A stretch of DNA of 64,000 bases from Mugil cephalus (lineage: Eukaryota; Chordata; Actinopteri; Mugiliformes; Mugilidae): the NCBI RefSeq assembly GCF_022458985.1, contig NC_061781.1, positions 14,907,501 to 14,971,500 on the forward strand. Reading direction: 5' to 3'. Below are positions 1 through 64,000 of the stretch, piece after piece. The notes beneath the pieces were generated by a model, which saw only the letters and a list, made by a program, of their open reading frames with translations, made no database searches and was not told the DNA's origin. Position 1 is the first letter of the stretch. Every line of letters begins with the position of its first letter. Position numbers and translations under genes: made by a program.

Positions 1-3000
1 CGACATGCTTAACACGTGCTGCTGCTCGTGTAAGAGTTTAACTTTGAATTTCCTGGCACTTAAACTCAAAGATCTGCTGGTTGGCAAAGTATTGACTATT
101 TAGATTAGTTTTCACTGGAGTGGAAACCACCTTCACGCAGACCATCAAGTGCTAATTGGTTTGGAATGGACCAAAGGTATCAGGGAACAGATTCCAGATG
201 ACACACCGCTGATGGAAACATCCTTTAAGTAAATGTAGCAGTCGGCTCCAGCCTGCCGCACCATGCTTCATCTGCTCGGGACGTCTGATTACGCAAGCAG
301 TGAGTGCTAGCTGAAGCAAAGGGTTCCTCTGTAGTGTATTCTTCTCTTTAATGAAGTGCACTGCTGCAGTTGCAATTCTGCTCCGGGTCCGTGTGGAAGC
401 TATCCGCCCCGGCCTGCATGTGGGAAAGTATCTGAGGCAGCAGTGTCCCGATGGGTTCAGTACAGATGGCGCAATTAAAAGCGAGCCACAGCAATCCTCT
501 TTTCTGAGCCAGACATATTGGAAAATGAACGGGAACAATGAATCCAGTTTAGAATATTTTACTGAAGTTCACAGAAAACAATATAACTAGCCACAGGAGG
601 ATGGGAAATGTGAGCCGACATCAAAAAATAGCCCAGTAGGTGTTGTTCGGGGATTTCTATATTTTGCTGTTAACTGCAATGTGTAAGTAAAACCGTGTGT
701 TTAAGTGCACACTCTTAGTTTTGTTTCTCAGTGTTAAAACAAGTCATAATAAGTTTGATCAGAACAGGATTTTAACTTTTTTTTAAACCTCAGTGCTTCC
801 CCGATTAACAAAAGCCAAAATCCTAATGAGAGGACGTTGCAAAATAAGACGACCTTGCTCCCTCGTTGATCAGAGACCACTGTGAGAAGTAAACCCGCCT
901 GCCCTGGCACATCGCCCTAATAGGCTGTCTCATCAGTTCAGTGGGAGAAGGTGGGAGTTGTTGTGAATTGCGTTTCCCCTCTCATCGTGGGCTGCTCGCT
1001 GTGCTCCGGAGGTATCAAGACTCTGAGACAAGGTTGGTCGTAATTAATACGGAAATCAAATTCTACCCACTTTGCATCCTCTCTGATTTAATTACTTTTG
1101 TGTTGATTAGCATCATATACCACTATCATCTCCGTGTGACGTATTTTAAACAAGTTATCGCCCGTGCGTCACCTACTGAAAATAGACGCACTCCGTTTTT
1201 TTTTAACAGGTTCGTCTTATTTCCTCTCTCAGTCATTCTTGCCTCAGAGGTCTCATAACGCAGTACATTTCTAATGCTCTCTACTATCACTTTTTTGCAA
1301 CATTGCTAGTTGGAATCAAGTTGTGTTGTTGCGGCAGCGGGACCACAGATGGCTTGCGCACAAAACACTCAGCACATGATTCCATTATGGCAATTAAAAG
1401 AAGACCCGGTGAGCAGAAACTTAATGTTACCTGCTTTGCTTTAATGTATGGCTGAGGGCCATTTTCTCAGCAAGTCCTTATTAAGGACTTCAAGGTGTAA
1501 CCTTCCACACAGTCTCCCCTGTGTTAAGATGACCATTTTGAAACTTCCAAACTCCTCAACTCACGTTTTACTCCTTGGTTATTCTACGTATGTTACACAG
1601 ATGCTATGGTAAGGGCTCCTGCCGAGACCATAGGGGAAAAGTTTCCATCGCTGTCCTTCCATTGATGACGTCTTCTTGGAAAGATGCAAAGTTTGTGTGG
1701 CGACAAGGTTATTTATATCTTATATTTCCACAAACTCGATTCAAAGGACTAATTAGACATTTTTAATCCGACATGCCAGATGGTTTGTTAGACAGAACCA
1801 TCTGGGAAGTTGTCCATGGACACCACTCGGAAAAGAGAGGGCACTTTCAAAAGTACTTGGCAGGTGATTGGGTCAATCATCTGTCGATCACTTGAGAGTA
1901 CACAATGGGAAACACAACAAGCAACAGTCCATCAGTGCAGACGCATATGTAGTTATGTGTGTTAATGATTCTCGACTATTTGTAAGGAACACTTACACAT
2001 AAAAGGTGCTTTTAGGACACATAAAACGTGGCCATAGGTGCCAGCAGTATGGATGGTCATGTGGTTATGTGATCACATGAATCTCGTAGTTCAACTGCCT
2101 CACGATTTAAATACAACCAGCATTCTTTCAAATATGTCGCCCCTTTGTTGTAACTAGATTGGTTTGGACTGTTTTGAGTTTATATCTCCTGACAATCAAA
2201 TTTTCAAATCATGCCATTTCAAGCATTAGCTTCAGCCACAGTGTACCCTCTGATCTGTGTTGACTTGCCCCAAAATGAGCATTGCTCGCAGAACAAATCA
2301 GTCCAAACTTTACAAATCTCTGATGTTTTTTAGTATTTTTTTTAGTATTCAGGCAAGTTCTTGTGACATGTACGGCATTCATTGTCTAGGAGTTATGTCC
2401 ATTTGAAACTGTTTCAAGGGTAAACTGATACCGGCACAAATCCAACCCCATCTCTGGATCCACTCCTTTTGACAATGTTTATTTCTCTCATTCTAGCTGC
2501 TGCTTACGTGACACATCAACTCAGTCTCACGGCAGTTTGTGAAATAATTACGAACTGTCCACAGAGCTCGGTGCGTTCACTAAAGATACTACCAAATGAC
2601 ATAAAGGAATAATTGTAGGTGGAAGCATTTACATGTTCTCTTCATTTTTCAGGCCTGGATACTACGTCCACTTATTTTATACGGGATTAAACAGAGTGTT
2701 AATGTTTTACTTGATTGCTAGCTGCTGGCTGTGGCTTTGTATTCATCGTATCGAAATGAGAGTGCAAACCAAACAGGTGTATCCAGTTGTAATATTACCG
2801 TACGTTTTAGTGTGTGACCAAACCATAAAGTAATATGCAACATGCTCCACAGGAAGAGCAACCAAACTCCATGCGTGTGAACCTTCACACATATTGAAGT
2901 AGTTTGAGTCCTCTTATGTATGTAATTTGTCCAAGTGATCTAATCCCTGTGAATGCAGCCCAGTTCCTGATTAAGTTCTAAACAATCTTAAGTGCTAAAC

Positions 3001-3600
3001 ATTACTTGGTACACTACATAATCAAAGTCTCTCTCAAGATGGCTCTTTGGCTGTCTGTTTGGGTACAAAGTGTTCATTTGTGCCGTGCAATAATCAATCT
3101 GTAAAATGCTAATTAGAGGAAAGACAAGTTGACATTTGTTGCTCTTCAGCTTTAGCTCAAACTGCGCAACAGCAGATAACACAAACCCACAAATAATGAA
3201 CACGGAGTTGCGTCTGAAAATGCTCAGACAAAGGGCACAGGCTAAAAAAGTTCCGAAACACCGAGTCCCGGTCTGCAACAGACACACAGTCTGAGCTGTG
3301 AAGATATGGATCACTGTTTGACAAATGATTATGATGATTTCGATATTCCCCGCAGACAATTCTACTTTTTCATTTCCTGGTAAATTGTCTCAGCACCAGT
3401 GCTGTCCTGGTGGGCTTCCCTCCCGGTCCCGTCTCCATTCTGTGGTTTTATTAAAGCCAACATTTGTCAGCAGGAAGATGGTTGATATGCAAAATGTGGA
3501 GCAGCTCACACCTCACGCTTTAGTAATTCTGGCTGTTTGAGAAATGAGATATGAGGAATGCCCTGCTATGACACAATAGATAAGAGACATGAGTAATGTT
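1..3600. other. Gene desert, left part
   Basis: No coding exon. 120-560 has moderate GC and an ATTACGCAAG (C/EBP-like) word. The rest is AT-rich single-copy-looking DNA with scattered homeodomain words. Longest frames about 105-123 codons, unmatched. Confidence 0.5.
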
Positions 3601-3689
3601 CGGAAGATTTTGATGTGATTGCTCTTTATTATATATTTTTTATTTGTACCTGAGTGTGTTTCAGAGAATAACAATCACAAGAGGGGAAT

Positions 3690-4110
3690 CGCTACAGCCT
3701 CAGCCTGCAAATGTGAGCTATTTAAAAACTATTCATTCAAATTGTAAAATGCATTTATGGAATATCCTCATAGATTTTTATTCAAGTGTTTAGTGAAGGA
3801 TTTACGGAATGCATCCCTTAATTATTTCAAAATCAAAAGAAGATTCTGCTGAATTGCAATAGATAACGTTTACTACAAGGCACTGGAGTGTGAATTCATT
3901 TGCAACCCTCAGCCACAAAATTAATGAACAATTATTTATCACAAATCTGCACCATTCATACTTTTGCCGCACAATGTAATTGCAATTCAAATGTCAGTAT
4001 GCATTAAATGTCACATGATTCCGTTGAAATTAAATGAATCGAACGCCCTCGTGCACATGATGAATAGATGAATATCACTACACTCAACTGTTCCCAACAG
4101 CTTGGGAAGC
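3690..4110. promoter_or_regulatory. Candidate conserved non-coding element
   Basis: CpG-poor, repeat-free stretch dense in AATTAAAT, TTAATG, AACAATTATTTAT and TGTAATTGCAATTC words, the look of vertebrate developmental enhancers. Conservation not tested. Confidence 0.35.
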
Positions 4111-6469
4111 TATTGCGTCTAATTTAATGTTTAACTTGTTTAATGGAAATAATTTACGACCGTTGCGATGTGATGTTGATGAAGATCAGAGCATACTTTA
4201 AGTTATGTGTTCTCATAAATGCTATATATTAAACTGTAACCCAGACATACAGTTTATAATGCTAGTCCATAATAGTATTAATAGAGCCAGTGATATATTG
4301 TTTTTAACTCAAATGAATAGATTTATTTCCCCTCTGATTTTGTTGTCACTAGATCTGCGATACAATAATGTTTAACTGTGTATAGTTTCAAAGCAAGGCA
4401 ATTTCTCGGAATATAATTTGTGCTGGCAAGATGAAGCGAAAGGACCATGCTGTGTGAGGAAATTGTTCTGCTAAGTGACTCTTCCCCTCACATTGCCAAG
4501 CAGCATCTCTCTATATAAATGGCCATTGTCAGGAACACACATCAATCTTGTTGCGTATCGCCACAGAGCCAGGAGGCGAGTCGGTGCAGGCTGCTGTTAC
4601 CAGTCAGAAATGTGTTGGGCTTGTCTCCTCGGGCCATCCCCGCTCTCTACAGTAGAGGCACAAACTGTAGCCACTGTTCTGAAGACTGGTCACTTTCATT
4701 AGAGAAGTCATTAAAGGAATTACAGGAGCCCTGCCATAGATTTTTCTTGCATTATTGTACTCGGATTTGGCTCAGTTCGTCAAGCATGTAACTGAAGTGC
4801 TGCAGCCGGTGCTGCAAAAATGTTTGCCTTCACGTATATTCTCCTAATGTGCGTGGATGTGTGATTTGTGAAAATATAAACACAGAGAATTTAAAAAAAA
4901 AAAAAAAAAAACACGAAAACATTTCTCAGGGAACCTATTGATTCAGTCTTTGGTTTAATTCCACTCATCCCTGAGGGGCTTTTTTATATTTTCGTGCAGA
5001 CAATTATGGTCTCAACTAAATCTGGTGATAGTCTGTGTTTTCCTCACGTAGCAAATCCAGTTAAAGCCCAGAACCAAGAATGACTCGAGTCCATCCTAAT
5101 AATCAGTTTGTAGTGTTTGTGTCTAAAACCTGGTAGAGCTCCTCCGCTCCCTGGAGCTGCAGCGCTGTCAAAATAATACTGAAACGATGATTTGCATTGG
5201 TGATATGAAACTATTCACGGTAGTTTATTTTCCTCCCAATTATCACCAGGGTTCGTAACGCTTATAATCCTCAGATGAAAATAGACTCCAACAAACATAC
5301 GGCTTGCTTTTGTCTGAGTGAGTGTTGCAATAAACAGTTCCAAGTTGTATTAGGAATATACCAGGAATCATCAGGAGAGAAGTTAAATTAGTGCGATGAT
5401 CATAAAATAAATACATTAGATATATTACAAATTGCCAGTACTACACATCCCAGGCAATGCTGCGGTCACCGCCACAATCCCCAATATTGACACAAATCTG
5501 AAAGCTGTCGCTTTTACAGGGGGAGAGCCGTGTGTCATGATTTACAAAGTGTCGTGAGCGGTATGAAGTGATTTTCCGAAAAGGAACTAACCATTTCTGT
5601 TTGAGGTCAATGACGTTATCGTTTTCATATTAAGGCAGAGGTTTTGATTACAAACAGCGAAACCATTTACTTTGTGAGTTCTCTCCACGTAGAAGCTGAC
5701 CAACGCGCATGCAGCATGCGAATCAAAAGCACCCACCAAGAAAAATGTGGCCAGAAACGTGTGTGGAGAAAACCAGAGCTTTGCATAAACCTGTGTGCAG
5801 GACAACGAGGTGGCGTCTGGGTAAAACTGATCATATCAGAAGCTGTTGACTCGGACTGCAGGGTGATCTCCCATGAAGACTAGCTTTAAAGAGTTGGACA
5901 GTTATTGTTCATACTAACACTAAAAGGGAGGTTATGATCATTTATAGAGAGTCGGGCATAAAATTACATCACAATGCTTTTCATTTATTTTAATTTTTGT
6001 TGAAATACTTAAACAAAAAATGTTTGGCAACTGAAACATGTGTCTTTAACTTACTATGTGGGTGGACTATAAATAAAAAAATGCATCCACAGATAGCTGA
6101 GGGACTAACATATCTTTCCTGAAATCCTTTATTTTAGGAACATTCCTTATTTTTTTACATGTACAATAATACCAGAATTATAACACCTCACTCAAAAGTT
6201 CAGATTTCTAACGCTGCCCTGGAGATGGTGGTATAATAACAACCTAAGCATTCGCATCTCTCTTCAGTGTGCTTATGTCTTCAGGGTTTCTTTGTTGGAT
6301 AATAATCAGTTATCATAAAAATGGCATATCTATATGTGTATTTCCACCACGTCCCCCCCATCCACTCATTTTTCATGCTTATATTGTCATGACCTGGAAG
6401 AGTGTGTATTCAGGGGGATGTTTCTGATCTCTTGTCCTGAGCTGTGGAATAATGTAAGAGCACTGGTGT
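4111..6469. other. Gene desert
   Basis: AT-rich. Contains the A homopolymer at 4893 and a patch at 4500-4790 with frames of 75-90 codons that resemble nothing. No gene seen. Confidence 0.4.
4893..4911. repeat. A homopolymer
   Basis: Run of 19 A in AT-rich DNA; no retroposon body recognised upstream. Confidence 0.8.
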
Positions 6470-6600
6470 GTTGCTGCCGCGGCTGGGGAAGCGTGTTGCC
6501 ATAAAATATTAACGACTTGGAAGCCCAGCCACATGACAAGATGAATGTAATTGGCCCTCGCAGCTCTATCTGTGCATGTTAATGAGATGGGATGGTATTT
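6470..6600. promoter_or_regulatory. Candidate conserved non-coding element
   Basis: Short block with GCCATAAAATATTAACG (CCATAAA is a posterior Hox/Cdx-type word), ATGTAATTGG and GTTAATGAGATGG. Inferred from motif content only. Confidence 0.3.
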
Positions 6601-8219
6601 AAATCAGTCGCGCCCCAGACACTGTGGCTGCAGTCTAGAAAACCACAAACAAAGACGCAGGGAGAGAGCATGGATGCAGTGAGAAAGATACCCGAAAATA
6701 TCACTTGCTATTTGGAACTAGGAGGACTAGATTTTCTTCGTATTATTATTATTGTTTCCGGTAGTTTCCGGTCTTTAAATGGTTTGAATTAATGGAAACT
6801 AACGCTGAGATAAATTTGTCTTTCAGACTATGTGGAGGAGATGCTGAGGGTTGAGAGAACCTGTGGACAAAGGCAGATATAAAGGTAAAGGTGTGCACCT
6901 GCACAGCACCTGTCCTGCTATGGAGCCGGGGCCGAGTCCTGCCTGTCATCAGCGGTCTGGAACAAAGCTGCTGCCCCTAAAACAAAATGTGACCACCCCA
7001 GGAGAAAAAACCAAAGGCTGTGGTAACTGCAAACACCGGCCTGGGTCTGTTCTCAGGGGATGAGACGCGGAGAAATGTAGCAGGTAGCAATAACCTAAAT
7101 CCTAAAAGCAAAGAAGGCCAGCTTCGGCTATAAAAAGGGCTTCTGTGCGTAAAGCCTTTCAGATTTCTGGAAAACTGAATGGATAAAAAAGTCGGCAGAA
7201 TGGAAACTGTGTCACTTTACTTTCATTATCCCGACAGCTTTTAGCTTTTATGAGACAGCGCTGTGGTCATCCTCACTGGCACCTCATAAAAACACACTCA
7301 TGCCCCTTGCTTGCAGTCATGTGACGCCGGCTGGACGAAGGTGTGATGTATCAAAGCTCCAGACAAAAATCTTGGCATGCCGTGTTTGTATCTGTGTGTT
7401 TGCGTGTGTGTGTGTGTGCGCGTGTGCACGCTTGTGTTTTTGTGCAGACCGGGAGAGACCCGATGCCAAAGGGAGGGGGAAGTGCAGGCAGGAGGACAGA
7501 TGGTCTCCCTCATGGTGGCTGAAATAAAAGAGGGAATTAGAAGACTCCGAGGTGTACACTCTGACGGCAATTACAGCAAATAGATTGGAAGTGGACCTCC
7601 AGGCACCCGGGGAGACAGCTCTGTGGGGGAGAGCTCCACCTCGCTGCATCTGGTTCGTGCACCTTCGACAGTCGAGACAAAAATAAATAAATTAATGCGC
7701 GAGACAAAACACCTTGTCTCTCCTTTAGCTGAGGCTCACTGACTATTAACATACTGCTGCAGATCAAGTTTCAGAACATAAAAAAAAAATCAAAACAAAA
7801 TAAACTTCATATGCACTACAGAGTTTGAAATGGATTTCTATATTACCATTTTTCTTGGTTTGGATACACGTTTGAAGGATTTGCAAAACCAATTTCAGAC
7901 AACCCTGGGAGCTGCTTTGGTTAGTTATTCTGCTGCCTGCAGGAGTTTGAAAACAGTCAATTATTTTTGTCTTGCTTCCTTCCGCCCATTGATTCTCAAA
8001 CGATTTCCACTGCACCTCCAAGTAAGACTATGCAGCAATTGAATTAAATAAGCCCACCCAATCAATACAAAATACGTAAAACATTCACAGTTCTCTTTCA
8101 TGGCCCGTGGAAAACCGAGAATTCATTGCAGATGAAAATGCAACAACCAAATGAAAGATACTTTTATAGATCTATGGAAACTGTTATGAAGTTTATTGAT
8201 GGCCATCAAATATTTTGAA
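6601..8219. other. Gene desert with TG microsatellite
   Basis: Mixed composition; the TG repeat at 7390 is the only repeat recognised. ORFs at 7298-7767 are shadows of it. Confidence 0.4.
7390..7438. repeat. (TG)n microsatellite
   Basis: Imperfect TG/CG run. It generates several overlapping false ORFs on both strands. Confidence 0.85.
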
Positions 8220-8800
8220 TATAAAATATTTAATGCGTTACTTCTGGCGATGTTTGTGCGCCGAATCCCAAACGCGGTCCGGCTTCCTCCTCTGAAGACG
8301 TTCGGAGCAGTTGGGATGGGCAGATTCCATTAGCTTTGCCCTGTGGCTGAATGAGTGAAATACCATTTAGAGAATAAGTGTCTCTAACCCCAAAACCTTG
8401 TGTTCCCATCAGTGCATAAATGATAAAGACGCAGTCTAATGAAACAAAAGGCTCCCTGCCAAAGTTGGCCATAAAAATAACATTTGGGTGAGAGAGACCT
8501 TAAGCTTGTCCATTAGCCTCAGAAAAGTGTCTTTACTGTTACTCCCACACTGTACGATCTGCAGTGCCAACGCCACTGAAATACACACAAGACAACAGTA
8601 ATAAAAACCTAAGTGATTCAACTGCATCGCTTTATTCCTCCGCGAGGTCCCGGGATTTTTACGGGTACCATACACTGGTTCCGCACGCGGCCAAAATCAA
8701 CATTTAAAATCTCCATTTTATAGGAAATATCATGCTAATTAGTAATTAAACCGACAGTTAATCCTCCCTTTAACAGACACGCATTGTTTAATGTCTTAAT
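8220..8800. promoter_or_regulatory. Candidate conserved non-coding element(s)
   Basis: 8450-8500 has GGCCATAAAAATAACATTTG; 8700-8770 has ATGCTAATTAGTAATTAAACC, with packed homeodomain sites. Repeat-free. Conservation not tested. Confidence 0.3.
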
Positions 8801-11460
8801 GAATGCAGGAGCACGTGCGTGAAAGCAACAGTGGATGCTGCCCTATTAATACGCGGCGAAGTTCTGCACCGCTATCAGCATCTGCATGTGTTCGCATGAA
8901 GATTTACACACCGGGCTTAGAACAAAATGAGAAATCAGGTTTGTATTGTGTACGATGTAAATAAGGCCAACTTTTGGCCTATGAGTTATGGCCTCCAGAA
9001 CTGGCTGCTTTCCCTTGTTGCATATATTCATGAACAGTAAATCACCGGCTTCAGAAAGGAAAACTAATACAAGGAAAGAAAAAAAAAAGTGAAAAGAAAC
9101 CAATGCACAAGCGATAATTAGACAGGGAGCATGTGCGACCAATAAAAATTAGTTATTTTTATCCACATTACGCAAGGATGCAGAGAGAGAAACTCAGAAT
9201 GAGCCCAAACATGCGTGTGTTAATGCTTGAGTGAAAACACATGATTAAAAGTGGATGAATAGAGTTTGTTCAGTGCCGAACAACCGGGAACTATAGTATG
9301 GAAGAGGAGACATGCAAAAACTCAGAAAAAAACAAGAAATACCGTGTTTATAATGTTGCCTTCAGGCGTATTCAGTGCACACTCTCAACACACACATATT
9401 CTTTTCCGAGTTGAAACCTTTTTCTTTAAAGTGATAACGTCTTAACCCCCTGTACAGCAGATAAAAGGTGGTGAGAGGTCTTTATTTTTCCATGTTTTGA
9501 GATTGAATGCGTGGTTTTAAATGCGACTTTAAGTTCATTTGTATCTGTCCCCCGAGAAAGTTCAGGAATCTCTCTGTTTTCTCTTTTTTTTTTTAAAGTC
9601 CGCTTTCTTTCACCTTCTGGGCAACCCGAGGAAGAGCCCTCTCCTTAAGATGTTCCAGATGTTGCTCGTATACTGTACACGAGTACAGCTGCAACTACAA
9701 AATGCTTTCTGTTGCTTTTTATGTGCTTCTGCAGCGCTAGCACGAAGCCTCCTCAGCCGAGGAACGCATCATTTAGCTCAAGATTAAAGATAGATTTTTT
9801 TTTAAGTGGTGTAATTGATATAAACAATATGTCATAAATTTTTTTAAAAAAATGGTCCGATTACTATGGTTTACATAATATGTAATTAACAAATGGTGAG
9901 TTACAGTATTCGTAATGTGTCTTTGAAAGTGAAGCAATCTTGGGGCGCATTTGCTGCCTCTTGGAGAGAAGGAAAACATCTGACCTTCGCCGTACACCGT
10001 GTTTGTGTTGGAATTGAAAGGAGCCTGAGAATTAAATTAAGAAAGTCTGTTGAACTCAACTTGGATGTGGTCGTAAATCACGGACAATTTTTCTCGGAAC
10101 AGGCAAATCCACGGACACGAGACGTTTAAGTCCATTAGAATAAAAAGCCGCAAATGTTTAAATCCAATCCTTTGACTTATTTTTAACTGGCAGTCCTACA
10201 CGGTGTGTTCTGTATATCTTACTGGCACTGCTAGATGAAAAGTGCTGAATATAAACCGACATCATTCAGCTGTGGCTCTAGACTACGTTGTCACGATGGA
10301 AACAACCCTGAAATGTGGGTGTAGGCGGTGAAGTCCAAGTCTGTGACGATCCAGTACAGTTCGAGGAAGATCGGTTAGTTTACTCAATGTGGATCATTTC
10401 TCACATTGTTACACTTAACCTTTCCTCTCTGAGATGTCTGTCCTGTCTGTTGCTGGGGACGAGCAGCAGCTGCAGAAACCTCCCCGTCTGGCTCGGCAAA
10501 CATCCCGCGATAATTTAGGATGCTGACACGAAGTAGGCTTCTGAAATGACCCAGACATCCTCATATATTTTATTTTTGTGTTAATTCTCAAATGAAATAC
10601 TTTATTCTCCTCTTTCTTCACGTCTCCAGTTTCTTTCAAATGCTGCCTCAGACGTCTTCCGTCAAAACATCTGAATATGTGCAAGACATGGTGACGATAA
10701 CTCACCTACACAGTGAGGGCCAAGAACGTGCTGCTGCAGCTACGTAAAGAGGCTTGCCCCCCCCCCAACACACACACACACAAACAAACACACGCAACAA
10801 GCCGGCCCCTTTCGTCTCAAACGTCCTCATCGCAGAAATGTTTAGTTAAATGAAAATGCGCCTTATCAGATATTTGAAGTCTTTAAAGAACTATTCAATA
10901 TCCTCCGTGAATGATTTTAATAGAGTGAGTCATATTTCAGGTGGCCTGCTTTTCAGATTGTATCACTGCTCAACATTTGTCACCTGTCAAATTATTTTCC
11001 CCCCGCATGTCACGTTCATTTGTCAAAACTGCGTTGCTCAAAGTTGCCTCCTGCTTCACGTCCAGCTAAATCAGATTTGGGGAGGAGGGCGAATTTGTAT
11101 TTGGATGTCATATTTATGGTAATGTTAAAATAATAAAGTTGTGCACAATTCTAAATGCAATTTGTCCACGTCCTGATGCATTTGAGCAAACATCTGTGCT
11201 AATGACGGGGGCCGCGGAGTGAGAACGAGCTGTTGAATTTTACAGAGGGGTCGCGTTTAATCAGCCAACGTACAGTACAGCAATTCCACAGGAACAGCTG
11301 CTGCACATATCAATCTTTGCCGATTCGCTTGCCAACAAGAAACAATTGTAGCCTTCAAAAAAGAAAAAAGGAAAAAAAAAACTAAAAAACAATTACATTC
11401 AAAGGCCATGTTACCTGAATTTTTCATTTAACCTTTTCACATTAATGAGAGCCGGACTTG
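8801..11460. other. Gene desert
   Basis: AT-rich, with the C/AC microsatellite at 10757. No gene or transposon recognised. Confidence 0.4.
10757..10794. repeat. C homopolymer plus (AC)n microsatellite
   Basis: Ten C residues followed by AC repeats and AAAC units. Confidence 0.85.
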
Positions 11461-11471
11461 GTCTGAGTCCA

Positions 11472-11485
11472 GACCACCAGAGGTC
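11472..11485 (+). promoter_or_regulatory. CTCF-like motif
   Basis: GACCACCAGAGGTC matches the CTCF core GRCCASYAGRKGGC at 13 of 14 positions, + orientation. Confidence 0.4.
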
Positions 11486-11499
11486 CACGGGCTGCTCCC

Positions 11500-13140
11500 A
11501 GGATGGAGACTTACGGCTGCTTCTCACCAGGGTTTTAACGCATTAATATTTCTGCAGTGTCTGATCAATGCCAGAGAAAACCATTTTTTATCATTCTTCC
11601 AGCTACTTAGAGCCACATCTGAATTACGGTTGGTGTATCCGATGCGCATTTATTCTTCCTCCCCGACAGTTTTATGGAACTCATTATCCGCTTTGTGGCC
11701 ATGGCTGTGAATGGAGAACCTGTGGGGGTTTTATGTGTAGTCAGTAGCTCCTCCACTGACCACATTTAATGTCCTCTCGGAAACAAAAAAACACAGGCGG
11801 GGTCGAGGGGGCGCATCCAAGCCCCTCCGACAACATGGGCAAGTCGCTGCTCACACACACAGCGTGCCGGCGTTAGGGTGTGTTGATGTGAGGCTGAGGG
11901 AGCAGACCGAGAGCCAGACCAGCGTTTTATTTACCTCAGGTGCAGCGGCTCATTATAACGGTGTTAATGAGGAGCAGATGTAGCCGAGTGAAGGAGGAGG
12001 AGGAGGAGGGGCGGCTGAAGGAGCGAGGTGTGGCCTGTCAAGGGTAAGCCTACATGGAGGTCTGTCCAGGGATTCCCAAATCCCCCCTTTCTGTGCAACC
12101 AAAACACCGTCACTTCACGTGTTAATATCTACTCAGCAAGTGCTATTAGCAAACACTGAGAACTGCCTACCGCAGTGATTTAGGAAGCACATGTGAACCT
12201 TGGCTATGTTAAAACGTTTTTTTTTTGTTTTTTTTTTAGATGTAGTCATAAATTATAGAGACGTTTGTGGAAACTACTTATTTTCGTTTGGATTATGTCG
12301 TTAGGGCTCTGAAATTAAAATCTAGTTAAGTTTCGCATGTTTTTTTACTGAAAACACTGAGGCCATCAATGAATTTACCTCACTGTAAAGTATTACTGTA
12401 TGTGAGTAACCCCAAGTTTATTCTGTGTGCCACAGGATTACCCTGTCGTCCAAATACTATTACGACTGCACCACTGTCACATATCACAGCGAAGGGAGAC
12501 ACAGCTGTTCACTGTACCAGATATCAAATAAGAGAATCCAAAACAAAAAAACAATTAACAGTAACATCAGAGCTTTATTTCATCCATGATTAGACTCCAA
12601 TGAAAAATTAAATTAAAATTTATTTAAGAAAGAAGACAGAAAGTAATGTGTACTAAGACATTTACATAATAATATTAATATTTTTCTTATACCATATCTG
12701 ACCAATAGATGAACTGCAATGGTGCCAATCTGCTGCACCTTAAAAGTGTGTAAATATAATGTAAGGGTCATTTTTAAAATATCTGCAGGAGATGAAAATT
12801 CAGCAGTGGTCGAAACATGTCAATTTAAACAAAAGATTTTGAGGCTTGAGCAGTTCCTCAGAAAGTCAGTATTTAGAGGTGGCATATACAAGTATTGTCT
12901 TTTCATGTCTTGTTAGCAAAACAAGAATATTGCCAACCTGATGTTTTAAACTAAACTTTTGAACATATGACTTGTCACACTATAAAATGCTTCATTTACA
13001 TGAGGTAAAACAGATTAAAAAATGTAATAAAAATTATTTTGCCACATAAATCAAAGAACAAATTTGATGCAGGACAAAAGTTGGAAACTAAATTTTTTAT
13101 TTTTTTATGATTTGTCTGTTTAGCTTAGCATTAATATCTC
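11500..13140. other. Gene desert
   Basis: A GC-richer patch at 11800-12060 with a GGA run (about 11990-12010), then AT-rich DNA. No gene recognised. Confidence 0.4.
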
Positions 13141-13510
13141 CCCTGAATCTATCAGTGAGGAGAAATGCAGCCCTCTGTTGGTGACAGGCCTCTATACTCT
13201 GCTGACAATGGAATGGCCTCAGCTTTGAGTTTGCCATTGTGACTCAGTCGCTGAATGAGCCCTGGCAGTAATGATCTCCATGAGCCCCCTGTGCGTGCCA
13301 ACGGTGGGCCATAACAGTCTTTATTCGCCATGAAACCTCCACTGGGAGCATCTCGTGGTCCCCAGGACAACAATGCTGGCAGCCAAGCCCACAGTCGGGC
13401 CGGCCTGTCTTTTACGTTTTTATGGGCTCGGCCTTCCCCCTGCTATTGAGCCAAATGTAGGCTATCAAACAAAACAATTTATGACCTGGTCTGAATTTGA
13501 CCTTGGGCCT
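13141..13510. promoter_or_regulatory. Candidate conserved non-coding element with CTCF-like motif
   Basis: Balanced-composition, repeat-free block between AT-rich flanks. On the - strand 13167-13181 reads CCAACAGAGGGCTGC (13 of 15 CTCF core positions). TTTTTATGGGC (Hox13/Cdx-type) lies near 13418. No stop-free conserved frame. Confidence 0.35.
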
Positions 13511-15270
13511 CCTGAAAGGGTTAGAAATCCCTAGGCTCAGAAATGCTATGAATGAAGAGATTTGTTTATATATGAAGACATATGTAATCTTGGAATATTT
13601 TAGATTAAACGAGAGAAGATGTGCAGCCTGAGAGTTTGGATCTGGATGGATCTTACTCAACATTTTAATACCTAACAGACAATTTCGGGATCAGTGTCCT
13701 TACTTCACTGATAACAGTGTTTTCCTTTATGTCTGAAAAGAGACTAGCTGTATTTTTGAAACTCGACCCCATATATTTCACTTCTGTTAGTTGTTCTTTA
13801 AATATACTGATCCAACACAGTGACCTGGTGGACTTTTGCTTCCTGGATTGTGGACATAGCTGCATTTACTGCAGGGGTGTGCCCTGTCTTGTCTTCATTC
13901 AGCAGCTAATGTTATGTTCCTGTCTTTTCCCAGCTGAAAAACTTTTTTCTCTCTTCTTTTTTGAAATAGTTTCCGTTGTTTATGGCTCATCCTTCCTAGA
14001 AGGTGGAAAGTCCCCACAGCTCATTACACTCCAGATTTTTATTTTTTTATTTTTTGTATTATTTGTCTTCACTTTATCGACTTTCCACTGGCTTGGTTCA
14101 CACATGTCCCAATTTTCAGTAAAGAGAAAGACTCAAATGAATTCCACCATAACTTTAGGAAAAGCATTAATAAAAACTAAATGAAACACAATAAAAAAAA
14201 CACAAATATAAGTTTAATGTAAGTATTGCTAAGTGTTAAGATTGTATACTAAAATGTATGCAAAAAGAAAAACACTGTGACTTCAATTAAAACGAACTGT
14301 GCTGTTTCCACTGCAACACGTTTCTTACTCTGTATGTACACATGTTAGCTATATTCTTGAATTTGATGTAGAGAGTGACCAAGAAGCATGAATGATACAA
14401 GATGAAAGAGGGGCTTTCCATCTCTGTATGTTATATGGATTCTTCTCACGCATTTCCCTCTGAGACAAGGGGTTCAGTAATCTGTATCCTTTAGTGAGAG
14501 AACCCCATGGAGATGCATTAAAGAGATAAATTGGTATCATCCCCAGTGTGACACACTCCTCATCTGTCTCTGCTCGCCTCCATTGATCACAATTTATTTT
14601 ATTTGTTTTGTTTCATTATTAGGCGGAAGAAAAGCATTGCATTAATAAAGCCCTGATTATAAAGTTAAACAGAAACGCTATACTGTTCCACAGGAAGCTG
14701 GGGTTAAGGCCCTTGTATCTTCTTACACATTAAACCGAGATCAGGGGCTGCACTGATCATTCACTGCAGATCTAATTCATTTCTTAACGATTGTTCGGCT
14801 CCGGACTGGACACACTTCTCTAAATAGATCACTAAAATTCGGCATTTCCCAGTAGCCTTGTCATATCTGCGAGACAAAGCACTGAACTGAACAGCACTGA
14901 TAAGTAATTTCGCTGATACGCTTACATCAAAAAGACTCGCTCAGGTTTGATATTGAAATCTATTACAGATTTTACACTGAATGAATCTCAAAAAGCGACA
15001 TTCTGCAAATACTTTGCCAAAACATGGAGTCCCTTTCCACATCCTGCTTGTCTTTGTACTATATATTTATTGGGTACGAGCAACCATCAGTAGTGTATAA
15101 CAATTTACAACATGTCTGCTTTCAAATGTAGCTTATGAGCTCATGGCAGCAGGAAGTAATGTACATAAAATGCTTGGCATTCAAATACTTTGGAACAAAA
15201 CTTGTGAGAACAGCTGCTATGTCACCGTTGGCATCTAGAAGCTACCAAGGCTAAGAGTCTAGCAAGCTAA
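13511..15270. other. Gene desert
   Basis: T-rich DNA around 13717-14184 gives a 155-codon frame of low complexity. No gene recognised up to the MITE at 15275. Confidence 0.4.
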
Positions 15271-15274
15271 TATA

Positions 15275-15685
15275 GAGGGTATGCATGTGACGTCACAGCT
15301 AGCAAAGTCTCTGTGGTTACGGCCACTGAGTGGCAAAAAGTGACAGTTGAGCATGGAGATTAGTTTGAATCATAGACTTTAATAGACTCTAAATTGTAAA
15401 ATGATAGACTCATAGCGTTAGCATCTTTTATTTAGCTACATTTATCGTAATTAAATGACCTAAAACTAACTTTAGCTAACTGAAACCGAGGCTGATCCAT
15501 TTTTCCAAATCCATATTAGTTTGTATGGATCATTGTCGAGTCCAATTGTCCTTAATTTGATCTGATAATCCACATTTTTCCTGTTCTCGCTGTATTTACT
15601 GCTATATTGTGTAGCACATTGTGTAAATGTTTTTGCCAGTCAGGGGGGCATAGCGCCAGGCGGCAGTGACGTAAATGCATACCCT
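15275..15685. mobile_element. MITE-like element with ~21-bp inverted ends
   Basis: Left end GAGGGTATGCATGTGACGTCAC. The right end, read on the opposite strand, is AGGGTATGCATTTACGTCACTG. Length about 411 bp, flanked by TA on both sides (15273-15274, 15686-15687). No transposase frame. The superfamily is not determined; a TA target site fits Tc1/mariner-like or related elements. Confidence 0.6.
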
Positions 15686-15689
15686 TAAA

Positions 15690-16980
15690 TGAGGCTACAA
15701 AAACGTTTACTTTTACATTTACAGACACTTTTATAGAATTCCAATCAAAACTGTATATGGCCATCCACTGTGGAGCTATGTTGGCTCCCCTGGCATCCAG
15801 GTTTGCATCACTGTGTGTGCGAACTGAATTCCAAGTAAAACAAAGTTAATTTAGGTAATTTGATTTTCTTTGTCAGTCAGCATCCCTCGACATTCCTTTA
15901 TGTTATTGTCATGTGTTCGCAGCATATTGTCTCTGGTTCAGGTTTCCTCAACTTGGCAGGATTGCTTCTATTGAGTTTTGAACAATGCTTGTGCAAACTT
16001 TGAAAGGTTCCTGGGAGAAAAGTATTTCCTTCCAGACATGCGATTTAGGTTGAGATGTGTTTTTCATTTCGTGCAAAGAAGATGAACTGAGCTCCAAAAC
16101 TGTAGGATCACTAAGTTGCACAAAAATGACAGTTACTTTTACTTATTAAAAAGTGTAATCTCTTGTGCCGAAATGCAGATGTGACTTGCAGCTTTTTGTG
16201 TGTCTGCATGCTTAGGCTCTGTGTAGACTTCTGTGTTCTGGAAATATATAAAAGTATTCAATGTTATTAATCAAGTATTAATCCTAAACTTAGCAACACA
16301 TAAAAAGGGGGTAAAGTCACATCTCACAAAAATGGTGGATGTTTTGATCCATGATGATTCTTCACGTTTTTTAACCAATATCATGATTTTCACAGAAACA
16401 CATACCCACTGACGAAGCTATAGAATAGTGTATTTTAATTGTATCATAATTTTATTCTAATACCGTATCAGATTAGTCAAAGAATCAATCAAAACTGTAA
16501 TGACTCTCTAAATATGTTCAGCTACCACTCCACTGGATGTTTAAAACTAACCAGCCGCACCATTCAAACACAATGTGAAATGACATATTTCTCTCCATAC
16601 TGAGAAGGGGGGAGGCTGTGAGATCATGTTGCGTCCAGATTCCCAAGGTGAAACTTGAGTCTTAATTGTTTTGATGAGTATTTCTAACAATAACAAGAAA
16701 TACATTTATTTAAGGCCTTGCAAAATTACCGCAGTTGAAGTAATTGCAACCATTAGACTTTTTTGAGTCCAGGTCCAAGTCTGAGGGAGGAGGGAGGCAG
16801 CCAGTAACAACAGTGTGGTGAATGGCTGGACCGTGCAGCGAATGCCCGACTGCATGTCATGAGGTGATGTGGTAACGTGCTGACAACACGATATTTCAAC
16901 ACCAGTTTAGAGTGACCTGACCTTTTTCTTATGATTCAGTGCAATTCAATATAAACACAATTAACCTCACAACAATCTAG
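15690..16980. other. Gene desert
   Basis: AT-rich DNA between the MITE and the SINE; nothing recognised. Confidence 0.4.
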
Positions 16981-16984
16981 ATTT

Positions 16985-17275
16985 GGGAGCAGCACAATGG
17001 TGTGGTGGTTAGCACTGAGGGTTCGAAGGTTCGAATCCAGGCCGACTGGGGCCTTTCTGTGTGGAGTTCTCCCTGTGTCTACATGGGTTCTCTCCAGGTA
17101 CTCCGGCTTCCTCTCTCCGCCGACATGCTCATTAGGTTAAATGGTGATTCTTAATTGGCCGGAGGTGTGCATATCAGTGTGAACTGATTGGTCTGTGTTA
17201 GCCCTGTGATAAACCTGGTGACCTGTACAGAACATATCCTGCTTCCTACCCAATGACAAACAACCTGTATTTGTA
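16985..17275 (+). mobile_element. tRNA-derived teleost SINE
   Basis: Begins with a GCAGCACAATGGTGTGGTGG head and an intact box B-like GGTTCGAATCC. The body contains GGGGCCTTTCTGTGTGGAGT, GGGTTCTCTCCAGGTACTCC and TTAGGTTAAATGGTGA, all hallmarks of a very common fish SINE family. The usual stretch just before box B is shortened, and a 'GGTTCGAAGGTTCGAATCC' doubling remains. Degenerate, so not an active tRNA gene. Confidence 0.75.
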
Positions 17276-17339
17276 CTTAAGTCTCCTTGAGCAATGAGCT
17301 TTACAATACAATCTCTGAGTCCATGCATATAATATGTGG

Positions 17340-17830
17340 AGTTCCAGTAAAGTACAGAGATATGTGTAGACCAGGATGACCTTCATGGCCTGCGTCACTG
17401 TGACGTCACAATGTTAGCTGGAGGCAAAACAGAGGGAAGCTTGAGGCGAACACTGTCAACTTTAAGTTTTTATAACATACCACATATCCACTTACTTCTT
17501 ATAATATCTTTGTTGGAGAGGCTACCCTTGATAAAGACAGCCCAGATGTGGTCGCCTCTGTGTCCTCTTTTGGTCAAATTGTCCATCCGGTGAGTGAAAG
17601 TGTAGGGGTTGGTTAATGTCGTCACATCAGTAAATTTTTTAAAATAACACTCACGGTCTCTGTGTATCGGTATATTCTCTAAAATATGTGTTTTCCTCAT
17701 CCTTTCTTGCCAAAACAGTCCATTGAAATATGCTAACAGGCATTTACAGACCATATTGTTTGAGAAGTGTTGCAACCAGTTAAGCCCCGCCCCCTCAAAA
17801 AATAGTTTTTGACAACCCTGAAGGGGTCTA
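17340..17830. repeat. Possible unclassified repeat
   Basis: Contains TCACTGTGACGTCACAATG near the left and AAGCCCCGCCCCCTCAAA near the right, features shared with fish short DNA transposons. I could not find matching ends. A 101-codon - strand ORF inside is unmatched. Confidence 0.25.
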
Positions 17831-18409
17831 TATTTTTTAGTGAGACCTCACTTTTTCTAAGACCACACTTCACTTTACAGTGAGTTCACGATCACATTTG
17901 ACACATGTATATAAAGTATGACAACAGTCTCTTAGCTTTCTTTCAGTGCTCTCCAATAAGGGAAAGCCACACCTCTGGTAATCCATATGAGCCCTGACCT
18001 TAAACTGCTCGTCCGTTTAGGCTGTAATAGTTCATGTGAACTCAGAGTTTCTCCAGCGAACCTCAAGAGCAAGTCTTAAAGGTTAGCATGCTGTCACAGT
18101 TCCAAGAAAAAACTGCAAGTAATCACTGAAAGGCAAGTTCCTCTTCTCAAGTGTCAGATATTTTTCCTGGGTGCTTCCAAGGTTCTATTTTATTCTTCCT
18201 GACTGACAGAGATGGAGAATGAATTCATTGAACCTAAGTTACATTAATAACTCTCCTTTCCCCTCCATACTAGTTGCTGACTTCATCACTACAATTCATC
18301 TCTAGCGAACCAACCAATGATTATTGGTTGATATAAAAACACAGCCAGAGCACCAGCATTGAATGTTATCGCAGAAAACAAATCTAAACTCCAGCGTACT
18401 GCAGAATAC
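17831..18409. other. Gene desert
   Basis: No gene, repeat family or strong motif recognised. Confidence 0.4.
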
Positions 18410-18880
18410 ATTTGAGATTTCAGTCGGCAGCGATGACCTTAATAAACATCTATGAATTTATTTGGCGAAGGCTTTAATGTAATAGATGTACATTACGCAT
18501 GAAATTGCATGGTAACAAAATATATCTCCCTATAACTCTAAAGCCTAAATCATCATTTTCCAGTGGAAAAATCAATTAAAAGATATTCATCAATTATTTT
18601 CTCCTCAGTGGCCATTCTCTTAGCAACAAACTATTACCATTTATTGGCTTTGATAAATCTAATATTCGTCTATCACTCCATGTTGGATAAGATATTTTGC
18701 CTTTAGCAAACGGTAATCCTTATTCATAGTCCTGTTAATTGCGCATGAAAACGGTCACAGAACACATTTTTCCTGCCTCATATCTCATGAAAGAAGCCAA
18801 AAGGAGCCATTTGCACCAAATACAATGTGTGAAATAATGGTAACATGTCCTGTGAGATTTAGTTGTGAATGTGTGGCAGC
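18410..18880. promoter_or_regulatory. Candidate conserved non-coding element
   Basis: Long CpG-poor block with ATTACGCATGAAATTGCAT, AATCAATTAAAAG, TTCATCAATTATTTTC and GTTAATTGCGCATG. Repeat-free and looks strongly like a developmental enhancer. Conservation not tested. Confidence 0.4.
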
Positions 18881-19059
18881 CTCAGTGTGACAGAACTAGA
18901 ATGGGGCGCTCTGGATGCCCACATGTCATGTGCTACACACCCTCATACAGCAGGAGCTCCTGTTAAGGTTATTTTTACTCCGGCACCTGGAGGTGTTACA
19001 GACTTGCTCCGGCCTGCACATTCTTTTCCCTCAGCACAATCAGGTGCGAGTGCAAGTGA

Positions 19060-19340
19060 TCTTCGTTCACTGCAATTAAGATTCCGCCTTCATCTTCTCC
19101 TGGTACACAATTACTGCTTTGCCGCTGTTTGCTCTAATTGCTCTTTCTGCAGGGATTGGTGGGAAGCCAGTGATTGTGATGGGTAGGGGATTATCTCCTT
19201 TCCTTTACTCTGGCCCCTTAAAAAAAATCATCTGTAAACTCCCCGGTGTAATTACGGAGCCTCATGATTAATTGTCTATTGAAATTAGCGCGGGTCTAGC
19301 TTTCATTTTTACTGCAACGAATATTAATTAATGTTAACTC
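19060..19340. promoter_or_regulatory. Candidate conserved non-coding element with PBX-HOX site
   Basis: Contains TGATTAAT (19265-19272, PBX-HOX composite type), GTGTAATTACGG and ATATTAATTAATGTTAAC. Confidence 0.4.
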
Positions 19341-20333
19341 TCCCACATTCTTTTTTTTTTTTCACCCTTTCGAAAACACATCTTTTGAATATTCATTGTG
19401 GTCTTGAAAAATGAGCAAAAGCCGGTACTTCGAATCAGAGAACTGACACTTGGCTATCACAAAAAAATACAGATCTGGAATTAGAAGATCTTTTTTGGGC
19501 CATTAATAATATTTACAGGAGGTCGACAGGGGAAGAAAGCAGGCTCTTATTTAAATCACATCTCATCTGTTAGTCGAGGGGATGTCAGGGAATATGCAAA
19601 GCAGCATCTCAGCTTTTGTTTCCGTTTTCAGGGGGAAGACCAGTCACATTTAATTCAGTTTGTATTTATTTAAACCTTGTGAGAAATGACAAGTTGAATA
19701 AGTGCCATGTAATCACATTCTGCATATTGTCATACAATAATGTATAGAAGACAATGTCACCTTGAATAAAACATGCACTGGGAGCATGCATTTGCGTAAT
19801 ATGGAAATTTACGGTAACGTCTGAATCAGATTAAAATTAGAATATCTCCATATTCTATCACGTAGAGAACACGTTCATTGGCTCGAATGGAGCGTGGCTG
19901 TACGCGTCATATGTGGGTGCAACGCAACCATTCATCGATTGAAGACATTGACATTCATGATAAGTTGCATCTTTTATTGCTTTTAGCTTTGTGCGTCACT
20001 CCCACTGTTTGAGGCATTTTGGACATTTTTTCTTTGTTGTGTGTTTGCGTTTTGAGGGCTTTATCAGCCCGGCCGCGTGGGAGCCTGTCAGCCTGTTTAG
20101 TGGCTAAAACATTTGGCTTTAATAAACTGTGGGCGTGTTACATTGTGCACGGGATACTCATTGGTCTAATTCGAATTTGTTGCTATGTTCACACCACACT
20201 GTTCATATACAAGAACATGAGTTCCCATTCTGTTTCTTTCTCACAATTATTATTCTTTTATTTAAGTCTCGAAAATCATTGACATTTCCCTCATTTGTGA
20301 TGATGTCGAACAAACAAAGATTAAAACAACCTA
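19341..20333. other. Gene desert
   Basis: AT-rich DNA up to the LINE remnant. No gene recognised. Confidence 0.4.
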
Positions 20334-20771
20334 CTACATCACGAGTGCGCCACGAAAGCACACTGACGTGAGGTGGTTTGAGAGCAATGTCTTAACGTGT
20401 CCAGGAGTAATGAGAGTGTCAGTCATGAGTATATTTTGGAGAGGGTTCCATGGCGCTGGTGAACAGTAACTAAAAGCAGATTTTCCCAGCTCAGAGTGAA
20501 TCCGTGGGATTTGAAGTTTAGGACAGACATTTGAGCGGATGGAGTGAAATCCTGTGGTCCAGTCCAGCGTGAATGATATATATGGTGGTAAAGGTCCAGT
20601 GAGGGCTTTATAAATACAAAGATAAAAGTGTTTATCCCCACCTCTGTGTGAGAGATGTAAAACCCATTTTGTTGCACAGAAAGCAGTGGTGAGCATTGTA
20701 GGGATCCCCAGCAATGGAGTAATGGCAGAGTGATAAAATCCACCATCTTCAGTATGGTAACTAATGTACAT
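20334..20771 (-). mobile_element. Degenerate LINE ORF2 C-terminus
   Basis: The 145-codon - strand frame contains YKALTGPLPPYI, then IPRIHSELGKSAFSY, then APWNPLQ. This is the layout of the region after reverse transcriptase in fish L2/Rex-type LINEs (YKALNGLAPxYI...VPR...G.RAFS..AP.LWN.LP). No reverse transcriptase core is present, so it is a 5'-truncated decayed copy. Confidence 0.65.
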
Positions 20772-20779
20772 AACACTAT

Positions 20780-23700
20780 CTAAAAAGTTGAACTTTAGAT
20801 ATTTTTAGATATGTACCATTGAAGATTAAACGCTTACGTGCTCAACATTACGTTGTCATCAAATCCAAGCGTTGCCAAACCCCGATACTGTTTATTCCTC
20901 ATGCCTTAGAGTCCCCACATTCTCCAAAAACTATTAAAAACGCACCAATGAGCCACACTCTGTTTATTACAACGACAACACACCATCTTCATTGTGTTTA
21001 CACGACCACGCTCATCTTAGCGGTGATTTGCATCGATGGCAACGAGAAAGCACAGACATAGAAAAGTCATTAGTTTTCGCCTTTGCACGGGATATGTTGA
21101 AAAATACAGAATAACGCTCGACCAGCGCTTTAATGTGGCTGATCAGATCATTTGAGACAATTTCGTCATTTTCTCCACGGACTTCCTTTCTCCAAATACA
21201 GCCAAACCCTCCTTTCGCGTGCCTTGAGAAATGCAGTCGACCTTCATCTTGCCTCGCTCAATCCACATTCAGATAAAGGGATCATAGCCGGTGGATCAAA
21301 CTAATGTCTTCACCCCTCAGCGTCTCTGAACGGCTGCTGAATAAAACCCGCCGCTGCTGTGAAGCGGCTGTGACATAACTTGATCCACGCAGTGACGGCG
21401 CACACCACCGCTTGCTCCCTGCAATATATCAGTGCCAGGAAACAGTGGACGTGGAGACACGCTGATTGAATCAGGGGCCACGGAGGCCCTGGGGAGGGTT
21501 CATCTATACCGAACCAGCGGCAAACACACAAGAATCCCTCCAACTGTAACAATGTAAGAGGACTTAGAGGTCATTCACTCATTCATCCAACTTCTTCCTG
21601 ACTAAGCACACAAAAGAGAAACGTATTTTTACTGTCTTCGGATGGTGCAAAGGAAGGACTGCAAACTAAATTACACCAACTTAGAGTTTGTGCTGCTTTG
21701 TGTTACTTTTAAACTTACAGCTTTGCTTTCCTCATCTTGAGTGGCAAAAATATAAATTTAAATGAAGCGCATAAAAAGTTGTTTTGACTTGTCGCCGATG
21801 AGAATTAACATTAACTTCCCACCTTAGCGGTTTAAAAAGACATTGGATTTACAAAAACAGAGCCATCAATTTATTTTCCACGAGCATAAACAATTCGGTA
21901 TTTATGACCGCCACCCTATGCTCCTGTCTTTATGTCTTCATGAGTCACCGACGGTTACGCATCTCACCGTACTCTGCGAGGATAAATGGCCAATAACTTT
22001 TGACAAATGACGGTAAAATTGCCTTTAAGAGAGAGATAATAGAAATGCGATTTTCAGGTTTGGCAGGTCATGCTGTGGGCTTCAGCATTTTTCATATGAA
22101 GATTCTCTTATTATCCAGTAAAAGAGTGTGATTGTGGAATTGACGGCGGTGTTTTGCTTTAATAAAAGTAATAAAAGTGTTTGGCTTTGTCATAACAGCG
22201 AAGACACAACAATAACCTTTTCTCATTCCATGACCAGGAATACAAATATTCGGAAACTGATCATGTGTTTAAGGAGTGATTCATGCTACATTTTGCTCAT
22301 GTCCGGTATGAGTGTATATGGCAGAAGAGATCTGAAATCAAAGTTGAGGCTTCCCGTAAATATTTAAATCATCTGTGTATGTGCATGCAGTGGGACGAGT
22401 GAGACAAAGGGCTTCTTGGTCTGGTTACATGAGTCAGTGATGTAGTATTCAGTGTTTTTACTGAGTGAACGTGTGAGACAAGGATTTCAACGGTGCATGT
22501 GACTAATTGCACGCTACTACAATATGATTTGCAGCAGATGAAGCAATTACAGCTGTGCTCAGTTCATCAGCACGGCAACAAAACAGGACAAAGGGTGACT
22601 GGTGAGCAAATTTGTATTGACTAAACCTCATGACGTTGTTTTGGCACCTGCGAGGAATTCACACTTATTAAGAGTCACACTGAAAACATTGGAGTTTTGG
22701 AGCCGCTCTCAGAGAAAATCACACATGTGGTGCGGTCAATAATCTTCCACAGTCGTATTCTTTTGTTTGATGCTGAGTGATGCCGTACGCCGCTTAAATT
22801 AGTTGTAGAGTTTCTGTTTCCTTTTATTGGCCAACTGGTCATTACATGCTCTGTGCAGTAGTGCATCTCTCTGAAAATATGGCGGGTTATTAAACTGCTC
22901 CCTAATATGGTAATCTGTTAATTAAACTGTCGTTGTCTCAGAAGTAATAATAAAGCAAACTGATTTAAAAGAAGTATTCTCATTTGCGATATTACAGCTG
23001 ATGGGGACTGTACATCAGTCATGTTTCTGCACCTCTGTCTTCTGGCCGCGAACAAGGACAAGTGACTAATTTTCCTTACAAGTGTTCGAGCTCACCCCGC
23101 CCCAAAAAAAGAAGGCAGGCCCATCCCATCTCCTGCACCGCCGTGACCCCGATCCTCTCCGGAGTTGCACTGCTCGGTAGTACCCTTGCGTTGCCATGGT
23201 TACCTCCTCCTGGCTACTTTGTAAGGTCACCAGCTCTGGTGAGCTCTTCCCTCAGAGAACAGGCATAACTAATGTCCTGCAGGTTCAGGCTTGATGTAAA
23301 TAGTCTCAGTTGACAGCCTACTGTACAAATACTCAATTACGTCTGCTTAAAGGAAATGATTTGTTGTAACAGCGAGCACTCAACTTGTGTGACATCAGCG
23401 TTGCCGGGGCAACGGCGGCTGATTGCAAAGGCTGGAATTAGGTATTGATCAGAGGAGGGGGCCCGGCGCCAGCGAGGGATCCGCCACTACGATTTACAGG
23501 GGATGGGGGTGGGGGTGAACCTGCACACTTCGCCCCAGCTCAGAGAGCTGAAAACCCCTCAGGAACCAATTTACACACCGCTACAGTGCAATATCTGCAG
23601 CAGTCAATAATGGAAATCTGATGCCCCCTCTGCCATCAATGTGACCGCTCCTCTCCCTCTCGTTAGAGCACCTTGAAAGTTCTAGGCCAATCCATAGACA

Positions 23701-26040
23701 CAATGGATTTCCAATGGTGTAGGGATATTTTGACTTTGCTATTCTCCGTGTAATTACACCTCTAACTAAGGTTGCAGCCTGAAAGACAATCTCTCGTTTG
23801 TAGTGCTCATGAAATAGCTCCTCATTTAATATGATCAACATCAAAAACATTCTCCGCTTCCAATATTTGTGCGTGCTCTTTTCACTTATTTATTCATCAG
23901 CACGATAGTTTACTCCTTCCTCCACACAAATAGTGTCTTCACTAAATAACTCAGTAAGTTTTACAGCACTAAATGTGAAAGAACAGATGTGTTGCTGTTT
24001 ATATCAACTCAGGCACAGAGGAGCTGCTTTGGAAACAACACCAATGTTTAGTTTTCTTTACATGTAGAATTTGATCTTGGGTTGATATAAAATGGGCACG
24101 TCTCTTTGGTTGCAGTTGGGTTTCAAAATTCACCGCAGAGCCATCTACAACGTGTGGAGTTTTCTCGTGTTCATGTTCATGTTCATGTGGGTTTTCTGTG
24201 TGGTTTCCTGTCAGAGACAAAACACATGCATGTCAGGTATCAGCAAATTTGACTGGGGTTTAGCAAAATGTTTCTTATGACCAAACCAACCCTGGAACCA
24301 GCTGTTGAAACCTCGAGTTGAAGAATGATACATGCAACCCAAAAAAAAATAATAATCTGAAACTATGTTTTACTTGATAGACGCGAAGCAGCCAAAACAT
24401 GATGTGCCACTGGCTTAATGGAGACAATCACATTCTTGACAATAAAAAAAAAAAAAAAAAAAAAAACTCCCTCTCCTGGCAAAGCTCTGTAATGCAATCT
24501 ACAGTGAGAAGTAACACCCTGTGACATCTGAGGATGTTTAACCCTGCAGGGCTCTTGCAGCCAAATTTCCTCCGCCTACCATGGGAGACTTCTGTGCTAC
24601 AAAAGATAGAGCTGTCTCTTTTACAATACGCAGACCTCGAGATGTCATCCATTTGTCTCTTCACAGGAATCGATTATAGAATATATTTGCCATAATGTGA
24701 TATATTCATATTAAAGTAAAGCCTTAAAGGCAACCCAGACAGACACTTTAATAGAATCCAGCTATCAACAAGAGTAAATTCCAAGACCTCGATGTAATGG
24801 AAAAACTGCCTGTCTGATCTTCCCAAAGCTCTTGTGAGGAATCTAAAAGTCTGATCGCTGCTGTTGTCAGACCGTAAACCGGGCTTCCTACTACAGGGTG
24901 TTCAGCCACGATACTCAGGGGATGCGGGGCTCACTTATGCTCTGTCCATGATGTCACCAAATGCTCGCACGGCTTCAAAATTATGGCGCTATCATCAGCA
25001 AAGCAGTGACAGCTTCATAAACTTTGATTTAATCGGACAGGAGAAATTGAACCATTATATGTCATAATCTACAACTCCGCGAAGATATGGCTCAAATGCG
25101 ATATGAAACGGAGCTGATTAGAATTCATACCTTTGACTGCAATCCTAGAGAATCTAATCTAGAAAGCAGCCTGAAACAAAAAGTCTTCATAACATGACCA
25201 CCTGCTTTTGTGTACGTGTGTGCGTCTGTGTGCACGTGTGTCTGCATGCCGGGGCATCTATTAATTTTCTTCTATTTGCATAGTATTATTGCACGTTGGT
25301 TGGCGCTGCTAGTTTAATATGTTGTGCATCTTTTTTTTTCTTTTTTTTGTCTCATTCCTTATAGTAGATTCAATGTCATCTCTTTGTTGTCTCAAAATGC
25401 AATCAATGAAGGTCTTCCTACCCCATCTACTGAAAGTCAAACCCAACCTATCTAGGGCCACTCTGAGCTGTACTGTCAAATCTCAGAATCAAGCCCATAT
25501 TTCTTGGAGTCATGTTGTGCTAGTCCTCACTCTAGTTTGTGTGTGCTCTCACACCTAATATACAAAAGATCTATTGAAATATGCATGAGACCCATGATGC
25601 CTGCACTAAAAATACACTCAAATAGGGAATACATTGACAGCTCTGTTATTGAGCTCTCCTTGAGCTTTCTCTGTCACAGCAGCCACAGATCGCTCTCAGG
25701 CCTCATGTATTATCAAAAGCACGCAACACCTCTCTCTCTCTTTTCCTCTGGCACAGACACACAATCTATCTCCTTCGCTCACACTCACTTCTATCTTTTT
25801 TTTCCTCTATCACTCCGTTACTCTCTCTACCTGGCGGTAACATACACGTGTACACTCAAAGGCTTGTTTAAAGCTGCAGCCTATGGTTTCAAAGGTACTT
25901 TTCTCCTCAAAAAGTAAAAAATTAAGAAGGAGTGGGCCCAGGTTTAAGTCAGATTTAGAACAATTAGTTTGTGTATAGTCTCTACTCTGTGGACATGTAT
26001 GTATATACATATATTACCAACATGGTGGTATGCATATGAA
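20780..26040. other. Gene desert
   Basis: 5 kb without a recognised gene. Notable: a lone GC-rich patch 23400-23550, TTTTATTGGCC and TAATATGGTAATCTG words at 22820-22960, a GTTCAT triplet repeat near 24170, and the A homopolymer at 24444. ORFs of 60-137 codons are unmatched. Confidence 0.4.
24444..24466. repeat. A homopolymer
   Basis: Run of 23 A. A retroposon tail is possible, but the sequence before it is not a recognised element. Confidence 0.8.
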
Positions 26041-26053
26041 CATGAGCTATTAA

Positions 26054-26421
26054 AGCTACAGTGTAAAACTTTTGTCTCCCCCTTCTGGCACTGAGTGTAA
26101 TTACACAGACATTGGCATGATGTGGTGAGCGCACCGTGTGTGACACTTCTGGCCAAATTAAATGTTTTTGTAAGGACCAGTGTAACAAGAAAAAAACAAT
26201 ATTTTTCTGCAGTGCCCCCGGTTGAAGACCTGTGCTGTAGGCTAACGGCAACCAATCATTGCTGAATGATGTAAACCACCATGTTACCATTGTGTCAGCA
26301 AAATAATGAGGGATTTACATGCAATGTTTTGAACCCATTTGACAAGTTAGCTAGTTTAATTTCAATGACAGCTTGAATTTAACAAATGTTCATTAATGAG
26401 TAAAAGTTCACCACAGTAGCT
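26054..26421. mobile_element. MITE with TTAA target-site duplication
   Basis: 368 bp bounded by TTAA on both sides (26050-26053 and 26422-26425). Terminal inverted repeats are AGCTACAGTGTAAAACTTTT at the left and, inverted, AGCTACTGTGGTGAACTTTT at the right (15 of 20 match by eye). TTAA suggests a piggyBac-type origin. No coding capacity. Confidence 0.6.
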
Positions 26422-26425
26422 TTAA

Positions 26426-27599
26426 ATATTACTGCATACTAAGTAGCACATGAAACATTTGGCTACTGACAATGCTAATGTTAGTTTGCTAACTAGTTTA
26501 GACAGAAAATGAAAGCATAAAATAATATTTGCATTTGTTTCTATATTATTTCACAGACATGTCTTCTTTTTAAATGGTTGTTATCGTGCAACGAAATCTA
26601 GCAGTCGCTAATAACTACTAAAGTCAGGACAGTACACACACTTGGGAATGGATGTGTGTATAGCTGGAGTACCACACAAAATAGCCATATGAACTGTTTG
26701 AAACACCCCAAAGCACCATGTGCACAAATGTAAAGAACAGTTTAACCAGCCACCTTCAAAGAGCTTCCAACAATTATTCCTATAATACAGTCAAGGCCCG
26801 CTTTTACTGCCAGATATGATCTAGAGAGCAGTTTTATGCCACATTAGCTGCTGCTCTACCATAAAGAACATTAAGGGGACAGAAATTGGTCACCAACATG
26901 CACGAGCAGACACTTTTTATTTGACATAGTCTGACATAAAAGCACAGGCCCCTTGTATTGTTGGTTCTGTTCTGAATTTATTATTTTCAGACATTATCAC
27001 AGTAAACCGCACTGTAGCCATGTCCGCGCTGATAAAAGCGGGGGTGCTTTGCAGTTCAGGCTAAGGGGCCAAATTGGTCGGCATCAGTACCGGCTACACC
27101 TCTGTAATTGGGCAGAATTTAGAAAGGTGCTATGAAATACACCCTGGAAGTTTAATAAGTTCCAGAGTCCTAGGCTCCAGGTTGCTGCTCCCAAGGTGCT
27201 GGTCTGAGTTAGCCTACATTTATCACATAAACATCCAACACCACTCCTGCTAAAGCAGACAAATGCCTTCCTGCTCTGCAACCCCTTCCATTGCCATCAG
27301 AATCAGGGCAACAAATCCAGCTTTAATAGTTATCTATGGAGTCTCTCGCATGCAATGAACACCCACATTTATTTCTCTGCTTTCTCCCGATGAGGGTAAG
27401 TGGATCAATTAGTGAAGACTACAAGTTCAGCATCTTTACACATAGTATCAATTGTTAAGTTGAGCAACAGCAGGTCCCCAGATTATCTCAGATCTGTACC
27501 TCCCCTCACTCTCATCCCTCCTCCGCTCCCTCCTTCCAGATCCAAAGCTAGCCTCATTACAAATGATCCTCTGATACACACAACCTTGGCACACACCTT
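26426..27599. other. Gene desert
   Basis: Nothing recognised after the MITE. Confidence 0.4.
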
Positions 27600-27880
27600 C
27601 GCGCTAATGGCCCACAGATTGATTTTTAATTAGTAACACTTTTGGATGGTGGCCAGCTCAAATGGACTTTTATGAAAAACTAATCACCTTTTGGCTTTAA
27701 GTGTTGAAAGGTGTAAGTAGATGGTTTAAAGCTTTAACGGCGTTCAGATATTCACGACAAATGAAAACTATTAATTATTCACCAGTTTACATTTGTGTAA
27801 ATTATAGCGGTTGCTGTATTTCTCTGCGAGAAAACTGCATTTATTGCCGAATAAAGCACAATGCGACCTTATAGCTCTTA
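27600..27880. promoter_or_regulatory. Candidate conserved non-coding element
   Basis: ATTAATTATTCACCAG and GTGTAAATTATAGCGG within a repeat-free CpG-poor block. Inferred from composition. Confidence 0.3.
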
Positions 27881-29479
27881 AAGTTCTGAGCAGGGAGGAC
27901 GGCCGCGGAGTTGGTGGAAAGTGGGTCAGGTCAGATATCGTCTTAGGGTAGCTAGAAGTCTTTGGTCCAATGAAATGTCACTCCAGATTACGCAAGCAGG
28001 TCAGATGAGCCCGAAACTGTGTACCCTGTGAGTTCATCTGGCATGATGTTCATTATTAAAGTGCGCCCAGCTTTTGTAAACTGGGCCAGTATTTATGATG
28101 GCAAAAAGAGACACGAACAACATCTGCAACATTTTAGGCCCAGATGTGCACACTGTGATTGCTGGGTCAAGCCCAGGGAGTCTGCTGTGGAGGAATACTC
28201 ATCCTTCACAATCCTGCAGGAGCTGTATTATATTTTATGTGATTGTTGCACCGTAGCATTATTTTTCATCACTTTTTCCCCTATCATCGGAAATGGGTTA
28301 AACAACATACAAGAAGAATTTCCAGTCATTACGTCTCTCAATTTTGTAAACGTATTATTATTTTTTTCTTGTCTTGCTTTGAGGTTTCTCTCAATATGAT
28401 TTTATGCATTTTTTAAAGTCTCTGAGATTGTGGCAGAAAAAAAAACTATTAGTACACCTTATGTTTCAAGACATTTGCTGTTCTTGGCAAGAATAGCACT
28501 TTCTTTCTCGGAAATGTGGAAATGTAAAAGAAAATGTGTCAAACCGAGGCGAGCGGAATGCACAAGCATGAACTTCTGAAGCACGTCCTAGGAATAAACA
28601 GAGAACGGGTTGTGTATGGGCAACACATGTTCCTTCGTTAACGCCGCAGAGAAAGAGCGTGTAACATGTTAAAAATCTATAAACAATTCACATGAAAAGC
28701 TGTTGGTGAGTAAATGGATTGACAGAGACCGCTGTGTAAAATAAACTGCACATTGCACTGGTTTTATACACAAGCAATGTGTACTCATGTGTTTGCTTTA
28801 TTTGCCTTTATGTGTTTACCTTGCTGGGGGGGGTTTCCGTTGTATCCTGGGTGCTCAAAAGCTATCACACATTTGTTGCAGCTCCCACACCCGCACTAAC
28901 ACATCTGACCTAACAATCCACTCAACAGTAATTTATCGGTGCGATCCATCATTATCATGTTTTATTATGGCCACCATTGGAGATATAATTCACAAATAGG
29001 CACACACTGTAGAGATGACAGTGAGGGAGAGGGATGTCCTTTACCTTCGTCCTCTGCCATGAGCCTTAAGGAGTCTCTGAGGCCCTGTATGCAAGAAACC
29101 CAACCCTAGAATGAGCGGGGAAGCTGGGGAACAGGCGGGGCAGGAGCCTGCCCTGTTAGCCCGCTGCATTGTGGGCCAGCAGGACTCCCATTAAGAGCCA
29201 GAGAGAAAGAGGGAGAGAGAGAGACACAGAGAACACACCGCGGTAACAGCAGAGCAGTGTCCGTGCCATGTCACATGACCACCTTTGTATTCGGCAGCCA
29301 TAACTCACTGCTTGTGCACAGGGATTGATCCCAGGCTGGACACTCCCAGGAGAAGCCCTGGCACTCAGTGGAGTTTGATCCCTCAGATTAATGCAATAGG
29401 GATTCCAGGCCTTTGTCTCCAGCCAAACACTTAACGTCCCCCGAATTTGTATCCAGCAAAGGTTGAGTCCCATGTTTAT
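27881..29479. other. Gene desert
   Basis: Includes an AG-rich stretch (29197-29228). A 105-codon - strand frame at 29156-29473 is unmatched. Confidence 0.4.
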
Positions 29480-30000
29480 TTGGGTAATGAATTGCTGTAA
29501 TTAATGCACCTATTGATTCCCCCTCAGCGTCTCCTACAAAGGCCAGTCCGATTTCTAATTTAAAGGGAGTAGGGGTGTTAGCAAGAGGATGAGAAAAGAG
29601 GGAGGAGTGTCCAGTATAGGCAAAACAATTGCACTGTGTGCCCGCAGAGTGAGAGTGTAATTGTTCAATGAATCACATTTGAATACATTCAATTAAATCC
29701 TTCAAGTTGTGGTTTTGGTCCGTGCGTGCGCTGTTATATCATTTTGGTTTCCCTCCCGCGTGGTAATAAAAATGTAAATCCTTGGAGGACATCTGAGAGC
29801 CGATGAGGACGTTTGCCAAGTGGCATCTCAGAGCTCTGGTGTCACGCTAATAACCACAATGCAATTTTCTCACACAAACAGGCAAGAGTGCATTAGCATA
29901 CAGTCCCCTGGAATTATGACAATACTAATCTCCATCACGTCGTCCTCTCGGAGGAGCTCAGGATGTGCTCTCACAAAAACTGTTGTTTTAAACCGAAGCA
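29480..30000. promoter_or_regulatory. Candidate conserved non-coding element
   Basis: GCTGTAATTAATGCACC, CATTCAATTAAATCC and a GC-balanced tail. Repeat-free; conservation not tested. Confidence 0.3.
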
Positions 30001-30229
30001 CTTCAAGGACAGGAAGTTTTTCAATTCTACAAATGTAATCCAGTGATTGCACTCTGATAGAAATGCTATCTTCCTTTGAGATTGTGTGTGTTCCGACTTA
30101 TGAGTCTTTGATCTGAGACCCTTGCAGGACTCCTTTAAATGCTCTTCATGTCCTTCCCCTTGCCGTGAGGCTGTGTGTCTGTGGCCTGTGTAAACACCTG
30201 GCCACCACCGCTGTGAAACGTCTGACCGC

Positions 30230-30800
30230 AGAACAATGAACAGCCACCTGGTCCATCTATTATTGTTTGTTGAGGTTCACCTCAAGAATTGCATTTCCCC
30301 CCTGTGAGTAATTACAACAAAATGAGCCTTTGACCTTTGATGTACATTGGAAAAAACTTTAAGGGAATATTGTCAATGTGCGTGTATTGATCACAGCTGT
30401 AATTACAACTAAATACCTTGACAGTCGAGCGGTGGCGGTCTGAAAGATGCCGACCGCGATGTAATAAATTACAGCACAGAAAGCAGAGAGCATTTCTCTA
30501 ATCACGAAGTAGTCCATTAGATTTGTTCTTGCTTACCATTAAGTGTATTATTTAAATAGGTTTGATATTCAAGGAGAGCCCTGATTGTGTGAGGACCAAC
30601 AGTGTAACAGACCTACTTATTCAACTCATTAATAATACACTTTAACTAAATCATAGGCAGCAGTTCAGTCTATCGCTCGGTTTTCAACGTTCCAACAACA
30701 ATGATGATGAATAATGATTCATTCCAACATCCTAGATTTTCTAAGAACCTATGGCATGCCTTATTAAAGACAAAATAGGTAGAAGACTAATTAAGCTGAC
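30230..30800. promoter_or_regulatory. Candidate enhancer with duplicated TAATTA motif
   Basis: GTAATTACAAC occurs twice (30308-30318 and 30399-30409), 91 bp apart, in the same orientation and followed each time by an A/T-rich AAAT. Between them is CTTTGAT (30335-30341, TCF/LEF type). The rest is repeat-free and AT-rich. Confidence 0.4.
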
Positions 30801-31109
30801 CGAATAGGAATGACGGCATGCCCAACTGCCAGAGCCAAGTGAGGGCTTGAAAAATGGCTCCTCTGCAATTTCAATTAATCAGTTGTATTTCGCTTAATTT
30901 TGTTTGACGTTGGCAGAGGAAACGTCCTCTGGGAGTATCTGTCCTTTGACCACTAATGCTTTAGTAATTCTTCCATCAGTAGAAGCCATGATTGAAACAA
31001 TCAAGTGTGTGTGTTTCCCTGTGTCCGAGAGTGACCGTGCAAAATCATTCAGGGAAGTGTTCGTCCCCACACGTATCCCTTCCTTTCAGCCTACATAGGG
31101 TGATGAGGA

Positions 31110-31650
31110 TGGAGGTTGATTGCAAAGCCCACACAACAGAGAGTGGAACCTGATTAACCTTACAGGTGACTCCAGAAGCATGTGACCGCCACCGCTTCCC
31201 CTCCTCTCCGACCCACAGCCCAGGAAAGAGACGTTGAACTTAACCTCTGCAACAGTGATGAATTAACAATAGAACAATTCAATGCCCCAGTAATTACAAA
31301 ACACTTTGGACAAGGCAACATTTTTCAGCTCTGCCACACAGGTTTGTCGGCATCGGTGGCTTTCACCTGGAATGCTGGGGCTCTTTGCTCTTCCTAACTT
31401 TGTTTTCTCTGACGCAGATTAGATCTGCCACCCCATTACAGATTCATTTTCCTAATTTTTCATGTCTGCACCGCGCCCCATCTGCACAGGGCTGATAATT
31501 GTGGGGACCAGCCCTGGTGATTAACATCAGCAGAATTAATTACGCCCGCCATTAAGGCTCCAGGTTGCACACAATGATCAAGAGAAATTAACTTTCTCCC
31601 AGGCCCCTAAATCATCTCACCTTCAAGTGGAGTGATGGCAAAGAGACAGG
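31110..31650. promoter_or_regulatory. Candidate conserved non-coding element
   Basis: Contains AACAATAGAACAATTC (paired SOX-type words, about 31265), CAGTAATTAC (about 31289) and AGAATTAATTACG (31532-31544) in a long repeat-free block of balanced composition. Confidence 0.4.
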
Positions 31651-32270
31651 CCTAGAGTCCTGGACCCCGCTCAGCACCTTCTTAACCAAACATGAGGTGC
31701 ACATCCTGCCTCCCACCAAGGAGATTATAGCTGCGGCTGATAGGTATCAATTACGCCACCTTATGTGGTGGGATGAGCGAGAAGTGTCCAGGGTCTGGTG
31801 ACTAATGGACCTGGGTTGGAGCCACCCTGCAGCTGGAGACCAGGGAGCTGACTGTTTCTCTGGCCAGGGAGTACCCGCCAGATGCTGAGAGCCTCAGTTC
31901 ATCGGCCTGACACGCAGGTATATATCTACACACCACATTTGACTGTGCACTCTGGAGCAGGTTGGGCATGTGATCGTAGGTTGGCCAGGAAAGGGACTTT
32001 AGTTTGCCATTTCAATCAAGTTTCTCAAAAACAGCCCAAAGTAGAAGGCATGTAAAAGTCTTTTAACCACCCTAAGATATCATATTGTAACAATGCTGAC
32101 AATATGACTATCCATAAATGAGCGCGGCGCCTAGAAACAAGGAGAGTGATGTGTTTGTAAGCTATGCTAATGGACCAGACCCCATGCCCCCGCAGCAGGG
32201 AGAACAGTGGTAATGTCAGTAGGAGATAAGCAAATTGCGTCCGTATCATATTGACTTGTCAAGGTTAAGC
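31651..32270. other. Gene desert
   Basis: No gene recognised; moderate GC. Confidence 0.4.
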
Positions 32271-32274
32271 AGTG

Positions 32275-32520
32275 CGAGCAGGGGGAGGAGTAGGAGGCAA
32301 AAACTCTTCATCCCTCTCACTCCCTCTTTCCTTGACTACTGAAAAAGATGCATGAGAGGTGGGAGAAGCGGGGCGAGGAAGTGAACAAGAAGAGACAATC
32401 CGAAGGAGCTGCGCGCGATCACGCCGAGCAGGCAACAGCCGCACGTTTTCACGGGGAGGGCTTGGCTCGCCGCTCTCATTTACACTGATTTGATTTAGCT
32501 CCACAGGATCTAATTAAGCT
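32275..32520. promoter_or_regulatory. Isolated GC/CpG-rich patch
   Basis: Contains CTGCGCGCGATCACGCCGAG and TCTAATTAAGCTC at its right edge. In the middle of a desert such a patch may be a non-coding RNA promoter. The 79-codon - strand frame is compositional. Confidence 0.3.
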
Positions 32521-34010
32521 CAGACCCAAACCTCTCCGGAGTTTTAGCAGTCATATTGTGAATGTCAGGCTTTGAGAAACAGTCGCGAATGATCAAACCT
32601 GTGCATGCGTTTTGTTTTTGTCTCTTTTTTTTCTTTTCTTTTCTTCCTTTTTTTGTTTTTTTATGAACGCACATCACAGTGATAGAATAATGGCTGTCGA
32701 TGGATATATGGTAATAAAAACTGACAGTTGTTGCGCGTCAGGGATCGTATAAATTTTAATGACAAGAAACGCAATGCAATGTAATAAAAATAATAACCAA
32801 AACAGTAACAATAACGACTCTGACAAGTTGAGTTGCACAAACAATGTATAAATCGCTGTGGAAAAAAAACAAAAAAAAAACAACTCATTGGCTGCACTGC
32901 CTGAGGTTCATCCCATGGTGATTGTCACAGTGGTTCGCTTTCCCTCTAATTAGCTGTAGCAGCTTTGCTTGAATTCGGTGTATAATCCCCTGGATGAGGT
33001 GCAGTCAGCATCTTTCCTTTTCCTAAAAGCACGCGAGGTGCAGTATCATCAACTCCATCTTCGCTCCAACACTGCCTCTGGATGATTTAATAAGGTTAAA
33101 AGACTAGTCAGCAATTACCCCCTGCTCAGTGGAGGAAAACTCTGAAACACAATTGCATTACAGCTGTAGATAAATGCCAGACACCACATCCACAAAGAAA
33201 GTGGCTACCTCCGCCCTTTTTTTAAACCGGGCATAAAAAAAAAGGAGCTTTGGATTTTGCTAACAAGTTATTTCACTTTAGATTCTCTGAGCGTGTTAGT
33301 GTCTCGATCCCAGAGGCTTGTAATGGTCGGAGTGAAACAGTCCAGAGAGTGTCATAGAGTGACATTTACTGCCTCTGCTGTGGGGAAACAGGTAAGCAGA
33401 GCACACCATCTACAAAGTAGTCCCCTTTGACACCGGCACTCTACAAATCAGGGCTGAAGGGCAGGCCAGAATGGGGGCACTGACACAGAGGTCCTTTAGA
33501 GTTCCAGCGTGACCCAGGAATGTGGCAGAGCAAAGGCAGCTGGGGCAGAACAAGCAGACGTCTGGGATTTGTCTGGCACCGTGTTTGATTTTTGCTAACA
33601 CAAGACAACTCAAAGGCAAAGACGTGTCTGGTCAGCGCCTACCCCACAAAGCCCATTCTCTTGCTTCCCGGTGGTAAAAAGTTTCTAACTGGGTTACCCT
33701 CTCCACCACGAGAAGCTCGGAAACTGTTCGTGGGGGGTATCGGCTCGGGCGAAATTAGTCCTCCTAGTTCCACTTATTAGATAATACTTCCTGAATTAGT
33801 GGGGCAGCAGTGATAGCAGGCAGATTTACAGCTCTCCGCGGCGGGCAGCTTACTTTAACGTGGGCCGTGTTAACTCTGCTCATTAAACAGAGGATGTCAT
33901 CACTCCACGCCACCACTGCATGTTACATGTCACACACATCCTCCATAGGCCAGCCTCTGTCCACCTCCGTCCACAACATCCTCTAAATCTGTCATTGCCA
34001 CCTGGGCTAT
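32521..34010. other. Gene desert
   Basis: T-rich simple sequence at 32615-32660, and an enhancer-like stretch at 33040-33190 (GATGATTTAATAAGG, CACAATTGCATTACAGC). No gene. Confidence 0.4.
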
Positions 34011-34039
34011 GGTCCCGCTGTTGACCACACTGCCCCACT

Positions 34040-34320
34040 GGAGCTTTGCACGTGCATGCGGAGGGAGAGACACACGGGCGCTTTGTGTGTGTGTGAGCGC
34101 CGCACAGAGCTTTACACTCAGCCACCGGACGCGTGGGACAGCGGTCGGTCCGTCCACACGGGGTGGGGTGCAGGCACGACGCTCATTACGGACCCAACTC
34201 TGTACACAGGCCAGATAAGCAGAACAGGACAAGATAAGGAAGCGCGGCTGGCTATAGCAAAGTGCAGCCAGATATTCCAATGCCACGGCCAGATGAAACT
34301 CCGCGCTCTCGCATTCACTG
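34040..34320. promoter_or_regulatory. GC-rich patch with paired GATA sites
   Basis: AGATAAG occurs at 34213-34219 and 34232-34238 in the same orientation, 19 bp apart, at the edge of a CpG-containing block. Overlapping ORFs on both strands are compositional. Confidence 0.35.
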
Positions 34321-34329
34321 TGTTTTTTT

Positions 34330-36290
34330 ACTTAAATGAATCATGCAAAAACAAAAAGATATTTCTGTGAGACCGTCCACTTTATCTGTCATTTTACAGG
34401 TCAACAAATTTCAGTTTTAATACCTCACAACTGTACATTTCATCATTATGTTTCTACTGAACATCATATTTACAGGAAATATTTCACAACTTCTTGAATC
34501 TTTGTTTTAATAATATCTGCTTAACATGAGAGAAAGGAACTAATAGCAATGGGCTTTTGGATTAGCTTCAACCTCATGCTTAAGGCTCCCTCCAAAGTTC
34601 TGTTTAAGCATTGCATGTGATTTATTTCCAGAGCACCCACATGCCTAAAACCGTCAAAGTGAGTTTTGAGCAGTGAAAGGGGTCAAGTGTACTTGAATTG
34701 TACCGTTGTCCAAATAAATTTCAGATAATAAATCAAAGTTTTTTTTATATCTTTATGTTTTTTATATCTTTATTATTTCTGCCAACCCTTATAATCAGTT
34801 CCAGCAAATGCAACAATCATTAAATCATTCTTAATGAGTCTGATTCATCTTGTCTATGTTTGTTTTCTCTTTTATCGCAATTTTTTATTCTCACATGTTG
34901 CATTCATTTTTTTTTTTTTTTTTTTAATACCTTGTTCGAATGATTTGTCCATGTCACGTTGACAGCAGACACTGTTTGACAAGAAAAAAATATTTTCTTA
35001 AAATCCTAAAATGCGTTTAAATGCATTGATAGTAATCATTTCTCTAACTGGATAAAGGACCGCGGAGGATTTGCCTGGGTCGACTTGCAAAATGACCCAT
35101 GCCAGCACCGGCTATTATACTACATTAGTCATCGACTCCTGGGACCTTATGCAGACCTTATGGTTATTCTTCTTTAAGTGGAGTATCATCTGATTCAAAA
35201 CATTTACGGAAATGTGCGCATCTGACAGCGCACATGGCCTCTGTGTTTCTTTCTGGGTGGCAGTGTTAAGGCTTGTGAGTGTGAGCTATTTGTTGTGTGT
35301 TTATGAATCCATGCGTTGGGTTTGCTTGTTTTGTGTGTGTGCATCTCTGTGAGCCAATATTGGATCACCAGGTGCGAAGGTCATAATTCAGCCACTTCTC
35401 CACAGATGCAGATAGCACTTACTGTAACCAAGTGGTGCCATTAGACATCGTGTCTGCTGATATTTAGCTGTTCCCTCTCATCCTATAGATTGCGCCTCTC
35501 ATCATCAACAGTACAATCATTCTGGGTGATAGCAAAGCGCAGGGGAGGGAAGAGGAGCCGGCCCTCCAAGATGGATGTGTGTTATTGTTTGTGGGATGAC
35601 AGTGTGTTTCAATCAGGTCCTCTGTGCTCTAATCCCAGGCAGAGCTCTTAAAGTGCTGAGTCAGTTACTGCTTCATCGATCCATCACAGTGGGTTAGTAG
35701 TGGGCAGGTGTACTCCCGAGCTCCCAGGAGACTGAGGAAACACCTGCCCTGCACTGCTCGGGACTTCATCATCCCGCCATTCCTTTGTCTCGTTCTGCCG
35801 GGAGCTCAACGTCGGGCCGCAGAAAACTGTGAAAGCAGCACTTTTGTGGTCGTTTGTTGCCCGTACACAAGAATTAGGAGAAGGGAGACATGGTTTTCCC
35901 TTGCCTCCCACACCTGCCCCCTCCTTTATTTCTCACCCAGGAAGAAGGGACATGCACTGAATGGACCGCACACAACTGCCGTGAGGCTGCACAGATCACG
36001 GTGAGCTTATGCCGCTTAAACAGAGATCACGCGGGGTAACACTACCCAAATCTTCCTTTTATTACAGAGTCCCAGAGTTATCAGAATGAATCCTTTTTTT
36101 TTTTCCGGCAGCAGTAGGACAATGAATTTGGAAGTACGTCGAGAGAAAGCATAGTGGTTATTATTACATCTGAGAGAGGTGCGGCAGCGAGGGGTGAGAG
36201 TCTATGTTTCTCCTGCTGCAGGCAGTCAATTAGTGCCAGAGGGAAACACAGCACTCCTGTGTTGCTCTCTGCTGAGGAGCTGTAAATAAA
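34330..36290. other. Gene desert
   Basis: AT-rich to 35040, then balanced composition. 35040-35240 is repeat-free. No gene recognised. Confidence 0.4.
34907..34925. repeat. T homopolymer
   Basis: Run of 19 T in an AT-rich tract. Confidence 0.8.
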
Positions 36291-36297
36291 GGTTTTT

Positions 36298-36468
36298 ATT
36301 ACACCACACTATCTGCGGCTGTCCTCTGGACATCAATAGGCCAAAGCACTGGACTGTTTCCTCGTATAATCATTTCTCTCCCTTCTTTTTTTCCGCTAAC
36401 AGTCAAAAGAGAGAGCTTAGAAATTCAAAAAAAAAAAAAAAAAAAAAAAGGGTCACAGAAATGCCTGT
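36298..36468 (+). repeat. Non-coding duplicate block A
   Basis: Pairs with 37820-37970 in the same orientation. Over the first 85 aligned bases I count 71 identities. Both contain CACTGGACTGTTTCCTC and end with GGGTCACAGA. Not a recognised transposon; no ORF. Confidence 0.6.
36427..36449. repeat. A homopolymer inside duplicated block A
   Basis: 23 A residues inserted relative to the duplicate at 37.8 kb, where only five A occur at the same place. Confidence 0.8.
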
Positions 36469-36469
36469 A

Positions 36470-37815
36470 ATTCTATCAATGCATTCTTCATTTCTGAAAA
36501 GGATTGACAAAGCAAACCACCTAGAACCCTTTATTGCTCCCTCAGAGCCTTTTGCAGAAAACGTGCGATTTAAAAACTCTTTGTTCGGGCCTGTCTGATT
36601 GTATCAATGCCGAGTGTGATTGTGCCCTTGTATCAGATGTGTAAGAGGAATATGTCAATATTAAACAGCGAACTCGTGTTTGTATGAACATCAGCCTCAT
36701 TTTAAAACAAAACAAACCGAACTACAACAGGACTTAATTACTCACTTATTCCTAATTTATACTAATAATAAAAAAACACAAAGATATCAGAAACAGCTGC
36801 TTTATTCAGGTAGTTGTAAAGAAGTTGGAATATATCATAAGAAAAGGATGTCGTTGCACTTGTTGATGTTAAATTCTTTCATAAATGTTGTAGTAAGTGT
36901 CAATGTCTAAAATACATCTATGTTCATTAAGAACCAGCAGACTGTACTCACTAAATACTCTAATAATAATACTAATAACAATAATGCTTCATACCATGGC
37001 CATATTTAACCAAAACAGTAACTGAAGAGGTTATTACCTCTGATTCTTTGGATGAAGGAAAAAAAACATGGTTTTTGTCTTTAATATGCTTTTGGTTTAA
37101 AAGGCAAATCGTTGTTTCTTGATGGATCCACGTCGTCTTTCAGCTTCCACAGCAGATACACAGGCATGTGTGACAGAAAGAACCGAAATACAAGGCCACA
37201 GTCACCAACTTTAGCTCCTGTAAATTGAATGCTGATTCTATTTATATTTGGTGTGATTTACACCCAGTTTCCTTCTTGCAAGTGAACAGGAAACAGATGT
37301 TAGGAATTGTTCTGTCCCTAAATTCCTCAGAGAGATTTTCAACACCAACATGTGAGGTTGGCTTTGTACTTGCATGCGAAAAGGTAGTAGACAGTGACTA
37401 AATTGACTCCCTGGTTTCCCTGCTCTGAATCTCCATTTCCTCAGAGTTTCCACTTGCGCACGTCCGTCTGCCCAAACCCAGGTTATGGCAGGCCGGCCTC
37501 CCCAATGCAGCCGTGGAGCCAAGTCTATGCTTTCTCAGGACAAGGTCGAACCTTAACACCCCATGCACCCTAGGCAGTGGGAGGTAGCGTTTGTGAAGAG
37601 CACTGAGTTCATAACAATATTTCAGTGATAAATGATAAGGTAAACAGATATGCCTTGTTGTATGTGTTATTACTGTAACCTCCAGAAAATGTTCTAAAAG
37701 TTAGAAATTTAAATCAACCTATCATTGTGCCACAGTCTCTCTAAAGTATGATTGTTCTTTATTGTTCAGCTAATGGGGCAATAGTTAAAATAATGATAAC
37801 AACAATACTAATAAT
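36470..37815. other. Spacer between duplicate blocks
   Basis: AT-rich. A 94-codon - strand frame at 37238-37522 is unmatched. Confidence 0.4.
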
Positions 37816-37819
37816 AAAT

Positions 37820-37970
37820 TATTACACAACACTATTTGCAGATGTCCTCCGGATATGAATAGGCTGTAACACTGGACTGTTTCCTCATATAATCACTCCT
37901 CTCCCTCTTCTTTTTTCCCGACAGCAGTCAAAAGAGACGGCTTAAAAACTCAAAAAGGGTCACAGACAGT
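37820..37970 (+). repeat. Non-coding duplicate block B
   Basis: Diverged direct copy of 36298-36468, about 1.5 kb away, lacking the 23-A run. See block A. Confidence 0.6.
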
Positions 37971-38639
37971 ATAACTGTTTTTTGTTTTTGTTTTTTTGCC
38001 ACAGCTAATAGGCCAATAATAAAAATGTGCTCCCCATAATTACATTCATTATGAAAACAAATAGACTCAACTATAATAAGGTTTTGAGATTACTGCATAT
38101 AATCAAGTGCCCAGAAATGTGACACAAGGGGGGGAAATACTAATTTAGTATCGAGGAATATTGTTTGACATTCAGAAGGTGATATAATTTGAAAATAAAA
38201 GGCCCATCTTTTCATGGACCATGCTGCCATCTAGAGGACACTGAAAACCAAAGACGTATCAGAAACAATATGGCCACTATGTGAAAGGTCATGTTCTTAC
38301 TGTAGTTATTTGCCTGGAGCACATTTCATGCGTATGGGAAAAGGTGGGGTCGTTGACATTGGTCGTGTTTTATTTACATATATGTGATATGTTTTTTGAT
38401 TCACATATTTTATATGTAGTTCTGCAGCTGTATAATGTGTGCTCCTGTTATGTGCAGCATTATGACATGCTGCCACCTACTGTTGGATCACTTCCTATGT
38501 GTAAGACTGATCTTAGGAGACAATCAGTGCAGCGTTCCTATCACTGTCATCAAATAAGGGTGATAAAAAGGTCAACTGCTCGGTTTAATAATACATGCAA
38601 TAAGGTGAGCGTGTGTGTGCGTTTCCCTGCTCCGTGTTT
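37971..38639. other. Gene desert
   Basis: AT-rich. CTGCCATCTAGAGGAC at 38223-38238 is only loosely CTCF-like. A 122-codon frame at 38281-38649 is unmatched. Confidence 0.35.
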
Positions 38640-39110
38640 TCACCCCTGATAAAAACGAAGGGGAAAGGTTATATTAATCTCATCTGTCGCCTCACACATG
38701 ATTTGCGGCCGCTGGCTCCTCCCTCGCAAGATTTACAGTACATGAAATTTTTGCTGACATGGTACTCTTCAGCCGCTCCTCAGATATATGGCGAACCATA
38801 ATTTGGAGGTGTAAAATGGGTATAAAAACCTGTATTAATTATTTAATCGTGGTTCTGCGGTAAGTGCTGCCTTTTAGCCCTGGCGAGGATGTCATCCCCC
38901 TCCATTTTAGCGGGTCGTTATATCACTCATTTGTCAGTGGGGAAAAAAATTACAATCAAGGCCGCGATTGTATGGTTGTATGGTAAATCACGGCAATCCA
39001 AGACTTCTTTATGGGTGCCATTAATTGATAATTGTATTCATTTTTTCTTCATTTGATGTAAATGAACAGCTAATTGCATTTAAATTTTGCTCCTGCGACC
39101 CTGGATTAGT
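38640..39110. promoter_or_regulatory. Candidate conserved non-coding element (strongest looking)
   Basis: Repeat-free 470-bp block with TATTAATTATTTAATCG (about 38832), TTTATGG (39008-39014), ATTAATTGATAATTG (39020-39034) and CTAATTGCATTTAAAT (about 39070). Includes TATATGGCGAACCATAAT. Typical of Hox-landscape enhancers, but conservation was not tested. Confidence 0.45.
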
Positions 39111-42100
39111 CCGAAGATCCAGCGTACAGCCCTGATAAATACCCCAACCTGCAGCCACAAAGCCAAAGTTGCACATTTAAGAACTGGTTTTCTAAAATGG
39201 CACGTGAAACCAAAAAGCACAAGGAATCGAAAATGTGCGTGGCAGGCAGCATTGTGTGGGACCTGTGATATATCTTTGTGTCAGGGGGCAGTTAGGTACA
39301 GAGACTGAGGGGTGTGATCAACAACCAAACAAACATGTTGTTCAGAGGTGAGGGCGAGGAGGTGTACACAGAGCATCCATCAAACTACATCTGCGAGAGG
39401 CTGATACTGTTCTGTTTACCCTCGCTGCACTCTGCTCATCCTTTTCTTGCAAATCCCAGATGAAAACTTTCATTATGGGATGGTTTATCCGCCGTGACTT
39501 CTAGGCATCAGTCGTGTGGAAACAAGTGTCTCTTGGATATAATGGCAACCAGCATGTCCGCCTGCTTGTTTTTCTTCACCTGCAAGTTACACAACAGCTA
39601 CTTGATTAGCCTGATAAAAGGTCAAATGCCTGTGTGCCAGTGTTAAAGCTGCTACTCATGTTTCTGTCTATCATTGCACATTCTTCAACTTGATTTCTGT
39701 CTCAGCGTAGACAATTACACACACATAGGTCCTCTTGCACATGAATAAGACATGAATAAACTTGGCAACGGTGTGAGAAGATATAAGAAATATATTAGAT
39801 ATTTTACTTACATTAAAGTCACTATAAAAATGTATTTAAAATGTGACTGAGCTCTGTAGAATAAGTAAAAATCCATCATTCAAACAAAAAGCACATTGGC
39901 AAAGTACACAAATACATTTGATGTTAACGTTTTTTATGGAGGCAGGCTTGCTCCTTCTCTGCGTTCATGCACATTATTACATTACTGTATTATTATACCA
40001 GGAATATTAATGCGTTTGCCACTTTTTAATGTTGCATCCGGTGAAGTTGGGTCTAATTCTAACTCTGTTAAGTTTTAACTTTACCAAGTTTCCAGATTCG
40101 CTACATCATGCACTTTATATAATACTAACCTCCAGTATAACGATATAGTTGTATAACTGTCAGCTGTCAGGTTACTGGAGTATAAAGTGTAATATAATTC
40201 CTTCTTCATCGTAGTACAGTATATAATATGGCATAAAACTGGCATAAAGTTGTAATGTCTCCAGAATCTTCAAAGGTACAAGTATAATGTATGTATTTTT
40301 CATTTCTTTCCTCTTTTGGACATTAGGTAAAACATTTCATGGACTGACATGATTTCATCAGTCTGTTAAGTGATGTCATCAACAAAGTTCTTGTAACACT
40401 TGATGCTATTTTTCTTAAGCTTGTCCACGCAGACACATGGTCAAAACTTGAGACAGGCATAATGTTGCTGTACTGCTGTACTTCAACAACAGTGACACAG
40501 GCTTCAAATCACTGTGACATCTGTCTTACCAAAGAGCCATCCGGTGCAAATGGATAGAAATGTATTGCTCTTTATTGTCAGCAACCATATGACACTACGT
40601 TCACACACAGTAAACCTTTCAGGCATTAAAACATCCGCTCTAATAAGCTGTCAATTGTAAATGTCCTTGCTCTTTCACATATTTTTAAGATAATAGTAAT
40701 AGAAATAAAATCAGTGTTGCAATCCATGAAAAATAAAGTATTATCTCTAAGCAAATACAATAATGGCAGTAGGATAACGGGAACAAAATCCAGACTGGCT
40801 CTTGAATTTGAACTATGGTCTGATCATAAATACTCATCATTAACAGTGTCAGAAAAACATTACCCTTTTTATTGGGGCTGTATATTCCTCACATACCACA
40901 ATAAAGTTAATGACAGACATTGTCCAAGCCATAAAACAGTCATATATTTGGAGATGCTGGTCAGCTTCAACAAGGCTCAGTCGCACCTGGCTCATAGATC
41001 AAACTTATACCCAATCAAGTGTCCTCATCGCAGAGATCTAATTTGAAAATACAGATGCATGTCTCGTTCCCACAGCTCCAGCTGACAACAATTTAAATAT
41101 TTTCATTTGTGTTCTGTGGATGTGTGACCTGAAAACTGCATGCCGTGTGAAAATAGAAAACTGAAAAGCATGAGTGCCACAAAATAACATCTTGTAAGTA
41201 CAAAAACCCTGCACTGAATATTTTTGTCTATGACAGTGGGGTGTGCTGTGTTTGTGGTCATAATATTTTTCTTTGTTGTTGCACACGCCACTATGTCTTT
41301 TTCAGTCTAATGCAGATTTGCTGTGTTTGTCATCATAATTTGGAGCCGTTCCCTTTTGCCAACAATGGGTTTTTGTGTTGCCTAAAACTGATGCACTAGC
41401 ATGACCCTGTTACTAGTAGACACACTCTCAGTATGCTCCTTTAGTTTGAACACACACATATAACAATACTATGTTAAAGGAGCACAAATACATTTATAGC
41501 AGGCTATCAATTGCTGAAATTATTCCACTTTATTTGTGTGATTTTAATCCGTTTCAGTGAGTTTTGATGGGAAAAAAAAAACACACAACAGGACAACAGG
41601 AAAAACACATTAAGCAGTGTCCATTGATAAAAATAAATTACTATGGATTTGTATGTGTGGTCACAGCAGCACTTGTATTACTCTTGCTGAAAATACTGTG
41701 CATGCAGAAACTGCCTCGTACCCACCACAGCTCCTCTGCACACCTCCTTTAGAGGTCACGTCTTGCAGGGGTTTGTAAGGGCATTGTGTTTCCATCTGGC
41801 TCATCGCGTTCACACTGTGCATGCAGATTCCAACATAATGGTGGCTATAATCAAATCACCACAAACTAAATTAATTCCACCACACGAACAATGGTTGCAC
41901 TGAACTCAAAGGGAAGAATATATCACGATTTGCAAAGCATCGTATGTCAGCCTCTCTTAGAGTCCCACAGAATTTTTCTTAACCCCAGTGGCGCCATAAC
42001 AAGTTACAGTACTTAGGCCACACAGAAAAATATGATTTAAGTTGTATGTACACTGATATTCAGTCGCTTTTGGTGCACAAGCATGACATCGGGACAATGC

Positions 42101-42240
42101 TGTTGAATCTGCAGAGCTTCTCAATGCTCGTTTGTGTTTATTTAAAACTACAACGTCTGCATTTTTTCTTTCTTGTGGACTGGGATCTGCTTGAAAGATT
42201 CAGCCTCTGTATGGAGAAAATGTTCAAGGCGTGTTCCTCT
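39111..42240. other. Desert to hnrnpa3 promoter
   Basis: AT-rich intergenic DNA. Frames up to 110 codons, none recognised. A 102-codon - strand frame at 42347-42655 abuts the promoter and could at most be part of a divergent non-coding transcript. Confidence 0.4.
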
Positions 42241-42244
42241 ATCA

Positions 42245-42258
42245 CCAGTAGATGTCGC
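42245..42258 (+). promoter_or_regulatory. CTCF-like motif upstream of hnrnpa3
   Basis: CCAGTAGATGTCGC matches the CTCF core CCASYAGRKGGCRS except at one position, + orientation, about 490 bp before the hnrnpa3 start codon. Confidence 0.4.
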
Positions 42259-42659
42259 AAATTATCATAGTTTTCATTATTCAACTCGAGGCAGTAGTAA
42301 AGAACAGAGTGTACTCAACTAGCTGTGCAACTACCTTTGATATACATTATGTTTTGTCTAAATATGTGCATGCGTCAGCCATACACGCTTCATTGAGCGT
42401 CTGTAGGTAATTGTAAACCAAGACGAACTTGAAAGGAAGCTGATCTCGCGATAAAGGTGTGACAGGTATGTGGTGACGACAGCAAGAAGGGTTCTGATTG
42501 GTTAAAGGCAGACAGTCTAAGTAGGTGAAAGTCGAGTCAAGTGGATCACCTGCCAAGTATGTTTTCTTTTTAAGTTCAAAGCCCTTTCCAGTTTTCAGAG
42601 TGTCAGGAAATTCTGTGAATAATAAAAAGAACAGTTTATAAGTCCAACTATCCATGTGT

Positions 42660-42745
42660 ACAAATCATCTGTCCCTCATACTAGCTGATAACCAGACCGA
42701 CACCGTCACGTGACCACTTCCGACCTGCGTCAGGGTTGCTGCAAA
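42660..42745 (+). promoter_or_regulatory. hnrnpa3: hnrnpa3 core promoter / 5'UTR
   Basis: TATA-less and CpG-containing. A 10-bp palindromic E-box GTCACGTGAC (42705-42714, USF/MITF/MYC type) is followed by an inverted ETS site ACTTCCG (42716-42722), 24 nt before the start codon. The transcription start was not determined. Confidence 0.6.
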
Positions 42746-46298
<3,553 letters not shown>

Positions 46299-47095
46299 TT
46301 GTTTCATGTTTTGGTAAGTTGCATTCAGTTTCGCACCTCCCATCAGAGCACAGTACAGAGTGAGCCCATGAAAGTGCAGAATAACTGTTTGTTCTATCCT
46401 GTATCCATTCAACAGGCTTCAGTTCTTAGCAGGAGAGGCGAGGAGGTGAGCAAAGGAATTGTCAGGAAAGCTGCAGGTTACTTTGAGGCAGTCATCTGAA
46501 AGCATTAGAGGAACACACAAGTCAGACATTACCGCAGCTATATCGGAGAAGTTTATGGAAGAAGGACTGTATACACAAGACATGAGCGCAGATGATACCC
46601 TTCCTTAACTGTGATAGATGTTTCCCTACTGAGCAAATTTCTTTTCCTTTTGTGCGTCTGAAGTGTGTGTATTGTGCCTATGGTATCAGGGGTAAAGAGT
46701 AAATTGTTTTTTTGATCTGAAGTCAGTTCTAAATATCTACTTTTTTCTTTTTTACATGGGTTAGTTTTCTGCTGGCCAATTAATCTTATGTCTTTTAACC
46801 TGGATTTTGTCAACTAGCATAGTTATGTCAGGCCCTTAGATAAACGTAGAATTGCGCATTGTTTCTTTCTTGAAGATATTATGATTGCAAGTGTCAAGTG
46901 TATTTTGATTTTGTATGTAAAGCACAGTGTGTAAATCCTAAATGGCACCAGTGTCAACAAATATAAAGCCGTCTGGATTAGAATTAAGGGAATCCCTCAC
47001 TCCTCTTGTTCCCAGAAAAACAAACTCTAGATTGTTCAAATATTTTGAATAGATGAAAAAGACCGAATAAAATTGTGTAGTAAATTAACACGAGG
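46299..47095 (+). other. hnrnpa3: hnrnpa3 3'UTR with an intron (46314-46415)
   Basis: The UTR is interrupted 15 nt after the stop by an intron with a perfect donor (G|GTAAGT) and a TTCAACAG acceptor. The exon from 46416 begins GCTTCAGTTCTTAGCAGGAG, a segment I recognise as shared with mammalian hnRNP A3/A1 3'UTRs. It contains UUAG and UAG-type hnRNP A binding words. The junction lies less than 50 nt past the stop, so it should not itself trigger NMD. Confidence 0.8.
47066..47071 (+). terminator. hnrnpa3: Poly(A) signal of hnrnpa3
   Basis: AATAAA in a UTR-like AT-rich context, about 770 nt downstream of the stop. Cleavage is expected near 47085-47100. Another AATAAA at about 48882, after a T-rich run, could serve a much longer UTR but is weaker evidence. 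Confidence 0.7.
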
Positions 47096-47099
47096 TTCA

Positions 47100-49559
47100 G
47101 TGCATCATTGGTTCAGAGAAAAAAAAAAAAAAAACTAAAATTGTATATTGTATGCATTTACTTGTATCAGGGTCAATGAAAAGGGAGTTTGGGGTAGTTC
47201 TAGAGAAGGGCCCGTGCACCACCTTATACCAGTGTTGAGTGAGTTAAATGACAGCCACGAGCACCTGCAGTTGGGCCCTCAGCAACGCTAGTGTGGAAGA
47301 TTGCAGATGACTGTCAGACAGGACGCCTTCAGCCCCAGCACAGTGGACCAGTCAGCATTTTGAGAGAGAAGGGAGAAGGCAGCGTCAAGCACAACGCCCG
47401 TGGAGGAAGCTTGCAGTGTCGTGCCTGGTAGTGAGCATCTGTTTCTCTTTCAAGGCTAGCTAAAGTCTCCAGCAGCTGGTGCTAGCGAAGAAAGACTAGG
47501 TCCTGGACACACTGGAGATCCCATGAGTCAGAAATACTGCAGATTTACCAGCAAACACTAGATTTGACACATTAAAAAAATAAATAAATAAAAAAAATTG
47601 AGTGAGTATTTCACAAACTTGAGAAGATGGAGCAGGTAAGAGTAACCACTTTGCTTGATTTACAGATGTGGAAAGAGGCATTCTCTTCTTGCTGAAAATC
47701 TGTAAAGACCTGATAACATGGAAGGTTCTGGATGGGTAAGACATTTTTTAAAATATTATCCAAGGCTGCTCTTATATTATTGTAATCTAATAGTGCATAT
47801 TGTAATTGAGCAAGGTGCAGGCCCGAACGTGTTATTAAGGTAAACAAAGACATCCAGTATTTTCTTTTCCAAAGCGTCCGTTGGTTTCATATTTTATTGT
47901 GCTTACTGTCAGTCACTTTGCCCACATGATGTTGACAGTAATAACATGACAAGAAACGAAAGAGAAACTTTTTATTATTTGATCAGTGATTTTAATGATT
48001 GAAACTAAGTTGATAAGAAATGACTTTGCCCAGTAATCCAAAAGCAAATCTTCTCATTTGAAAACTTGACAAGAAATCTGAAGTTTGTGTTAAGAAAATT
48101 GGATGAGCCATTAGCCGAATAGTCGATGTATAAGTGTATGGAGAAAAAAAAAACAGAAATTCCTTCTCATCCTTTAGTGGGAATAAAGGGAAATAATGCA
48201 CTTTAAATTCAAGGTCTCACTCAGCTTTAGCGAGTACAAGATTACGCCCCAAAGGGCAGGGCAAATCCCAGTTGTTTTATTGTGTTAAAAGAAATACACA
48301 CACAAAAAAAAGAAGACGAAGTGGTTCTGACGTCAGTGAGATGAGCTAATGTAAACTAACTGCATCAGTGGAGAGCAACAGTGGCTCCCAGTTTGAAACT
48401 GTAAATGATACATTTCACTGACGCCATAAGCAGATAGCATGCCGTCCAAGAAGTGTATACACACAGACGAACTTCAAAGAGCCACAAATGGGGCTGACAA
48501 TTAGTTTACGAGTTCAAACTAAGTTTATATCTTGTGGGAATTTTCATGAAAATGAAAACTCCTCCTACTGCAGCTGACGGATTCTAGGATTAAGGAATCA
48601 TTCTGTCAAGATCTTTTATTAAAAGAAACTTTGGATTCTTTTGACATTTAAGATTTATCCACGTCGCTTTCATTAACTTCGATCGAGTGAGATTTTTCAG
48701 ATTCCACGTAGGTCAAGGCTGCTCAGGTTTGAAAACAAACAAAACAAAATGTGCCAGCTGTTTCCTGGTCAGTAGCAGGAATAGTATTTCTACATTTCTA
48801 CACACGAATGTCAATGTGTTGTTTCTGTGTTCATGTGCAATATTGTAATGTGTGTGATTTTTTTTAATTTAATTTTTTTTTTAATAAAAACATTTTCTAT
48901 GAAACGGGTGATTTATTTCTGGAAGGAAAAAGTCCTTGAGGGCGGCCTGCTGAGCTATAAATGTTTGTCTTTATTGTAGAGTGCCACTGTTATCAGACTT
49001 GAGAGGAATTTACTGTTTGATTCCCAGATGTCCTTGAGTTTGTTAACCTCCTCCACCGTTTGGTTTGCCGTGAAGATAAAAGGGGCTCGGTGATCAAAGG
49101 TGGCGTCTGTGTGTGTGAAAGTGTGTGCAGAGGCCGCGCTGATAGCACAGGGCTTTACTTTTGAATGTGCCACCCCGGCGGACCATTGTGAAGCTGTAGG
49201 GCCCGTTTGGCGCTGATCGCACTCCCGCACGACAATGGCGCTCTTTGTTATTCGTCATATTAAAATGCAGTGGGTGTACGCTATTTTCACAGCACTATCC
49301 TGCAATGAAAAGATTTAGGTTACTGTACAAACAAGCAGGTTGTGAAAATGGCCTAATCCGATGACGTGTTTCTCCTTTGAGCGAGATTCCATTTTTATTC
49401 TGTTCTCCAAGCCCTCTCTAAAGCCCTCGAGTCAAGTACAGACTTAAACATGTGGTAAGTTACGCAATCGCTCCTTAGACTACATCCGTCTGGCATCAAT
49501 ACGCTACGGGGTGAGGCTGCAGCAAACCACACAATGTTCTCTCACAGAAAATAGGAGGC
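47100..49559. other. Convergent intergenic region hnrnpa3 / nfe2l2a
   Basis: 2.5 kb between the two 3' ends. Holds an A-rich run (47571-47599), a T-rich stretch with AATAAA near 48882 on +, and on the - strand AATAAA at 48970. A 90-codon - strand ORF (48955-49230) has reasonable amino-acid composition but no known family. 48950-49260 is less AT-rich than its surroundings. Confidence 0.45.
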
Positions 49560-49960
49560 CCCATGGCTATATGAAGGGTTTATTTAAAAGCACAGAAGTC
49601 AGGTTTAAAAAAATAAAGTGGCCAGCAAATCATAGAGAGATAGTTATAAAATATGTAACATTCATTGAAATGATCATTAGCATACGGAAATAGGATATAT
49701 ACAATATATTAATATATATACACACACACACATACAGTAACATTTTCATCATTCTCAACAGCAGATAATGTTTATATTTACAAACTATTGGTTAAAGAAT
49801 CTGTGAGAGTATCCGAGTACAAAAGAAGTAAAATATCAAAAATATTACAACATTCAAGAGAAGTAAGCGAAAACTATACAATAGTTCTGGGCTACTAATG
49901 CTTAAAGCTGAGCGACTACAAAGTTATTGCATAGTGTACTATGAAAAACGCAGTACCATA
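49560..49960 (-). other. nfe2l2a: nfe2l2a 3'UTR (approximate)
   Basis: AT-rich region after the stop codon. The nearest - strand AATAAA is at 49579-49584 (TTTATT on +). A second one lies at 48970-48975, so the UTR is about 0.4 or 1.0 kb. An AT/AC simple repeat (49695-49735) lies inside it. The 3' end was not established. Confidence 0.5.
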
Positions 49961-51190
49961 TTATAAAGGAGATATGCGGTTGTCTTTGCTCTTGTAAGTC
50001 TTTTTAATGCGAGGAACGAGGAAGATGTTTCCGTCAGTCGACTGCTGGAGGGAGTAATCCGCCGGGGAGTAGGAGTCCCCCTTCTCATCTCTCAACAGGC
50101 CAAAGACCTCCAGGTACAAGCTGTTCAGCTGCCGCTTCATTTCCTTCAGGTTTGTGATGTTCTTGCTCTTCTCACTCAGTAGCCGCTCTTTTTCGTCCTT
50201 CAGCGAGTCCAGGTCAGTCTCCAGGACCACTATGTTCTCCATCTTGCGCTTGCGGCAGTTCTGGGCGGCCACCTTGTTCTTGCCTCGGCGGCGGATGTCG
50301 CGGACCAGGGCCAGCTGGGCCTCGTTCAGCTGGTGTTTCGACATCATCTCATTGAAGTCGTCAACGGGCAGATTGATGATCATGTCGACGGTGAACGGTA
50401 TTTTGAGGGCCTTGGCCCGCTGCTCGTCTCTGGAGAGACGTGCGTCAGAGCGCTTCTTCTTGTCTTTGGTGAAGGGAGCGCTGCTGTGGCCGCTCTCTTC
50501 CGCCGGGTCTGACGTGTGCTGTTTGGGTTTCATTTCCTGAAGCTCTTGTGGATCCCCATTGAGTACAGAAACTGACGATTGGAGGTCATCGGGTTGGTAA
50601 TTTAACGAGAACATCTCGGAGTAATCGGATTCTGCACTCCCTGGGTTGTGGTCCATCTCATCCATTTCCGAATCGCTGTAACCAAAGGACCCGCCTCCAT
50701 ACGCCGACTTAGAAGGCGAACTAGCGTTTGGACTCGATTGTGTAGAGATTCCCGAATCGGAGTCGGGCAGATCTGTCAAATTTTGTTTGCCACTGTCAAA
50801 TGACTCTCCAGGCGAGAGGCTGTAAAGGTCCATGGATGTGAAGCTGCATTTGTTTGGGATGTCGGACAATGTCGTGGTGCTCTCGTGCTCTTCGAGGCCG
50901 TGTTGACCGTTGCTCCCCTCCAGCACCGTGCTGGGGTAAAACATGTCGCAGAGGTTTTCTGCGCTGTAGTTAGCATCTAGCTGAGTAGCGTTCGGCTTTA
51001 TCTGGCTGAGGTCGCCAGGTGGAGCCATAGTGGGAACAGAGGCATCAAAAGTATTCATAAAGTCCGCAGGGCTGACGTTTAAACTGTTTGTTTTCCCATC
51101 TGTCAGACTGGTCATGGGGTAAAAAGAGTAGTTTGGATTCTGCACTTCGGGGCTGCTTGGTGTGTCCTCCATTGGCATGCTCAGACATTG
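49961..51190 (-). CDS. nfe2l2a: nfe2l2a exon 5 (Neh7/Neh6/Neh1/Neh3)
   Basis: 409 codons, starting [10 protein letters not shown] after a TTCCTTCTAG acceptor and ending RISPL-TAA. Carries the Ser/Asp-rich Neh6 with DSGIS, the CNC-bZIP DNA-binding and dimerisation domain, and the C-terminal Neh3. The second beta-TrCP motif, DSAPGS in human, reads DHNPGS (381-386). Confidence 0.95.
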
Positions 51191-54100
51191 CTAGAAGGAA
51201 AAAAAAAACAGAAAGACACAGAGCAATTAATATAAATACAATGCAGGTAAAATGTAAATTTAATTTTGTGTAAAAATGAGTGGCAGTGTGCTGTTGTTTT
51301 AAAAGGCAGACTACTTCCTACAAATTCTACATAACGTGTCCAAAGGGTTATTATAAGCAATTATTATTATCTTGAGACAATACATTAAAGCAAAATGTGC
51401 TGCATTTAATTTTAGATGTGAAAAAAAATTGAGTTGGCGAGGGCCCGGGCCACGCACCCGTGCAATCTTTCCAGTTGACTGATATGTGACAAAAGCTGGC
51501 CGAGCCGGTTGTAGCAGGTAGCCAACTGTGCCTTCCGAGCCTAACTAGATGTTCAGTTGCTGAAATCTCCCAGCTTCCTGTTACGTAAAGTTAACCGACT
51601 GCTCAACAAGGCAGCTTAAAAAGAGCTGAAACCAAATTCCACAGAAGTCTTATTTGTGCGGTTTGAGCCATATCAGCAGCCTGCAGAATCCAGAGCATTT
51701 TAATATTAGGATTGCAGCCAGTCCACACAGAGCTCCACCCTCCTGCTTATGCAAATAAGAGTTGCCTTAAAACCAAACTGATAAAGCAGCAGTTAGACTA
51801 CCACTCTGCACGAGGCTTCGCCTTTCTGGCTGTGGGCAAAGCTTTTAAGACTGATACACCTAGTTCTTAATCATAAAAACTACAGTAGCTCGCCTTGAGC
51901 AGCCAGCCCTCTCCAGTGCTTCAAAAGGTTCCAACAATGAAGCCTCCTCACAGCTGCGTGCACCTGTCTCTCTCATATGAGACCAGACAAAAAAGTGTTT
52001 GTCCTCTCATGCCAGGCTCCTGCCATTCATGCATTCTTTGGGTATTTGTCCCACAACACAGACGGGCCACGCCACAGAGGCTGTAGGATCTATGTATTAT
52101 ACCTGCAGCTCGGGGAGGGACAAAATCTCCATCCAGGCCTGCTCCAAATCTGGAGACATCGTCTGCGATGGTGGCGGTGGCGGTGGCTGCGGCAGCTGTC
52201 CTGGAGAGAGGCTGGCCGGAGACATGGCTGGCTGCTCGGGGGACATGATCATGTTGCTGCTGATGGGCAACGAAACAGCAGATGTGTCCAGGCAAACTGA
52301 AGTGTTCTGCGAGACAAAAATGAATGAATGAATGGCAGTTTTTTTACACAAATGCTAGTTAAGGCCGCTAATTTGCTAACATACGTTGTGATTTCTTACC
52401 TCCGTTTCATCTAAAGGAAACGTCTCTGCCAGTAGCTGCAAACATTCATCGAATGACATGGCACCACCATTCTCCTGTGTGAAGCCGACATTCTGCAAGA
52501 GAAGTACAGTACCTGCTATTAAATGTGCCACCTAACATTCTTTGCACTGTCTTTTAAAAAACAGCACAAGTTAGCATTCACAGAGCTTAGGTCTCTGAAG
52601 AGCAGTTTCTGCAGCGGGCTACTCTGACACAAAACTACAAACCCTCCTGCGTTTCCGTAATTATACAGAAGTAGGTGGTTCCTTAGCTACAACACATCCG
52701 GAGCCTATCGAATGAGGAGGGAGTGGCTCACTCCTGACCTGGATGATAAGGACATATTTGTGTACCTGTGTAACCTCTAGAGGTGCGCCGGTTGACTGCA
52801 GAGGAGCGCTGGGTGGCACGCGAGGTATGTATTCTCCCGTCTCCTCGTCGAGCTGCAGCTGTGCAAGCAGGGCCTTCTCCTGCTCCCGGACCAGATGCAG
52901 CCTCTTCTCCTCCTCCAGCTCCCGTTGCCGCTGCAGCTCATGCTCCTTCTGGCGGTGGTTGTAGTCAAACACCTCACGCCGGGCACCCAGATCAATGTCC
53001 TGCTTCCACAGTATGTCGATCAGGTCCATGTCCTGGAAAGACAACGGCAGATGCGTTTAGAGAGTTGCGCGCCGTCCCGCAGTCCTGCAGCGAGGACGCG
53101 GTCGGAATAGGAGCAAGGAAGAGCGTCCATGCCCCGAAGCCATTGCACCTGCCACACCCAGTTATTCGGTTTCTGTTCGCCGACAACAATACTGGCACTA
53201 ATGTCAAGGGGCTGCATGAATAATGAATGCACTTCTCTCTTTCCCCTGTTGCCACCACACACCAACGCGTATCCTCATCTGACACCCTTGCCAAGGCGAG
53301 TGGTCATTACCCATCCCATTACGGGAAGGTGTGAATTCATCTGTAACGTTCAAGTCCGCTAATGGCCAGGATTTGGGTTCACAAAATATTCAGTTTTTGA
53401 TTCAATCTGCAAACAACTAGTTTTCAAATAGTTTAGAAGTTAAATAAATAAACGGTCGTATTATTCTACAGCATTTTTTTAGTGCAAGACATGGTTTTAG
53501 AATACATTACGGTCGCACAGGAGTACTATTAGAAAGGCTGGTGAAATGTAATTAAATGTATTTGTGAATGTAAATCTGTGGAGTGGCTGCTGTTTTGCCT
53601 TGATAAGTCTTCAAATAAACACCTGCTGGTTTTGGTAACAGATCTTCGCTGCACAACAATCTCGTCCTACATTTTATCTCCACGTTTAGACTGAGCGCGG
53701 CTGACAACACACAACACAAACATCTCTGACGACATTTCGATACCGCTTCCTGTAGATTTCCCCTCAACGGGCTGAATGTTAGCTGGCTTTTTTAAACAAG
53801 AATGTCTAAAGATAAATAATGATGCTCTCCTCCTCGGCCTTTTTTTTTTTTTTTTTACAAGAATTTATTTACAGAAGGAAACTGTTTCACAAGGCCCACG
53901 GATGTTGCATAAACCCAAGACACTGGCCCACAAGGAAACGTCTGAGCATGTGACCCGTTTCTTCCTCAGATGTAACTTATGAGATAGGCTTCATAATACT
54001 CAGTTACATGGACGGAGCAGAAACAGCCTGGAGGACGCCAAGAGGGAACCGGAGGAAAACAAAGCACAAAGCAGAACAATGAACAATAAAGAGGATGTGG

Positions 54101-55951
54101 AACTGTTTAGAAAAAAAAAAAAAAAAAAACAGAAATACAATAATTTGTCATTTGTTTTTGTGTCATAAGACCTCTGTCAACTAATAATAATGTCGCAGAA
54201 GCACCTACACGTATTTTGAGACGGTGATGACACTTATTATGACTTCAGGCGCTGGAAAATAAAAACCCACTAACCCTGATTGCCTCACTGTTGCATCAGA
54301 AGTCTGACCACTAAAGGATTACACATTACCGAGGCTGCTTACTATGAAGCATGCTCACGAGTGAGAGGTGAGCGCACAACCAGACATTGTGGCTCCTGCT
54401 GGAACGTAGAAATAACCTAAAAACGCCAACGTGGGATGTGCGAACGCGCTTATTAACGGTCATCGACGTTTTCCCAAAAAAAGAACAAAAGAAAACACAC
54501 TCGTCTGTTGGTCACACCTTATTATAAACTCATCAGACGAGTCATACGAGTCCATAAAGAACTATCACAAGTGCCCTAAAAAAGGTCTGGTGCCTACGTG
54601 ACTGGATTTTAATCAGCCTTTTCACTTCCCCTGATAAATGTTGCTCTTATATAACCCCGCGGAGTCCGAGTAACTTATCAAAATCGACTAATAACCTGCC
54701 TTAATGGCAAATTGATTGCGTCAGCGTGGGCGTGCGGGTACGAGTACGCTATCGGTGATACGGCTGTCACAAGACCTGGATTGGCACCAGAACAAGGAAG
54801 CAGGCTCTGAAAAACTCCTCAAATTTCCCACAAATCTCCGCCACACGACACCGAGCAAACACGCAGTAACCTCAACACAGATACAGGATATGCAGGATAA
54901 ACGGCACACTGCCACACAACACATTGAAAAGAGAGAAAAAAAAAATGCAGATAAGATTTTGAGATGAAGCCAAAGTAATAGATAACGGTTCCTCCACGTA
55001 CAGGAGTGTGTTTTCCTTTAGCGTGGGTTGCTCATTTACCTCTCTTCAGCCTAACACGAGGGCCTCAAAGGGGGCCTGGCTCCGGTGGTTTATTACCCCT
55101 CCTTTCATCACAACGCACTGGACATCAAGCCTTGACCAAGGATGATGAAACGCAGCTGCGCATGTTCCAAAACATCCATTTAGGCCCTCATCAGTCACCC
55201 GTGCACTTCCTCTGACCCTTTCTTGTGACAGGTTTATCCCAGCGACTAAGGCCCAAATGACAAATAATCAAAGTTCAACATCCAACATATATATGACCAT
55301 ATCTAGGACAACCAGTCTAGAACGAGGGCCTTTCTCCCCTCTTCTTTTACACTTCACATGACAAAGTATGAAGGAAAACAAACAGAGGAAGTCAAAGGCA
55401 ACATTATATGCTTTAAAGAAATCATGCATGGTGGTTAGAAGCTCCACTTCATCAGATATGGGATCACATGCTCGGGCCCAGGGGGGAGGAGGAGGAGGAG
55501 AGACACAGTTACGAGAAACGCCTCAAGAGAGTCCAGCTTTTCTATTGGTGAAACTTGTGAAGATGAAGTAGAATAAGGTCATTCTACTGTGGAAATCTAA
55601 ATATATAGGTGTTATTTTGATAAGAATCTACTTTATTTCCTGTCTGCCTCTTATGCGGATGACTTGCAGAATCGAATCAGAGGACAACCTTAGTGTGTTT
55701 AACTAAAAAAAGAGCACAGCCTCACCGATATCTCTACATTGTAAGTCTTAAACGACGCCATTACTGCCATAATGTAAGAGTTATTTAATTTCAAAGTTAT
55801 ATAAAAAAAAGTTTACCTGAACTCTGTCACACCAAATCAAAAGGGAAGTTGGCAGTCAATGTCAGCAAGTTTATGATTTCTAGTAATCACTTTTAAGAAA
55901 TACTCTGTTTACCTGTTGACTGGAATGCATCACCTCAGCTTCCATCATCAT
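49961..55951 (-). CDS. nfe2l2a: Nrf2a (nuclear factor erythroid 2-like 2a), 5 coding exons
   Basis: CNC-bZIP transcription factor. It is held in the cytoplasm and degraded through KEAP1 in resting cells, and activates antioxidant-response-element genes with small MAF partners under oxidative or electrophilic stress (family knowledge). Exons on the - strand: 55951-55913, 53032-52766, 52492-52400, 52306-52103, 51190-49961. Total 610 residues, against 605 in human. Seen: Neh2 with DLG (27-29) and ETGE (77-80); Neh5-like [13 protein letters not shown] in exon 3; Neh6 degron DSGIS (346-350); CNC motif and basic region [12 protein letters not shown] (506-517); leucine zipper about 523-565; Neh3 FLVPRIKK (591-598). 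The start MMMEAEV... is the first of three ATGs. Both KEAP1 motifs and the agps/hnrnpa3 neighbourhood fit nfe2l2a rather than its paralogue nfe2l2b. Confidence 0.95.
52103..52306 (-). CDS. nfe2l2a: nfe2l2a exon 4
   Basis: 68 codons ending [15 protein letters not shown], matching the human exon-4 ending (EQVWEELLSIPELQ). The middle carries a run of six prolines (QPPPPPPSQ) encoded by a CCA/CCG-rich tract, absent from human and likely variable in length. Confidence 0.93.
52400..52492 (-). CDS. nfe2l2a: nfe2l2a exon 3 (Neh5 transactivation region)
   Basis: 31 codons, phase 0. Contains [20 protein letters not shown], equivalent to the human exon-3 segment LYFDDCMQLLAQTFP, which recruits CBP. Acceptor CTCTTGCAG, donor GAG|GTAAGA. 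Confidence 0.93.
52766..53032 (-). CDS. nfe2l2a: nfe2l2a exon 2 (Neh2, KEAP1-binding domain)
   Basis: 89 codons from [16 protein letters not shown] to LEVTQ. Contains the low-affinity DLG and high-affinity ETGE degrons, separated by a Lys- and Glu-rich helix, the usual ubiquitin acceptor. The position of human Ser40 (DFSQRR) is Asn38 here (DYNHRQ). Confidence 0.95.
53033..55912 (-). other. nfe2l2a: nfe2l2a intron 1
   Basis: 2.9 kb intron between the 13-codon exon and Neh2. Contains T/A homopolymers (53840-53856 and about 54110-54130) and a GGA-rich patch (55484-55501). No second coding exon or RNA gene recognised. Confidence 0.6.
55913..55951 (-). CDS. nfe2l2a: nfe2l2a exon 1 (13 codons)
   Basis: Encodes [13 protein letters not shown] and ends CAG|GTAAAC. 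It is too short to show up as an ORF. It was found by the match of the MM...[12 protein letters not shown] junction to other Nrf2 proteins. Immediately upstream a T-rich run ending AACAG resembles a splice acceptor, so a separate untranslated exon is possible. Confidence 0.85.
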
Positions 55952-56250
55952 GGATGTGTCTCTGTTAAAAAAAAACACACACCTAACACTTGTAAATGTG
56001 TGTATTATTCCTCAAATGGCAGAATAAAAATGGCGAGCGGTCCAGAGCCGATATAGTCCTTCGCAGCAGCTGAGCTAAGGGAAATATTGCTTCCTCCAAA
56101 TCTAATGAACATGACGGAAATGGTGGCCCCGCCCCCCGAGCTGCGCAGCCGGGATCGTCCCCCTGACGGCGGCCTATGAGGCTGGAGACAAGCCCCGTGT
56201 GCGCATGCGCAGGAAGCAGCCCGATAACAGCAGAGTTTAACACACTACTC
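55952..56250 (-). promoter_or_regulatory. nfe2l2a: nfe2l2a CpG-rich promoter
   Basis: GC- and CpG-rich block just upstream of exon 1. Seen: a perfect palindromic NRF1 (nuclear respiratory factor 1) site TGCGCATGCGCA (56200-56211), a GC box GGCCCCGCCCCCC (56125-56137) and a YY1-like AAAATGGCGAG (56027-56037). I found no consensus antioxidant response element (TGACNNNGC) in it, so self-induction is not evident here. Confidence 0.65.
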
Positions 56251-56450
56251 CCCAAATAAAAGCATTACACAAAGTATTAATGTGAGTTTGAAACTTATAT
56301 AATACTTACTTAAATAATAATATAAACTACTACCTTAGTACCTTCGTGTCACTTACTTATAAGCGTCCAGAAACCAGCTCATGTGAAGCTAAAACCTATT
56401 TTAGCATTTGTATCCTGACTCCGTCACAGCAAAAGTTTTGTTTAGTGCCT

Positions 56451-56468
56451 AGCGCCCCCTGCTGGTGA
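56451..56468 (-). promoter_or_regulatory. CTCF-type motif upstream of nfe2l2a
   Basis: Read on the - strand, CCAGCAGGGGGCGCT fits every position of the CTCF core CCASYAGRKGGCRSY. It lies about 0.5 kb upstream of the nfe2l2a start codon, in the nfe2l2a-agps spacer. Binding is inferred from sequence only. Confidence 0.6.
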
Positions 56469-56679
56469 CTGTGTCCGGTGTGGCACTAGGAGACCCTGGG
56501 GGCCCTGATGTCCCGTGGGTAAGTCACTGTCTGTTGCTGGATGACCACTACAAAAGGATTAGGAGAAAGACAGACAAAGTGCTCCATTATGAGTAAAAGT
56601 CCTGCAGTCAAAGTTCAACAGAAATATTGTCCATCTTTGTCAAAGTAGTATGATCTTGATCTTGAACACTGCCTTGTTT

Positions 56680-56862
56680 GCTGTAATATAGCTTTTTATA
56701 TATATTTTTTTTGATATTCTTATATTTTATTCTTTAGCCCACCAATATGTGCACTGTGTGTACTGTCTATGATGCTGAATGTGTTGCTGCTGTTAACAAC
56801 GACAATTTCCCCATTGTGGGATGAATAAAGGCAGATCTTATCTTATCTTATCTTACTTTATC
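56680..56862 (+). mobile_element. 3' end of a fish LINE (L2-like) with TCTTA tail
   Basis: The segment with AACAACGACAATTTCCCC, ATTGTGGGATGAATAAAG and then tandem ATCTT units has the typical 3' end and microsatellite tail of fish L2-type non-LTR retrotransposons. It is 5'-truncated, with no ORF. The left boundary is approximate. Confidence 0.7.
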
Positions 56863-56869
56863 TCTGTCA

Positions 56870-58300
56870 GTAGGCTACATATAATTTATATTACAAGATT
56901 CAAAATTTCTTCATTGTTAATTTCCCTATATGATCATGGCATACATAATAATACCAAAAAAAAAACCTTTCTCAGTCTCTCTCATACAGACACACAGTTA
57001 CAAAATACATTCTGGTTTGAGAGAAAACTATAGTTAATAAATAAAATCAGCCTATATAAAACAGTGTAATGTATGGCTGCATTTTGAGTTTTACCCAGTT
57101 AGGTGAAATAAGATGCAGCAAGGTGCAGATAACTGTCGGGCTTATTGATGTATTGAACTGTAAGACATTATTTAGTCAGTTGAACTGGAGCTTATTTCAA
57201 TACTTTTTGGTATAATGCTGTGTATTTTATTTATTTGTTCTTCTTGTTTTGTATGGAATATGTAATTACACGTGTGACATTGGCATTATAACATTATGTC
57301 TCCCAACATAAATAATACATAAATAGGTATCCAACAGTTGTATTAGCAATAACTCAAAAGCTGCACATATACTGATTGTTAAAGTGGGAGGTTTCAGAGG
57401 TTTTTATTTGTAATGGGAAGTTGCTTTTCAATGAAGAGAAAGTGGCTTTTGAAGTTCGGCTTTTGCATACAAGCAACACACTGTGATGAAATCTTTTGAG
57501 AGCCAGGAGTATAAGTACAAGTATACCTCTAACTTGCTTTAAACTGGCAGTTGGAGTTACTACTCAGATTCTCCATATGGCTCATCATGTTAATAAAATG
57601 TACTTTGTTGTAATAGACTGACTCAAACCATTGTAAAACATAGAAAGCAGTAAGAAGTCGTTTTTATTTATTTTTATTTCTATTCTTTATTAACTTAAAG
57701 TACATTATGTTAATACCAGTTTTGCTAAGCATTCCACTGATTAGCCAGAACTATGCTGTTATGAACAACACATGGTCTGAATACTTCTCCTATAGATCCT
57801 ATACCCCAAGAATAAGTTATTGGCTCCACATTGAGGATCTCAGTGGTCTCAACATTAGCTCATACTCTAAATGTTAATGTATCATAAACGTATGACGTGA
57901 GAAAATACGTCTCCATCGGGATTACTTCAGATTTAGGTACATTTCTTGATAATACAACAGAAATTACATCGTTCAAACCTATTTTGGCACAAAAATGCAC
58001 GTTTTCACCTGTAGTAGTCTAGCTATCTAATCTACGAGAGTAAGTTTTTCAACACTGGTGGACAAAACAGATAAAAAGCAAAAATGATCAAAATGATCCC
58101 GCTCGATTCATTTAAGACTGCCTTAAGACCAATTGGCTATACGCGAAATCCTTCGCAAATGTGGACCACTGTGACACCTCAGCGTAAATAAGAAGTCGTA
58201 TCGAGATGCAATTAAGTGGCTTTCGAAATATGTCGGGCTAATAAAGCACACTTAGTCCTGGCTCTAGCACCTATCTGCAAAGAACCTCGCACTTAAGTGC
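56870..58300. other. Spacer between nfe2l2a and agps, left part
   Basis: AT-rich, low-complexity DNA after the LINE tail. No gene, repeat family or strong motif recognised. Confidence 0.4.
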
Positions 58301-58309
58301 AGCTCACTG

Positions 58310-59712
58310 TGCCACTGCGCGAAATTACACTAAAAAAGCCTATTTTTTCCCCCCTCTCGTGCGCGCTCATGAGCACGCGTTCACGTTTGGCAGCTCCACG
58401 TCGACATTCTTCCAGCTGCATATAGTGAACTGCACAGTACTGGGGGAAGAAAAGGTAAAAGCGACGTCGGCCACCTTACGATTAGAGCGCTGCAACTCCC
58501 ACAGACGGACATCAACCGCAGTGAAAACAGGCGTTTGCACTGTGGATCCAGACGTGGACTGCAATGTCCTCTGCTCGATTTCTGCTTTTGCATTTTATGA
58601 TCAAGACTATTTCCCCCCTCGTGTTGGATTGCAGCTGGTCCCTTGCGTCTACCTATATCAGGTACAGTATGACTTGCAGAACTTACTTCGTCTGAATCAT
58701 ATTATTTCTTAAGGAAATAACTGTCAAGACTGTGGTTGAGGCAAGTTGTTGTGTTACATTTTTTCTTTTTTTTTTTTCTTGGTTGCACATCTGAAGTTGG
58801 TGCTGATGAAGTGCCAAGTCTCATAACTATCTTCAAACTGATAGAACCTGATACTCCTGGAGCTCAGTTGGCCCGCTGTACTTTCCTCATTGCTATCATA
58901 TCTATCTACATTGTTTAGAGAATAATTAATTCTCCCGGGCCTGTTCAGTTCACAAAGTTGTTACAGCTCAACAGGTAGAGTCAATGACACCTTGGCACAA
59001 GAGTGAAACAGTCCTAATAAAGATATACTCCAAAGTGTTTGGTTAATGTGTTAACTCTAAAACAAACCAGATGGTCCAGCTTTAAGAGGTAAGTGAAGAC
59101 ATTTTGGGATCTTTTAAGGGACGGATGTCGTACAATCAAATAGTGCATGCACCTCAATGATATTTAGACATTTAATGATTTCTGTTGAGCTGACGGTGTA
59201 TAAAAAGACTCCACCTGGCTTGCTTTACCTGGGAAAGGGAGGACCTACCACACAGCGGAGCTTTCCGTAGGCCTGACCCTGAAATCATTCAGGGCTTAGC
59301 AGCTTAGCATCTTCTTCAACACCAGCCATTTCCTCTTTCAATGTTGTATATTTTGCACTGGAGTCAACGCAATAAAAGAAAAGACATGATACAACATGAC
59401 CCCCCTGTTTTCCCTTTGCCTTTTTCTGTGCTTTGCTGCAGGTTGAAGGAGCACCCAGTCATGAGGAGGATAAGGTTCCACACAAGGGCAAACCTATGAG
59501 GTGGCACTGTGGCTTTCCAAATAAAGTTCTGTGATACACTCAGACTCTAATTGCCCGTAGTCAGTGCATTACAGAACTTTGTTTTGGGAGTTAATGCTTT
59601 AACCAGTGGGAAATAAATCATCAAACATCTGGACGTTTTAGTTTATAGCACTACGCAGTACTTCTGTTGATAAGTGACCGTTTCCTCTCAAATAAAGTTG
59701 CAATTTCAAGCA
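58310..59712 (+). ncRNA. Possible unrecognised spliced transcript (lncRNA or small protein)
   Basis: CpG-containing DNA at 58310-58661 ends in a donor (ATCAG|GTACAG). A perfect donor GAG|GTAAGT lies at 59089, and an excellent acceptor with a long pyrimidine tract ends at 59441. The last segment has AATAAA at 59520 and 59691, the second followed by GT-rich sequence. A TATA-like TATAAAAAG is at 59199-59207. After 59441 one frame reads VEGAPSHEEDKVPHKGKP and ends in TGA after 30 codons. Neither this nor an upstream frame (58780-58918, hydrophobic end) matches a family I know. The exon linkage is guesswork. Confidence 0.25.
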
Positions 59713-61189
59713 CTTCTCGTGGTCTGTGTCCTTTCCTCCATGATTTGACGACGCTTCATTTGTGTTCCGTGTGCTGGCCGTCGTTTTCTCCGACTTTGTT
59801 TCAAATAATTACTTAAAGAACAGCTCTGTGTGCCATATGGAAACACTAGTCATGCTGGTCAGGTGACTGAATGGAGGTGAGGCAGAAAGGTAAACAGCGC
59901 TGTCACACTATGCACTGTTTTTACAACTACACCTCAAAGCTTACACACCGGAATTTTGGAAAGGTGATAACGGTGCAGCAATAAGGTCAGATAAAGTCAG
60001 ATTTTTAGACACAATGCAACTGAAGATGACGAGTCTCAATCTATTCATTTTTATATTTTGCGTTTTAAATAGCGGATTTAATTAATAACATACATGTTTA
60101 AGCAAGAAATTAGGTCACAGGTTTGATAACCTGTCAACTTTCTTGCCCATGTTTTTTTTTTTTTTTGACCTTGTAAACTGTTGAATATCTAACCCAGAAA
60201 ACTATAAGGACTGGATTCCTTTTGTTATGTCTTAATATTTACCCAGACTGACTGTAAATTCCAGTCCCACCAGAGCATATGCAACCAGTCACACATTGCA
60301 AGGCATGCTGGGAAATGCTTTAAATGGTGCATTCAGGTGCCTCTCGTAGGCTCATTTTTTCCGAGAAAGAAGAAAACGTGTCAGTTGTGTAACCATATGA
60401 AATCCAATGATTTAGAGATTAATGAGAAACAAAATAATGACACGCATATTATAAACCTTACCATAATTACAGACAGAAATGTTTGCTCCGACAATCATGC
60501 ATGCAATTTCATAAACAGAATTGAAAAAAGGTTGAAACTATTTCACTAATTACTGAGTCATGTGCAGTTTATGTTCCGCTGCTTTTTTGTCCGAACTAAA
60601 CTCAAACAGTCAGTTATTACAATTTTGGTAAAAGAAAAACATAAAGTTCTTACACTCAAACAGCTGAAACTAGTAAGTGTTTAATCCAAAAGGAGTTTAA
60701 ACAGGCAACTGGACTTGTGAAGTTTTGAGAAGTAGTTTCGTCGGTCGTCCGAGTAGCTTCTTCGGTTCCGTGGGACTGGTGGAAAGTTGATGTTTAAATG
60801 CGAAACTCTGTGGGGGGAAAACCCACCAGAAACTTACTTTAGACTATTTGTTTCCGTAAGAATTAGAAATTGGTGCAACTAATTTCCATTAGCGGCTCTA
60901 TAATTAGGCTACCCGTCATTGAGGGTGGACTGTTTGACCCTTAGCAAGTCGGAATGTAAAATCACATTAAAAAAATAAAGATCAATGTTACGTCAAATGT
61001 CAAATTAAAATACAATAACAATACTTTTGTCACAAGGAAGGCTAAACGGAGTATCTCATGATAATTTAACATTGCACACATTAAGAATTTAATATACATA
61101 TGATATAAAGGTATAATTATACTGCAGTGTTCAAGAGTGAAACAGTCCTAATAAAAACACAAATTTTTATCTTCTTTTGTGTAATTCAT
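59713..61189. other. Spacer upstream of agps
   Basis: AT-rich intergenic DNA with a T homopolymer (about 60151-60166) and the ZNF143-type site. No gene seen. Confidence 0.4.
60297..60316 (-). promoter_or_regulatory. ZNF143/Staf-type site
   Basis: On the - strand the sequence reads TTTCCCAGCATGCCTTGCA, close to the ZNF143 consensus (CCCAGMATGCMYYGCG). It lies about 1 kb upstream of agps exon 1. Confidence 0.5.
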
Positions 61190-61301
61190 GCACACGGAGT
61201 GCGGTATTTCCTACGAACTTTGAAGCAGCACTCCTTCCCTGCTCTGACCTCTGACAGATCCGCTCCCTCCCTCCCAGCCCCTTCACAAACACGGAAGCAG
61301 C
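61190..61301 (+). promoter_or_regulatory. agps: agps 5'UTR / proximal promoter
   Basis: Moderately GC-rich pyrimidine-rich stretch (CTCCCTCCCTCCCAGCCCC) directly before the start codon; no TATA box near. The transcription start is not resolvable. Confidence 0.4.
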
Positions 61302-61495
61302 ATGGCGTCCAACAGCAGCGGCGGCGGCGGCTCCAGCTCCGACAGGCAGCGGGTCGCACAGCAAAGACTCAGCGTAATTGCCGGTCACTTACGGAGACCG
61401 GCGGACGATGACTCGGCTGTCCAAGCCTGGGAGTGCAAAGCCCCCGGGAGCAAGCCCGATGTCTCCGGAGAGGAGAAGACGGTGCCGAGGAGGAG
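61302..61495 (+). CDS. agps: Alkylglycerone-phosphate synthase, exon 1 (partial gene)
   Basis: N-terminus of the FAD-dependent peroxisomal enzyme that replaces the acyl group of acyl-DHAP with an alkyl chain, the committed ether-bond step of plasmalogen synthesis (family knowledge). Encodes 64 residues plus two bases. RLSVIAGHL (22-30) is a perfect PTS2 import signal (R-L-x5-H-L), matching RLRVLSGHL in human AGPS. After a variable linker, ECKAPGS and KTVPRR align with human ECKARR and TIPKKR. The donor AG|GTACGA after VPRR gives the phase seen in human exon 1. The reading frame continues openly into the intron for 54 more codons, but that part resembles nothing. Later exons lie beyond the window: I saw no exon 2 (expected VMKWNGWGY-like) before 64,000. 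Confidence 0.85.
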
Positions 61496-62454
61496 GTACG
61501 AGGCTGTGATGGAGCGGTGGACAAGGGTCCATCCTCTGTGGCTTTTGCTCGTTATCAACTCAGACATTAGTGGAGACACATTTTGGGTGGCGTGCAGTGA
61601 CACATTTGGCTTTCATCTCTTCTCCAAACATTTAAAAAAATATCGGAGACACATCTAAAGCTGATTTTTAGTTAGCCTGTTAGCTAACGTTTCTAGGCTA
61701 CAGAGGGGCCATTCATTTCCAATGTGGGTGCGGCTAGGTTTAGGAGTTTAGTGTAGTCGACTCTCTCAAAGTTGGTCAGCTGTGGTTCTCCTTGCAGCTC
61801 ATAATATACAGTTTCAGTGTCAACGAGGCGGTAAATACTTCACATACGTGTCGACATTGCTGCTCATAACTAACTAAGTAGTGTAATCGAAGTGGCGACA
61901 TTTTAACATCGGTTATCAAACACTAGTCACTGCAACTTTTAACTGTCAGGGGTCGTTTTTTCACGTTTTATGCAACTTCTGTGCTATTCACCATCTATAC
62001 GTGGAATGCGTAGTGTATAAGTGATAGTAACTGCACTTTTAATTGATTAATTATCATTGCCAGTGCGGGTGGATCGTAAGAGCCGGTCTTTTTTTCTCCT
62101 ATATATCTTAACTCAGGAAATAACGTATGCTGGTTAACGTTTACGTAGCTTCATTGTAACAACTGACAGAGGAGACAGTGAAACCTCTGTTCCCTCTGCT
62201 GATCTGATTGGTTAGGACAAGTGGTGGCCTGACTTTTCAACCTATTGGCAGCCTACTTCCTGTTGGAGAAGCGCCTCCACGCTGTGCTGACATCTAGCGT
62301 CAGCCTGTGACCACAACACCAACTAGTACTATCAGCACAAGTATTTAGCCTTGTAAAAAAAAAAAAAAGCATCACGTACTGTTCTGTCCAGTAACACACT
62401 GATAACGTGTTAAAATATTATGTCTTCTGGACTAGTCGATATGCTGGCGAAGGT

Positions 62455-63305
62455 TCTCTGTCATCCAGGTCATGGTATGTCAAAAAAGAAAAACAAAGGC
62501 ACTTGTTGAGTTTTCTGGAAGATGTTTCTCCACTCATCCAAGTGGTTTATTCAGATCTGATGGACTGATGATGAGCTGTGTTTGTTTGTTTCTTAAATCC
62601 GGAACAAATTTCTCCAGTTGCAGGTGAATGGTGAGTCAATAACGGTGGTGCACCCCATTAGTAGCTTATAACCGAGGAAGTTGCCAGAAGTTGAACCAGT
62701 TGCCTTTCACTGAACTAGTTGTTATTATTAGTCAATAATAGTTTTGTAAAATAATTACATCTTTACAACAATTCTATACCTAGTAAAAAGTTTTTTTTTG
62801 TGACAATTCAAGGTTAGTCCAACTGTGTGGTAAAGCTCAAGTTCACCCTACATGTCAGATAAGGTCTTGGCCTTGTGGCTGTTGTGCATAAACACGTACG
62901 TCTTGCATGGATAGGTAAGTGATATTTTTGGCGGAAGCTGTGATTTTCAGGTCATGTGGGGTCACCAGACGTCACAGTTTTTAAATCGAATCATGCTACA
63001 ACCACTGACTGACACAGGTATGTTTTGCTGTTAAATTTCAATTAATTTCTAGATTAAAATTAGAAGTCTAAAACAAAGGTTGCTTGAGGTTTCCTAAAGA
63101 CGTCTCACCACTCATAGAAGAGCGGTCTTCAGCTCTGACCAACCGATGGAACGCTTAGGCTTTCATTTCTTAGCGTATGTGGTTTGTGCCCACCTAAGCT
63201 CTTTCGACCAGGGCCTGTTAAACACCCAGTGCCAACCTGTAATAAGCGGACATTATATAGTCTTCAATAAACTTCAGTCAAGTTCATGACCTGGATGACT
63301 GACGG
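62455..63305. repeat. Dispersed teleost repeat with inverted ends
   Basis: The left end carries TCATCCAGGTCATG, and the right end its reverse complement CATGACCTGGATGA. Inside, two similar blocks (about 62500-62555 and 63085-63135) read like the common fish repeat '...GAAGACGTTTCACCACTCATCCAAGTGGCTTCTTCAG...' in diverged form. The class is not certain. No ORF. Confidence 0.5.
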
Positions 63306-63454
63306 TCTTGACAATTGAAGAGATTAGATGTGTGCTATCTAATCAATTCACAGAGAGTTGCCTCATCGTCTGTGAAGCATTCGGCGGCGTCCATCCTATA
63401 AAAAGTTGTATTTGTGACGCGACTTCCCCTGCTATCAGGGTGCAAGGAGGAAGG

Positions 63455-63560
63455 AAAGATATCGTAGAAAGGTCAAGATTGCAGCAACACTTAAAGAGTA
63501 AATATAACTTTATTAGGCTGATGCTTTTCGTCTTATGGCCTTAATCAGGGTCTTCTATCC
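63455..63560. repeat. Dispersed repeat fragment
   Basis: Contains GCTTTTCGTCTTATGGCC followed by TTAATCAGGGTC, a diverged form of the 'CGTTTCGGCC...TTCATCAG' signature common in fish dispersed repeats. Short and degraded; class unknown. Confidence 0.3.
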
Positions 63561-64000
63561 TGAGACCAGATTTTGGCAAAAAAGAAAACTTTTAAAGGGA
63601 AAACCAATAAGAAATCTCAGGAGGAGTAACAGAGGACAAATCCCTCTTTGAGCGTAGAAATACTCTGCTTATTAAATGAACTTAAACTACCTCGCTAATG
63701 GCCTAAAAAAGTCTGTTGGTTACTGTAGTAGGGACATTAGTAGTCTGTACCCAGTGACCTTGTCAAACACTTGCTCCATTTATTGATACAATTTTATTCA
63801 GTATTCTCAACAGGTATCACAGCCTATCAGTGGAGCTCAGGCTTTATTAAAGTGATTCAGTGTCACTCTCCTCTCACTTCTGCAGTCACCTGTAATTTAT
63901 TGAAAACTCAGTTTTGGCAGGTATTAATCTTATTAATGGCCTTTACTCTGCTGTGTTAGCATCCCGTCACAACTCAGCTGTGAGTTATTTCTGTAGCGAG

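Follow-up and report, generated by a model that had tools for sequence, protein, structure and literature searches.

A gene desert ahead of hnrnpa3 in Mugil cephalus as the probable distal part of the hoxda 3' regulatory landscape

Introduction

The mouse HoxD cluster is flanked on its telomeric side by a regulatory landscape (T-DOM, the telomeric TAD, with the enhancers CS39, CS65 and PLE) that occupies a 3' gene desert ended by Hnrnpa3, Nfe2l2 and Agps. The corresponding stretch of other vertebrates houses switches for limb, fin and trunk genes. In teleosts, 4C has revealed a 3' interaction domain (3DOM) at zebrafish hoxda, a CNS65-like sequence has been reported about 200 kb from that cluster, and a Tetraodon BAC from the 3' side of HoxDa activates Hoxd genes in the proximal part of mouse limb buds. 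The locus studied here raises the question whether a long stretch of DNA ahead of hnrnpa3 in the mullet Mugil cephalus is the counterpart of this desert, and to which Hox cluster it would belong. The window, that is the whole stretch that was analysed, comprises 64,000 nucleotides (NC_061781.1, positions 14,907,501 to 14,971,500); negative positions lie to its left. A preliminary description of the window had proposed that its left two-thirds are probably the distal end of the telomeric landscape of hoxda.

Results

The left part of the window lacks detectable genes and ends at hnrnpa3

Codon-usage scoring, Pfam and Rfam, tests that are of limited power, detected no exon in 1-42,745, and the proposed absence of any recognisable exon over more than 42 kb thus holds at this level. 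The codon-usage score between -53 kb and 42 kb peaked at 22.7, compared with 29.1 for the identical DNA reversed. The main nfe2l2 exon scored 61.9, a value to be read with its membership of the training set in mind, and an nfe2l2 exon of 49 codons outside that set reached 28.6, which is below the reversed-DNA control, so that short exons in the desert could escape this scoring. Among the 38 open frames of at least 90 residues ending before 42,650, the 16 that were put to Pfam gave zero matches at the curated cut-off and two below it, and Rfam at gathering scores returned no match in the gene-free part of the window. The segment had been drawn to end at 42,650; it is gene-free up to that point, while its end falls about 100 bp short of the hnrnpa3 start codon.

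The order hnrnpa3, nfe2l2, agps predicted for the DNA beyond the gene-free segment was confirmed, on the plus, minus and plus strands, respectively. The first gene past the desert, hnrnpa3, has its coding span at 42,746-46,298 (ends read by eye); against human HNRNPA3, three blocks show 79-88% identity and a fourth, which crosses an intron, 60%. The coding span of nfe2l2 covers 49,973-55,945 (outer ends read by eye), with the bZIP exon within 49,964-51,190 on the minus strand and NRF2 as best PDB match (1.8e-43); the translation contains both a DLG-type and an ETGE motif. A first exon of agps was placed at 61,302-61,497 by eye only, without Pfam match, and the exons that match agps lie just beyond the window, the first of them starting at 64,772 in the right flank. 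Gene order and strands through these three genes agree with those of mammals. Regulatory DNA in the window might serve hnrnpa3 or nfe2l2 instead of hoxda, for which their adjacency speaks. However, hnrnpa3 encodes an RNA-binding protein and is broadly expressed, and genes of this sort seldom need distant switches. Moreover, mouse Hnrnpa3, Nfe2l2 and Agps have been described as a separate small domain that is unaffected by deletion of the HoxD region, and we regard such a role for the window as highly improbable.

The left flank leads to hoxda

Whether the desert would lead to hoxda or to other genes was decided by the left flank, which carries evx2 (minus strand), six Hox homeodomain genes (plus strand) and mir-10, followed by about 96 kb in which no gene was detected. 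The Hox order ends with a group 4 gene, 100% identical to the query, and a group 3 gene nearest the desert, and mir-10 is located upstream of hoxd4a; the remaining group numbers were assigned from order and precedent. A candidate lnpa at -118,252 was discarded, an LNPK fragment matching with 62% identity over 16 residues, which is too weak. From the hoxd3a stop (-53,563) to the hnrnpa3 start codon (42,746) there are 96.3 kb without a detected gene, and the joined stretch between -54 kb and the window contains 0 N. The full desert therefore extends from -53,562 to 42,745, and the window holds its distal 44% (1-42,745).

Hox-like matches in the genome (150 of 203 candidates scored) fell into seven clusters: the one beside the window on contig C12, a small hoxdb candidate on contig C13 with a group 4 match, a second match assigned to group 9, and mtx2, and five further clusters located elsewhere; no second hoxc cluster was found among these scored candidates, which, together with the presence of hoxdb and the 24 large contigs, points to a probable percomorph. 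The cluster to the left of the window is hoxda, not hoxdb, since it has evx2 and several posterior hoxd genes, unlike the reduced hoxdb. Once the flank is read, nothing speaks for assigning the window to hoxdb or some other Hox cluster, an alternative that we consider practically negligible.

An intact mtx2 adjoins hoxdb and two relics lie beside hoxda

The expectation that mtx2 would bracket the desert on its left was wrong: the bracket is formed by hoxd3a and hnrnpa3, and the intact mtx2 adjoins hoxdb on C13. Beside hoxda, just two mtx2 exons were found, both degenerate and located at -44,357 and -41,569, and the weak MTX2 matches there, considered as a working gene, were rejected as they proved to be these relics. 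They mark the former site of mtx2, the working gene having been lost at the hoxda copy. The customary tetrapod landmark of mtx2 beside the cluster is thus absent at hoxda, although the landscape does not require it. Differences in the two relics amount to 4, 2 and 10 and to 7, 8 and 14 by codon position. The relics might persist as switches taken over by the hoxda landscape, with the living gene remaining next to hoxdb, which we hold to be unlikely; late loss of mtx2 explains the codon-position pattern more simply, and a takeover, too, is compatible with it. A 2010 study reportedly dealt with remnants of exons that survive genome duplication, and it may already list an mtx2 relic at hoxda. No mention of such relics was found in a limited search of the literature, as far as the accessible portions of these papers extend. 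In Astatotilapia burtoni, evx2 to hoxd3a of HoxDa measures 53 kb, with lnpa as sole further gene on the BAC, and HoxDb is reported to consist of hoxd9b and hoxd4b, followed by mtx2. The intact mtx2 beside HoxDb is shared with Mugil cephalus; in contrast to the interval described here, the accessible part of that description stops short of hnrnpa3 and carries no mention of mtx2 relics beside hoxd3a.

Predicted CTCF sites of desert and central cluster face each other

CTCF-like motifs were predicted from the sequence with the MA0139.1 matrix at a score of at least 13. The 194 kb contain 20 such motifs, whereas 20 shuffles gave 5.25 on average and no more than 10. In the posterior part of hoxda all four point to the centromeric (C-DOM) side, and in the central part all three point to the desert (two of two without the one inside the hoxd12a homeodomain exon); the stretch from hoxd4a to hoxd3a has no motif at this score. 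All seven desert motifs point to the cluster (one-sided sign test 0.008), an orientation that weakens at lower cut-offs (8 of 9 at 12; 12 of 15 at 11) and belongs to a layout noticed before the regions were drawn. A written prediction that motifs in C-DOM would face the cluster failed (1 of 2). The motifs at -92,695 and 51,009 fall within known coding exons.

Within the window, the cluster-facing motifs lie on the minus strand at 13,166-13,184 (score 14.9), 26,073-26,091 (15.8), 38,222-38,240 (18.9) and 38,468-38,486 (17.6), the latter two being the last of their orientation ahead of hnrnpa3. At 42,242-42,260 follows a plus-strand motif (16.5) that points away from the desert and precedes the hnrnpa3 start codon by 504 bp. 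Together, the motifs at 38,222, 38,468 and 42,242 form a divergent group that represents a candidate domain border. In mouse HoxD, four posterior CTCF sites face C-DOM and all others in the cluster but one face T-DOM, and the CTCF sites of CS38-41 in T-DOM point to the cluster. The layout predicted here resembles the published one at motif level, including the cluster-facing desert orientation and the flip near Hoxd12.

It might be argued that the hoxda landscape stops in the proximal desert and that 1-42,745 is mostly inert spacer, in which the ancestral gene order was kept by chance. Indeed, the strongest cluster-facing motif, at -5,254 (21.4), is found just outside the left edge of the window, as are those at -5,714 and -10,189. 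On the other hand, cluster-facing motifs persist to 38,468 and an opposite one first appears at 42,242. Furthermore, the mouse landscape extends to Hnrnpa3, and its telomeric portion contained the most potent proximal-limb enhancers in the published test.

Repeats, motif counts and comparison with hoxdb

The content of the desert itself speaks in part for such a spacer, since neither the comparison with the hoxdb flank nor motif counts could demonstrate block-level conservation and the window holds three places of repeat-like DNA. The 60 kb that follow hoxdb on its 3' side were found to have no single-copy co-linear block in common with the hoxda desert at E 0.01. The whole hoxda region gave 11 rows in this comparison. 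The seven within the desert were rejected as shared blocks, two being simple repeats and five having a query or adjacent DNA that matches two places on C13, and the other four map to the cluster, to its immediate surroundings or past nfe2l2. Motif counts, computed for four regions, hardly distinguish the desert from control DNA: the density of TAATTA and MEIS words in it does not clearly exceed that of both control regions, and a slight excess, untested statistically, was observed for PBX-HOX words (1.17 and 1.15 per kb vs 0.99 and 0.80 in the controls) and for posterior-HOX words (0.71 and 0.70 vs 0.48 and 0.63).

In the genome-wide search for copies of 1-40,000, matches were listed only at 15,271-15,608, 17,380-17,841 and 20,246-20,737. 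As 39 of 7,123 candidates were scored for 1-20,000 and 39 of 218 for 20,001-40,000, rarer copies of window DNA may have been missed. The element at 17,380-17,841 is an interspersed repeat, copies of which were found on at least 19 of 24 contigs; the proximal desert contains related DNA at about -47.5 to -46.7 kb and -40.8 to -39.5 kb. Another interspersed repeat lies at 20,246-20,737, and the repeat-like DNA at 15,271-15,608 has one other match, on contig C16, which adjoins a copy of the repeat found at 17,380-17,841. All in all, we consider it quite improbable that 1-42,745 is mostly inert spacer.

Discussion

We conclude that 1-42,745 very likely represents the distal portion of the regulatory landscape on the 3' (telomeric) side of a teleost hoxda cluster. 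Since the flank holds hoxda and hoxdb sits on C13, the desert is assigned to the T-DOM/3DOM landscape of hoxda. It is situated 3' of a HoxD cluster, its distal boundary is formed by hnrnpa3, nfe2l2 and agps, and, at motif level, its predicted CTCF sites face the cluster and those of the central cluster face the desert. The reading given in the preliminary description is thereby supported by the hoxda flank, the gene order and the CTCF motif layout. According to the mechanism that we propose, enhancers spread over the desert would contact the promoters of hoxd3a to hoxd11a, and cluster-facing CTCF sites of the desert would pair with desert-facing sites of the central cluster, in loops holding these contacts. 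The contacts would end at a border at about 38-42 kb, leaving hnrnpa3, nfe2l2 and agps outside, and the landscape may drive hoxda expression in the fin bud, the trunk and other embryonic tissues.

The interval corresponds to zebrafish 3DOM and to that of the Tetraodon 3' BAC. Deletion of 3DOM and 5DOM is reportedly the subject of a 2025 zebrafish study. The mouse landscape differs in several respects: Mtx2 is functional there, whereas beside hoxda of Mugil cephalus it is a relic, only six Hox homeodomains were matched in hoxda, and BACs covering mouse T-DOM span about 0.9 Mb, compared with a desert of about 96 kb here. Since the fish landscape has already been published for zebrafish and pufferfish, the locus is useful rather than surprising, and the gene-free left part of the window represents a well-placed yet expected piece of a known locus type, with putative switches. 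A landscape of 96 kb, gap-free on one chromosome, is small enough for deletion, for block-by-block testing or for a single BAC, and its size therefore suits it for testing which HoxD proximal-limb switches fins and limbs have in common. Such approaches are hard for the large mouse desert.

Results and Discussion

The gene-free interval that fills the left part of the window lies between the hoxda cluster and hnrnpa3, at a locus that corresponds to a well-studied one. The window spans C12:14,907,501-14,971,500 in an assembly of 634.8 Mb and 24 contigs, and its left flank was read for 100 kb and then for a further 20 kb, with Hox and MTX2 proteins as queries. Protein search of the adjoining 100 kb located six plus-strand Hox homeodomains, at -92,814 (the first in the cluster, taken for hoxd12a), -86,610, -81,111, -77,685, -64,068 (100% identity to the group-4 query) and -54,270 (75% identity, taken for group 3); negative positions lie left of the window. 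Upstream of the group-4 gene is mir-10 (near -65.96 kb), and the further 20 kb contains evx2 (94% over 48 residues), at about -104,128 in minus orientation. The preliminary description had regarded the desert as probably the distal part of the hoxda telomeric landscape, and the left flank indeed leads to hoxda, with evx2 and six Hox genes ending in group 4 and group 3.

With 150 of 203 candidates scored, the group-4 homeodomain gave at least 114 matches in the whole genome, and the Hox-like matches fall into seven groups, on C1, C11, C12, C13, C14, C16 and C20, which were assigned as putative hoxca, hoxab, hoxda, hoxdb, hoxaa, hoxbb and hoxba, respectively, on the basis of match number and spacing, evx-like matches and the nfe2-family matches on C1, C14, C16 and C20. 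Within the same scored candidates, the end-most match of four clusters other than hoxda was taken for group 13 by position only. The C13 group held two matches among those scored, one of group 4 and the other taken for group 9, a pair as in the published description of cichlid hoxdb; since C13 carries this two-match, hoxdb-like group, the C12 cluster is hoxda. Counted from the hoxd3a stop codon at -53,563, the gene-free interval measures 96.3 kb, and its distal 44% is in the window. Between evx2 and the putative hoxd12a (-104,128 to -92,814), a HOXD13 homeodomain query gave no match with an E value below 0.6, and hoxd13a appears to have been lost.

The order hnrnpa3, nfe2l2 and agps, noted earlier beyond the desert, was borne out by protein-level matches, with agps exon 1 placed by eye. 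hnrnpa3 starts at 42,746 (start codon by eye); three of its exon blocks are 79-88% identical to human HNRNPA3, a fourth, spanning an intron, is 60% identical to the same protein, and the best solved structures for the product are those of HNRNPA1. nfe2l2 lies on the minus strand, with NRF2 as its top solved-structure match. The putative exon 1 of agps is inside the window, and the plus-strand exons of this gene that match at the protein level begin at 64,772, just right of the window. In the right flank (81,325-84,603) three agps exon matches are present twice, about 1.76 kb apart, and a small exon block looks duplicated in tandem. Genome-wide, nfe2l2 gave eight matches (19 of 19 candidates scored), one close, four near other Hox clusters and three weaker, which suggests that the genome lacks a second copy of nfe2l2.

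In agreement with the earlier reading of the left part as exon-free, codon scoring, Pfam and Rfam detected no exon in 1-42,745. From -53 kb to 42 kb the highest codon score was 22.7, lower than that of the reversed sequence (29.1); this is a weak test, with a training set of 847 codons. The main nfe2l2 exon, itself a member of the training set and hence not an independent check, scored 61.9; another nfe2l2 exon, of 49 codons and from outside that set, reached 28.6, under the reversed-DNA control. On 16 of 38 open frames of at least 90 residues, Pfam gave no match above its curated cut-off and two below it. Rfam found no family in the desert part, the sole family in the window being the mir-148/152 microRNA precursor (RF00248, 78.5 bits) outside the desert, at 59,516-59,588 on the plus strand between nfe2l2 and agps.

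The sole unexpected feature of the locus is a pair of mtx2 relics. mtx2 had been expected at the proximal end of the desert; instead, the intact gene, whose exon blocks reach 89% identity to the query, adjoins hoxdb on C13, and C12 retains two degenerate plus-strand exons 3' of hoxd3a, at -44,357 to -44,295 and -41,569 to -41,519. In published descriptions, cichlid HoxDb has hoxd4b followed by mtx2, and zebrafish mir10-Db is placed between lunapark b and metaxin 2. The relics correspond to neighbouring exons in their original order, and the searches of C12 showed no match to any other mtx2 exon. With the human query their protein-level scores were 61 and 73, against 37 and 40 at best in reversed DNA; the next-best places in the desert scored 41 and 38, or 45 with the fish's own first exon as query. 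At the DNA level the second relic stands out (0 of 500 shuffles as high) and the first does not (91 of 500). Compared with the C13 copy, the first relic has 7, 8 and 14 differences at the three codon positions (each of 21) and the second 4, 2 and 10 (each of 17), a pattern which, for the second, points to long protein-level selection before loss. In the 60 kb read on the hoxdb side of C13, HNRNPA3 and AGPS queries gave no match. About 42 kb past mtx2 on that side, at approximately 22.035-22.042 Mb, open frames carry a cadherin domain (PF00028, two of three tested).

CTCF-like motifs were scanned with the JASPAR CTCF matrix (score of at least 13) in regions spanning 274 kb; the first 194 kb contained 20, whereas 20 dinucleotide shuffles averaged 5.25 and never exceeded 10. 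Beyond evx2, on the C-DOM (centromeric) side, one motif is plus (facing right) and one minus (facing left), so that our advance prediction of motifs directed toward the cluster failed there (one of two). All four motifs from evx2 to hoxd12a are minus (-101,931, -97,897, -96,424 and -95,544), the three from hoxd12a to upstream of hoxd4a are plus, one of them (-92,695) inside the hoxd12a homeodomain exon, and the stretch from hoxd4a to hoxd3a has none. The seven in the desert are all minus (one-sided sign test 0.008, the motif list having been seen before the regions were drawn); at lower cut-offs this bias weakens, to 8 of 9 at score 12 and 12 of 15 at score 11. From hnrnpa3 to nfe2l2 two are plus (42,242, and 51,009, the latter within the nfe2l2 coding sequence), to the right of 56.2 kb one is plus and four are minus, and the hoxdb flank has two plus and one minus at the same cut-off. 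This layout, of motifs only, agrees with published descriptions of CTCF sites at mouse HoxD, where four posterior sites point toward the C-DOM and the others in the cluster, all but one, toward the telomeric landscape (T-DOM), the CS38-41 sites point toward the cluster and the anterior domain is without sites.

Position and gene order are established directly; we infer loops, a border and enhancers for this desert, which would most likely form a contact domain with right-facing CTCF sites of the central cluster and left-facing desert sites as its anchors. Many enhancers within it would act jointly on hoxd3a to hoxd11a, and the domain would end at the divergent motifs, at about 38 to 42 kb. A regulatory function is likely by orthology, since published work describes potent proximal-limb enhancers in the telomeric portion of the mouse T-DOM up to Hnrnpa3, a 3' contact domain at zebrafish hoxda and a pufferfish 3' HoxDa BAC active in mouse limb buds; enhancers here are candidates. 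TAATTA, PBX-HOX, posterior-HOX and MEIS words were each more frequent than in shuffles in at least one desert half; the agps region and the hoxdb flank likewise showed an excess of several of these words and of the E-box control. Per kb, the desert halves carry nominally slightly more words of the PBX-HOX type (1.17 and 1.15 vs 0.99 and 0.80 in controls) and of the posterior-HOX type (0.71 and 0.70 vs 0.48 and 0.63), and there is no clear excess of TAATTA (0.69 and 0.62 vs 0.53 and 0.66) or of the MEIS type (0.86 and 1.11 vs 0.99 and 1.34). The hoxdb flank and the desert have no single-copy co-linear block in common. The short desert and the gap-free assembly make the locus practical to test. 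The distal desert also contains a direct duplication (36,296-36,431 and 37,819-37,956), 1.5 kb apart and 83% identical over a 138-column alignment.
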